Assembly: GCA_001972305.1 (NCBI GenBank)
Contig: BDDD01000998.1
Location: 241,462-305,461, forward strand
DNA from: Cephalotus follicularis
Taxonomy: Eukaryota > Streptophyta > Magnoliopsida > Oxalidales > Cephalotaceae
Direction: 5' to 3'
DNA: 64,000 nt
Program-made: the position numbers and the translations under genes
The notes under the pieces: generated by a model
Databases searched by the model: none
What the model was told of the DNA's origin: nothing
The model's input: the letters and a program-made list of their open reading frames with translations, nothing else
In this document: positions 1 to 64,000 of the stretch, piece by piece
Layout: each line of letters begins with the position of its first letter
Position numbering within the stretch: position 1 is the first letter of the stretch

Positions 1-1886
1 TATATAATAAATAGAGTCATGATTAGATCAATTTTAAAGAAAACTCCATATGAGCTTTTCAATGAAAGAAAACCAAGTGTTAGTCACTTAAGACCTTTTG
101 GATGCAAAGTTTTCGTTTTAAATAATGGGAAAGATAATCTTGGAAAATTTGATGCCAAAAGTGATGAAGGAATATTTCTAGGCTACTCTTTGAATTCTAA
201 GGCATATAGGGTGTTTAATAAAAGGACTTTAATTATTGAAGAGTCTATTCATGTCTTATTTGAAGAGTCAAATAGTACTCTGAGAAAGGGAGATGTTGTT
301 GATGATGTAGGTATATTGGAACAAATAGAAAGCTTGGACATCAACAATGAAGATGGTGAAGTTGACAAAGTTGAAGAAGAAGGAGGACATGAAGAAGAAA
401 TTCAACAAGTTCAAGTCACCAAGGAGCCAATTGCTAGAAGAGAAAGAGAATACGTGAAGGACAACGAGGTAATCGGTAATCCTACCGAGGGGGTAAGAAC
501 TCGTTCCGCTCTTAGGGAGTATTGCGATAATGTAGCTTTCATTTCAAATATCGAACACAAAAATGTTTTAGATGCTTTAAATGATGATTATTGGATTGTG
601 GCTATGCAAGAGGAACTAAACCAATTTGGTAAGAGTAATGTTTGGTCATTAGTTCCTAGGCCTAAAAATCAATCCATCATTGGCACCAAATGGATTTTTA
701 GAAACAAAATGAATGAAAATGGGTTAGTTATTCGGAATAAAGCTAGATTAGTTGCACAAGGTTATAGTCAAGAGGAAGGCATTGACTATGATGAAACCTT
801 TGCTCCGGTAGCTAGATTAGAAGCAATTGGATTGTTAATGGCCTTTGCATGTTTTAAAGGTTTTAAATTGCATCACATGGATGTTGAAAGTGAATTTTTA
901 AATGGGATTATAAATGAGGAGGTTTATGTTAAACAACCTCTGGGTTTTAAAAATGTGCATTTTCCCGATCATGTTTTTAAGCTTTCTAAAGCACTTTATG
1001 GTTTAAAGCAAGCACCAAGAGCTTGGTATGAAAGAATTTCAAAATTTCTCTTGGAAAATGATTTCAAAAGAGGTTTAGTGGATAAAACTCTTTTTGTTAA
1101 AACTAAATTGAATGATATTCTTATTGTTCAAATTTATGTAGATGATATAATATTTGGTTCTACTAACGATTCTCTTTGTGTTGTGTTTGCTAACACTATG
1201 AAAGGTGAATTCGAGATGAGTATGATGGGGGAACTCAAATATTTCCTTGGATTTCAAATCCAACAAGGAAATGAAGGGACTTTCATCAACCAATCCAAAT
1301 ACACCAAAGATGTACTCAAAAGATTTGGAATGGAGCACTCAAAGCCTTGCAAGACACCAATGAGCATTGCAACAAAACTTGACAAAGATGAGGATGGTAA
1401 AGAGGTAGATCAAAAGTTATATAGAAGCATGATAGGATCTCTACTTTACCTAACCTCTAGTAGACCGGATATAATGTTTAGTGTATGTCTTTGTGCTAGA
1501 TATCAATCATCACCTAGAGAATCTCACTTAACCGCGGTTAAGCGAATCTTTAGATATCTTGCATACACACCATTATTAGGATTGTTTTATTCACATGATT
1601 CTTTGTTTGATTTGCATGCTTATTCCGATGCCGACTATGGTGGTTGCAAATTAGATAGAAAGAGAACTAGTGGCACTTGCCAATTTCTAGGTAACTCTCT
1701 AGTGTCTTGGTTTTCCAAGAAACAAAATAGTGTTGCTCTATCTACCACCGAAGCCGAATATGTTGCGGCGGGAAGTTGTTGTGCTCAAGTCTTGTGGCTT
1801 AAGCAACAACTTTGTGACTTCAGAATTAGCATTAGCAATGTATGTATTAAATGTGATAATACTAGTGCTATTAATTTGAGTATAAA
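1..1886 (+). pseudogene. Ty1/copia (Sirevirus-type) polyprotein, integrase C-terminus to RNase H, interrupted
   Basis: The frame is already open at base 1, so the true start lies left of the window. It encodes the integrase tail (PFGCKVF..., GIFLGYS..., KAYRVFNKRT), then reverse transcriptase with conserved W(I/V)AMQEEL, KARLVAQGYSQ and the catalytic YVDD at 1135-1146, then RNase H (DADYGGC..., STTEAEY). The family makes cDNA from element RNA in cytoplasmic particles and integrates it. Wording such as LGKFDAKSDEGIFLGYS is typical of Sireviruses (SIRE1/Maximus). Coding stops abruptly at 1886, where Tek1 begins; the remaining codons lie at 12182-12374 in the matching frame. The usual DVKSAF motif reads DVESEF here. 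Without the insertion this part of pol would be uninterrupted. Confidence 0.93.
1882..1886. repeat. Target-site duplication of Tek1, left copy
   Basis: ATAAA lies directly left of the TGTCACAC LTR start; AGAAA lies directly right of the far LTR end. The copies differ at one base. Removing the element and one copy brings the copia codons back into frame. Confidence 0.85.
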
Positions 1887-2610
1887 TGTCACACCTCGTT
1901 TTCCAACTTAATAGACAACATATAAAGTGGTAAGCAATCAACATAAGGAAATCCAGCTCATGTGAAAATACCAATAATCTAAAACTTTCGATAGCGGAAG
2001 CAATAACTTAAATGAGCAGGGTATAAAAGCACATCACGCATCCCATACTACGTGACGCCCGATAACCAAGCGCAACCGTTGATCGCCCAAAACGGAGCGT
2101 GAAATAATAGTACAATACAAGACGACAAATATCATTTGTTACAAAATTCAAATAACATGATCAAAGTTCGATGACTGAAATACGTAAACAAGAAGACAAC
2201 AAGTCTTCTCTTTAATCTCCGTGCATGCTCCATGTCAAGACCGCTCCATCAATCTGTTACAGTAGGGGTTAGCCTTTGTCCTCACTCGACTAAGTGAGTA
2301 AACCCATAAATACAGTTCAGGTCATAAGGAAATGAGTATCATAAATGGATGCATAAAGATGAGCCATGACATGTAATTTTCATAGTAAAAATACCTCCGT
2401 GTGTACATATAAAATATATGCATGCTCACAGTACAAGTATAACTCATAAGTTATATCAACACAGGCAGTAAATATGTTCCCAAAAAGGAACCAGACAAAC
2501 AGTCGTCATGACCGTCGCCACCTCCTGGCCCCAACGTCACGCACTCTTACTCCATCCGAAACGGTTTTGGAGCAAGTCATCAATAAGTTGTTTAGTACGG
2601 CGACTATACC

Positions 2611-2760
2611 AACAACAGGTTACTAGCACAGTGGCTAAGTAATCAACAAGTTATTAGCACGGTGGCTAATAATCAACAGGTTATTATCACGATAGCCAAT
2701 AATCAACAGGTTATTAGCACGATGGCCAATAATCAACAGGTTATTAGCACGATGGCCAAT
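2611..2760. repeat. 30-bp minisatellite in Tek1 left LTR
   Basis: Five tandem units: one degenerate (2611-2640) and four close copies of AATCAACAGGTTATTAGCAC plus GATGGCCAAT. Because 30 is a multiple of three, the array gives an artificial open frame (repeating MANNQQVIST) that should not be read as a gene. The partner LTR has one unit fewer. Confidence 0.93.
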
Positions 2761-3249
2761 AATCAACAAGCACAAGCATTTCACAGTACAAGTCAAGCAA
2801 TTACATATAATTACTTGATCAAATATATTTCTTTAAAATATAGTTTTCCGTTCACAAGTTGTAATAAGTCATAAACTCAAAACAATACATTTCTCTGTCT
2901 TTGGAAATACTTCCCCAATCATTTTGAAAATATATGCATTCATAAATTATACATTTTAGCAAATTACATTTGGTCTCATAATCAAACCCTTAAATCAGTT
3001 CTCTGTCATTGGAAATGCTTCCCCAAGTATTTTGAAAATATATAAATTCATATGTTGGCAAATATACATTTTCATACCCAAATGATCATAATAATCATGC
3101 AAGCTTTTCAAAATGGTTTGACACTTTCAGGAAAGCAACCATAATGCAAAACACAGTAACAATGCAAACGTATGTTCGAAATGCATCTAGGTTCGTTTCT
3201 AGAGTCGTTTCGGGTCTAACGGTTCTCATTCGTGCGAAATTATACTGTC

Positions 3250-3650
3250 CAGGAGGAAAGAGGTCGATGTCATTCCATAAGGCGTCGATGTCTTTTAGCC
3301 TAAAGCGTCAATCCTATGTATAAATGGTTCCAGGCGTATTCGAAGCAAGGACGTCGATATCTTTTACAAAGACGTTGATGTCTTTTTCATACCAGAAAGT
3401 ATCAGTTCGTGAGCCATGATTTAGAGGGTAAAATCCGACCTTTTAATCCCTCATATCAACGAATACCACTCTCTAAACGTGTATGGCATGCTACTGGTTA
3501 ACAGAAGCTTAAGCGGAACGTCAATCCGAAACCAAACAGGTAATTCCAAGTGGCTAAATGACCATCCAAAATGAACATTACAGTTCTACAATTTCCCAGA
3601 AAAGGAGCCGATGTCTTTATAAAAGACGTCGATGTCTTTTACAACACAGA
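3250..3650. repeat. GTCGA-core array, downstream block of Tek1 left LTR
   Basis: About six copies of AAAGACGTCGATGTCTTTT-like near-palindromes, at roughly 3257, 3283, 3351, 3371, 3606 and 3625. In element orientation the block lies downstream of the core promoter (R/U5 side). Function unknown; see findings. Confidence 0.8.
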
Positions 3651-4040
3651 ACGTGTTTCCCACGATTTTAACACACCAAGCTATTATCACATACATTCTT
3701 TACACAACAGTTTCACGTTTTCATGTAATAGCACATGCATGATCAACTCAGTGTATCACAGTAACACTACAACAAGTCCAGAATCTCAATTCAATCAATA
3801 ACATGCAATTCACCATGCTATTCATTAATTTAGAACTCAAAAATGCATATATAAATCCATCACTTTCCCCTACCTTAATGTTCCAAGTTAGGAGCCAGAA
3901 AGTCCACCTCTTTTAGTATCCAAACAGGTCACAGCAGCCTCTCTAGGTCCGTCCCGTAGCTGCACCAGTGGTTCCCAGGTCCAAGCTCCAAACTCCAAGC
4001 TCAACAATGGCACATACACACTCACTGTTTTCTTCTGGTG

Positions 4041-4085
4041 TTTTAAAACGAGAGAGAGAGGTGGGGAGGGTTGTTTTTATGCAGA
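4041..4085 (-). promoter_or_regulatory. Core promoter-like segment of Tek1 3' LTR
   Basis: Read on the minus strand it has GCATAAAAAC followed by a CTCTCTCTC run and GTTTTAAAACACC. The same layout recurs at the equivalent place in the partner LTR and in the LTRs at 15635-16947, 29511 and 48636. Inferred as TATA plus pyrimidine-rich initiator; no expression data. Confidence 0.5.
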
Positions 4086-4377
4086 TGGCTCCTACCTAAC
4101 CTTCTTCTTCTGCCATATAACAGGCCCCCCTTGTGCTCTCTCCTACTTCCAGGTTTTCTGCATTTCTCTTTTGTCTTCTTCTTTCTTTCTTATGCAGGTT
4201 GCATGTGAGGGTGGTAATCCCTTGCATGTTCCATGTGAGGCAGGTTTTGGAACATGTTAGGCAACACACCATTGTGATTAACACGTCACAATGAACTCGA
4301 AAAGGCGTCTGGTAAAGCCTTATAAAAATCCCCCTTGCATGTTACTCTGCCGACGAAGAACGTGATGGCCATTCTTA

Positions 4378-4540
4378 CAAAGGCGTCGACGTCTTTACCT
4401 AGACATCGATGTCTTTTCTCTTTTGTAAGAAGGTGTCGATGTCTTCACAAAATGTCGACGCGCATGCTTATGCAATCACGTGTATCCTGGTTTACAAAGA
4501 GGTCGACGTCTTTTCCAAGGGCGTCGATGTCTTTATCCCA
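4378..4540. repeat. GTCGA-core array, U3 block of Tek1 left LTR
   Basis: Six copies near 4381, 4402, 4433, 4461, 4500 and 4520, mixing GGCGTCGACGTC, GACATCGATGTC and AATGTCGACGCG forms. In element orientation the block lies 160-320 bp from the LTR 5' end, ahead of the promoter. Confidence 0.8.
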
Positions 4541-4698
4541 AAACGCCGTTTCAAGCTTTAACATCCTCATTTCGTTCCCAAGTCCATAATTAGGGTTTGC
4601 AAGCATCTTTTGAGTCCAAAACTCAACATTCTCATTAAATCAAGTTTAATGATACATCATAATAGAATTATTACATCATGAAAATACCGGGCGTTACA

Positions 4699-4713
4699 TC
4701 CACCCCTCCTTCA
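4699..4713 (-). promoter_or_regulatory. Polypurine tract of Tek1
   Basis: On the minus strand GAAGGAGGGGTGGA abuts the 3' LTR. This is the usual plus-strand DNA primer site; the same sequence lies at the same place in Tek2. Confidence 0.9.
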
Positions 4714-4743
4714 AGAAATTTTGTCCTCGAAATTTACACAATA

Positions 4744-6123
4744 CTAGAACAAGTGTGGGTAACGTTCTCGGATGTCTTCCTCACGCTCCCAAGTTGCCTC
4801 ATCAGGTTTGTGAAACTGCCATTGAACCTTGACCATGGAAATGGTTCGGTTCCTCAAGGTCTACGTCTTCCGATCGAGAATCCGCACAGGTAACTCTTCA
4901 CAAGATAGGTCATCCTGTACAGGAACAGTATCATAATCCAGGACATGTGACAGGTCCGGGATATACCTTCTCAGCATAGATATGTGGAAGACGTCGTGTA
5001 CGTTTGACAGTGGAGGAGGTAAGGCAAGCTGGTAGGCTACCTCCCTGACTCTCTCCAGAATTTCGAAAGGACCAATGTAGCGAGGAGCTAATTTGCCCTT
5101 TCTTCCAAACCGTTGCACGCCCTTCCACGGTGATAGTTTCAGGAACACGTGATCACCCACGTTAAAGACCAGAGGTCTCCTCTTTACACTATCAGTGTAA
5201 CTCTTCTGCCGACTCTGAGCAGCAAGCAGCTTCTTCTTGATCGTCCTGATCTTCTCCGAAGTTTCCTCCACTAGTTCTATCCCGAGTAAAGGTCGCTCCC
5301 CGACCTCATCCCAACACACAGGGGATCTGCACTTCCTCCCATACAGTGCCTCAAACGGTTCCATGCCGATACTGGAGTGATAGATGTTGTTGTATGAAAA
5401 CTCTATCAGAGGAATGTGATCCACCCAGGTACCAGCAAAGTCAATAACGCAAGCCCGTAGCATATCCTCCAAGGTCTGGATGGTACGCTCAGACTGCCCA
5501 TCGGTCTGAGGGTTGAAGGCAGTAGTCAAGTTCAGCTTCGTCTCGAAAGCTGACTGAAACCTCTTCCAGAAGTTGGAAGTGAAGATAGCATCTCTAACAC
5601 ATACGATGCTGACTGGAACACCGTGCAGTCTCACAATCTCCTTTACATACAACCGAGCCAACTTGCTCGCAGAATCTGTGACATGTGTGGGCAAGAAGTG
5701 CGCTGACTTGGTGAGTCTATCCACGATGACCCACACAGCATTGTGACGGTTCCGAGTCAAAGGAAAACCCGAAATGAAATCCATTGTAACATGTTCCCAC
5801 TTCCACTCTGGAATTGGTAAAGGTTGTAGCAAACCTGCCGGTCTCTGGTGCTCGGCCTTAACTATCTGGCAAGTCCAACACTTCGCCACATACTCGGCAA
5901 TCTCCCGCTTCACGCCGAGCCACCAATAACACTCCTTCATGTCTTGATACATCTTCGTGTTGTACATAGATTTATGAGCCCCGCGGAGTAGCTCATCCTT
6001 CACTCTAGGCTCATTCGGAAGACATACACGTCCCCGATATCTCATAATACCATCTTCGTGTATTCTAAAATCCGACACCGAATCCAGATTCTCTCGAATC
6101 TGCCGCAGTTCAGGATCATGCGG
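4744..6123 (-). pseudogene. Tek1 integrase with chromodomain-like C-terminal tail
   Basis: Joins element DNA to the host chromosome; the tail is thought to guide chromoviruses to heterochromatin. Visible are RYRGRVCLP, the C-x2-C half of the HHCC zinc finger (CWTC), the core with MDFISGFP, DGQSERT, a GPF/Y-like IGPFEILERV and the tail KVQWQFH...ATWEREEDIRERYPHLF ending at 4744. Three lesions stand out. A stop at 4861-4863 cuts off the tail. About six residues including the second zinc-binding His are missing (AHKSMYNTKMYQ). VCVRDAIF has Val where relatives have the catalytic Asp of VCDRDAIF. It is in frame with the upstream RT after a stop at 6124-6126. Confidence 0.93.
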
Positions 6124-7431
6124 TTATGCCTCTTTGATGCGATGCAGTAGCACTGGTTCTACCCGTATGTCTGCTAGAATGATCCCCGGTGACTGATTAA
6201 ACGGGTACCATTCTTGGAAGTCTTCCAGCATCTTCCATTGCGACACCATAGTACTAGCAAGAATAGCCTTGCGGCTCAAGGCATCAGCGACTACGTTCAC
6301 TTTCCCCGGGTGGTACTGGATGTTGCAGTCATAATCATTAAAGAATTCTACCCATCTACGTTGTCTCATGTTCAGCGTGTCCTGGCAGAACAGGTATCTC
6401 AAACTCTTATGATCGGTAAAGATCTCAAACTGCGCCCTGTAAAGATAGTGTCTCCACTTCTGAAGGGCAAAGATAATAGCTGCAAGCTCAAGGTCATGGG
6501 TCGGGTAGTTTTCCTCGTACGGTTTAAGATTCCTTGAGGCATATGCAATTACTCTGCCTCGCTGCATTAACACACAGCCCAAACCCTTTCCCGATGCATC
6601 ACTGTAGATTGTAAAGCCCTCATTACCTTCAGGTAATGCCAAAATAGGAGCGGAAACCAACCGATCCTTCAGTTCACGGAAAGTAGCTTCGCAACCTTCA
6701 TCCCAGACAAACAAGGTCTTCTTCTGGGTCAACCTAGTCAAAGGCTCAGCTATTCTTGAGAAATTCTGAATAAACCTTCTGTAATACCCCGCCAGGCCAA
6801 GAAAACTGCGTACCTCCGTCACATTCCTCGGCTGTGGCCAATCTTGTACCACCTCTGTCTTTGACGGATCCACCGCCAGACCTTCTCCAGATACAATGTG
6901 ACCAAGAAAGATCACATGGTCAAGCCAAAATTCACACTTACTGAATTTGGCATACAGTTGGTGCTCTCGGAGAATCTGTAGAGCCAACCTCAGGTGGGAA
7001 GCATGCTCTTCCTCACTTTTCGAGTATACAAGCACGTCGTCAATGAACACAACGACGAACTGGTCCAAGTACGGTCAGAACACATCGTTCATTAATGACA
7101 TGAACGTAGCCGGTGCATTGGTAACACCAAAAGGCATCACTAGGAATTCATAGTGACCGTATCTTGTCCGGAAGGCAGTTTTCTCTATATCTCCTTCCCT
7201 CACCCTCAACTGGTGATATCCTGCTCTCAGATCAAGCTTTGAGAACACCCTCACTCCTTGTAACTGGTCGAATAAATCCTCGATGTGGGGTAAAGGGTAT
7301 TTATTCTTGATAGTTGCTTTGTTCAACATTCTGTAGTAAATACAGAGTCTCATCGACCCATCTTTTTTTTTTGACAAACAGCACAGGTGCACCCCACGGT
7401 GAAACACTGGGTCGTACAAAACCTTTATCAA
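6124..7431 (-). pseudogene. Tek1 reverse transcriptase and RNase H
   Basis: Contains KKKDGSMR, the conserved [24 protein letters not shown], catalytic FIDD near 7036-7047, [12 protein letters not shown] and an RNase H-like region ([35 protein letters not shown]). A TGA at 7075-7077 breaks it just before the FIDD motif and a TAA at 6124-6126 ends it before integrase; both lie in the same frame, so they are point lesions. It is out of frame with protease because of a run of ten A (minus strand) at about 7365-7374. Confidence 0.93.
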
Positions 7432-8302
7432 TCAGGTCTTGTAATTGCATCTTTAGCTCTCGCAACTCAGCCGGAGCCATCCGATAGGGTGATTTAGAGA
7501 TAGGTGTCGTTCCAGGAACAAGGTCGATAATGAACTCCATACCCCTCTTGGGTGGTAAGGATCCCAAGTCATCAGGAAACACATCCGGAAATTCGTATAC
7601 AACTGGAATTTCCCCCAAACTCAAGCCTTTATCCTTCCTTCTATTAATAACATAAGCCAAATATCCCTCGCATCCCTTCTCCAGGTATCTCGATGCTCGG
7701 ATAAAAGATATGATCGGTGTAGAAAATCCCTTGTCTCCCTTGAACTGAAAAGTCATTCCGTCGGGCAGACAAAAATCCACTGTCTTGTGGTAACAATCCA
7801 TACGAGCACGGTGCGCCGATAGCCAATCCATCCCCAATATCACATCGAAGTCACGGATAGGCAATACAATCAGGTATGCATACAAAGGAATGTCTGCCAT
7901 AGACATCTCACAACTCCTATATACCAAGTCAGTATACATAGAAGTCCCAGTCGGTGTACTCACATCAAGTGTATAAGACAAGCAGTCAGGGGTGACATCT
8001 AAACAAGATGCAAAATGTGCAGATATAAATGAATGTGATGCAACTGAATCCATCAGTACTCTAGCAGAATAACCATATACATACAGAGTACCTCCAACAA
8101 CAGAAGTCGACTCTGGAACCTCAGTTTGGGCAAGTACAAAAACTCTACCTTTTGCGATGCCCTTGCCGGTATCTCTCCTCTGTGATGGTCCTGCGCCCGC
8201 ACCACTGCTGCTCCCCGGCCCAGTAGGTGCTGTAGCTGAACCCTTCGGGCAGTCTCTCACCGAATGGCCAGATGCTCCACACCTCAAACATAGCCCATTC
8301 AT
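7375..8302 (-). pseudogene. Tek1 second zinc knuckle, protease and RT N-terminus
   Basis: Continues the gag frame. It opens with a zinc knuckle (C-LR-C-GASG-H-SVRD-C), then aspartic protease (VLMDSVASHSFIS), then the RT lead-in ([42 protein letters not shown]). The protease triad, normally Asp-Thr/Ser-Gly, reads Asp-Ser-Val (codons near 8042-8050), a change expected to impair cleavage. The reading frame is lost at the ten-base homopolymer near 7370. Confidence 0.92.
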
Positions 8303-8317
8303 CCTCCAACAATCCTT

Positions 8318-9274
8318 CTACAAGTGGCCCTTCCGACCACAGTGATAGCAAGCTCCGGTTCCCGCATTACTCCCCTGACTAGGAGTCCTCAGTGTGGCAG
8401 TCTGCCCAAATCTGTTCTTCGATGACTTACTCGGAGAACCACTACCTTGCCATTTCGAAGAAGCTGGTCTTGTCGGGTTCTGTTTAATTTGTTGCACCCG
8501 AGCCCTCTCTGCTCGGTCCTCACCAGATATGCTCTCTAGCAGTCTCGCCTTCTGTGCGACCTCTGCAAAGGTACCCAGCTCCATAGCCCTAATCATTGAC
8601 CGAAGGTCCGGTCGCAAACCCTTCAAAAACCTCCTTATCTTCTTCGCATCATCAGCTACCAGATATGGTGAGTGTCTGGATAACTCCATGAATCCGGCCT
8701 GGTACTCGGCCACAGACATCTCCCCTTGCCGTAACTCTAGAAGCTCACTATCCCTCCGTTCTTGCTCCATCCGAGGTACATAGGAATCGAGGAACTCTGT
8801 CTGGAACCTCTCCCACGTAGCCTCAAGTCCAGCTGACTCCCACTTTGCTTTGACCATTTCCCACCAATGAGTGGCCTCTCCCCATAGACGGTACACGGCA
8901 AATTTCAGCTTTTGAGCATCAGTACAGTCCATCACTGTAAAAATCTTCTCTAAATCTTGAAGCCATCTTTCAGCAATTGTGACGTCAAGCTCTCCCCGAA
9001 AACTAGGTGGGTTTTGTCTCATGAATCTCTCGATGTCCCTTCCGAATTGACTACCATCCTCTCCCGGGCAATGATCGGGAGCTCTGTGTTGCGGTCGGGC
9101 TTGCGCGTAGTGTTGGCGCATTTCCTCCGCATTGGCCATATTGTAGGCCATCTGCTGTTGGAAATAGTCAGCAATCCGGGTCATTGGATCCCTATTATCC
9201 TGAGGAACATTCCCTCCCTCGGGGGCATTGGCTCCAGCGGCCCTAGCCCTACCACGCGTTCTCCTTCGGTCCAT
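8318..9274 (-). pseudogene. Tek1 gag (capsid/nucleocapsid)
   Basis: 318 codons starting MDRRRTRGRA, about 110 bases after the primer site. Gag forms the particle shell and binds the element RNA. The retrotransposon gag domain spans roughly residues 90-210 (FMRQNPPSFRG, WLQDLEKIF, LWGEATHWWEMVKAKW, FLDSYVP, YLVADDAKKIRRF), followed by a basic Ser/Gln-rich linker and the first zinc knuckle (CYHCGRKGHL). A TAG at 8318-8320 falls inside that knuckle, between its His and last Cys; the frame continues in phase afterwards, so this was one gag-pol frame. Confidence 0.95.
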
Positions 9275-9372
9275 ATGTTCCTATAAGAAGGACGATGGTT
9301 AGTCACGACTTTAGGAAAACAATTTATTGATTGCCAAGGAACTTATCCAAGCTAAGCATATAATGGATATAT

Positions 9373-9384
9373 GCTCTGATACCA
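9373..9384 (-). promoter_or_regulatory. Primer binding site of Tek1
   Basis: TGGTATCAGAGC on the minus strand, three bases inside the 5' LTR. It matches the 3' end of plant initiator Met-tRNA. Confidence 0.95.
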
Positions 9385-10110
9385 CGTTGTCACACCCCGT
9401 TTTCCAACTTAATAGACAACATATAAAGTGGTAAGCAATCAACATAAGGAAATCCAGCACTTGTGAAAATACCAATAATTTAAAACTTTCGATAGCGGAA
9501 GCAATAACTTAAATGAGCAGGATATAAAAGCACATCACGCATCCCATACTAAGTGACGCCCGATAACCAAGCGCAACCGTTGATCGCGCAAAACGGAGCG
9601 TGAAATAATAGTACAATACAAGACGAAAAATATCATTTGTTACAAAATTCAAATAACATGATCAAAGTTCAATGACTGAAATACATTAACAAGAAGACAA
9701 CAAGTCTTCTCTTTAATCTCCGTGCATGCTCCATGTCAAGACCGCTACATCAATCTGTTACAGTAGGGGTTAGCCTTTGTCCTCACTCGGCTAAGTGAGT
9801 AAACCCATAAATACAGTTCAGGTCATAAGGTAATGAGTATCATAAATGGATGCATAAAGATGAGCCATGACATGTAATTTTCATAGTAAAAATACCTCCG
9901 TGTGTACATATGAAATATATGCATGCTCACAGTACAAGTATAACTCATAAGTTATATCAACACAGGCAGTAAATATGTTCCCCAAAAGGAACCAGACAAA
10001 CAGTCGTCATGACCGTCGCCACCTCCTGGCCCCAACGTCACGCACTCTTACTCCATCCGAAACGGTTTTGGAGCAAGTCCTCAATAAGTTGTTTAGTACG
10101 GCGACTAAAC

Positions 10111-10230
10111 CAACAACAGGTTACTAGCACAGTGGCTAAGTAATCAACAAGTTATTAGCACGGTGGCTAATAATCAACAGGTTATTAGCACGATAGCCAA
10201 TAATCAACAGGTTATTAGCACGATGGCCAA
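10111..10230. repeat. 30-bp minisatellite in Tek1 right LTR
   Basis: Same unit as at 2611-2760 but four copies instead of five. Confidence 0.92.
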
Positions 10231-10724
10231 TAATCAACAAGCACAAGCATTTTATAGTACAAGTCAAGCAATTACATATAATTACTTGATCAAATATATT
10301 TCTTTAAAATATAATTTTCCGTTCACAAGTTCTAATAAGTCATAAACTCAAAACAATACATTTCTCTGTCTTTGGAAATACTTCCCCAATCATTTTGAAA
10401 ATATATGCATTCATAAATTATACATTTTCGCAAATTACATTTGGTCTCATAATCTAACCCTTAAATCAGTTCTCTGTCATTGGAAATGCTTCCCCAAGTA
10501 TTTTGAAAATATATAAATTCATATGTTGGCAAATATACATTTTCATACCCAAATGATCATAATAATCATGCAAGCTTTTCAAAATGGTTTGACACTTTCA
10601 GGAAAGCAACCATAATGCAAAACACAGTAACAATGCAAACGTATGTTCGGAATGCATCTAGGCTCATTTCTAGAGTCGTTTCGGGTCTAACGGTTCTCAT
10701 TCGTGCAAAATTATACTGTCCAGG

Positions 10725-11115
10725 AGGAAAGACGTCGATGTCATTCCATAAGGCGTCGATGTATTTTAGCCTAAAGCGTCAATCCTATGTATAAATGGTT
10801 CCAGGCGTATTCGAAGCAAGGACGTCGATGTCTTTTACAAAGACGTCGATGTCTTTTTCATACCAGAAAGTATCAGTTCGTGAGCCATGATTTAGAGGGT
10901 AAAATCCGACCTTTTAATCCCTCATATAAATGAATACCACTCTCTAAACGTGTATGGCATGCTACTGGTTAACAGAAGCTTAAGCGGAACGTCAATCCGA
11001 AACCAAACAGGTAATTCCAAGTGGCTAAATGACCATCCAAAATGAACATTACAGTTCTACAATTTCCCAGAAAAGGAGTCGATGTCTTCATAAAAGACGT
11101 CGATGTCTTTTACAA
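10725..11115. repeat. GTCGA-core array, downstream block of Tek1 right LTR
   Basis: Copies near 10731, 10751, 10821, 10841, 11077 and 11097. Two positions that have decayed in the left LTR (3361 region) keep the full GACGTCGATGTC here. Confidence 0.8.
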
Positions 11116-11525
11116 CACAGAACGTGTTTCCCACGATTTTAACACACCAAGCTATTATCACATCCATTCTTTACACAACAGTTTCACGTTTTCAAGTAAT
11201 AGCACGTGCATGATCAACTCAGTGTATCACAGTAACACTACAACAAGTCCAGAATCTCAATTCAATCATTAACATGCAATTCACCATGCTATTCATTAAT
11301 TTAGAACTCAAAAATGCATATATAAATCCATCACTTTCCCCTACCTTAATGTTCCAAGTTAGGAACCAGAAAGTCCACCTCTTTTAGTATCCAAACAGGT
11401 CACAGCAGCCTCTCTAGGTCCGTCCCGTAGCTGCACCAGTGGTTCCCAGGTCCAAGCTCCAAGCTCCAAGCTCCAAGCTCAACAATGGCACATACACACT
11501 CACTGTTTCCTTCTGGTGTTTTAAA

Positions 11526-11560
11526 ACGAGAGAGAGAGGTGGGGAGGGTTGTTTTTATGC
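11526..11560 (-). promoter_or_regulatory. Core promoter-like segment of Tek1 5' LTR
   Basis: Minus strand GCATAAAAAC (11551-11560), then CTCTCTCTCG about 15 bases on, about 620 bp into the LTR. The same spacing is seen in Tek2 and Tek3. Predicted, not measured. Confidence 0.5.
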
Positions 11561-11854
11561 AGATGGCTCCTACCTAACCTTCTTCTTCTGCCATATAACA
11601 GGCCCCCCTCGTGCTCTCTCCTACTTCCAGGTTTTCTGCATTTCTATTTTGTCTTCTTCTTTCTTTCTTATGCAGGTTGCATGTGAGGGTGGTAATCCAT
11701 TGCATGTTCCATGTGAGGCAGGTTTCGGAACATGATAGGCAACACACCATTGTGATTAACACATCACAATGCACTCGAAAAGGCGTCTGGTAAAGCCTTA
11801 TAAAAATCCCCCTTGCATGTTACTCTGCCGACGAACAACGTGATGGCCATTCTT

Positions 11855-12015
11855 ACAAAGGCATCGACGTCTTTACCTAGACGTCGATGTCTTTTCTCTT
11901 TTGTAAGAAGGTGTCGATGTCTTCACAAAATGTCGACGCGCATGCTTATGCAATCACGTGTATCCTGGTTTACAAAGACGTCGACGTCTTTTCCAAGGGC
12001 GTCGATGTCTTTATC
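11855..12015. repeat. GTCGA-core array, U3 block of Tek1 right LTR
   Basis: Six copies near 11860, 11880, 11911, 11931, 11980 and 12000, parallel to the array at 4378-4540. Confidence 0.8.
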
Positions 12016-12176
12016 CCAAAACGCCGTTTCAAGCTTTAACATACTCATTTCATTCCCAAGTCCATAATTAGGGTTTGCAAGCATCTTTTGAGTCCAAAAC
12101 TCAACATTCTCATTAAATCAAGTTTAATGATACATCATAATAGAATTATTACATCATGAAAATACCGGGCGTTACA

Positions 12177-12181
12177 AGAAA
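12177..12181. repeat. Target-site duplication of Tek1, right copy
   Basis: AGAAA, one mismatch to ATAAA at 1882-1886. The copia codons resume immediately after. Confidence 0.85.
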
Positions 12182-12374
12182 TCCCGTTCAACACTCTAAG
12201 TCTAAACACATTGAAATTAGACATCATTTTCTTAGAGATCATGTTGAAAAGGGAGATATATTTCTTGAATATATTGACACTTTGAACCAAGTTGCAGATA
12301 TATTCACAAAACCGCTGGACAATGAACGATTCTGCACTTTGCGGAGAGAGCTAGGTATGCAAAATCCTTCCTAA
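12182..12374 (+). pseudogene. Cop1 polyprotein C-terminus (end of RNase H)
   Basis: Encodes the usual copia ending (PVQHSKSKHIEIRHHFLRDH, then NQVADIFTKPL) and stops at 12372-12374. It continues the frame left at 1886 exactly when Tek1 and one duplication copy are discounted. Separation by 10.3 kb makes pol non-functional. Confidence 0.95.
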
Positions 12375-12591
12375 CTCTTTTTATGTATATTTGTGATGCT
12401 TAATTGATTTTTTGTTTGAATTGAGTGAAAAATGTTTTCAAAGATCATCTTGCATTCAAACTTTGAGTTTTCAACTCAATAACACAAAATTAGCTCATTT
12501 ACCTAGGTCGCTATTTGTCCATAATAGTATACCAAAGTTTTGCATTTCAATTGGATGGCTATTTTCTGCATTTCTCATTTCTGCAGAAAAC

Positions 12592-12665
12592 AGCCGACTG
12601 GACAATCTGTCCAGTCGACTGCCTTGCTATCCAGTCGACTGTCATTAGTGGCCAGTCGACTGGAA
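12592..12665. repeat. CAGTCGACTG array between Cop1 pol and its 3' ORF
   Basis: Five units within 75 bp (CAGCCGACTGG, CCAGTCGACTGCC, CCAGTCGACTGTC, CCAGTCGACTGG and a half-unit). The same palindrome recurs about 17 times in the LTR of this element (14768-15275). Confidence 0.88.
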
Positions 12666-12777
12666 TCACGACAGTCAGGGTTTTAAACCCGAAATCCCTA
12701 CTATTTTTTCATTCTTTCTCAAATCGAAAACCTCCCAAACACATTTCTCTCTCATATTTCGTCCTGCTACCTTCAAT

Positions 12778-13935
12778 ATGGGACCAAAGAGAGCAAGAGC
12801 AACTACTTCAAGGCTACCAAGGGGATTACAAGTGGAGCTAGACTGTGACAATACACTCTTTCTCTCCAAAGAGAAAGAAATGAGGTATAACTCTCATTTT
12901 AGCTCAGTTAAGCTGCATTTGGAGAAGTGGTTATCTAGGGATATACTTGTTAGCAATCTTGCGATTGTAATGATGTGGTTAGAGACTATGGGTTGGTTTG
13001 ATTATATTTGCTCATCACACACTATATACCCTAGATTAGTTAAGATGTTTTATGCTAATCTAGAGACCTCTACCACTTGCATTGCCAAATCATTCGTTTT
13101 AGGAACTCCTATATCCATTACTCCTGACTTAGTTGCCGAAATATTAGGAATTCCTAATGAGGGAATTACTAATTTTCATGACATTGGTAGAACGGAGGCC
13201 CTAGGAATTTGTCTAGAAAAACCTAATGTCAATCCACTTATGAATGTGACTAGTGGTCATTTGCCAATTGCCTCAAGGATCATTCTACTTCTTGTAACAA
13301 ACACTTTTCTCCCAAAAGAAGGCTCGCACACCCTCCCTTCCGAGCGAGACCTAAAATTCGTCGCTTGTGTTAAAAACGGAACCACAATTAACCTTCCATA
13401 TCTTATTGTCAACCACCTTTTATCTGGACCAAATCACACTCCATATCCTATGCTTCTTAGTAGGATCATTTCGTTTGTCCTTGCTTCACTTAACATAGAA
13501 ATTCCGGATGATGAGCAAAGTGTTAAACCTTCCCATAAGCAGTTAGTGAATAAAGCGGGGCTTCGACATTGTAGCATTGTTTTTGAGGATGGTGAGTGGG
13601 TCAAGATGCAAGGAAGAGGTAGAGAGCAAGCAAGAGAGCAAGTGCCTGTTAGGGCTGATGATGATGAGGAGGAGGAGGAGGACGATCCACAACAGTTTGA
13701 GATGCGTCCGAGTGCTGGACAGAGCAGCAGCAGCAGCAGCAGCCCTACCATGGAGTCTCTTCAGGCAAGGATGGATCTTGCCCAAGCTGACATTGAGTTT
13801 CTCAAAGGGGAAATGCATCACTTTCGTGAGGGACAAGCAAACATCATGCAAAGTCAAGCGGATCTCCAACAGGGACAAGCGGACATCATTCAAATGCTTC
13901 AAAACGCATTTCCTCAGCACCCTCCTGCATCTTGA
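12778..13935 (+). CDS. Env-position ORF of Cop1 (plant transposon-protein-like, 385 aa)
   Basis: Intact frame downstream of pol, where Sireviruses such as SIRE1 carry their env-like gene. The first 270 residues resemble the so-called putative plant transposon protein domain found in extra ORFs of Sirevirus and Athila-type elements; the segment YPRLVKMFYANLET with a following ILGIP is characteristic. Residues about 288-305 are very acidic (DDDEEEEEDD), followed by a poly-Ser run encoded by AGC repeats and a C-terminal Gln-rich stretch of heptad-like character (ESLQARMDLAQADIEFLKGE, then repeated QGQAD) likely to form a coiled coil. I see no signal peptide and no convincing membrane segment, so an envelope role is doubtful. 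The ATG at 12778 is chosen because the frame upstream lies in a pyrimidine-rich leader. Function unknown. Confidence 0.8.
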   Translation: MGPKRARATTSRLPRGLQVELDCDNTLFLSKEKEMRYNSHFSSVKLHLEKWLSRDILVSNLAIVMMWLETMGWFDYICSSHTIYPRLVKMFYANLETSTTCIAKSFVLGTPISITPDLVAEILGIPNEGITNFHDIGRTEALGICLEKPNVNPLMNVTSGHLPIASRIILLLVTNTFLPKEGSHTLPSERDLKFVACVKNGTTINLPYLIVNHLLSGPNHTPYPMLLSRIISFVLASLNIEIPDDEQSVKPSHKQLVNKAGLRHCSIVFEDGEWVKMQGRGREQAREQVPVRADDDEEEEEDDPQQFEMRPSAGQSSSSSSSPTMESLQARMDLAQADIEFLKGEMHHFREGQANIMQSQADLQQGQADIIQMLQNAFPQHPPAS

Positions 13936-14602
13936 GCTTACATTTGCATTATCATGTTTTTGTCTTTTGAACTTTGCATTTGTAATGTCCTTTAGTGTTT
14001 GAGCTTTGTAAAAGACAAGTTATGTGGTTAATGCATTTGATGTTTCTTAAAAGTTTTTAAGGATATTATTGCTTTGATCTTGTTAACAATGTGGCTTATG
14101 AACTTGAAGTTTTAAGTTTAAGTGGTTTGTGGATGTGGTTAATAAATGTGACGTTTTATGAGTTCAATTATAATGTGCTTCAATTTATATTGCTTTGTGT
14201 TGGATGAATGTCATTTATATAAATGTCTCTTATTGCATTGATCTTATTAATGAATTGTATATGTATGCATAAGTTGAGGGGGAGCTCTTCAATCCGTGCT
14301 ATGATTGAGGGGGAGCTTCCGTCTATCTTTTTGTTGTTTGACAAAAAGGGGGAGAGATTTATATGCATTTGCACATTGCTTTGAGGTTGGGTTGCATAAA
14401 TGGAGTTGAATGCATTTGGGGACAAATATTGCATATTGATGAAATGACTTGAAATCTTGCATTGAGCAAGTGTACTTTGTTATGACAAATGCATTGGATA
14501 TGCCTATATTGGTAAATTTGGACTTTGGAACTAAAATGGGTAAAATTTGTCAAGATGTATGCAAAATATGCATGTTTTGTCAATCATCAAAAAGGGGGAG
14601 AT
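13936..14602 (+). promoter_or_regulatory. Cop1 3' untranslated region with repeated polypurine tracts
   Basis: No gene here. Four G-rich tracts occur: TTGAGGGGGAGCTC (14274), TTGAGGGGGAGCTT (14304), AAAAAGGGGGAGAG (14342) and AAAAAGGGGGAGAT (14589). The last abuts the LTR and is the likely functional primer. Multiple polypurine tracts are a known Sirevirus trait. Confidence 0.85.
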
Positions 14603-14767
14603 TGTTGGCCTTTGCCACCCCGATTAATTACATTTACATATGTTATTTTGATGATTAACAAACATAGATTACTTGTATGCATAATTCTTTAAGTTATAAC
14701 TTCATATACTCACTTGATCTTATGTCCAAAGTTGTGCCAAGAACTTTTATGCAGAAACAGGTCAAGA

Positions 14768-15275
14768 CAGCCGACTGGAAAGAAATCCAGTTGACTGCCA
14801 AGGATAGGAGTCGACTTCCAGAGGTTATGTAGTCGACTGCATCTTCAACCAAACTCAAAATCTGCAGGAACAACAATCCAGTCGACTACCACAGGGGTCC
14901 AGTCGACTGCCAGGCAAAACCAGTCAACTGCAACAGGGCATCAGTCGACTGCCATGGGTACAATTTCAGGCAGTAGCTTCAGTAACATTTTACAACCAAT
15001 CCAACCGACTGAAGCAGGGGACCAATCGACTGCCAGGGGGTACAGTCGACTGCCAGGGAATCCAGCCGACTGTTTTCAATTGTGAAAAATCTGGAAGTAG
15101 GTTCTGTAACTTCTTATTTAGCCTCAACAGCCGACTGGAACAGAGCATCCAGTCGACTACCAGCACCACCAGTCGACTGCCTAGAGGAGACAACCGACTG
15201 CCCACTCCCAACGGCTATATTCAAATGTACGCGCCATCAATCCAGCTGAATAACGTCCAAATCCAGCCGACTGGA
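14768..15275. repeat. CAGTCGACTG palindrome array in Cop1 LTR
   Basis: About 17 exact or near copies (14768, 14788, 14808, 14829, 14878, 14899, 14920, 14942, 15001, 15021, 15043, 15062, 15128, 15149, 15170, 15191, 15262), many followed by CCA. Spacing is mostly 20-22 bp, two helix turns. The array ends about 45 bp before the TATA. Confidence 0.9.
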
Positions 15276-15315
15276 TTTGTAACAGACAGTTAAAAATAGA
15301 TCCGTTGGAGGCTCA

Positions 15316-15326
15316 ACTATAAGAGG
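15316..15326 (+). promoter_or_regulatory. TATA box of Cop1 LTR
   Basis: ACTATAAGAGG followed about 30 bp on by a CA-rich start region. Position in the LTR and following leader fit a copia promoter. Confidence 0.65.
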
Positions 15327-15609
15327 AAAATTAGAGCTCTTGCACAAGTGATCAAGCATTCAAGTCTCAAATTCTCTCAAGCAATCTCAAGTACTATACC
15401 AAGCTTTCAAACAATCAAAAGAGATCAATCCAAAGCAATCCTACACATTACAAAGCTTTATTCTTAGATTTCATATACATTTGTAGCTTTGTTTAAAGTG
15501 AGCTAAAATTGTAAAACAAATTCCTACGAATTTGTAACCTTCAAACTATTACTTTCACTCATACAAGAGAGGTTGTCTCTTGTATTGCTCGGTTGGAGCA
15601 AAGTTGTAA

Positions 15610-15634
15610 NNNNNNNNNNNNNNNNNNNNNNNNN
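15610..15634. other. Assembly gap (25 N)
   Basis: Run of N of a conventional scaffold size. Sequence changes from copia LTR to gypsy LTR across it, so real distance and adjacency are unknown. Confidence 0.99.
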
Positions 15635-16947
15635 TTAGGAAAGCAACCATAATGCAAGTCACAGTAAGAATGCATACATATGCTCAGAATGCATCTAAGT
15701 TCGATCCTAAAGTTATTTCGGATCTATCGGATCTCATTCGTGCGAAAAACAACTGTCCAGGAAGAAAGGCGTCGATGCCATTCCATAAGGCGTCGATGTC
15801 TTTTAGCCTGAAGCACCAAATCCATATACAAACATTTCCAGGGATATTCGTACCAAAGACGTCGATGTCTTTTACAAAGACGTCGATGTCTTTTTCATAT
15901 CAGACAGTATCAGTTCGTGAACCTTGATTCAAGAGGCTAAAACTCAACCTTTAAATCCTGTATACAAACGGATCTCACTATACAAATGTGCAATACATGC
16001 TACTGTTTAATAGTAACACAACCATGGCATCAATCCAAAACTAAACAGGTAATTCCAAGTGGCTAACATGGCCATCTGGAGTAAACATCACAGTCCAATG
16101 ATTTCCCAGGAAAGTAGTCGACGTCTTCTACAAAGACGTCGATGTCTTTTACAACCCAGAACGGGGTTTCACGGTTTCAACACACCAAGCCATTTCTAAA
16201 TCAATCCTTTACACAACAGGATCACATATTCATGTAATCTTACATGCAAGCTTAACTCAGTGTATCACAGAAACATTTCAACCAGTCCAGAATCTCAATC
16301 CATTTAATAACATGCAATCCATCATGCCATACTTTAACTTAGAACTTAAAATGTAAACATAAATTCATCACTTTCCCCTACCTTTGATTTCAAGTTAGAA
16401 ATCGAAAGTCCACCTCTTTTAGTACTCCAACAGGTCACTTGAATCCACAGGTACGCTTTGGCAACTCCTGGTTCGTCCTGGCAGTGGTGTGCAAGCTCCA
16501 AGCTCCAACAATGGCACACACACACTTTTTCTCTTTCTCTCTTCTCTCTTTCCTTCTGGTGTTATAAAACGAGAGAGATAGGTTGGGAGGGTTAATTTTA
16601 TGCAGAAACCTCCCACCTAACACATTTATTCTGCCATCTAACAACCACACCCGAGATCTCTCCCACTATCTCTCTTTCTGCATTTCTTTTTCATTTTCTT
16701 TCTTTCTTTTTGCAGGTGGCATATGGCAGGAGCTCACAAAGGAGTCGACGTCTTTCCAAAAGACGTCGATGTCTTTTGGCCAAAACAGCGCCGTTTCAAG
16801 CTCTAACTTACACACTCCATTTCCAAGACCATAACTAGGGTTTGTAAGCATCTTTTGAGCCCAAAACTCAACATTCTCATTAATTCAAGTTTAATGATTA
16901 CATCATAAATCCAAAATATTACATCCAAGAAAATACCGGGCGTTACA
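15635..16947 (-). repeat. Tekay-like LTR fragment (right-hand 1.3 kb)
   Basis: Diverged relative of the Tek1 LTR: the same order of blocks (GGAAAGCAACCATAATGCAA at the left, GTCGA-core arrays at 15765-15900 and 16117-16155, GCATAAAA promoter-like segment near 16596, a third array at 16742-16780 and the end ACCGGGCGTTACA at 16947). Its other end is hidden by the gap. It is inserted in, or joined to, a gag sequence of another gypsy family. Confidence 0.88.
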
Positions 16948-17608
16948 ATACTGCTTATAGAATATTTCACGGAACTCAACCCAACTCAAGGTGTCAATGT
17001 AGTTTCCTCCTTTTGCTAACTTCAAAGTTTGCCACCATTTTTGAGCATCCCCTTCCAACTTATATGGTGCCAACCTTACCTTTTGTTCGTCATCACATCC
17101 CAACACATTAAAAAATTTCTCCATATGCGCAATCCAATGCTCAGCATCTACAGGGGTCGGGGCTAAACTAAAAGACTGCGGCCTTTGCTTTTGGAACCGT
17201 TCAAGCTAGCCATATGCAGGAGTGTCGAGCCGGTCCCCAATTTCCTTACCAGTCTGAACATCAGCCGATGCATTCTCCGCTGCAATAGGCTCTTGGCGTC
17301 CTTGCCCTTAATTTTTCATAGCATGAATGAGTCGATCTATTTCTTGAGCAACTACCTGTCACATCAACTCATCAACCATAGGCTCACTTTGTACCTCTTC
17401 GCGAGTCTCAGTCTATTCGTTTCCTCGATGGTTATTCCTTGTTCATACCATCTACGAAACATAAATCCAAAATGTAACACAACAACAAAGAAACCAAGGT
17501 CGAAACAACAAACACGTCAGAGGAATTACAACGAAAGATCCTAACCCAAAGTCTACCCAATCTCACAGGTCAAAACCCAGATAGGTCTTCTAAGGAAAGG
17601 AAAACCTA
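16948..17608 (-). pseudogene. GypB1 gag fragment
   Basis: Minus-strand gag of a gypsy family distinct from Tekay. Recognisable are APTPVDAEHWI, the helix MEKFFNVLGCDDEQKVRLA, then YKLEGDAQKWW and the following WVEFREIFYKQY. The beginning contains stops and frameshifts, and the piece is cut at 16947 by the LTR fragment. Downstream gag and all of pol are absent. Confidence 0.85.
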
Positions 17609-17610
17609 TT

Positions 17611-17621
17611 CTCTGATACCA
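17611..17621 (-). promoter_or_regulatory. Primer binding site of GypB1
   Basis: TGGTATCAGAG on the minus strand, four bases inside the LTR; initiator Met-tRNA type. Confidence 0.88.
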
Positions 17622-17625
17622 TTTC

Positions 17626-20531
17626 TGTAACATCCCCGATCCGGAGGGAGTCGTTACGAGTCCTTATCCAAGACTAAACATAACCTATCTTATAACGTGG
17701 CTCAATTTTATTCTTTTTATCAAGATATTAAGTCATCTTTTATTCAAATTGCGTGATGGTCTAAAACTTAATATTCAAAATCTAAAACATTGTCTAAGAC
17801 TTTATTCATAATATGAAACTTAAACAAAATCTGGAAGGTTAAACATAAACCAAAGCTGAAACATAATCCAAAGTCATAAACTAAAAGACATAATATTACT
17901 CAAATAGGGGTTCTAACATGACCATAAAATAACTAAGCAAAAACGAGTCCATCTCCTAACTGTTCTTTATCATAGGTGACATCTCGCTCATCACACATTA
18001 CCCGGATGCTGTCCCAGAATACCTGCGCATGGAAACAAAAATGCGGCTGAGCAAACATCAGTACAGATATTGAATCATAAAACATAAAACGATAATTTAA
18101 AAGATAGAAAATACCTGAACCTTGAAATATCATACGACACATGTATAAAATAATTATAAACAGTTCTATCAATTCAAAACCAATATCCGATTTTCAAAAC
18201 GTTAACAATTTTCAAAAATGATATCAAATAAAAAATCTGATTTTTCAAAGCACAATCCAAGTTTCAATGCAAATCGAAAATCCCAAAACGATATTCAAAG
18301 CGATACTCAAAATCTCATTGTTCGAGTTAAAAAGGGTTTCCAAAACAAAACATATCCGATTCTGATATCTCATAAAAGAGATCCAAAACATATAACAGAG
18401 ACTTATCCGATTCTGAAATCTTATAATAGAGATCCAAAGTACATATACATAAGTGCAAGGGGTTTGCAAGGCCCACATGGTCCGACGGAAAGACGTGTAC
18501 GGCACTACACAATCAATCCCCAAAATCGAATCCTTAACATATCCTAGGATCGACCCATATGCCTCTATCACATATATCGGATCCATAAATCCACCTTATG
18601 GGATTTATTCAAAACATAGAGAGACGTCGTAGACTAATCACACCGCTACGGAAGTGTCATGTCCCCGTGCCAGCCCTACGACTTGCCTATGGTACACCCC
18701 ATAGGTGGGAAATATCTCTGTATATCCTTATCCAAAGTTAACATACTTCCTAATGTGAAAGTGATGTTCATTTAACACACTTCGATAGTAGAAGTCATGT
18801 TCCTTATCAAATCCAAAATCCGTATACTTTCGTATGTGAAAGTCATACTTAGTTTATAAAACCAGTGATATTAAACTTCAGTAGTAAAATTTTTTTTACA
18901 AAACATCCGAGGTTGTATATCATTTCGTAAACATTTCAGAGCCAAAATATAAAGTTAAGAAATATTTATTTCCACAAAAATATCTTACCGACTTTACTTC
19001 TAAACATATCAAAATACGGAGCATAATGGAGTTCATAAAATTGAAGGGACATATTCATAAAGTAAAGCTATCATTTTACCATAAAAACAGTAGGGGGTAT
19101 CAAGGAACGAAACATCCGTACAAAATATATTTGAATTCATTTCAGTAAAACCGAAGCAGTAAGCCAAGAATGAAGAATCCGTACCTTAAGCGATCACAAA
19201 AATAACTTTACGAATCGATCAACAATTTAAAAGTCCCTCGGAGCACAAAAATCTAAAAGATACAATACCATTCATACAAGGGTTCAAAATCACTTTCAAA
19301 CATCAAACAGTAATTTAACAATGCTTAAAACATGCTCCAATTCATTACGAAACCAAACGGATGACAAAACTTGAAACCAGAAATTTCCAGGACAATTCTA
19401 GTCGACTGTATCAAGATCCAGTCGACTACTCATAGGGTGGTAGTCGACTACATAACATAGGCATCCGACTACTCAATCTGGGTTGAATCTAGTCGACTGT
19501 GACAGGGGTCCAGTCGACTGTGAAAGGCAAAACAGTCGACTGTTTCATAAGGCAGTCGACTGTTCTGGGCGATAGAACAGCAAAAACATAGCAATTCAAT
19601 TCCAATTTTCTGTCAAAACCATGTTACAATATTACCAGATGATCTCAAACACTTATATGGGTCTTATTTGACTTAATAGTTGTATTTAAACACCATGAAT
19701 CATGCAATGGTGATCACACTTTTTAAACAGAAGCAAGTTCCAATTTACTATATACATAATTCCATTCCTAATTTATGTCAAACACCCATTATCATATTCA
19801 AAACCTGTTGGTATGATCACAAGGCACTTCCTAACTTTCTAACAATCTCAGAACATCAGCAAAACATGCATGGCAGGGAGTAAAACAAAACCAACATACT
19901 AGCAACCGTCATGAACATGCAACTGGATAATATAAAATGAAACTCACTGCTATTCCATATTAACCGAGGAAAACCAAACTGATTTTGTGAAACAAAAAGG
20001 AACAAAACAGATTCCAAGCTTTGCAGATTCGGCTACTAGGCTCAACAAAGTCGTGAGGCATAAACAATGTGTAATTGTGCATATAAACAGAAAATATGAG
20101 GCAATATTTGGCTAGATAGGGAAAGGAGAATCCAAAATCTGATAGGAATAGGGGAAGAGGCACACAATTCGGGATTGAGGGAGAGGAAGAAGGAAAGAAA
20201 TCGGTTTGGCAGGAAGAAGGAAGAATACGTGAGAGAGAGGGAGAGGGAAAAATAGAAAGTAATATTTATTTACCAAAATACAATATTTGTTCCCTTTTTA
20301 AAATCCTTTTTATTTGTTTGTATCAAAAACCAATTTTGATCACTTTAAAATACCCACAACAATTATTACCTATCTACAATTACATTTTATTAATTATCCA
20401 AAGGCAACATAATTGGTATTATAAAGCCCAAAACATAAAGGTCCAAATAAAATTTAAAAAAAATAGACCAACATAATATCAAAACAAAATAAAAATCCGA
20501 AAATAAGCACACGAACGAACGGGGTATTACA
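17626..20531 (-). repeat. GypB1 5' LTR, 2906 bp
   Basis: Ends TGTAACATCCCCG...GGGGTATTACA, placed correctly next to the primer site. It shares long blocks with 46865-48635, such as AAAATGCGGCTGAGCAAAC and TAGACTAATCACACCGCTAC. A CAGTCGACTG array lies at 19398-19565. No gene; short open frames in it are not conserved. Confidence 0.9.
19398..19565. repeat. CAGTCGACTG array in GypB1 LTR
   Basis: Eight copies in 168 bp, for example CCAGTCGACTACTC, TAGTCGACTGTGA and GGCAGTCGACTGTT. Same decamer as in the unrelated copia LTR at 14768-15275. Confidence 0.9.
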
Positions 20532-22601
20532 GTGCTTGTTTCATCTTATCATTGGTGTTCACGCCATGATAAGATGAGACGCATGGCATTAACGCCATCT
20601 TGGGCAGATGCATGCCTTTCACCAGCTTTTGGGAAGTTGGTGGGAAAAAGGGAAAGTGTGCTCAACATGCCAAATAGTGGACTTGGAGCATTTAATGAGA
20701 GAGGAAAATTGAATAAAAGACAAGAGGTCTATAATGACAAAAACAACTTTACTCTTCCTCTCTCTAACTTCCAAGCGTGCGTTCTCGCTCTTCTTTATCT
20801 GTCTGATCCGCGATAGGCGTTGACACCATGGAGAGCATGCGTTGATGCCAATATTGCATGGATGAAGAAGACGCCATTTTCAACCATCCTTTCACCCATC
20901 AAAGCTCAATATAGGTAGAGATAACTTGTACCTTGCATCTTATCTTTACCTATAGAGTTTTAGTGTAGGTTAAACACATAGACCTCTATCATCTTCTTCC
21001 TTATGCGTGGCTTAAGGAGGAGCTTGGAGCTTTCATTGAGTTTTGGGATCAGAGTGATGAGGGAGCACTTAAAGGAAGGAGCCATCACTTTAGGTAACGA
21101 TTTCTTACTTTCGCTTTATGGATTCGGATTGGGGCTTGGGTTTTCCAACCCTAGAAAAACCCAAGATGAACTTTAATGTGTTTTGTTTGTCTTGCATTGG
21201 ATTGCATGTTATTGTGTACAACATGCAATTTCTTGTTGTGGTTAGGGGTCTTCAACCCTAGCTGAACTCCCTGGTTTTTGGAGGAACCGTTGTAATCCCT
21301 TGCAGTTAGGGATTTCCTTGGTTCGGGTTTGTGGGTTTCCATTGCTAAGGTTTGTGTGTGTTCCCTTAATGTAATTGTTTGTGACCAAAGTGAGAGTTTA
21401 CGACAACTCTTACTCCAAACCCGTTTCTTCTTTAGACTTGGATCGGTTGGTTGGTTTGGACAGATGCTCTATTAGGGTTCCTGGGCTTATTAGGATAATT
21501 GTGGACATTGGTTAGGGTATCTTATTTCTTGGGGATCAATCATTTGATTGAAAATTAAAATTGTTCACCCTATACTCCTAATTCCCATATTTGAGATTTT
21601 GTTTCTTCCGCTGCGTCTGGAGCTTGTTTTTCGTTCCCAACAATGCATTCATTCTCTCTTTTTCCATTGCTTTGGCCGATATTTTGAGGCATATAGGGGC
21701 CGGCCTTGTGCTCCAAGAAAATAGAGATAAGGGTTGGGCATTTGTCATGCGTTAATTGGACATGTGTGAGCATTCATTTTATAATGAATTCTTACTTAAC
21801 ACTTAAGACAAAACCCTTGCACATTCAACTCTTTATACATTCGGTTTTCACCCGAAGAATAGCAAGATCTCTATTCTCTTCTCTTCCTTTTCTGTGTGTG
21901 TGCTCTCCATTGCCGGGCACACCAAGAGATTGAAAGCTCTCTTAGAGAAGAAGAACAAAACTTGCTTCTCTTACCCTCCATAATCACAATAGCTGGAGAT
22001 AGTTTTCTCATTGGATTCTATGTTTACATATTGTGAGTATTAGTTTAGGTTAAACACTTAAACCTTCACATATGTTGATCCTAAGTGCTTGAGGATCATC
22101 TTTGGTCAAGACACAAAGCTTGGATCAAAGTGTAGAGGGAGCACTAGAAGGAAGGAGTGAAAGCTTTGGGTAATGGCTTCTAAACTTTCTCTCTTTGTGA
22201 TGTTATTTTTTGGGGCATGAATCATACGGGTTTTGACTAGGGTTTTTATACCCTAACCTACCATATGTGTTCCACGAATTTAACCCTAGAAAACCCTTAG
22301 GATTTTGGTGAATTGGGTTAAGGTTTGAAAGACTTGGAGCTAGGGTTTAGATGTGAAAATGTTAGCCATGAAAAGCGAGAACCCGAAGCTAGGGTTAGTG
22401 AATCCCTAGCTTCACCCGAACTCTAATCTTGCTTGGAATGAGTATTTGGTTCAGTTGATAGTTACATTAGTGATCCTTGAAATAATTGGATCAATCTTGG
22501 ACATAGGGTTTAGGTAGTCTCAATGTGTGGAGACTTAGAGAAACCAAAATGAAGTTGACATAATTAGGTGGCTTGCTTTGATGTCTAGTGGCTTTCCAAC
22601 A
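20532..22601 (+). repeat. Copia-type LTR sequence of Cop2 (two related, decayed units)
   Basis: No gene. Two parallel stretches repeat each other: TTTAGTGTAGGTTAAACAC near 20960 against TTTAGGTTAAACACTTAAAC near 22042, and the AAGGAAGGAG blocks near 21073 and 22151. The first ends with CTTCCGCTGCGT...TCCCAACA (21612-21643), the same ending as other copia LTRs here. The second ends TTTCCAACA at 22601, next to a primer site. The left end is cut by GypB1. Confidence 0.6.
20542..20576. repeat. Inverted repeat (hairpin)
   Basis: CATCTTATCA (20542-20551) and TGATAAGATG (20567-20576) are perfect reverse complements. Pairing extends into the loop (TTGGTG/CGCCA with one G-U). It lies 10 bp from the GypB1 end. 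Confidence 0.8.
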
Positions 22602-22616
22602 AGTAGTATCAGAGCC
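22602..22616 (+). promoter_or_regulatory. Primer binding site of Cop2
   Basis: AGTAGTATCAGAGCC follows CCAACA directly; relatives read AGTGGTATCAGAGCC. Initiator Met-tRNA type. Confidence 0.8.
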
Positions 22617-24716
22617 TCTAGTTATCTTCCATTGGACCTTGATTTGATGTCTAGTGGCTTGCTTTGGTGCTCCTTACCTTTCACCAAAATTTCATGTCCT
22701 AACCCTAGAGTGAAGTTGACATAATTAGGTGATTTGGAATGTCATATTCTAGGTCATTTTTGCCAATGGTTAGAACTTGTTTAATTGAATGATTAATTGG
22801 ATAGTTCGATGATCCAAAGATTAATAAATTTGGTGTTGATGATGCATGGGAATTCTAACATATGTATGTATGATTTAGGATCTCAAACGGACCTTAAAAA
22901 GTCATTAAACGAGGGTTTATAAATGTCAGGAATTTCGGTTTGAAAACTGGTTACGTGCAGAAATTTTTGTTCAGATTTTCGTACTATTTAGTGCATTTTA
23001 TATGGCATTTATCACTATAGAAATTTGAACTGGTTAGTGACTGTTTGAGTGCAGGATGTCTCTGCACAGATTCTGACAGATTGTGCACATATTCTGACAG
23101 ATTATGCACACTTACTGACAATTTCCAGCATAATTACTGTAAGTTATCGGTAGGTTTCCTGCAAGCTTCCAACGAGCTTTTCTTTACAGTTTCTGTGCAA
23201 TCTTCGCACAGTTACTGGTAGGAACACTGTATGGACTGGACAGTAACGTATCACGGTGTTCGGGCAGAGATTTAATTCACTTATCCACATAATTCTTTCT
23301 TATAGTTCAATTTTATTCAAGAGAAATAATAAATATTAGTTTATTCTAATATAATTGCATTGTTTTCACTCAAATAAATCCATGTGTGGGATTAATCAAT
23401 AATTGTAGTGTTGAACTACAAATAGGGTGACTAGATTTTAAGTTATCTAGTGGGAGTGGATTTTAATTTTGGCTGGTAAATAAATCGACAATCCATTAAA
23501 TATTAAATTGTCACATGTTTATTCATTAAATATATAGTGAATATATTTTTTGGATTTCTTGTGCATGGTGGTAGACTTGGGACTCAACCTAGACTTTTTG
23601 GTTTCTTATGTGGATGTTATTTAATTTCTTTATTACCGTGAAATTCAGTTGGTTTGTTATAAGGCTGCTTGCGCGCCATTAATTTTTCTTATCCATTAAT
23701 TTTGTTATTTCTCTTCTCCCCCAATATATTGTATTCTTATTCTTTTTAATGCATATGTAATTTTAAGAAGAGTTGAAACGAAGCTTGAAGAGAGGACTAC
23801 GAAGAATACAAGACCAAGTAAAGGCCATGTATGTATGGTGAAAATATTGTAATAAAGTAGTTATTAAATAAAGTACACCTAGGAGACCGAGTGGTCACGT
23901 TTGACTCACGTGATCACTAAATAGTTTAATTCCCAAGTCAGGACATTTTTTTATGATGCATGAGATGGATGAATTATTTCTCATTTTTCCAAACGCATCC
24001 GAGCATGCTAAGTCGTTTCCAAATGGACTGGAAGATAAAATGAAATTTTATTAACGACTATGGTAAAATTAAATTTTAAAAAGTGTACGAGACCTAAATT
24101 CCTCCAAAAACAAATAATAAGTCTATAAGAAGTTGGGCATAAGGTTATCCCATTGTTGGCCTTCCATAACCTTCCTTGAAGGGTGTGGACATATTGGGGA
24201 TAGCACTGTCAAAGCAGAGGTCCTCCGTATGACTATTGCTGTTCAGCTTCAGTGTGAGGTGCACTGGAAGGAAATAACCATGTTCTGACACTCTGACAAG
24301 CACACTTGTGACGATCAAAACAGGTTTATGTCTTAGAGGATTGTGGGTTCAACTAACACCGGGTTCATATTATTGGCGCAGCCACAGCTGTGGATTAGAT
24401 GGGTCGGCAGGCCGAACTTGTATCGAATCTTGCATTTCAAGGGCAAGACCCTAATCCAAACTGATGCTTACGTCTACCTATTCAGGTGTTATGGCTGGCA
24501 CACTGACATGTGGGGTTGTACCATGCTGGATAGGTTCCGATCCCCACAAGGAGGTGGGTGATTCCCAAATTCCACCTGGAGGTATGGAATACGATTAGAA
24601 TAGTGGGAAAGAGCCATATTTACAAAAGACAAAGGGTTATGGTAATAACATTATTCGAATAATATGTTAATATTGTTTCTCTGTTTCCTCATATGCTATA
24701 AAAATATACTCACTCA
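22617..24716 (+). other. Cop2 leader, no recognisable gene
   Basis: About 2.1 kb of AT-rich sequence between primer site and gag. It contains short direct repeats of TCTGACAGATT(G/A)TGCACA near 23070-23115. A 72-codon open frame at 24343-24561 resembles nothing I know. Possibly an unusually long leader or an inserted, decayed element. Confidence 0.5.
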
Positions 24717-25313
24717 ATGGCAAACAGAAAAATCAAAACACACATACATAAAACTTTTAAGCTTGAAGATCCGTTGTTTACTGAATGGAAACATACTTTA
24801 CGTAATATTATCATTAGTTTGAACATTGTTCATGTTATGATTGAGAAACCTCCTGAGCCAGTTTATGATGTATCTGACTAGTATAAGGCATGTGTAATCA
24901 AATGGTGGGAAGACAATTTTCAGGCCCGTAGTATAGCAACTGTTGGTATGCCACTACCCTTGCTAAATCAAGTTTTCCACTCACAGACATTATGTGCCAT
25001 GCTTGAATGGTTAGAGTAGTTATATGGCACACAGTCGGGCACTGAAATGCTAGATTTTGACCAGTATGGGTCAACATCTTCTGTGATACATCCTACTCAT
25101 GATGGAACATCTAATTCCAGTTCCAAGGGCAAAGCCCTTATAGAGAATGAAAAAGTGCAAGGTGAAACCATTCAGAAGGATATTTGGAAAAATCTTATTA
25201 TGGATAATGCATGTTATTATTGTGGGAGACCGGACCATTGTAAGAAATATTGTAGAATGTTGCAAATGTCCCAAGTAGCAAGTACCTCAAAATTAGGCAT
25301 TTACTCCATCTAA
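24717..25313 (+). pseudogene. Cop2 gag with CCHC zinc knuckle
   Basis: Begins MANRKIKTHIHKTFKLEDP and reads through a copia gag with two in-frame TAG stops (about 24879 and 25017). A zinc knuckle C-YY-C-GRPD-H-CKKY-C follows near residue 165. Both stops are in the reading frame, so it is a decayed but collinear gag. The 3' continuation into protease is not clear. Confidence 0.85.
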
Positions 25314-26640
25314 CTTAAAATGTAAGTTCAATTTGAGTATAGGACTCAGATTGTGAGACTAACGTCGGTGAGTCTTTGCAGGAGCCAAGAGAAGTTAGAA
25401 CAATTGGGAGCTGTTAATGCTAAGGACAAGTGCCATGGTATAGAATCGGAGATTCACACGAAATTTTGTAGGCAAATTTTGATATGTATCAAAGTCGGGC
25501 GGCAATGTAAAAGAACTTATCCCTTTTAATATTGTGAACTGTTGTTCAAATCAATATTAATAAATCCATTGTATATTATGTAAGGCTGAGAGTACTTTTG
25601 TTTATTACATTAGGATTTTATCAATTTATAGTGTAGTTTTAGAGGTTGCTGAACAACTACAAAAGGGGATATATGTCTATGATGCTAATCAATTAATAGT
25701 TGTATCTATATTAAAAGGATTTATTAATAAAAGACATATGAGACAAACTGATATAAATCCTGCACAATATTAAGCATTGTAGACTAAGTCATATCTAGAG
25801 AGGCTAGATAAACACGCTTGGTTAGGGATGCACATTTGTACATTCAGGATGAGGAGTCCTTTCCAACGTGTACACCATGTTTGATTTGTGCAATGACCAA
25901 ATCTCATTTCTCCTTAAAAAGAGAAAAAGTAGTGGTCATAGATGAGTTTAGTTCACACTGTCATTTGTGATTTAATGTCAGTCAATGCATGTGAAGATTT
26001 TCACTACTTCTTAACCTACACCAATGACTCATCATGGTTTTGGTTTATGTTTCAGGTGAAAAAAAAATTGTGAATCCTTTTGAGAGATTTAAGGATTTCA
26101 AAACATAAGTAGATAAGCAAACAGGTAAGCCCATTAAAACACTTCGGTGGGACCGAAAGGGCAAATACCTAACTGCTAAATTGCAATGTAATCTGAAAGA
26201 TAATAGAATTAAATCTCAATAGATACATTCAGGAACACCATAGAGAATGATGTATCTGAATGATGGAATCGAATCCTAAATATGAATATGGTCTTATCCA
26301 TAATGTCTTTTATACATCTTTCAATAGCATTCTAGGGTTATACACTGTAGTGGGCAGTGTACATCCTAAATCGGATTCTTCTAAAACATGTCCCCTCCAT
26401 ATCTTGTAAGATATATAAAAGGAGGAAACCCAACCTAAAACATTGGAAGGTTTACAATTGTCTAGCATGTATTAGAAGGTAGGAACTTTCTAAGCTAGAG
26501 GCATAATTGTGACATTGCCAGTTTGTCAAATATCCTACAGAAAATTTAGGATATTATTTCTGTCATCCCAGCGAACAAATGATGTTTGTTTCGCATACTG
26601 AAAAATTCCTAGTGAAGGAATACATGATTGCAAGAAGCTG
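25314..26640 (+). pseudogene. Cop2 pol remnant: protease/integrase
   Basis: Heavily broken copia integrase. In changing frames I can read a CLICAMTKSHF-like zinc-finger end (near 25880), LRWDRKGKYL (about 26145, the catalytic SDRGGEY region) and the GYYFYHP...VFLVKEY-like element after the core (26520-26620). Many stops. No intact domain remains. Confidence 0.75.
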
Positions 26641-27198
26641 TGGGAGTAATGTGAAAATAAAGAATTATAATGACTCTATTTTCATCAATATCTATTTCAG
26701 GAGTTGTGTGTGACGTGGAATGGATATGCTATGAGTTAGAGGAGTTTGAGACAGTTGAGAACTAAAACGTCCACCGTGGAATTTGAGGATATATATATAT
26801 ATATATAAAACCTATGATACCGAAGTTAGAAGCTAGGTTGGATGCAAATGTTCATTAGTGAACTTTATAGGAATTCCAACCATCGTTTGTCTAGTTCTAG
26901 TCATAATGACTTCCATGGAGGCCTTTGCACAAGCCTTGGAACCCAGGTCTCATTACTGTACCAAACATATATAGCGATTGTATCACGTGATCGGGAGATC
27001 ATAGATAGAGAAACGTCTTAAATGAGACATATTGAGGAAATATAATTGACATCAAAAAGATATGTCATACCAGAGAGAGTCGGGCCAGAAGTGACCTTGG
27101 TAGACTCACGGACCAAAGCCATAAGTAGTACACGAAAGGCAAAGGGGTACATATACTTAAGCTGAAAGTCTTCGTGGCTTGAGGGCCAAGTGGGAGAT
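26641..27198 (+). pseudogene. Cop2 RNase H tail and polypurine tract; RT missing
   Basis: From about 26910 the end of copia RNase H can be followed (EPRSH, TKHI, a YHVI stretch, then LVDSRTKA), finishing with CCAAGTGGGAGAT at 27186-27198, the polypurine tract. The YVDD-containing reverse transcriptase that should lie between integrase and RNase H is not detectable; a (TA)n run sits at 26793-26808. Confidence 0.75.
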
Positions 27199-28577
27199 TG
27201 TTAGATTACGGTGTCCCTGCAATCCACAAGGTGGATGCAAGCATATGTTTGGTACATATGATACACTATTTAATCATACATTCTTAATTCCATTTACGTT
27301 TGATGTGCATATTTTAGTACATATTGGACTCTACTATATGTATTATCCCAAACCATCAAAACAGATCAATTGATCACCGCATCAACTGAATACATATATA
27401 GTGCCTAGTCGATGAAGGGTTGGATCTCGTGCCCTGGAGGTTATGAGAATGAGATCCTTACTCCCTTCTGACAAAATGTTCCAAGTCATAGGTTCACTTT
27501 CTTAGGGAAATTGATGAACCGCAAAGACTTCACGTGTTATGCTTGCCCTCTTGTGTGTGGGGGTTGGATCATCTCATAGCCATTTGGGTTTACCTTAAAG
27601 CTGATGCGGGGTGCGTGCTAGGAGGCATGACAGTGAACCGACCAAACATTGGAAACTTATTTGGATAGTCAATACCTTTGTCAATAGGATTCTTATTTTC
27701 TCGATAATGTTTAGTCAACGGTGACTAGTGGGTACTTTAAGACTCGCGTTGTATCCTTAGACTTGAGCGGTTGGCATGCATTGTGTGGTAACCGCTTGGC
27801 TTTGATTCCTTCCTTCCCCAACACTAGCAATGTGCTGGAAAAAGGGTTTTCTTTGGGCCTTGTGGAAGCGGCATTAAGATGTATGGGTAGGTTCGCAATA
27901 AAGGATCATCACACCTGTATTGAGGGTGACCAGCTCTACAATATCTATGACCATTAAATAATTAAGGTTCTGGCCAGGCACTAGGGAGATTGAAATGAGG
28001 TTTCATTGGGAGTATTTCGAGAGTCTCAATATGTTCATGGATTTATAGTTACCATCGCTTTACCTAGGGTTGAAAATAATCCAAACACCAGACCACGATC
28101 GGAGTTAAGTATGACAAGGGATGCACGGCACATAAGCCGAAGACAATGATAAAGTACTGGTGATCTGGCTAACGGATGATAGATGTGGTGTACACGATTC
28201 TAGGGGTGATTGGAGATCACACTGAAACTATATGATTATCAGGATGGTCGTACCAGAATCATGGGATTTTTGGGAAGCATATCATCGTACCGGAACTCAA
28301 CCAGACTTTTGGGTCCTGCCTGATTTTGGAACAGGTTAACATGTGTGGGACATAAGTCATTTAGTAAGAGACTAACATAAGAGAGATGTTCCTTTGCTAG
28401 TGAAAATTCCATTTGCTTATTATACATCAAACATCACCATAATGGATTGATTCCGAGGAAATGGTTGTTTGTTCTTACTAGTAGGTGCATTTCTGCATCT
28501 ATTGGTGGAGAGAGTTTGTGGACATGTGGACTTATTGGACTTGGGATTTCCTATCCCACATTGGGCCGAAAATTCCG
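27199..28577 (+). repeat. Cop2 3' LTR, truncated
   Basis: Begins TGTTAGATTACGGTGTCCCTGC right after the polypurine tract. It shares blocks with 32231-34359 and 35499-37934 (CCAAGTCATAGGTTCACTTT at 27480; GGGTGCGTGCTAGGAG at 27609). It stops where Tekay integrase coding starts. Confidence 0.82.
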
Positions 28578-28578
28578 T

Positions 28579-29464
28579 TACACGGTGTTCCAGTAAGCAT
28601 CGTATGTGATAGGGATGCCATCTTCACTTCCAACTTTTGGAAGAGATTTCAGACAGCTTTCGGGATGAAGCTGAACCCGAGTACTGCCTTCCACCCTCAG
28701 ACCGATGGGGCAGTCTGAGCGTACCATCCAGACATTGGAGGATATGCTACAGGCTTGCATTATTGATTTTGTTGGTACTTGGGAGGATCACATTCCTCTG
28801 ATAGAGTTCTCTCATAATAACAGATATCATTCCAGTATCGGCATGGCACCGTTTGAAGCACTGTATGGGAGGAAGTGCAGAGCTCCTGTATGTTGGGATG
28901 AGGTCGAGGACCGACCTTTACTCGGGACTGAGTTAGTGGAGGAAACTTCAGAAAAGATCAGGATGATCAAAAAGAAGCTGCTTGCTGCTCAGAGCCGGCA
29001 GAAGAGATATGTGGACAGTGTCAAGAGGAGGTCGTTGACCTTCAGTGTGGGCTATCATGTGTTCTTAAAGGTCTCACCATGGAAGGGCGTGCAAAAGGTT
29101 TGGGAAAAAGGGAAAATTAGGTCCACGCTACATTGGTCCTTTTGAGATTTTGGAGAGAGTTGGGGAGGTACCCTAGCAGCTTACCTGACCTCCTACACTG
29201 TCAAACGTGCACAACGTCTTTCATGTATCTATGCTGAGGATATATATCCCGGACCCGTCACATGTCCTGGATTATTATACTATTCCGGTAAAAGATGATC
29301 TATCTTGTGAGGAGTTGCCTGTGCAGATTCATGATTGGAAAACACAGATTTTGAGGAACCAAACCATCTCCGTGGTCAAGGTTCAGTGGCAGTTTCACAG
29401 ACCTGACGAAGCAACTTGGCAACGTGAGGAAGATATCCGAGAGTGTTACCCGCACCTGTTCTAG
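28579..29464 (+). pseudogene. Tek2 integrase (C-terminal half) and chromodomain-like tail
   Basis: Starts abruptly inside the integrase core at [17 protein letters not shown], keeping one catalytic Asp and the downstream Glu (QSERT), then the YNN...SSIGMAPFEALYGR region and the tail KVQWQFH...ATWQREEDIRECYPHL ending at 29464. One extra G near 28708 and another shift near 29098 break the frame. Everything upstream (LTR, gag, protease, RT) is missing. Confidence 0.92.
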
Positions 29465-29486
29465 TTTTGTTTTAAATTTTGAGGAT

Positions 29487-29510
29487 GAAATTTCTTGAAG
29501 GGGGGGTGGA
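29487..29510 (+). promoter_or_regulatory. Polypurine tract of Tek2
   Basis: GAAATTTCTTGAAGGGGGGG then TGGA, abutting the LTR; same context as in Tek1. Confidence 0.9.
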
Positions 29511-29694
29511 TGTAACACCCGAGTTTTTTCCTATGTTGTAATTTCACAATGTAATGTGTTTTTATTGTGGGATTAATAAAAGAACGGATTTCCAAAGCTT
29601 TGATGATGTTTTCCAAACTCTAATAATGTTAAATTTTAGAGTAAAATGTTAAAGGAATGTTAAAAGGGGTAAAACGACGTTGTTTTGGAGGAAA

Positions 29695-29850
29695 CGCGTT
29701 GACGCCTTATGAAACACATCGACGTCCTTGAAGTAAAGGGGCGCACGTAACTGCATGCACATGCACGTCGATGCAGGCGAGGACATTGACTCCCTTGTGT
29801 AAAAGGAAAAAGACGTCGACATCTTTTAAAAAGACGTCGATGCATAAACA
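29695..29850. repeat. GTCGA-core array, U3 block of Tek2
   Basis: Copies at about 29698, 29719, 29766, 29815 and 29834, partly mutated (GTTGACGCC, CATCGACGTCC, CACGTCGATGC, GACGTCGACATC, GACGTCGATGC). Confidence 0.8.
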
Positions 29851-30153
29851 GTGAATGACAGGCACGTTACTCTGTTGATAAAATAACGTGCAAAGGGGAA
29901 CATTTTTGGGCTTTTTGCAGACGGCTTAAAACACGGACAATACGTGTTGAGCATGCTGGCATGTTACCATGCATGCAGGTGCTAGAAGGGAAGGAATGGC
30001 ATGACACTTAGGTGTGCATGCAAGCTGTGAGATAGCCTTCATTGCCTGCTCCTGCAAAAGAAATGAGGCAGAACTGGGAAAGAGGGAAGAATGGGAAAAT
30101 GGAGCATGTGAGATGCATGCAACGGGCCAAAGAAGGAAGAGAGATGTGTGACC

Positions 30154-30163
30154 AGCATAAAAG
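30154..30163 (+). promoter_or_regulatory. Core promoter-like segment of Tek2 LTR
   Basis: GCATAAAAGG, then CTCCTCCCTTCACC. About 645 bp into the LTR, as in Tek1 and Tek3. Confidence 0.5.
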
Positions 30164-30609
30164 GCCTCCTCCCTTCACCCTTGGTACGGCTAAGACACCA
30201 GTGTAAGAAAACAGAAAGTGAAGGAGAGAGAGGTTCCTCCATTGTTGAAATTGGTTGGAGCTTGGAACTTGGAGCTGGTGGCTTGCAGCAACGGGAAGGA
30301 CCCAGAGGCTGCTGTGACCGGTTTGGAACGCAAAGAGGTGGACTTTCTAGTTCCTAACTTGGAACAAACGGTAGGGGAAGCCATTACTGTAATCTTGAGA
30401 TTAATGTTCATGCATGGACTATGATTTTGGTGTATAAATTACATGAATACTGAATTGATTTTCCTCACTGGATTAATGCCATGTTATGCTAGATATGTGA
30501 TATGTATCTGCACGTTGGTTTCCTACCTTGAATACATGTTATTTTGCATGTATATGTTTTGTAACGGCCACTGTCTGTTATGTCGTGAGGAAGATGACGA
30601 CTGCTACTC

Positions 30610-30945
30610 GAAACACGTCGACACCTTTTAAGAACATCGATGTCTTTGGGTTTTTGCTTGGTTACTGAAGTAAAGCAGATCGACGTCTTTGGAAAGACAT
30701 CGACGCGTTAGGCTATCTGCTTGGGTTTTGACGTATTACACATCGATGCCTAGGGTTCCTACCCTAACGCATCGACGCCGTAAGCAATACGCTCACGTTT
30801 AAAGGTTCCAGACCTTGAGCATCGACCCGTATGAAATGGACATCAACGTCTTTAAACAGTGGAATGTGCTGACATTAAGGACTTGAACATCGACGTTGAT
30901 GGGCAAAGACATCGACGCCTTTTAATAGACATCGACATATTTTGG
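30610..30945. repeat. GTCGA-core array, downstream block of Tek2
   Basis: At least ten partly decayed copies (for example ACACGTCGACACC, GATCGACGTCTTT, ACATCGACGCG, GCATCGACGCC, ACATCGACGTTG, ACATCGACGCC), many as ATCGA after CG loss. Confidence 0.8.
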
Positions 30946-32230
30946 TACTGTTTGGAGGTTTCCTTATTTAAAGATGCGAAGCGATCCCGATTCCTGTTAT
31001 GGTGCATTTGAGCATTTGTATGCATTGCATGTACACTGTTTACTGCCTGTTTGGTTACTGTTTGTAAATCGTTTATGATTTCTAAAGTTATTATATTTAG
31101 AAATACATATGTGAACTCAGAATGTGCTATTTTGAAAATTTGTATTGATTGATAACGTATTTTTGAACGAACTGGAAAGTGATTTACACTACTGAATTGT
31201 TCAAAAGTATTTCTACTACTAAAAATACATATTTCAAATATTTACTACTTCCAGAAATATTTGAAAATAAACTGCCTGTTGTCGATCTAAACGATCACCA
31301 CTGTACTGTTACTGCACTGTTTACTGTTTGATTCACTGTTTGCTCTGTGAATTTCTATGTGGTTGTGCTTGAGCCACTGGTTGCATGGCGGAGGCTGCCA
31401 GCGCCGGCTAGTGGTAGGGTTGATCTAGGGGCCAGGAGTTGGCTGGGTGACTCACTGTACTGTACTGTTGCCTTGCTTGGTTTCCTGGAGTAGGGACCGA
31501 AGTGGGAGTGTAACGTGGGGCCAGGAGTTGGCGGCGTTACACATACTGCCTGACTGTTGTGGTCCTTTGTGGACATACTGTACTGCCTGTTGGTCCTTTT
31601 CGGACATTACTGTGACTGTTGATGTAACCCTGGCAGGGTTACAACTGTACTGTTCTTGCATACATATATTTTCTTATATATGTACCCACTGTTATTTTAC
31701 TGAACTGCTAAAATATATATATTTTACAACCGGTATTTCTTGCACTGCATCATTTATGCATACATTACATGACATGCATTTAATGTTGATCCCGAGCTAC
31801 TTTTATGACTTAGCCGTGTGAGGACAAAGGCTAACCCCTTACTTTACAGATTGATACAGTGGACCGATTGGACTGGCATGGACGAAGAATAGGTCGTTAT
31901 GTTGTTATTGTTCTTGGTTCTACTTTCTAAGTTGTAATAAACTGTTTTGTTAAAGGATTTCTGATGTACTGTACTTATGGTTTTGTTAATGATGGATTTA
32001 GTATTGTACTGTGATCACGCTCCATTTTGTGGGCGTTTAACAATGATAGACTTGTTTTGGGTAGCGTGCAGTATGGGATGCACGTTACGAGTTTTCAGCT
32101 CATGAATCTTATGCTTCCGCAACTGACATCTTACTTAAAAGTTTAAATTTTATGGTATTTACAAGAGCTAAATTTATATGTTAATTGCCTTCACCGCTGT
32201 AATGTTGTCTTCTCGAAACGGGGTGTGACA

Positions 32231-34359
32231 CTTTTTTATTGAACCTGTCTATGTATATAAACAGTCTTTTTCCATATATATGACACGTGCTATTTAGATT
32301 ATATAATTATTGGCATAATCACTTGTGCTTAATCACTTAATTGAAGTAGTCTAAATTAATCTACCTACATGTTTGATGCCCGGAGATAAGGATGGATGCC
32401 AAGTATGGAGGCAGTGGGATTGGCTACATTATTCGTTATGTCGAATAAGTTCCAAGTCATAGGTTCACTTTGTGGGCATTAGTGAACCAGATAGACTTGC
32501 GCGTACGTTTTCTGCTTTTGGGGATTGGAGGATGGATTCTCCCACTATCATCTGTGCTACGACACTAGGGCAAGTACGGGGTGCGTGCTAGGAGCGTGTA
32601 CAATGAACAGGACCCGCGTGGGAAACACTATTTGGATAGTCGCTATTCACGTGTCTGTAGTGATTCCCACTTGTTACGGTTGTGTATAAATGCTTGTCAC
32701 TTAGAGAGTTCTAGAACTCGTCTGATCCTTAAACCTGAGCGACTGCTCTATATTGTAAGGAAACCTTTATGCTTTGATCTCCACCTTACCCCCTTTCTTA
32801 CATGGAGCTGGCAATTGGGTGGTCTTTGGGTATGATCGAATCCATACGAATATAAGCGAGTGCGCAATATGGGATTGTGACACCTGAGCGAAGGTGATCA
32901 GCCCCATTATGGTCTGATTATACTTTGGACTTATGAAATCCTTGGAAAAGGTTGAGGTGGATTGGAAATTAGATTTCTGGAGAGTCTAATAAAGGCCCTA
33001 GTAATTAATCAGATATTTTAGCCATTGAAGTAAAAGTAGGGTTGACACGTATCCTTAATCTATACCTCAGCGGGGCCAAGTATAATGAGGGATTATAGTA
33101 CACGTGAACCGATGACTCAAAGAGTCACGCATTATGGCAGTGTTGAATAAATTATGGAAAATTAATTAGATTAATTTTTCATCCGGATAATATTAGATAT
33201 TAGTCTGGGAGCATTTTAAATTGGTTTGGAACTATTTACAATGGCTTACCGAACCCTAAGGGTGTTTTGGTAATTTATGAACACCACAAAAAATAACCAA
33301 GACTTTAAACAGTCCCTACCCGATAATGATATATTCATAATATGTTGGACATATTTATGTCTTGGTGATAATAATAAAATCAATATTGGTTAGGTGGATT
33401 TTGTGAGCTGCGGCGATATTGGATATTGACGCATAACACTACCTCACTTAATCTTATCTAATTAATATATGAAGGGACATGTGGTATCGCTAAATTGAGT
33501 ATGACTCATTTGTGTGATGAATTGGCTGGTTTGTTGGACAAAGTGTCATGGCCTTATTAAGTGCAGTTGTGTGACATTTGTCATATGACTAATGAGTAGG
33601 ATGACATGTGGCATGTGGAGGGAGTTGGACTCTCTTATTCCTATCTCTTGGAAGGCCACAACACCAACAACTTTCTCTCTAACATTCCAGCAGATTTTTA
33701 AGAAAGAATTCCACCAAATTCTTAAGAGAGAAAATAGAGAGAAAAGAAAGCAAACCTAGGGTTTTCATTCTCTTGTTGAATTCATGCCATAGAGCTTGTA
33801 TTATTCTCTTCAATCCCTTCTTTGATTTTGCTCACAAGTTTGGAGCTACCTTGGGTGGATTAGAATTGACAACACTTGTCTATTTTGCTGCTCCCTTTGC
33901 TAGAATATAGCTAGTTGAAGAAACCAAAAAACCGTTAAAAAGCTATAGGTTTACTTGGAGAAGAAGGCAGTAGTTTTTTCTTGGAGAAATGAAGTGGCTG
34001 GCCAAATCCATAGGCTTGGAGTGTAAGATTATATCATCTTGGAGGTGAAATAAAGCTTGGAGAATTCAAAGGGAGTCTACCCAAGCTTGTACCAGCAAAG
34101 AGAAGGAGCCATCACTATAAGTATAGCTCCTATTCACTTTCTGTGTAGTTAGTGCATCACAATGGCATGCTCAAGTGATGCTAATTTAATTATGACATGA
34201 TGTAGGAGTTCCTTGGACTTGAAATTGCAGGAATTGGAACTGTTTTCATAGTGGTCTAAAGGGTTTTAGCTTCCGCTGCCATAAAACAGATTTTTAAAAT
34301 TTCCCCCTTAACACCCCAACTCCAATTCTCGCACCAGGGATGAATATCGATTCCCAACA
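32231..34359 (+). repeat. Copia LTR remnant
   Basis: No gene. Shares CCAAGTCATAGGTTCACTTT (32450), GGGGTGCGTGCTAGGAG (32579), AAGGAGCCATCACT (34105) and CTTCCGCTGCC (34271) with the copia LTRs at 27199 and 35499, and ends TTCCCAACA at 34359. Its beginning is missing at the Tek2 border. No internal region of its own is seen. Confidence 0.65.
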
Positions 34360-35498
34360 TACACATTGTTAACGAATTTGGCCCTCATTTCTTATTTGAT
34401 GTCCGAACCTTGGTTCTCGTTCTAAACCTACATTTATTCTTCAAAGTCCTTCTAAAGACAAGCACAAAATAATTTGAGTCTTTTCCATTCTCCTAGTAAA
34501 TCTTGGTAAGTTCTTCTTGTTGGCTTGTTAACTAAATTGCTATAGTTATATTTCCATCAATTTTCTGATTACTATTGATTAGATTCTGGTGACTGTGATA
34601 TAGCTTCATGTTTGTTGGTATTAGTTCATGAAATTAAAACACACTAGTATAAGTTAAATACTACTCTCATCCTCTTAGGTTTTGACCTCCATAGGAATGA
34701 TGAAAGGGTTGGATATTTCTTCGGCTTAAAGATGTTATATGTGTTAGTGGGTGAGATACATGAATATATTAGTTTATTTAAGGATTTAAAGTCATATAAA
34801 TCAATTTAATCATTTCCTAGTTAGAAGAAGAAAATTTTGGCCAGGTCATGTCCATAGATTGTTAGTGTTGTTTAATGAGCTTGATGATGTTAGATGGTGT
34901 ATTGAATGATAATATATAATGTTCAATGCATTAGAATGGGTAATGAAGTGATTATAAGACAGTGTTAATAAGTGTGTGCATATTCAAGTGGTGTACTAAT
35001 GCAAATCAGTTTTAAAGTGTAATTAGGAGATAAATCGAGTAATATGATGAATCATAAGCTGCAAATCTAAATTTTAAGTTAAGTGTTAATTGGGGGGAAA
35101 TCATATTTAAAATGGTATTTAGATGTGTAAGGCATCTCATGCATGCATTTCACGCATCTCATGTTTATGAATATATGAAATGTGAATTCTAAGTCAATAA
35201 TATAATGGCTTTATAGACGGGGGTCCTATAGCCGATCCAAATCCTAGAGGGACTAGTCCGCGTAGCTATTGGCTTTGATACAGTGAGTAGGACATTCCCT
35301 TTTCTTACCTTACTTGTTCTTGAAATTTCTTGTTGGATATATGTGCCCTTTTTGCATATTCCTTATATGAGATGACCTAGACAGCTTGATTGCGTTTGAA
35401 CCTCATACTTTGATTCAACTTGTTGAGATACTCACTTTTCCACTATTGAGATATTATTGATGTGGATTTGATGATTATTTCTTGTTCTGGGTGACAAT
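34360..35498 (+). other. Unclear AT-rich stretch, probably 5' part of GypA LTR
   Basis: No gene. I could not find an LTR start matching TGTGACACC of the 3' LTR at 46554. AAAATTTTGGCC near 34834 resembles AAAATTTTGGCT at 46803 in that LTR, and the sequence reads on across the solo LTR at 35499-37934 into the GypA LTR end. Confidence 0.4.
35494..35498. repeat. Target-site duplication of solo copia LTR, left
   Basis: ACAAT, identical to 37935-37939. Confidence 0.65.
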
Positions 35499-37934
35499 TG
35501 TTGGAGTAGGGGTGTCCCTGCATGCCACGATGTGGTATTCAGCTTGTACAAACACTTTCTATTTATATCATCTGTATTCACTTTATGTTTATGTGCATAT
35601 TTAATTTACCAATGGCAAACCATACTATATGTATTATCCCAAACCATCTTAAATGGATCGGATGATCACCATGTCATTCGAGTACACATATAGTGCCCTG
35701 TCGCAAAAGGATTGGATTCATGCCTAAGAGGTTATGAGAATGAGATCCTTAGTCCCTTCTGACAAAACATTCCAAGTCATAGGTTCACTTTTTGGGCAAT
35801 AGTTGAACCGAAAAGACTTTTCGTATTATGCTTGCTCCCGGGTTTAGTGGAGGATGGATCATCTCGTTGCCATTTGGGTTTACCCTAAAGCTAATGCAGG
35901 GTGCATGCAAGGAGCATGTCACTGAACAGACCCACCATAGGAAACCTATTTGGAAAGTCTTACCTATGTCAATAGGATTCCGCTAGTATCGGTATTGTAT
36001 AGTCTATGGTGACTAGTATAGCATTCGTGGAGCTATGTTGTGTCCTTAGACCTGAGCGGCTGGCATGCATTATGTTGCAACTGCTTGACTTTGATTTCCG
36101 CCTTCCCCAGTACTAGCCACGTGCTGGCAAAAGGGTTGTCTTTGGGTCTTGTGGAAACTTCATTGAGATGCATGGGCGATTTCGCAATAAGGAATCGTCA
36201 CACCCGTAAGAGGGTGATCAGCTCTATATTATTTATGTCCGTTGTAGGCTTAAAATTCCTGGCCAGGTATAGGCAGGCTGGAATAGGGTTTTCCGGGATA
36301 GTCTGCCGATAGTCTCAGTGCATACATGAATTTATAGTAATCGCGGGTTTACCTGGGGGTGACATTATTCCAAACCCTAGGTCGCGGTCGGAGCTAAGTA
36401 TGATGTAGGATACATGACACATATGTTGTTGACTGGATAAAGTACTGGTTTACCGGATAACGACTTATAGACATGGGTGATACCATGGATCCGGGGGGTG
36501 ATAAGGAATCACACCGGGGTCATTTTAATAGTCAGGGACTATTAAAGTGGTCATACCAGAACTCCGGGATGTTCTGGGAAACTTATAGTTGTACCGGGGT
36601 CCAACCGGGCTTTCGGATCCCTACTGTTTTTGGATCATGTTGATAGGTGTGGGGCACAAGTCATTGAGTAAGAGGATAGCACCCGGGAGGTGCTACTTGG
36701 CCCTATGAATATTTATTTTTCTAGACTTTATTCATTTCTAAGGAAGTGAAATCGAGCTACACGATAAATAGGTCATTCCGGGCCGAGGGGTATTTTGGTC
36801 ATTTGTGAAAAGTTAACTTTTCATGGAGAGGGAGACCAATTGGGCTGAACCCTAGCTTTGTGATGCTAGCCCAATTGGAGGCTTAGTCACATTAGTGTGA
36901 CTAACTAGTTACTTTAATATAACTAAGTTAACTTGGTTGATTTTCATGGTTGACTTGGTCAAAGTCTTGCACATGAAACCAAGCCATTCCTTGGCTTAGA
37001 ATCAACCTCATGGACGGCCATAGGGAGGAGAGTATGTCTTGGTGTGTGTTGTCATGTTCTAAGTGGGTTAGAACTCATATATGTGAAGATATTTCTTGCA
37101 CATTACAAGTTGCACAAGGCAACACATGTTAAAAAGGCTAAGTGTACATTATCTCTTTGGTTCTCTCTCGTACTCTCTCCCGTTCATATCTCCCTCTCTT
37201 CTTCTCTTCGTCTTCTCTACTGTGTTGAAGAAGAAAGCACCACCGTGGATGCTTAGAACTTCATTGTTCAAGAAGAGAAAATCTTAAACACCTTCCTCTT
37301 ACCATACCATAGCAATTGTAGGTGGAGATTTGCATAAAAACTCTTCCTCCTATTGTGTAGTTTTTATAGAAACTTGGAACCATCAAAAGTAGCTTCACAA
37401 TACTTCTTTGCCTTGCCAAGGGGAGCAACAAATGTGAAGGAGAAAGTCTTGGAGCTCAAGGAAAGGAAATCACATTTTTGAAGGAGTAAAGACTTGAGGT
37501 ATTTTCTTACTTCCTTCTTCTTTACATGCTACATAGATGTGGTGTCCAAGTTGTTCCTAGAGCTTTGCCAAGCTCTAGATGATTTGTTTTTATGCAGGTT
37601 GTGTGTTCTTGCTACGGTTATGTCAAACCCTAGCTCTCCTTTAGGGTGAGACATTGGTTGGGAATGGTTTAGGGTATGGTGTGCATTACCATATCCATTC
37701 ACCATGTTGGCCGTTTTTGGGGTTGGAAAACCCTAGGCCAACCGAACCCTCACATGCTTGGTTCAGCCATATGGTCTTTCTAATGACAGAGTAGTGATCC
37801 TAGGGCCAACTTGGGACATTTCTTGGCAATGGTTATTGGTGGTCCTTATGCCGAGAAAAGATTTTTAAAATTATACACCCTAAACCCTAGATGCCGGAAA
37901 CTTTTTTCTTCCGCTGCGTTCCCAGGTTCCGACA
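35499..37934 (+). mobile_element. Solo copia LTR, 2436 bp
   Basis: TGTTGG...CCGACA, flanked by identical ACAAT, with no internal region: the product of recombination between two LTRs of one element. Related to 27199-28577. An alternative end at 37937 (CAACA) gives no duplication. Its short open frames, for example at 36040 and 37044, are not genes. Confidence 0.7.
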
Positions 37935-37939
37935 ACAAT

Positions 37940-39062
37940 GTCACCTCCCCTTATGTGCATTATTCTGAGATTGTGTTTTGTACTCTGATGCTAAGTACCC
38001 CTGTGTTATTTACTTTTGCACGTAGGCCCATCGTACAGGGTAGGGTGCGTCCCATAGCAAGCACATCGTATGGGGTGGGGTGTTAGGTATGATGCATAAC
38101 CTATAGTGCGCTCAGTAGCAGGCCCATCGTATGGGGTGGGGTGTTACGCCGAAGCATAGCCTATAGGCATACTTTGCACCGGTGCATATATATATATATA
38201 TACACACAAACATTATAGCCTTAGGTTGATTGCTTTAGTTGATGACATTTCATGTGTACCAACATTTCCTGATATTGTGATTTATATGCGGACACATTTG
38301 CGGTTATCGTGTTACATGTGTGGATCTTATGTAAATTTTTGGAGCTCATTTCTTGAGATCGAGATTTCCTTTTATCGAAATTGTCTTTTCGTTGATTACA
38401 TTTATTTTACTTTGATGTTATACCATGATTTATATCATTTCCTTTTTATTTAGTGTATCATTCCTATCTCACTTAGTCATATGGACTAACCCTCTCCTTA
38501 TCTATTTTTCAGTTACAGCGGCAATTGCTAGTCCACCTGATCCATCGTTTGGTAGCAGTTGAGTTTAGTGAAGGTAGACCATGGACAGCATACGCTGGCA
38601 GTCTCCACCTGTTTTGCATGCATAATGGGGACATTTGGGTTGTTGTATATATATATATATATATATATATGAGTATTGGAGATTGTGTTGTATATATGTG
38701 TATGTATTGTGATTATGAGCTGGATTTTGCTAAACAAGTCCATATATGTATATGGATTCAGATTCCTCCTATAGGAGTGTGGAAATTACTGGTTGCTGCT
38801 TCTTGCAGGAAATTTTTTTGGGGATAGGTCCAGTTTTAGGGGAACCTCTTGCAGTTTTTCTACAGGAATTTCCACCTCTTCTTAAGTTTTAAATAAATAG
38901 TTAAGGATAGAAATTGATTTGGCTAGGAACTTATATTGGCAAGAAAATAAATAGGTACATTTTAAAGTAAGCTAAGTGAGGAAAGGGGAAAATGAGGAAA
39001 GTTTATAGTATAGGCACGGTCTGTTCAGGCGAGGTTATGGCCTTGCGGGACGGGTCATGACA
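37940..39062 (+). repeat. GypA 5' LTR, right part
   Basis: Ends GACGGGTCATGACA at 39062, next to a primer site. Contains a tandem repeat at 38024-38166, TA runs at 38188-38201 and 38645-38670, and CTTAGTCATATGGACTAACCC, the counterpart of a block in the Tekay LTRs. No gene. Confidence 0.8.
38024..38166. repeat. Tandem repeat of about 62 bp in GypA LTR
   Basis: GGCCCATCGTA-GGGTGGGGTG-type units at 38025, 38062 and 38121; the last two also share GTTA...GCATA(A/G)CCTATAG. Confidence 0.8.
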
Positions 39063-39065
39063 AGT

Positions 39066-39079
39066 TTTGTATCAGAGCG
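39066..39079 (+). promoter_or_regulatory. Primer binding site of GypA
   Basis: TTTGTATCAGAGCG, one base short of the usual TGGTATCAGAGC, just after the LTR end. Confidence 0.75.
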
Positions 39080-39152
39080 TAGGTTTTGGGGATTCTGCTG
39101 GTTCATGCATTTCATGCGTTGCATATAGGGTGCATATTTAAGTACTGACATT

Positions 39153-39783
39153 ATGTCACTTGTGAAGGTGATTGTGCTCTGTGGTCGCAGTAGAGGCCGT
39201 AGACATGATAGGGGTAGTGTAGCCCTTATGCCACCAGTGGATCAGGACATACCTACAGAACCTAGAGTGCAGGCTGACCCTGAGAATCAGGGGCAGAAGG
39301 CACAGTCTGCTATGGCCGTCGAGTTTCCTGCAACACAGTCTCCTGAATAGATGCCACCTCCCCCTCCACCTGCTCCAGCAGTTACAGGCCAGACAGTGAC
39401 TTTATTGGTTCAGGCGTTGGGAGCTGCCAGATCCCAACCACTACCTATAGAGCGCATGAAGCGCTTAGGGTCTACCCCATTTGAAGGGACAAGAGACCCC
39501 GCAGATGTCGAGGCATGGTTGAGGGGTTTACAGAGGATTTTTGAGCAGGAAGGGATTGTTAATGATACCAGAGTCCTGCATGTGTCTTTTATGATGGAGA
39601 AGGGCACATTACACTGGTGGGAGGCCACAAGGGTCAGATTCGTAGATCCTGCAGTGATTACTTGGGAGGTATTCAGGCGGGAGTTCTGCAATCATTTCTT
39701 TTCTCCTATATATGTTCATGATAGGTGGAGGGAGTTCATACACCTATGACAAGGTGGCATGATAGTGGCGCTATATGAGTATG
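39153..39783 (+). pseudogene. GypA gag, N-terminal part
   Basis: Arg-rich start (GRSRGRRHDRGS), proline stretch, then a gag domain (STPFEGTRDPADVEAWLRGL, GTLHWWEATR, WEVFRREFCNHFF). TAG at 39348-39350 and TGA at 39748 interrupt it. It is cut at 39783 by a solo LTR and resumes at 42358 (SHYAPALVADKSKR). Gypsy/chromovirus type, different from Tek1 gag. Confidence 0.88.
39779..39783. repeat. Target-site duplication of solo gypsy LTR, left
   Basis: GTATG, identical to 42353-42357. Confidence 0.92.
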
Positions 39784-42352
39784 TGTAGCGCCCCCGACCC
39801 GAGTCCGCTTTAAGCTCAAAGCGAGCTCCGAAGATCGGTGCGTTACATGGGTGTAACCTTTGACCGTCAAATTATTTAATCATTCGACGATCCATTTCAT
39901 ACCATTTAATCTTGACTTAGATTTAAAATCTAACATTATCACTCAATAACTTCACAGGATCACATATGCTTACATCTTTGAAACACTAATTTCAAAATGT
40001 CATATTCTCATTATCATGATCGTTTCTAATACCTTACATTTATACATCACTTAACATGTAACCTTACACAACGGAAAATATAAACTTATCTCATCATAAA
40101 ATAATCATATACTCACCTTTATCATTAACGTCCCATACACTCAAGTATGTTCAATAACTTTTCATATCGTCATCTTACACAAAAACATCATAACCTATGG
40201 CATTCGTTTCCTTACCTTAACATCTATACATCGTTTATCAAAAAACATTACACAGCGGAAAGCATACACGTATAACATAAAACATAACTTCATAGCATAA
40301 ATTTCTTTTCCTTACTCTTCTTCTTTTGCTAACTTCCTCTAAAGCTCGCAACTTCATGTTCAACATTTCCTGGAAGATTATTTGAAAAACAAGACATTGA
40401 AAGGAGTGAGCTTTTAAGAGCCCAGTAAGAATCATAGTTATAAAACGTTATCGAAATTCGTTACTTTTGATAATTTATATCAAAACATTACAAAATCATA
40501 CTTTTCAAAATATCTTTGGAAATCATTTTCTAGTTTTATAAAACCAGAACATTTCTAAAATCGTACCTTTTCTGGTATATATAACCAACATACTTGAAAA
40601 CAATCAAAACGTTTTCCGTTTATACATTCTTGTGGCATATATCTCAGCCAAACTTGAAAACATACTTTCATTGAAAACCATTGTCTGGTCATAACCAGAA
40701 CCTTTCATAAAACTTGTGGTTTAAAAACCCTTAATGAACCCTTTACACCGCTTCACCGGGGCATTGTGCACTCCCCGACTACTATCCTTACATCACATGC
40801 ATGTCCGTGAGCACGCTCGGCTCCATTAACTTTGAGCAATCTCGCTCCATTCCCCTTGGATCACAATCCAAGGACAGTTCATTCATCATATACTTTGAGT
40901 GATCAGCTCAAAGCATTCATAAAAATCATTTCATAACATTCATAAACTTTTCTCTTCATAAAACATTACTCTTCATTTGAGTAGTTAACTCAAATGCATT
41001 CATAAAATCATTTCATAAAACCTTCCTTAATACCTTGAGTGATAGGCTCAAAGTATTCATAAAACGTCATTGTAAAACCTTTCTAAAACTGGTTTTCCAT
41101 ATAGAAACCTTCATTTCATTTCTTTTCACAATCCATAAAACATTTTCATTACTTTGAGTAATTAACTCAAAAATCTTTATAAAACAGTTTTGCATCAGTT
41201 CACTAAAATAGATATTTCATATAAAAATAATCACTTTCATAGAAAACTTAAAACATAAAAGTTAAAGTAGACATCTCAATGAATCTATTGAGACAAAAAT
41301 CATAAAATTCCATTGAGAAACGAAGCTGCAATGAATTTTTAAAGTTGCAGTTTCCTTTTGAAAACAGTACCTGAGCAGTGGAAGAAAACATGAATTTTCA
41401 TCAAGAATTCGATAGAATCTCGAGATGCATAAAATATAAAAGTTAAAGTAGACATCTTGAGGTTTTCAAAACATTAAACCATTATAATTTTCATCAAGAA
41501 CTCAGCAAGATATGAATTAAACTATCTGCTGCATAATTTTGAATCAAAACAGAGGACAACTATGATGAAATGGGTGTAGGATCTCCTTACCTCACTTGAT
41601 CTCCTTCTCTTATTCTCTCCCACGAAATCTCCCTCTTCAGCTCAGCAGAAACCAACTTCTTTCTCAGCTTAGAATGCACACATATATAAGGAGAAAAGGA
41701 AACTTGGAGGCTAAGCTTGGGTGGTGTCATCCATGACCTCACCCATGTGAGCTTGTCTCCATGTGATTGAATCCAATCAATTCAGCTGATGCCACCTGCC
41801 TTATAGTAGTAAAATATCATAATTCATCCATTCCATGCTTGACACGTGCCCTACAATTCATTAAATCCTCCAAAATGGGATAAAAACTCATAATTCTGCA
41901 CCTGACACAGAGCAAAGCGTCGACTCTTTACCTTTAAGCGTCGACTGTCACAGCCTTTACCTGAGTTTTTCACCTCTATCCCGACTAAAGCGCTGACACT
42001 TTACTACAAAGCGTCGCCGCTTTAAGTCTCCTCCAGGTCAACTTTCAATTCTTGGTCTCGAAGCGTCGACTTTTACATTTAAAGCGTCGACCGTTACTAC
42101 CAAAGCGTCGGCGCTTTGGGACAGTTTTCTTTCTCAACACTTAGTCAGAAAATTTTTCTTCTAGGGGCGCTGCCCCCTGAACCCCCGCCTGCTGTCCGGG
42201 CAGTGGGACCCCCCGTCCACTCACCGGGGAGCGGAACCCCCGTACTCCCCGAGCGTAGGGTCATACTACGGGTCCTTTAAACTATCTGCCAATATACACA
42301 ATAGCAAACATTTCCATAATTAATATCTTACATAGAAACTTGGGTCATTACA
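39784..42352 (-). mobile_element. Solo gypsy LTR in GypA gag, 2569 bp
   Basis: TGTAGCGCCCCCGAC...GGGTCATTACA with perfect GTATG flanks. Gag reads across it when it is discounted. Orientation is inferred from a TATATA followed (minus strand) by a GAGAGAATAAGAGAAGGAG leader. It has an AAGCGTCGAC array at 41926-42120 and a GC-rich hairpin at about 42162-42260. No gene. Confidence 0.9.
41926..42120. repeat. AAGCGTCGAC array in solo gypsy LTR
   Basis: Seven units such as AAAGCGTCGACTCTTT, AAGCGTCGACTGTC, AAAGCGTCGCCGCTTT, AAAGCGTCGACCG and AAAGCGTCGGCGCTTT, 230-425 bp from the inferred 5' end. Confidence 0.85.
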
Positions 42353-42357
42353 GTATG
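42353..42357. repeat. Target-site duplication of solo gypsy LTR, right
   Basis: GTATG, identical to 39779-39783. Confidence 0.92.
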
Positions 42358-43000
42358 GATTCCTAGAGATGTCCCATTATGCACCTGCACTGGTAGCCGA
42401 CAAGTCGAAGAGATGCCTGAAATATTTGGAGACAAAGACCTTAGATTAGGCATATAGTGTCAGTTACCCCTTGGATAGTTTTCAGTGACCTGGTAGAGTC
42501 AGCAAAGAGGGTAGAGCAGAGTATAGCTGACTAGAGGCTCAGGAAGGACCAAGGACGAAAGAGGCCTGCATTGCGGCTTGAGTAGGGAGAGTGTCCTCTG
42601 CAGCCCAGAGTCGGTGAGGACGCCCACGTACAACGGACCCACTGGTGGGGAGAGCCGCAGTCCTGCCATTTCATAGGGGTAGAGAGCAGGTAGTTAGTAG
42701 AAGACACAGACCCTAGCTACCAGTGGTATAGTGGCAGATATTATCAGGGCGGTAGACAGGCCGATACTAAGAGTACAATGGTGTCTTCGCAGATGCCATA
42801 GTGTCAAAGATGTGGACGGTCCCATTATGGGGGGTGCAAGAGAGTGACGCGGGAGTGTTACCGATGTGGACTGACATGACATCTTGTGAGGGAGTGCCCG
42901 TATGACCGCTGAGTACAACAGCAACACTGGGACCAGTTCATACAGATAGACAGACTGCAAGCAGAGGGATAGGACAAACATTACAGTAGTCAGGTGCGCA
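42358..43000 (+). pseudogene. GypA gag, C-terminal part with two zinc knuckles
   Basis: Continues gag after the solo LTR. Two CCHC-like knuckles are readable (C-QR-C-GRSHYGGC near 42790 and CYRCGLT...HLVREC near 42855). Several stops and shifts. The nucleocapsid role of these knuckles is RNA binding. Confidence 0.8.
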
Positions 43001-43059
43001 GAGGACCAGACCTATTGCACCACAAACTAGTACCTCGAGAGCTGGCAGTGGCAGGCAGC

Positions 43060-46000
43060 CAGGTAGGCCCGGAGTGACAACCAGAGTGTATGCCCTGATC
43101 CGAGATAAGGCCGTGACAGCACCAGATGTTGTAGTAGGTATCGTTACTATTTTTGAACATGTATTTGATACAGGGTTGACAGTGTCATTTATTTCACATG
43201 CATTATGCATTTATGCCAACTGGGAGCCGAGTCCCCTAGATGCTAGTGTAGCAGTGTCAGTTCCTACGGGGCAGACTTATCGAGTGTAGTAGGTGTGCCG
43301 GGGTTGCGAAGTAGTAGTTGGGGGAAGGAATTTTGCTACAGAATTTATACCTTTTTGTATCGAGGATTTTGATGTTATTCTCAGTATGGATTGGTTGACA
43401 ACTCATCGGGCACCGGTGGATTGTCCTCGGAGAGTAGCTACATTTCGTATGCCGGACGAAACCAATATGGAGTTGCTATGCGACCAGTGCACTCTACCAG
43501 TCAAGGTGATCTTGGCTATGACAGCCCACCGCTTATTGCAGTAAGGTGGTCAGGGTTACCTTGCACATGTGGTGGATACTAGGGTGACCGAGCCGAGGTT
43601 AGAGGAGATCCCTGTAGTTTGCGAGTTTCCAGATGTGTTTCCGGAAGAGTTACCAGGGTTACCACCAGAGAGAGAGAGAGACCGACTTTTCCGTAGAGTT
43701 TGTTCCCGGTACAACCCCTATATCACTTTCACCCTACATCTTGGCACAAGCTGAGTTGAAGGTACAGTTACAAGAGCTACTAGAAAAGGGTTTCATTAGA
43801 ACCAACAGTTCTCTTTGGGGTGCACCGGTACTATTTGTAAAGAAGAAGGATGGTACCCTGCGACCTAGTATTGATTATAGATAGCTCAACAAGGTTACGG
43901 TACGGAATAAGTACCCCTTACTGCGTATCGATGACCTATTTGATCAGTTGCAGGGAGCCTGCGTATTTTCAAAGATATATCTTTGATCAGGTTACCACCA
44001 ATTGAGGATTCGGGAGTAGGATGCTCTGAAGACAGCATTCAGGATGCGATATGGCCATTATGAGTTTATAGTCATTCCATTTGGGCTGACTAATGCTCCA
44101 GCAACTTTTATGGATCTAATGAATCGGGTCTTTTGGCCTTTCCTGGACAGCTTTGTGACGGTGTTCATAGATGATATCATGGTTTACTCTCACAGTCAGC
44201 CAGAGCACAATGATCATTTGAGGATTGTTTCACAGACGTTGGGGAACCACTGGTTGTATGCCAAACTCATCAAATGTGAGTTTTGGCTTGACATAGTGGG
44301 ATTTTTGGGGCATGTGATTTCAGTTCAGGGTATTGAGGTGGACCCGAAGAAAGAGGAGGTTGTAATTACTTGGGAGCGACCCATGAGTGTTACAGAGGTG
44401 TACAATTTCCTGGGTTTGGCTGGTTATTATAGAAGGTTTATTGAGGCCTTCTCCTTGTTAGCTTTGCCCCTGTCTAAGCTGACAAGGAAAGGAATCAAGT
44501 TTGTGTGGACGGATGAATGTGAAAGTAGTTTTCAGGATCTCAAGAGTAGGTTGACTTCAACTCCATTTTTGACTCTTCCATCTTCAGGTGGTGGATTTGT
44601 GGTTTATAGTGATGCTTATAAGCAGGGCATGGGTTGTGTGTTGAGGCAGCACAGGAAAGTAGTCGTTAAGCCTCTAGACAGTTGAAAAGGCATGGGCTGA
44701 ACTACCCTACCCATAATTTGGAGTTAGCTATCGTGGTCTTGGCCTTAAAGATTTGGAGACATTATCTGTATGGGGAGACCTGCCAGATCTTCACAGACAA
44801 CCAGAGTCTGAAGTATCCATTTGCCCAATAGCATCTAAATTTGAGACAGAGGAGATGGATTGAGCTGATCAAGGATTATGATTGCACCATTGATTATCAC
44901 CCAGGTAAGAAGAACGTTGTGGTAGATTCTTTGGGCAAAAAATCTTATGCTTCCCTTGCCCATGTACTGTTGACTTATTTTCCATTGATAGAGAAGTTGA
45001 GGTTGACGGGAGCCGAGTTGTCAATGGCCGATGATGGTGCGGTGTTATCTACCTTGCAGGTGAGATCGGTGTTGGTGGATTTGATCAGGGAAGCGCAAGA
45101 GCAAGACTGGAGGTTGGTAAAACTCCTAAAACAGGTCAGAGAGGGTACACGGTAAGATTTTCACATTCTGGAGGATGGTGCCTTGATTTTTGGCAAACGG
45201 ATTTGTGTACCACATGTGGGGACTATCAAGCAAGAGACTTTGGAAGAAGCTCACAGTTTAATATGGTCAATGTATCATGGCAGTACTAAGATGTATCAAG
45301 ATCTAAGGTAGCATTATTGGTGGAAATGTATGAAGCGGGAGATAGCCAGATATGTAGCCAAGTGTTTGACCTATCACCATGTCATGGCAGAGCGGCAAAA
45401 ACCTTCTGGGCTGTTCCAGTCGCTTCCTATTCCTGAGTATAAGGGGGAGCACATTACGATGAATTTTTTTGCAGGACTTCTGCAAACCCAGAGGAAGCAG
45501 GATGCCTTATGGGTGATAGTGGACTGACTAGCAAAGTCGACACACTTATTGACGATACATATGGATTATAGTCTGGAGAAGTTGGCACAAATATATGTTA
45601 ATGAGATTGTAAGGCTCCATGGAGTTTCAGCCAGCATGGTGTCAGATAGAGACCCCTAGTTTACTTCGAGGTTCTGGCAGAGCTTGCAGGCAGCACTGGG
45701 TACTGAGTTGAAATTTAGTACTACATATCACCCTCAGGTTGACAGACAGTCTAAGCGTACTATGCAGACTTTGGAGGATATGTTGCATGCATGTGTGATG
45801 GATTTCAGGGGTAGTTAGGATGCCCGCCTAACATTGATTGAGTTTGCTTATAACAACAGTTATTAGGCTAGTATCGGCATGGCACCATATGAGGCTTTGT
45901 GTGGCAGGCGGTGCAGGACACCATTAAGCTGGGATGAAGTTGGTGAGGGTAGATTTATGGGTCAAGACATGGTCAAAGATACTATAGAATAGGTGAAGAT

Positions 46001-46519
46001 TATACAAGAAAGACTACGGGCAGCTCAGAGCAGACAAAAGAGTTACGCTGACAAACGCCTCAAGGATTAAGAGTTTGAAGTCGGTGACAAAGTATTTCTA
46101 CGTGTATCACCATATACCGGAGTTATCAGGTTTGGCAGCATGGTAAGCTGGGTCCTTGATATGTTGGACCTTTCGAGATTATGCAAAGGATTGGACCAGT
46201 TGCATATTGATTAGAGTTACCTCCAGAGTTGGCTCGAATTCATAATGTTTTCCACGTATTAGTGTTGAGGAAATACATTCCTGATCCTTCACATATTCTG
46301 GATACTCCTATCGATTTGTCCGCCAAGGACATGCCAGAGTTAGCATATAAAGAGGTTCCTGTGCATATTTTAGATCGGCGAGATCAGGTTTTGCATAGTA
46401 AGACCATCCCTCTAGTTAAAGTCTTATGGAGAAATTAGGTTGTCGAGGAGGCCACATGGAAGAGCGAGAATGAAATGAGAAAGAGTTACCCAGATCTCCT
46501 CAACAGTAGAGGTATGTGA
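43060..46519 (+). pseudogene. GypA pol: protease, RT, RNase H, integrase, tail
   Basis: Protease with FDTG near 43168; then [18 protein letters not shown] with [27 protein letters not shown] and FIDD near 44170; RNase H ([12 protein letters not shown]); integrase with HHCC remnants, SDRDP and an AYNNSY...SIGMAPYEAL block; tail HNVFHVLVLRKYIPDPSHI...EEATWKSE, stop at 46517-46519. More than a dozen in-frame stops, for example near 43881, 43985, 45308, 45524, 45657, 45817, 45865, 45990 and 46436, and shifts near 43680 and 44680. Most stops look like CAG or TGG to TAG and CGA to TGA. Confidence 0.92.
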
Positions 46520-46538
46520 ATTTTGGGGACAAAATTCT

Positions 46539-46553
46539 AAAAAGGAGGGGTAC
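46539..46553 (+). promoter_or_regulatory. Polypurine tract of GypA
   Basis: AAAAAGGAGGGG then TAC before the LTR start. Confidence 0.85.
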
Positions 46554-46864
46554 TGTGACACCCCGTGTCACATTTAGGAGAATGGCAGTGTATCACTGCC
46601 TTTTGTTCACATATCAACATCTCATGCATACATGATGTTCATAATATTTACATTACTAAACCTTGGAAAGTATTGTATAGAATTCATTTTGAACACTATG
46701 TGACCTAAACCCAAAACTATTAGAAATTTGAGTTAAACTTACTAAATAACCATATATGTATTACAATTGGGCTTAAGGCCCAATCTTTCGTTTGTTACTA
46801 GAAAAATTTTGGCTGCTTCCCATAGGTCCTACAATTCTTTACATTTTTATACTATGTTCATATA
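46554..46864 (+). repeat. GypA 3' LTR, first 311 bp
   Basis: Starts TGTGACACCCCGTGTCAC after the polypurine tract; cut by another LTR at 46865. The remainder is not found in the window. Confidence 0.82.
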
Positions 46865-48635
46865 TGTAACACCCCCGGTTCGGGAACAGGATGTCACCCC
46901 CGATTTAGAACCGGAAATGTCACGCTAAACCGAACTAATAGAAAAATATCAGTATATTCTAAACTTATGTCATTAAAAATAGTAATAAGTCTCAAATTAA
47001 ACTGATAAAAGAAAATCTCAGGTTTCAAACTTAAATTCTGCTTATAATAAATTTTTGTCTCCAAATTAACACTTGGTGGTCTAAACATAATCTGATAATA
47101 CAACTAGAACTGGAAATCATAGTCCTAGAAAAAAACATAGCATTACTAAAAGAAAATTAACTCAATAAAATCCTCAAATCATAGGTTGCTCTCTTATTAC
47201 ACTTGCCCCCAAAGTTCCAGATAACCTGCCGCATTAAAACAAAAATGCGGCTGAGCAAACCTCAGTACGAATATAGAATCATAAAGCAGTATGAAACAAA
47301 ACATATTACGAAATAGATCAGTTTACAAAACAGGTCAGTTTCTGAAATCAATCTTAACAGTTACGAAACGAAACCAAATAAAACGTTTGCGAATCACAAC
47401 AAATACGAAATAGAACAATGTTCGATACAAAACAATATTCAAAATTTCAGAACACGAAATAAAACATTTTACGAAACAAAACAAATTATGAAACAATTTA
47501 CGAAATGGAACAATACAAATCTTAAAAAAAATAGAACAATTCATAACTAAACCAGTTTATGCAATTCAAAAGATGCTCTTCTCAAATCATATATATATAG
47601 ATTCACAATTCAGCATAAAGTGAACATATGTATATCAAAACATATCCGTTTCCAAAACTTTTCTTAAATCCATGCCTTATACTGAGAGATGCAATATCAA
47701 ATTAAATACATACATATATGCAAGGGATCCTGCAGAATCCACTTGCCAAACGGAATGACGTGTATGACACTACACAATGAATCCCAATACTGAATATTAT
47801 CTTACAATAACTAGAGTCGACTCATACGCCTCAAAAGGATCCATATCCTACCTTCAGGATACATATTAAGAGAGATGTCGTAGACTAATCACACCGCTAC
47901 GAAAGTGTCATGCCCCCGTGACAGGCCTACGACATGCTTATGGTACCTCCATAGGTAGGAAACAATATATTCTCAGTATTTCAAAAATAATGATTTATCG
48001 AAATCATTTCCAATATCGGTTTACTCACAAAACCAAATCATATCTTAAAAATTTGCATATTTCCGTAATTGAAAATCATGCTCAAAATTCATATCATAAA
48101 AGTTAACATACTTTCTTAGGTGAAAATCATGCTCAATTTATTAAATCAGTAATATATAACATTACACCAAAAAGTAATAAAACCGATTTTATCATGTCGA
48201 AACATATTTGTCAAAACGAAAAATCCTTGCGAAAAATATATCTTAATTCATTTCAATAAAATCATAGGATAAGACCCAAAATGAAGAAATCCGAACATTT
48301 TTAAAATTAAAATTCAAGGAAAGAAAATTCGTAACGAAGTTGGAATCATTTTCATAAATATCGAAAGAATAGACCAAAAATGGGAAACTCGTACATTTTC
48401 ACATTCAGAAACCAACTCATTTAATTTTCACAATAAAAGAGATATTCGTACAAGATTTTCGTAAACGAATCATAACTCAATTTTATAATGTCAGGAATAC
48501 TTAATTTCAAAAATATTAGAGCTGGCTTTATTTTACAAAAATTTTAAATATAAAGGAATATAAAAAATCCGTACATAGATTGAAGATCTAAATTTGAATA
48601 AAATCAGGAGAAAAATCATAGAAACATAAAATAAT
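46865..48635 (-). repeat. GypB2 LTR, truncated
   Basis: Starts TGTAACACCCCCGGTTCGG and parallels GypB1 (17626-20531) through AAAATGCGGCTGAGCAAAC (47243) and the TAGACTAATCACACCGCTAC block (47882). Broken at 48635 by Tek3. AT-rich, no gene. Confidence 0.82.
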
Positions 48636-48804
48636 TGTAACGCCCGAGATTTTTGCACAATGTAATATTTCAAGTTAATTGAAATATTATTATTGAGTTA
48701 ATGAGAATGGTTGAGTTTTCGACCTCAAAGATGCCTACAAACCCTAAATATTGCTTGGGGAAAGAATTGTGTGTGTTAAGCTTGAAACGCTGCAGTGTTG
48801 AGGT

Positions 48805-48965
48805 AAACGCATCGACGTCTTTGGAAAGACGTCGACGCCTTTTGGAACCGAGACGCACGTGAGTGCATGGGCATGCACGTCGATGTAGGACGATGACATC
48901 GACACTTTCTCACGAAAGAGGAAAAGACATCGACGTCTAAGGAAAGACGTCGACGCCTTTGTAAA
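48805..48965. repeat. GTCGA-core array, U3 block of Tek3
   Basis: Copies near 48810, 48828, 48875, 48893, 48926 and 48945, including AAAGACGTCGACGCCTTT twice. Confidence 0.85.
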
Positions 48966-49260
48966 GAACATCTGTCACGATTAACATTGACAGGATAACA
49001 TGCAATGGGCAATTGTGAGGCATTATCCAGACACCTTGACATGCACAATGGGACATGTTGATCATGATGGTGTGTTGCCTGGCATGCTCCCAACGTGTCC
49101 TTGACATGGTGCATGCAAGAGGATATTCCAATTACACCTGCAACCTGCAAAAGAAAGGAGGAGAAGAAAACAACAGGAAATTGGCAGAGTTTTGGGAAAG
49201 AGGGACAGAACATGAGAGTGTCCATTGAATGCGAGGAGAAAGAGGTTGGGGGAGCCACCT

Positions 49261-49300
49261 GCATAAGAACAACCCCTCCCCACCTCTCTCTCTCGTTTTA
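49261..49300 (+). promoter_or_regulatory. Core promoter-like segment of Tek3 LTR
   Basis: GCATAAGAAC, pyrimidine-rich CTCTCTCTCTCG and GTTTTAAAACACC; 625 bp into the LTR. Confidence 0.5.
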
Positions 49301-49714
49301 AAACACCAAAAGGAGGAAACCAGTGAGTAAGAGCCACCATTGTCGAGCTTGTTGGAGCTGGAGACTTGGAGCTCATGGGTAGCAGTTGCTAAGGGGATCT
49401 TGGAGCTGCTGTGGCCATAACCTGGGAACTCAAAGAGGTGGACTTAAAAGGTTTCTAACTTGAAACCAGAGGTAGGGGAAGTATATGTGCATATTTGAGT
49501 TCAAAGTTAATGTGTTGCCATGAATGAAATGCATGAATTGCATGCTTGTTGGGAGTTGAACTAAATGCTTGGTTGATGATATGAACACCTGTTAGTAAAG
49601 ATCATGCATGCATGTTGATTTCTGGGTGAATCCCATGCTTGATTGTATGTGCATAAGGGTTGTGTACCCCTGTTTGTGGATAGAACGAAAGAGACAATGT
49701 TCTGGGCTCTTATG

Positions 49715-50270
49715 ACGTCGAAGCTTTTGTAGTAAACATCGACGTCTTTATATAAAGAGGCAATAGACGTCGAAGCCTTAGTTAAGCGTCGATGTCTATT
49801 TCAAACATTTGAAGAACGCAATGTTACCTTCTGGACCTTTTAGATTTCTGGTGGGTTGATGATCTGGTTATACATGTTAATAACCTGCTGTGCACGTTAC
49901 ACTATGGGTAATGTATCTTGAATCGCATGTGTGGATGGAGGATGTTTCTCCCTTGGACTTGGAGATTGGACGACGTGGTACCTGCTGGTACTACATATAC
50001 ATCTACGTCTATGGAAGGCATCGACGCCTTTGGTTACTGTGCATTGGGTCTTGCACATAACGCGAAGACGTTTTAAGGTTTCTACCTTAAACGTCGAAGC
50101 GTTGTGATGAACATCGACGCCAAAGGATTTTGGCTTGAAGGCATCGACGTCTATGGGAAGACGTCGACGCGTTTGTACTGGTAAGATCTGACCTTGAAGG
50201 TAGACCTCGACGCTTTTGGGGCAATGGACATTGACGCGTTGGTGGAAAGTCGTCGACGTCTTTCCTCCTG
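49715..50270. repeat. GTCGA-core array, downstream block of Tek3
   Basis: A dozen or so units (for example GACGTCGAAGC, ACATCGACGTC, GCATCGACGCC, AACGTCGAAGCG, AGACGTCGACGCG, GTCGTCGACGTC), separated by longer unrelated spacers. Confidence 0.82.
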
Positions 50271-51000
50271 GTTTGTACAGTTTGACCCAATTTGGAATCG
50301 TTGGCTCCGGAACGACTCTAGAGATGACTCTAGGCATGTTTGAGCATATGGTTGCATTTAATACTACTGTGATTTGCATTGTTGTGTTACCGCATGATTT
50401 CTTAAATGTTTTAGATTTGAGAAATATGTATATGATATGGTGAGGAAATATATATATTTCCTAAAATGGACTGTACAAATGATTTCAAATGTTTGGAATT
50501 ATGTATACGGAAATATGCGATTTCAAGGGATTAAATATCGTGCAAAGACTAGTTATACATTTTGAACAAATGTAGTATTGTCAAGTATTTTATACATAAT
50601 AAATTACTTGGAAAATGAATTGTGACGGAAATATATGTTTTCCAAAAAGGATTGCGAAACGGTTTTACATAATTAAATTTATGTTATATGGACATGAATA
50701 TTTTCGGAGGATCGGAATACATTTTAATGTTTTGTTTTGAAGTATTTTATGATACACTAGAACTACTTGAAAATGATTGAAAAGGGACCCTTGTATTTTG
50801 GGCAATATATATATATATATATAATGTTTCAAGAATTCATACTTATAAATTACTTGAAAAGGACTGTGAAATTACTAAACACTGTTGGGTGAGTAGCTGA
50901 AACGGGAAACTGTGTTTAAAAGGACTAATTCCCGTTTGGGATGTTTTGATTGCAAGTATTTGTTATGTGTTAATTGCTTGTGATGGCTTGTTTGGGTTAC

Positions 51001-51120
51001 TAAACTCTGTTGGGTAAGTAGCCAGGAATTCCACTACTGAGCCCTGTTGGGAAAGCAGTTGGAAGTTTCCGTATACGGTAGCCACTAAGCTCTGTTGGGT
51101 AAGTAGCTCTGTTGGGTAAG
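51001..51120. repeat. CTCTGTTGGGTAAGTAG direct repeats
   Basis: Three close copies (51006, 51090, 51107) plus related CCCTGTTGGGAAAGCAG (51040) and CACTGTTGGGTGAGTAG (50881), ending at the LTR/pol junction. Confidence 0.85.
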
Positions 51121-52322
51121 ATACACTGAACATGAGATAGCGCAGGTGGGTAGAATTCTTCAATGACTATGACTGCATTGTACAGTATCACCCGGGAAAG
51201 GCGAATGTGGTTGCTGATGCCTTGAGCCGCAAGGCTATACTTGCTAGTGCGATGGTGTCGCAATGGAAGATGTTGGAAGACTTCCAAGAATGGTCAATAT
51301 TCAATCAGTCACCGGGGATCTTTCTAGCTGACATGCGGGTAGAACCAGTGTTACTGCATCACATCAAAGATGCACAACCACATGATCCTGAACTGTAGAG
51401 GATTCGATAGAATCTGGATTTGAAGCCTAATTTTAGAGTGCATGACGATGGCATTATGAGATATCGGGGGCGTGTATGTCTTCCGAATGAGCCTAGAGTG
51501 AAGGATGAGCTACTCCGAGGGGCTCATAAATCCCTGTACAGTATTCATCCGGGTAGCACGAAAATGTATCAAGACATGAAGAAGTGTTATTGGTGGCCTG
51601 GCATGAAGTGGGAAATCGCTGAGTATATGGCAAGGTGTTTGACTTGCCAGACAGTTAAGGCCGAGCACCAGAGACCGGCAGGTTTGCTGCAACCCTTGCC
51701 AATTCCAGAGTGGAAGTGGGAACATGTTACGATGGATTTCGTTTCGGGTTTTCCTCTGACTCGGAACCGTCATAATGCCGTGTGGGTTATCGTGGATAGA
51801 CTCACCAAATCAGTGCACTTTCTGCCTACACACGTTACTGATTCTGCGAGCAAGCTTGCTCGGTTGTATGTGAAGGAGATAGTGAGGCTACACGGGGTTC
51901 CAGTCAGCATCGTATGTGATAGAGATGCTATCTTCACTTCCAACTTTTGGAAGAGGTTTCAGTCAGCTTTCGGGACGAAGCGGAACTTGAGTACTGCCTT
52001 CCACCCTCAGACCGATGGGAAGTCTGAGCGTACCATCCAGACCCTGGAGGATATGTTGCGGGCCTGTGTTATTGATTTTGTTGGTACTTGGGAGGATCGC
52101 ATTCCTTCGATAGAATTCTCTTACAACAACAGCTATCACTCCAGTATCGGCATGGCACCGTTTGAGGCACTGTATGGGAGGAAGTGCAGATCCCCTGTGT
52201 GTTGGGATGAGGTCAGGGAGCGACCTTTACTCGGGACTGAGTTGGTGGAGGAAACTTCAGAGAAGATCAGGACGATCAAGAAGAAGCTGCTTGCTACTCA
52301 GAGTCGGCAGAAGAGCTATACG
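51119..52322 (+). pseudogene. Tek3 RNase H end and integrase
   Basis: Begins within RNase H ([26 protein letters not shown]), crosses TAG stops near 51397 and 51408, then a 300-codon integrase frame from 51420: full HHCC finger (AHKS..., IHPG, CLTC), [16 protein letters not shown] and the Glu region KSERTIQ, in which relatives have Gln for Lys. It is the best-preserved integrase core in the window. It ends at 52322, where an LTR is inserted; the chromodomain-like tail is absent. Confidence 0.92.
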
Positions 52323-53499
52323 TGTCACGCCCCGAACCGCGAAGGCGAACCCCCACGATCCGACGCGTGAGATAGCATCCGTTTAGTCATTCATCATTAT
52401 ATTCGTCACTCTCCATAAGTGCTATATATATAAAAGCCTTTAAACAATCAAACAACATCAGCGGAATACCCAATTCAAATAAAAACTAACTCTTAAAATT
52501 TCTCGAAAATCGGGCATGGTGTATTCGTTTATCGGACTTAACCCCCTGTAAAGAAAAACTCAGTTATTATATTTTCACACTCCCAAAGGAGGAATCAACA
52601 GTGATATATACATATGGGGCTCAGCCCTCAGCAATCACAACTAAACTCATTATCACATCATTCTAATGCCTCAAAAGATGGGCTTGTCCCTGTTTAATAC
52701 ATCAATACATATATCATAAGCACTGCCACATATCGGCAGGTCAATAGCTGAAATAATACATATCTCTATTATGTCTTTTGAGTGTCTCTTATACATTACA
52801 AGTCTTATACATCCGTACATTCAGATATAAATACAAGGCCTTTTATACGTCTCATATAAGTAAACCATAAACATTACCATAAGTAAGATCATATACCAAA
52901 TGGCAATTCAAAACATGCTACCGAGAATCCATCCATCTCGATCCATTTCACTGTAATCCATCACCTGTGTCTGAGCCTGACCCATTCCGCACACAGGGGA
53001 AATGGGTCAGCGACATAATGTCGTGTAGGGTATACTATGTGCGATGTATGCAACATTTATAACAGTATGCAATGTATGCATCAATACAGTGGTGTGACAG
53101 TGTAACAATATGTCATGTAACCGTAAGTGCAACGTGAACAGTAATGGTGTACAGTAACAGTGCATTGCAGTATATCAGTGTGCAGTGAACGGTAACAGTG
53201 TACAGTGGAGTGGCAGTAACAGTGCAGTACAGTATATCAGTGTACAATTGCGGACAGCTTCGATATACCAACCGTCCCTAAGCGGGGTATATCTAGCTGG
53301 TCCTAATCACATCTAAGGCCATAGGCCTGCAGACACTCAGTAATCAGTCAGTAACAGTACATGGGAACAAACAGTTGTAGGGTCAAGTACTTCTCTGCTA
53401 CTCCGGCCCGAGATAGTACCCCCATCGACTAAACACAACCCTCCCGTGTTATAGTCGTATGGGGCATAGGATAACACTGTCCATGAAAACAATACAGTA

Positions 53500-53670
53500 G
53501 CGTTGGACCCGAAGGTGCCAGCCAGTAACAGTAACAGTAACAGTAGTGCTAGACCCGAATGGTACTAGCCAGTAACAGTAATAGTATTGCTAGACCCGAA
53601 GGGAACTAGCCAGTAACAGTAACAGTAGAGCTCTCAGTAACAGTAACAGTATCAGTAACAGTAACTGTAT
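53500..53670. repeat. CAGTAA-based minisatellite in GypC LTR
   Basis: Three units of about 50 bp of the form GTGCTAGACCCGAA(T)GGTACTAGC plus CAGTAACAGTAACAG, then simple CAGTAA runs that recur at 53920-53975. Confidence 0.88.
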
Positions 53671-54274
53671 CCATCCCTCAGGCGGTGACTCCCGTAGGTC
53701 ACAAAAAAAGGAGGATTAACAGTGATGTGAGGCCAAACACCCATAATACTTCATGACGGAAATGAAGATTATGAATGGGTTATCCCGTACAGTCTCAAAC
53801 AATAACAGTAAACAGTAATCATACAGTAGTCGCACCCAGTAACAGTGAACAGTAGAAATGATAGGGACCTAAAGGACCAATGTGATCCACATCCGTCAAT
53901 ACAGTTGTAAAACAGTTTTCAGTAACAGTATTCAGTAACAGTTCAGTAGCAGTAACAGTTTCAGTATCAGTAGCAGTTTGTTGGTCCCTATCGAGTTTGT
54001 AAAACAATGGAGAGGAAGTCCAATGAGATCATCCGCGTACAGAGGTCCCAAAGGAGTTATCCTAACCATTCTTGAAAATCGTTTGTATAAAAACTCTTTT
54101 GTTGCACTTTCTTCAAGAATCACCTTGAAAACTTGAGTCAAAACTTTAACAGTGTTAAAAGATGATTCACATAGGATACAAGGCCTTAGGGAGGCTTCCT
54201 ATGGAATCAATCAAAAGAAGAAACAGTTTGAATTTGAAAACAGTGAGAAACAGTGCCATTTCGTAACAAGGCAC

Positions 54275-54383
54275 TAAGCGTCGACTAGTTTAGTTTAAAA
54301 AGCGTAAAGTGTCGACTATTCAGTTTGAAGGCATGAAAGCGTCGACGGGTCAGTTTTGAAAGCAGTAAAGTGTCGACGGTTTT
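54275..54383. repeat. GTCGAC array in GypC LTR
   Basis: Four units: AAGCGTCGACTAG, AAAGTGTCGACTATT, AAAGCGTCGACGG and AAAGTGTCGACGG. Confidence 0.85.
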
Positions 54384-54945
54384 ATTAGAAACAACAGTTC
54401 GCAAATCAAAGGAACTATGTCCGAAATCCATGAAATCAGTTTCAGTTTAGTATAAACAGTTTGTAAATCAATACCCCGTTCCCAATCGGTGCAACAACCA
54501 GTAATCGCAGTAAAACAGTAACAGTTCATACAGTAACTACAACAGTCAATCAACACTCAGTGACAGTAGTACAGTAACAATCCACACAATTCATTGAAAT
54601 GCATGAATGCAGTGCAAATAGTATAACCTACCAGTTGAAGCAGTAACAACAGTTGCACTTGCTATTCCAGGGATTCTATAGCAGAACCGATGAATCGTCA
54701 GCTCCTCCAAGCTTGAACCGGCTATCGAATCGCCATCGCTTGGGAACCTCCTATCCTTGATCACTTCATTCACCCTGCATATACAACACGTTTCTGTTAC
54801 ACTCTACGCACGGAAACCAAGCACGGTCGCCATCGGAGCTTCGACCAGTTTTCTGCCAACTCACTTAGCTCCAGCGACTCCCATAAACAGACTCCACATT
54901 GGTTTCCAATGGGAATGATTTCCATAATCAACCTCAACTAGGTAT

Positions 54946-56101
54946 AATTAATTATAGTATTTAACGACTATTGGATCTACTGTTGATTTCATATAAGGAG
55001 ATTATATTATTGTTATCCTTGAAATTGATTGAATGGTTGTTGTGCATTGCATATCATTCAAAGTGTTAAACTGTTACAAATGTTCACATATTACTGCTAA
55101 AGTGTTTCAAAGGGTTTCAAGAACTGAGTGCTATATGAACATTTTACTGTTACTGTTTACAACTGAGTGCTAATTACACAAACTACTGTTACTGTTATCT
55201 TCTTCTCTACGAGAGCCTACTGAAAGTGTTACTTCTATTTTGTCCCAAATGAGGACCACTGATACTGTTTTTCTGTTTTCTCTGCAAAAGAGACCAACTG
55301 TTTTATTGTATTATATATGCAATACACTGTATTGACTGTGATTGCTAGTTTCTGTTGGTCAAGTGATAGGAGCCATCACTGACTACGGAGGTGGACCTAT
55401 GGGTCAGGAGTTTGCTAGAGCTCTCACTAAAATTTATTGGCAATGTCGATCCTGAGTGTTAGTTGCCCGCTAAACGTCGGCAGTACTGTTTTCCTTTTCT
55501 ACATCATCGGAGTGCATGGTGGTAGCTAGCTGGTGCGCATTTTGTGCTAGGAGTTAGCAACATGTGTCACTCACTACTGGTCTTCGGACAACTGTTTGAT
55601 TGTTCTCTTGTGCGGTATCTTTGATGACTGATTGACTGTAGCCCCTCGACATGATTTCTTATACATATTGGCATTTATATAAACTGTTTTTAAATGATTA
55701 ACTGTCATGCATGTTTACATATATATTTTCAAATTCATGCATACTTCCTGCTTAGCCGAGTGAGGGCAAAGGCTAATACCTACTATTTCAAATTGACAAG
55801 GGTCACTGTGAGACGTGTTGTGGAAGCTATAATTGGAGGCTTCATATTTTAAGGTGGTAAATGTTGAATTGTAATAAGTTACACTCCGTTATGTTATATT
55901 TACATTGCTAATATGTAATATATAACGTGTATCGTACTTGGTAGCATGTAGTATGGGCTGTATGTGGAGACCTTTAAATAACCCAGTATATGAATGCTTC
56001 CACAAGTTTATTTTATGACTGTTTTGATAAATGTTGGATTAACTGATAACCATATGTTGTTTATTAACTAAACATTTATAAATGGAAAATGGGGTGTGAC
56101 A
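54946..56101 (+). repeat. Tek4 5' LTR, 5'-truncated
   Basis: Right 1.15 kb of a Tekay-like LTR: CTTAGCCGAGTGAGGGCAAA near 55753, GCATGTAGTATGGGCTG, and the end AATGGGGTGTGACA at 56101. The half that would carry the promoter and arrays is missing. Confidence 0.8.
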
Positions 56102-56105
56102 AACC

Positions 56106-56117
56106 TGGTATCAGAGC
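56106..56117 (+). promoter_or_regulatory. Primer binding site of Tek4
   Basis: TGGTATCAGAGC, four bases after the LTR end. Confidence 0.95.
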
Positions 56118-56211
56118 TTATATTATTTTATAAGCTATCGCTGGGATACTATCCTCGGCAAATAAGTGAATTGCTTCTTGATGATTAATATCATTCCTTA
56201 TAGGAAATAGT

Positions 56212-57237
56212 ATGAATCTCTGAAGAGGAAGGCGTAGAAGGCCTAGAACCGAAGAGGGAGTCAGTGCTCCACAACTGAACAAATGAGGGAATGTTCTGAC
56301 AAGGAATGAAGGAGTGAATGCCCCGCCAATGAATGAAGGAGGAAATGCCCCACAAATTCATGATGAGAGAAGTACCTTCGATTGCATGGCTGATCTTTTA
56401 CAACAGCATATACAAGCCAATGCGGCGAACATGGAATTGTTGTGGAAAATGTATGAGGTGAACCAAGCATACCAGCGAGCTCTGGAGGTATATCAAGCTG
56501 GTGGTTTTGGAAGGGATTTGGAGAGTTTCATGAGACAGAATCCTCCATCATTCAAGGAAGAGTTGGATGCTACTGTAGCGAAATAGTGGATCAAAGACAT
56601 GGAGCAAATCTTTGCTGCTTTGCAGTGTACCGATGCACAGAAATTGAATTTTCCAACCTACCACTTGTGGGGAGAAGCTACCCATTGGTGGGAAATTATT
56701 GAAGCGAAGTGGGGATCTCTGGATCTTGACCGAACTTGGCACAGATTTTAGTCCAAATTCAATGATGCTTATATTCTACAGATGGAGCGTGATGAAGGGA
56801 AGCTGAGTTTCTGGAGTTACGTCAAGGAGACATGACGGTAGCTCAATATCAGACAAAGTTCATGGAACTATCAAGGCACACTCCCTATCTTGTGGAGGGT
56901 GAATCCAAAAAAATCAGGAGGTTCTCAAAAGGTCTGAGACCAGACATCAGATCAAAACTGGTAGTGCCGTAGCTGGAGTCTTTTGTTGCTGTTACTGAAA
57001 AGGCTAGAATTCTGGAGGCCAATGCAAATGAGAGAAGGATAGAGAGGTCTCGTAATTCTCAGTCGAGACTTGGTTATTCACAGGGGCAGGGAAGTAATAA
57101 TCCTACTGGTTGTAGCTTCTATGGTTGACCGAACCACGATGAGGGTGAATGCTAGAAGAAAGCAGGGAAGTGTCTTAGATGTGGCTCACATGAGCACCAG
57201 TTGAAAGACTGTCCGATTATGAGAAAGTAGGTGCGCA
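56212..57237 (+). pseudogene. Tek4 gag
   Basis: Starts MNL-stop-RGRRRRPRTEEG. The N-terminus repeats NEG(V/G)N(A/V)P three times. Gag domain (FMRQNPPSFKEELDATVA, LWGEATHWWEIIEAKW), then a shift near 56800 (ELLELRQGDMTVAQYQT..., KKIRRFSKGLRPDI) and zinc knuckles, the second intact (C-LR-C-GSHE-H-QLKD-C at 57172-57217). Stops at 56221, 56287, 56584 and 56748. Close relative of Tek1 gag. Confidence 0.92.
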
Positions 57238-57310
57238 GTCATCAAGGAAGGGCTAGACCAAGTGGAAGTGGCGGTACTGTTCAACCGCGGAAAGATACTG
57301 GAAGGCAATA

Positions 57311-59501
57311 ATGAAAGGTAGAGTCTACACCTTATCTAACGAAGATGTGCCAGAGTCTACATCTATAGTGGGAGGTACCATCTTAGTAGCTGGCATAGTG
57401 GCTCGTGTATTTATTGACCCTGGTGCTACGCATTCATTCATTGCATCATGTTTTCCGTCTGATTTGCATTGTGTTACTGCTTGTTTGCCCTATGTCCTTG
57501 AGGTGAATACTCCGACTGGCGGTTGTTTATTGACCGATACTATAGTGAATAATTGTGAGATCATGATAGCTGGGGTTCAGTTATTCGTTGATCTAATTGT
57601 ACTGTCGATCCAAGATTTTGATATTTCCTTGGGCATGGACTGGCTACATCTACATCGAGCGTGTGTGGATTGTTACAATAAGGTGGTGACGTTTCATCTG
57701 TCAGAAGGAACTGTATTTCAGTTTGTGGGAGAGAAGACTACTTCTGCCCTGATTATTTCTTACAATCAAGCACAGAAATATCTCGAGCGTGGATGTGAAG
57801 GTTATTTGGCGTATGTGATTGATCATACAAAAGCTACGCCTAGTCTGGAACAGATTCCTATTGCTTGTGATTTTCCTGATGTGTTTCCAGATGATCTTGT
57901 TTCACTGCCATCGGAGCGAGATATGGAGTTCAGTATTGAATTGTTGTCTGGGACTGCCCCTATTTTGAAAGCTCCGTGCAGAATGGCACCTGCTGAATTG
58001 AAGGAGTCAAAAGTTTAACTGTAGGATTATCTTGACAAATGGTTTATTTGACCGAGTGTATCACCATGGGGAGCACCGGTCTTGTTTGTGAAAAAGAAGG
58101 ATGGATCGATGCGGGTCTACATTGATTATAGGCTGCTAATTCAAGTGACGGTGAAGAACAAATATCCTCTGCCACATGTTGAGGAGTTGTTTGACCAATT
58201 GCAAGGCTCAACTGTATTCTCCAAACTATACCTGAGATTAGGTTATCATCAGTTGAGGATCCGGGAAGGTGATGTTGAGAAGACTGCATTTCGAACCAGA
58301 TACGGGCATTTTGAATTCTTGATACTGCCATTTGGTTTGACGAATGCTCCTGCAGCATTTATGTGTTTGATGAACACGGTGTTTCAACCCTATCTTGATT
58401 AGTTCGTTGTTATCTTTTTGGACAACATTCTGATTTATTCATGGAGTATTGAGGAGCATATGCAGCACCTGAGGATTGTGCTACAAACATTAAGGAAGGA
58501 GCGTTTATATGCAATATTCAGTAAGTGTGAGTTATGACTGGATCACGTGACTTTTCTGGGTCATATTGTATCGAGTGAAGGATTATCGGTGGATCCTTCA
58601 AAGATGAAAAGTATTGTGGATTGGCCCCAACCGAAGAACGTTAATGAAGTTCATAGCTTCTTGGGATTGGCTAGCTACTACCGAAGGTTTATCGAACGGT
58701 TTTCGAAGATTACAATGCCATTGACACGGTTGACTTAGAAGAAGTCAAGCTTTGTGTGGGATGATCCTTGTGAAGCAAGTTTCCATGAATTGAACGGTTA
58801 GTTGATTTCGGCTCCAATGTTGGCATTACCTGAGGGTAACGAGGGTTTTGCTGTTTATAGTGATGCTTCTGGGAAGGGCTTTGGATGTGTTCTCATGCAG
58901 CGTGGTCAAGTGATTGCATACACATCAAGGAAGTTAAAGTCATACGAGGAATATTATCCCTTACACGATCTCAAACCGGCGACCATAGTGTTTACTTTGT
59001 ATAATGGAGACATTATCTCTATGGTGCGGAATTTGATATATTTACCGACCACAAGAGCCTGAATTATATATTTTCCTAGAATGAACTGAACATAAGACAG
59101 ATAAGGTGGGTGGAATTCTTCAATGATTATAACTGCAATATTCAGTACCACACAGGAAAAGCTAATGTTGTGGCAGATGCACTGAGTCACAAGGCAATGA
59201 TTGCTGGTGTGATGGTTTCACAGTGGAAGCTGTTGGAGGATTTTTAGAGATGGAATTCGTTCATGGTTTCCAAAGTAGTTATTGTGGCTAATCTTAGAGC
59301 ACAATCGGAACTTCTTGATTGTATTCAGAATTCATAATTCAGTGACACAGTGTTATGGAGTATTCGTGAAAATTTAGATCCTGATTCTGAATTCTCCATA
59401 CATGATGATGGCATATTGAGGTTCTGAGGGAGAGTATGCATTCCAGATGACGAGAGCATAGAGATAAGCTATTACAGCAAGCTCATAAATCACAGTACTG
59501 T
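57311..59501 (+). pseudogene. Tek4 protease, RT, RNase H, start of integrase
   Basis: Protease motif reads IDPGATHSFI (Pro in place of Thr/Ser). RT contains [24 protein letters not shown] and FLDN near 58420, where the second catalytic Asp is Asn. RNase H has [13 protein letters not shown]. In-frame stops near 58016, 58400, 58535, 58736 and 58799; a frameshift near 59003. The integrase zinc-finger region begins (HDDGILRF) and is cut at 59501 by Tek5. Two catalytic sites are altered besides the stops. Confidence 0.92.
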
Positions 59502-60536
59502 TGTAATGCCTGGGATTTCCATTAAATGTACTATTGCAATTCTCGTTGTAATTTATCATAAATTAATGAGAAGAGATGGATTTCCAATTTACTGTGTTGA
59601 ATTTTGAGTAAGAAATGCTTAAGATTGCATTGATGTAAAAATGCAAGAAACTGACCAAAGCTTCGAAGCCCAGGATCAAAGCGATGCCAAGAGATGCTTT
59701 TGCGCAGGTGGAATTCATGCACACAAAGCGTCGATGACAAGTTATAGTGTCGAGGCCAATGGGTAGAAGCCGTAAAAGCGCTAACGCTATGGGTAAGCAT
59801 TAACGCTTAATGGCGAATGTCAATCACGTCTAAACTGACAAAAACATGTGCAAGGAGGCAGGTTGAGTCCACTTTCCAGGTGACTTAACATGAAAATGGG
59901 GATGTGTTGGACATGCAATCATGTTACAAACCTGCACCTTGACGCCTGAGCCTACAAGGACTGGATGGAAGGAGGAGCATGACACCTGTGTGTCATGCGC
60001 ATTTGAGGAGGGAGGCAGACGCCATGCATGTTCGGCATGGAGAAGGGAAGTGAGAGAGGGGACGCACGGAACCATAAAATGTGTCCATCTTATCCACCTT
60101 CATACGCCGTCCTGAGAAAAAGAAGAAAATAGAGATATAGAGAGTATTGAGAGGGCAAACACAGTGAGAAAATGTAGTGAGAGAAGGAGAGATAACCACT
60201 CTCCATTATTGTTGAACCTGGGCAAGCTTGGAGAGCTCGAACCAGGAAGGAGAAACGATCTGCTCGGAGCTATTGGGGGGAGCTCAGACACTGTTGTTCC
60301 AAGACTTAAAGAGGTTGACTTACAGATTCCTAACTTGGAATCAAAGGTAGGGGATTGTAGTGAAACTATACTTGCATATTTGAGTCAAGGATAATGATTT
60401 TCATTCATGAAATGTATGGATTCATGGCTTGTGAATTGTTGAATGGATGCCATGATTACTGTTAATTGAAAAATTGCTATGCATGTCATAATCTGGGTAT
60501 ATGTTGAACTGGATTTGCGTGCATGATTGAGATTAC
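59502..60536 (+). repeat. Tek5 LTR, left part
   Basis: Starts TGTAATGCCTGGGATTTCC inside Tek4 integrase. It has a decayed U3 array at 59725-59815 (AAGCGTCGATGAC, GTGTCGAGGC, AAGCGCTAACGCT, GCATTAACGCTT) and continues after the solo LTR at 62901. No gene. Confidence 0.87.
60532..60536. repeat. Target-site duplication of solo LTR in Tek5, left
   Basis: ATTAC; matches 62896-62900, where the A may instead be the last base of the LTR (then a 4-bp TTAC duplication). Confidence 0.75.
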
Positions 60537-61803
60537 TGTCACAGCACATTTTAACAAACATATATGATATCAACATAAATCTCGTATTATCCAAAACACA
60601 TAAAACTTAAAACTTTTGCGGAAGCACGACATACTGGATTAAAAGGGTAGCATGCACGTGCAGCCCATACTACGTGTTTAAGCTCAAAAGTACATGTTAT
60701 ATATTACATATGGAAATGTAAATACAACAACGGAGTGTAACTTTATTCATTACAAAACATCATAACCATTTCACATCACAACCTTAAGATAAGCAGAAGC
60801 CTCCACGCATGGCTTCAGCAGCTGACTCCACTTCACTTCACTTCGGCAAATCTGTAGAGTAGGTATTAGTCGTTGTCCTCACTTGGGTAAGCAGGAAGAT
60901 ATGCATAATAAAGAACATATGATGCAAAACATGTATGACAGTTTTTATCATTCTGAAAAAAAGCTATATATGTCAATTTATATAAGAAAACATGCCCAAT
61001 GGCTACAAACAATCAATAAACAAGAATACCGCACAAGGGTATAATCAATTAAATCATTTGTCCGAAGACCACTATTGGGTGTCATCTCGTGCTACCTCCT
61101 AGCCCAACCGATGCATCGCCTAACCACCACCATACACTCTGATTATGATAGAAAATGCAAACACTACTGTCGGCACTTAGCGGGCAGTTAACACTCATGA
61201 TCTGTAAGGCAGATAGGTGGGGTGAATAAGCTAGAGCCAAATCCTGGCACATCCGCTCACCTGCTGTAGTTAGTGACACACTCCGATCACTAAACCATCA
61301 ACATCACTCAATCATAACCAATCACTGATATCACATATAAGTAATGTAACATAACACTTCAACAAAATCTTATTTGAGAAAACATTTCATTTCGTTAGGT
61401 TTTCGTTTAACAAAACTATCAACACTCACTAGTCCTCACTTAGAGAACTCTATTCAATAACATTAGGTTTTCTTTCAAAATAAGTGGAAAACCTTTAAAA
61501 TATGCATATACCGTTCAATATTAGTGACCCTTGAAATAAACATGTTGTAATTATTTTAAGAAAACAGAACATCCATAACAATAGCACTAGCAATAGGTAA
61601 GATTGCCTAACATTTCAAGGATTGTACAAAATAGTCACTCAACAACATTACAGGTAATCTACAAGGATCTATATAAGTTGTTCACTTGTTGTAAAACCAT
61701 TAAAATTATCAGAGGTTGATTATTAGAACCATCCCTTATGAACCCAATTCCAATTTCATTCAATTCAGATTAAACAGTAGGCATTAGAGGCAAAATTGTC
61801 TCT

Positions 61804-61960
61804 GGACAGTCGGATGTTTGCCTTCACAGTCAGTTGTTTCCTTACATAGTCGGATGTTCTATATGAATAGCCGGCTGGATATCTTGAGTAGTCGTCTATT
61901 TGTACCAAACAATTGGCTATTTACATTAAGCAGTCGACTGTCTATCGAGACAGTCGGCTG
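61804..61960. repeat. CAGTCGACTG-type array, downstream block of solo LTR
   Basis: Seven units: CAGTCGGATG, CAGTCAGTTG, TAGTCGGATG, TAGCCGGCTGG, TAGTCGTCTA, CAGTCGACTG, CAGTCGGCTG. About 935-1095 bp from the LTR 5' end. Confidence 0.85.
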
Positions 61961-62669
61961 TCTGAGCCCAGGTTCGTTTCAGCAGAAACAGAGTATGCAT
62001 AAAAACAACCTTCAATTCAATTTCAATTAACATGAAACCACATATAGGATATCATAACATGAAAAGCATGCTATATATATCCGAATCATGTCATAAATTC
62101 CTTCTACCTACCTCAAAAGCTATCCCAGAATCAGTTGAAAAGATTACTCTCTTTAAGTTCCAACTCTTCACTTTCCACAACTTCAACAACCCACAGCAGT
62201 CTATGTGTGCATTAAACAGTAGGTATATATATATATATATATGAAATCAGTACATATATACTACTGTACAACCATAACAGTAACTGGAATTTAACAACAG
62301 AAGCTTACCAAAAATGTAATTCTGAGCTTCTATTCCTCATGCACACACACAGAAGATAACTTCTCTCCTTTCAATGTTTCCAACACTCAAAATCATCCAT
62401 GAATGGCTGATATAGGCAGCTTCATCCAAGGAATTCAAATGATTCCTTTAACTCCAACTTTTGCTCTTTTCTTCATCTCTCTCTCATTACTTACTGATTT
62501 TAGTTCCTTGTAGGTTTTAGAGGCCCAGAGACACCAATGCATCAGTATACTCAGTCTGTGGCATGTCCACGCCACTTAACCTTGTGAAATCTGTCGTCTC
62601 ACACATGTCCACAAAGCAACACGCCACACCCTATTTTCAAGCAACACGTAGCCTTCCTGTCAAGACTTT

Positions 62670-62822
62670 GCCAGTCGACTATTTTTAAATGGCAGTCGAC
62701 TGTTCCCCTGTGACAGTCGGCTGGAGCGTGTACGAACCAACCAGTCGACTGTTCCCCTATGATAGTCGGTCGTGTTCTATACAAAACAACCAATCGACCA
62801 TTTATACAAACAGTCGGCTATT
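62670..62822. repeat. CAGTCGACTG-type array, U3 block of solo LTR
   Basis: Seven units (CCAGTCGACTA, GCAGTCGACTG, CAGTCGGCTGG, CCAGTCGACTG, TAGTCGGTCG, CAATCGACC, CAGTCGGCTA), about 75-225 bp from the LTR 5' end. Confidence 0.85.
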
Positions 62823-62900
62823 TTATTCCCCACTATTCACACCATAACACACTTTCGACTCAAGCCTTGCATTAATTGAAATTTATGGTTATTACATTAC

Positions 62901-64000
62901 TGTACTGGTTTCTGTGAGATGGTGAAGAAGACGACTGTTGGTCTTCTTAACCGTCGATGCTGAGGATAAGCGTCGACGATATGGACTGTAATACGTACTG
63001 GTTTCACATTGAACGTCAACACTTAGTGACAACGTTGACACCCTGAGTTAGATTTCGTACTAGTTTGACTATGCACGTCGACGCTTAGAGAAAGTGTCGA
63101 CGCCCAGCTCGAATAAATGTGTAATGATTGAGACATGGACGTTGACACCTGAGGTCCAACCTCAAAGCGTCAAGGGATAAACAGCGATGCTCAAGGATCC
63201 TTACCTTGAAGCGTCGACGCCAAAGACAAGTTTTGACTCGTAGAGTCACTGGTTTAAAGCGCTGATGCCATGGAGTTGAGCGTCGACGCTTAGAGGACAT
63301 AAGAGTCGACGCCTATAGGTTAAACGTCGACGCTTAACACATGTTTTGGACAACTTCACTCAGATCGTATACGTTGATCCCAAAAAGACCCTAGATGCAT
63401 TTGAGCATATGTTTGTATTGTATATTGTACTATTAACTGAATTGTGAATCGAATCGTGACTATTTTCTAAAGTGTTTTATCATTTTAGAAGTCCATACAT
63501 GGTTTTAAACAAAATCATTATTTTACATGGAAATGTATGTTAACAAATATATATTTTCGGAAGATTGAGAAAAGGGTTTCCAAATATCATGAACCATTTA
63601 AGAGATGGCTTGTTCATCAAAATTACTGTTTCAAGTGTTTATAACTTATAAATTACTTGAGTTGACCGTTGAATGTGATTGTTATTGTTGCCGCTAGTGG
63701 GGATTGTTGTCGCTTAGCCACCGTGCTATGTATCGTGATTGCTACTATTGCCGTTAGCGGGGTACTGTGGGTACTTAGCCACCATGCTAGTATCATTACT
63801 GTCTCCTGACTTTTGTTACTTATCGTCGTGCCAAGAACGTGGACGTTGTTGGTACTGATTGTGATTGAGTGGTCCCCTTGAGGACATGGCTGTTTATACT
63901 GATGAATATACATATAGATATATGTATAGGTAATGTTATACATTATGTACTGTATCATGGTGCATTCATTTCATGACACTCATTATCATTGACCTCGAAT
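62901..64000 (+). repeat. Tek5 LTR, right part, open at window end
   Basis: Resumes the LTR left at 60536, with a dense CGTCGACGCTT array at 62952-63335, then a Tekay-type 3' region (CATTTGAGCATATG, GACATGGCTG) running to the edge. Whether Tek5 is a whole element or a solo LTR cannot be told. Confidence 0.85.
62952..63335. repeat. CGTCGACGCTT array, downstream block of Tek5 LTR
   Basis: About twelve units, for example AACCGTCGATGC, AAGCGTCGACGAT, CACGTCGACGCTTA, AGTGTCGACGCC, AAGCGTCGACGCC, GAGCGTCGACGCTTA and AAACGTCGACGCTTAA. Confidence 0.88.

Follow-up and report, generated by a model that had tools for sequence, protein, structure and literature searches.

Dense arrays of short palindromes built on a GTCGA(C) core occupy the LTRs of both copia and gypsy retrotransposons in a 64,000-nucleotide stretch of the Cephalotus follicularis genome (the whole stretch is hereafter called the window), and their sites are often paired 19–22 bp apart, equal to two helical turns, in all three sequence dialects of the palindrome (A, B and C). 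The arrays had been described in the original prediction; the paired spacing is new relative to it. Based on the sequence patterns presented below, we hypothesize, with a probability of roughly 60%, that a dimeric protein, probably of the host, binds the arrays and that these serve as cis-regulatory modules.

Could such sites arise simply by chance or from base composition? The window contains 53 copies of GTCGAC, compared with 5.4 expected from 100 dinucleotide shuffles (shuffle maximum 13), and this is its top over-represented palindromic hexamer. The count of TCGA-centred palindromes against dinucleotide shuffles that had been proposed with the original prediction gave 28 near-palindromes of 14 bp versus 3.0 in shuffles (maximum 7, z 15.7), and among the other 15 palindromic tetramer cores just ATAT and TATA stand out as well. 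The 1.58-Gb assembly holds 197,377 exact copies of CAGTCGACTG, a count that covers exact copies of one dialect only, versus 939 of the reversed control. A chance or composition effect as the source of the sites is ruled out by these shuffle, hexamer, tetramer-core and genome-count controls. The ATAT and TATA excess in the window consists mostly of AT microsatellites.

Core sites occur at 2–9 per kb in array-bearing LTRs and at 0.6 per kb in coding stretches (10 in 16.6 kb), and the arrays lie in LTRs and one linker (Table 1). Arrays were found elsewhere in the genome too and are thus not a peculiarity of the copies in the window; they are absent from some elements, and 10 of 24 random genome stretches lack any 19–22 bp pair. 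Rfam returned no match at gathering thresholds, and viral contigs scanned with the paired dialect A and B patterns gave 0 matches. The paired dialect C pattern matched at least 120 stretches of viral contigs, which were taken as chance matches and set aside.

Table 1. Array-bearing LTRs and associated features in the window.
Feature	Coordinates	Strand	Remarks
Gypsy element 1, 3' LTR	1887..4698	-	96.7% identical to 5' LTR; dialect B sites 3257-4534
Gypsy element 1, 5' LTR	9388..12176	-	dialect B pairs at +173..+311 and +1075..+1440
Dialect A array, copia linker	12591..12662	+	four sites 21-20-21 bp apart, ~115 bp upstream of PF20167 ORF
PF20167 ORF	12778..13935	+	intact, 385 aa; Pfam putative plant transposon protein; Sirevirus third-ORF position
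Polypurine tracts	14277..14600	+	four AGGGGGAG copies, last joined to AT-TGTTGG
Sirevirus-type copia 3' LTR	14603..15609	+	interrupted by N gap; homologous LTRs of ~1 kb in L149
Gypsy LTR L2	15637..16947	-	interrupted by N gap; dialect B pairs
Gypsy LTR with dialect A array 19399-19562	17626..20531	-	ends inferred from terminal motifs
Gypsy 3' LTR L3	29511..32230	+	ends inferred from terminal motifs; dialect B sites 29712-30942
Solo LTR (2.57 kb) inside GypB gag	39784..42352	.	5-bp duplication GTATG on both sides; dialect C sites 41915-42116
Gypsy LTR L4	48636..50400	+	dialect B pairs 48805-50263; 3' end not found
GypC 5' LTR	52323..56101	+	start inferred; PBS 56106-56117
Gypsy-type LTR region, related to GypC LTR	61807..63335	-	dialect A block 61807-62820 and dialect C block 62949-63335

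All three dialects that had been claimed are present in the window, with 47, 52 and 30 matches for A, B and C, respectively; these are raw counts at the mismatch limits used, they take in both LTRs of element 1, and some B and C matches overlap. Dialect A is not limited to copia: it is also found in a gypsy LTR (17626–20531) and in a gypsy-type LTR region at 61.8–62.8 kb. Arrays do lie inside the range first given for them, but B arrays also precede its start, in the LTR at 1887–4698. Moreover, the array ascribed to the GypB LTR sits in a separate solo LTR that interrupts the GypB gag; the sequence adjoining GypB, counted without delimited GypB LTRs, has 1 core site in the 6.8 kb before GypB and 3 in the 2.25 kb after the integrase. 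Array-bearing gypsy elements have gypsy-type RT, integrase and gag matches, and the earlier Tekay label is used here as 'Tekay-like' only. The gypsy LTR at 17626–20531 is accompanied by a PBS at 17610–17621 (one mismatch) and a gag remnant at 16948–17205, L3 has one C-like site at 29694, and the GypC 5' LTR holds a dialect C ladder (54276–54381) whose four sites follow one another at 31, 30 and 31 bp. TATA-like words are seen in L3 at +646, +922, +923 and +2163, and because of these positions the second gypsy cluster (+1.1–1.6 kb) may lie downstream of the transcription start; the copia LTR contains no TATA-like words.

The RT match of the copia element is to Pfam RVT_2, which we take to be a copia-type RT. 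The dialect A array of its 3' LTR spans 14768–15273 (+166 to +671), with 13 sites listed at +170 to +666 and CAGTCGACTG as the commonest form of the palindrome, and the four AGGGGGAG tracts are followed by ATTGTTGG (+ strand). How does this array relate to known Sirevirus palindromes? The relevant sections of Bousios et al. 2010 (PMC2829016), which compare Ty1/copia elements and call the motif Sirevirus-specific, describe "repeated motif" (RM) boxes as LTR palindromes with varying cores that start 200–400 bp after the LTR start and number at least eight per element, with more boxes ahead of the third (ENV-position) ORF, multiple polypurine tracts, and a CGG-CCG core in all of 13 but Tnd-1. The window copia array fits these boxes apart from its core, which is GTCGAC: the last of its four polypurine tracts is joined to AT-TG, the first of its 13 listed boxes lies slightly nearer the LTR start than published, and the linker array precedes an ORF placed as the third by its position. 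The maize Sirevirus palindromes had been contrasted with the Cephalotus ones; the difference in core stands, but the contrast is too strong for the copia part, since varying cores, including the Vitis box CGGTCGACCG, were published in 2010 (PMC2829016). Like the Cephalotus sites, CGGTCGACCG contains GTCGAC and the Tnd-1 box ACAATCGATTGT is TCGA-centred. The Cephalotus arrays differ in that gypsy LTRs carry them too, whereas the RM boxes in these sections are described for copia, and in that their sites are often paired at 20–21 bp, a feature unmentioned in the RM section of that paper. The gypsy arrays are RM-like, but are not RM members because their carriers have gypsy-type protein matches.

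Passages on maize Sireviruses (PMC5311732, PMC10760457) place palindromes in clusters within the LTR regulatory region. According to one of them, no motif is more abundant in structured Helitron regions than this same palindrome, which sets a precedent for sharing across TE classes. The maize palindrome, CACCGGAC-N3-GTCCGGTG, differs in sequence from the Cephalotus motif, and these passages state neither copia–gypsy sharing nor helical spacing. Our literature search found no description of palindrome arrays in gypsy LTRs or of copia–gypsy sharing.

The spacing of sites was compared with jittered positions. The window has 36 pairs at 19–22 bp (jitter mean 4.8, maximum 13) and a random genome sample has 34 (jitter mean 7.4, maximum 16), the latter also with 10 pairs below 19 bp and 6 at 23–28 bp, while six held-out stretches have 24 pairs at 19–22 bp and 0 at 23–28 bp. 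In each of three sets, none of 1000 jitters attained the observed mean cosine at a period of 10–10.5 bp. Of the 120 core sites in the window, 67 belong to a 19–22 bp pair, as do 104 of the 405 in random stretches, and the centre-to-centre spacing is near constant despite motif lengths of 10, 14 and 18 bp across the dialects. Helical phase beyond the pairs is weak (reached by 7 of 1000 nulls at 10.25 bp and 79 of 1000 at 10.5 bp), and between-pair gaps of 26–28 and ~49 bp are off phase. A strict reading in which every site lies on one helical face is weakened by this slight signal outside the pairs.

Pairing at two helical turns, together with retention of the core, favors a sequence-specific DNA-binding dimer. 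An alternative that we regard as unlikely is that the arrays act as RNA: once transcribed, neighboring palindromes would pair with each other, and the resulting hairpins would give rise to small RNAs or serve as a structural signal, an idea put forward for maize Sireviruses. Predicted folding reaches z ≤ −2.0 in 11 of 14 array segments (down to −7.9) compared with 0 of 6 controls (60 shuffles each), and part of the maize literature describes small RNAs that accumulate on Sirevirus LTR palindromes. However, three array segments fold near shuffles (z −0.9, −1.0 and −1.3), a hairpin requires complementarity and not the same core in copia and gypsy, and with motifs of different length set at a constant centre spacing, the loop would range from ~3 to 11 nt. 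Of the roles first suggested for the arrays (dimeric host factor, hairpin-derived small RNA, exchange between elements), the hairpin thus leaves constant spacing and constant core unexplained, the dimer is favored by both, and exchange is favored by common spacers, as described below.

Could the arrays instead have no function, having arisen as a ~21-bp unit slipped and duplicated in tandem and then spread as the elements amplified? Tandem Repeats Finder does report period 20–21 arrays at several places, and the GypC-family ladder, four units long in the window, reaches six in L134. This explanation appears improbable, as the same period is found in LTRs without detected similarity, and paired sites are 83% identical, whereas spacer and following bases in tandem register agree at 38% (70 pairs). 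The flanks, moreover, vary in mirror image: across 141 distinct GTCGAC sites, pooled from the window and from 18 random stretches, mutual information at the two positions beside the core is 0.41 and 0.29 bit, where shuffles give at most 0.14, such that the mirrored change around a retained core noted in the original prediction is real. This flank signal rests mainly on between-dialect differences. Slippage is also at odds with gypsy comparisons, which keep the core CpG and lose others; across ten related-LTR comparisons 64 of 75 core CpGs persist versus 167 of 272 other CpGs (p 5.6e-5, although such p values are too small because the comparisons have LTRs in common). Two copia comparisons show the opposite, with the core CpG kept in 4 of 8 and 6 of 9 versus 10 of 12 and 8 of 9 for other CpGs. 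When the two LTRs of one element are compared, divergence is higher at the sites than at bases elsewhere (7/120 vs 50/2662, p 0.01) and core CpG retention equals that of other CpGs (11/12 vs 69/77). For this reason, the retention is assigned to divergence between lineages and not to change after insertion.

Comparison of spacers indicates that 8 of 44 gypsy spacers match some of 51 copia spacers at ≥9 positions (null mean 0.5, maximum 4 in 300), where the null consists of single-letter shuffles and the spacers are not all independent. The gypsy label of the L137 block at 3896–3973 is unsure because a weak copia-type RT match adjoins it; without this block, 7 of 42 gypsy spacers still match (null maximum 3; 0 of 300 nulls reach this). 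For three elements with adjoining gypsy proteins or PBS only, 4 of 24 match (null maximum 3; 0 of 300 reach this). The common spacers suggest that arrays or array parts were exchanged between copia and gypsy, and they make convergence alone less likely for dialect A, though a second binding site within the spacer may be the source of the likeness. The LTR dialect has changed in place in one gypsy lineage (one case): L148 has LTR ends similar to those of L137 and L3, with dialect A replacing B at similar positions.

How would such modules work? In the dimer model, modules would act in LTRs and, in the copia element, also in the linker that leads to its third ORF. Each palindrome would be recognized by a sequence-specific dimeric protein for which the GTCGAC core is essential and which reads ~2 flanking bases per side; two sites 20–21 bp apart would present the same helix face and allow cooperative binding, several pairs would build one array, and occupancy would be expected to affect transcription. 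A host origin of the factor is probable, given that the site is common to copia and gypsy elements whereas their proteins are not. Arrays or array parts would pass between copia and gypsy LTRs, and an LTR could switch dialect along the whole cassette with position kept. The literature on candidate host factors gave no usable lead; the common variant CAGCCGACTG presumably resembles the DRE core GCCGAC. A wider picture, to which we give somewhat less than even odds, is that one helically paired module spread across copia and gypsy LTRs, with the dialect swapped as a cassette and the spacer partly carried, so that many unrelated retrotransposons would depend on the same host DNA-binding factor and the dialects would be successive site versions tracking changes in that factor or its paralogues.

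The least probable reading is that a TE-encoded factor binds the arrays, such as an anti-silencing protein like that of the Arabidopsis VANDAL/VANC system (VANDALs are DNA transposons), with the copia PF20167 ORF as candidate and gypsy elements as free riders. In the window this ORF follows an array, an arrangement repeated in L149 (5065–5136 before 5250) and L124 (1501–1685 before 1811), and the ORF family is large in the host (283 proteins found; all 120 among the matches listed are named Cephalotus), but its other Pfam matches are sub-threshold, a known DNA-binding domain is absent from them, and its AlphaFold model, with a mean pLDDT of 36, is of too low quality for use. As described in parts of PMC5735166, VANC targets resemble the Cephalotus arrays as short motifs in non-coding TE regions with repeat turnover and variant types, yet they are bound by an element-encoded protein, and the VANC21 motif is non-palindromic with copies in one orientation.

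Returning to a host factor, the recurrent heat-responsiveness of Brassicaceae COPIA LTRs provides a case of one host cue serving several LTR elements, as proposed here, although the passages concerned (PMC5059998) treat copia only and do not mention palindromic arrays. The fixed spacing and the two dialects within one LTR lineage provide built-in controls for the model. In Cephalotus, two retrotransposon superfamilies carry the same short palindromic signal, as if using one DNA-binding protein. If this is true, the site would be specific enough to lead straight to that protein, regulatory cassettes would move between superfamilies without common proteins, a large share of one plant's retrotransposons would rely on a single control input, and elements with so many exact copies of one dialect could compete for or redistribute the host factor.

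The original prediction that GTCGA(C) palindromes exceed a shuffled control is borne out, as GTCGAC occurs 53 times in the window versus 5.4 expected (maximum 13 in 100 dinucleotide shuffles) and TCGA-centred 14-bp near-palindromes number 28 versus 3.0 expected. With an observed/expected ratio of 9.5, GTCGAC ranks highest among palindromic hexamers in the window, and the runner-up, GACGTC (6.3), is a component of dialect B, one of three palindrome forms (A, B and C) with different flanks. GTCGAC likewise ranks first outside the window (6.9) in 18 stretches of 10 kb, sampled from selected contigs with content disregarded (177,192 non-N bases). Assembly-wide (1.577 Gb in 9746 contigs), CAGTCGACTG was counted 197,377 times versus 939 for its reversed control. 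The window without the duplicate LTR and 24 sampled stretches together hold 56 copies of CAGTCGACTG and 0 of each of three controls, palindromes with matching composition but no CG. Core sites (GTCGAC-type palindrome centres) number 10 in the 16.6 kb of coding stretches of the window, 1 in 32231-39066 (6.8 kb), 2 in 20532-28556 (8.0 kb) and 3 in 46382-48635 (2.3 kb).

Features of the window and their palindrome dialects (window positions)
Feature	Position	Dialect	Remarks
Copia RVT_2 ORF	19-1911		copia element interrupted by gypsy element 1
Gypsy element 1 LTRs	1887-4698 and 9388-12176	B	96.7% identical
Copia array	12591-12662	A	3' of gypsy element 1 insertion
PF20167 ORF (Pfam putative plant transposon protein)	12778-13935		intact; occupies Sirevirus third-ORF position
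Copia 3' LTR	from 14603	A	array at +166 to +671
Gypsy LTR L2	15637-16947	B	
Gypsy LTR	17626-20531	A	basis: terminal motifs, PBS 17610-17621 (one mismatch), gag remnant
Gypsy LTR L3	29511-32230	B	
Solo LTR	39784-42352	C	5-bp duplication GTATG; splits another gypsy element's gag
Gypsy LTR L4	from 48636	B	
GypC LTR	52323-56101	C	end adjoins PBS; start inferred
61.8-63.3 kb region	61.8-63.3 kb	A, C	one A-site and one C-site block; adjoins stretch resembling GypC LTR end part, reverse orientation

The GypC LTR is inferred to start just where integrase similarity ends in the preceding gypsy element, and GypC therefore probably inserted into that integrase gene; short CAGTAA-type tandem repeats (53494-53979) lie in this LTR upstream of a 31-bp palindrome ladder. 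Both LTRs of gypsy element 1 contain a tandem repeat with a 30-bp unit (2613-2768 and 10114-10239), at 5.2 versus 4.2 copies; the unit number was therefore probably altered after insertion. A ~150-bp stretch at about +690 to +870 (30239-30379 in L3, with homologues in L4 and in LTR1b, one LTR of element 1) keeps 72-82% similarity among gypsy LTRs whose remaining sequence has diverged; one of the TATA-like words of L3, at +646, precedes it, and the stretch is possibly a core promoter or R region.

The sites are regularly spaced. When the duplicated LTR is counted once, the window holds 36 pairs of core sites 19-22 bp apart, versus 4.8 on average and 13 at most when sites are jittered by up to 40 bp; there are no pairs below 19 bp, a single one at 23 bp and none at 24-29 bp. 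The first random sample gave 34 such pairs (jitter mean 7.4, maximum 16), with 10 pairs below 19 bp and 6 at 23-28 bp, and six held-out stretches gave 24, with 0 at 23-28 bp. At least one pair occurs in 14 of the 24 sampled stretches and none in the other 10, and paired sites make up 67/120 in the window and 104/405 in the 24 stretches. Distances between A neighbours peak at 20-21 bp (31 of the 33 at 19-22) and those of B- and C-type neighbours at 19-21 bp; this two-turn pairing is independent of motif length. The GypC family, in the window and one sampled stretch (L134), is spaced at 29-32 bp, about three turns, and helical phase beyond pairs is weak. In the copia element, LTR1b, L2, L4 and the sampled L148 and L154, the first site comes about 150 to 185 bp into the LTR; in L3, the gypsy elements GypX and GypC, and the solo LTR it lies elsewhere.

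In ten comparisons of related LTRs, the 10-bp sites agree at 661/751 aligned bases versus 7310/8963 for the rest, and the core CpG is retained in 64/75 cases versus 167/272 for other CpGs, a CpG trend reversed in the two copia comparisons. When the two LTRs of a single element are compared, agreement is lower inside sites than outside them (113/120 versus 2612/2662) and CpG retention is alike (core 11/12, other 69/77). On these small numbers, the sites would appear to drift in dead copies and to stay in replicating lineages.

The flanks adjoining the core co-vary in mirror image, as had been proposed, mainly between dialects, and by nearest-motif label the LTRs compared are mostly single-dialect. 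The start of L148 resembles the sampled L137 (85% over 108 bp) and L3 (74% over 113 bp), and from base 1442 on L148 matches L137, L3 and the sampled L135 at 80-87%; its middle part is not alignable to these three, and a piece of it (768-888) resembles L4 and element 1. Within this middle part, L148 carries A sites (+182-323 and +1157-1415) in places where L3 carries B sites (+210-328 and +1109-1423).

CACAGGG-type spacers between A sites occur in copia elements (window LTR, L121, L149) and in gypsy-type LTRs (window 19490 and 62693, L135, L146, L154). A further shared spacer is TTTTGATTGAG of a copia-type LTR (L132) against TTTTGATTTAG at 2769 in L137, within sequence resembling the 62-kb gypsy-type LTR. 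Eight of 44 gypsy spacers have at least 9 positions in common with some copia spacer, versus a mean of 0.5 and a maximum of 4 in 300 runs with shuffled copia spacers. Omitting one block of unsure label leaves 7/42, and GypX, L146 and L154 alone give 4/24, each reached by 0/300 null runs. Exchange between copia and gypsy elements is the simpler reading; the alternative is a second binding site inside the spacer.

Beyond the gypsy insertion, the copia element runs from the A array through the PF20167 ORF and four AGGGGGAG tracts to its 3' LTR, and L149 has the end of RT, an A array and PF20167 between two similar ~1 kb LTRs. The search with this ORF found 283 homologous proteins (86% identity for the first), all from Cephalotus follicularis among the 120 matches listed, which points to this species, or a near relative of it, as the host; a low-confidence model predicts a helix at 325-377. 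Sections of PMC2829016 describe palindromic boxes of Sireviruses in LTR and pre-ENV positions and give the Vitis box as CGGTCGACCG. Portions of further papers were also covered (PMC5311732, PMC10760457, PMC6911290, PMC5735166, PMC5059998, PMC11302176, PMC10794571), and a description of such arrays shared by copia and gypsy elements was not found in the parts of the open-licence literature searched.

How might the arrays act? RNA hairpins are predicted in 11 of 14 array segments, and one hypothesis is that the arrays act through them; however, hairpins are a consequence of neighbouring palindromes and would not require one shared core, and a DNA-binding module is preferred. A constant core, dyad symmetry, two-turn pairing and dissimilar neighbouring spacers are features expected under selection by a dimeric protein that binds cooperatively. 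Based on these four features, we hypothesize, with a probability of roughly 0.6, that the arrays serve as a DNA-binding module for what is probably a host factor.
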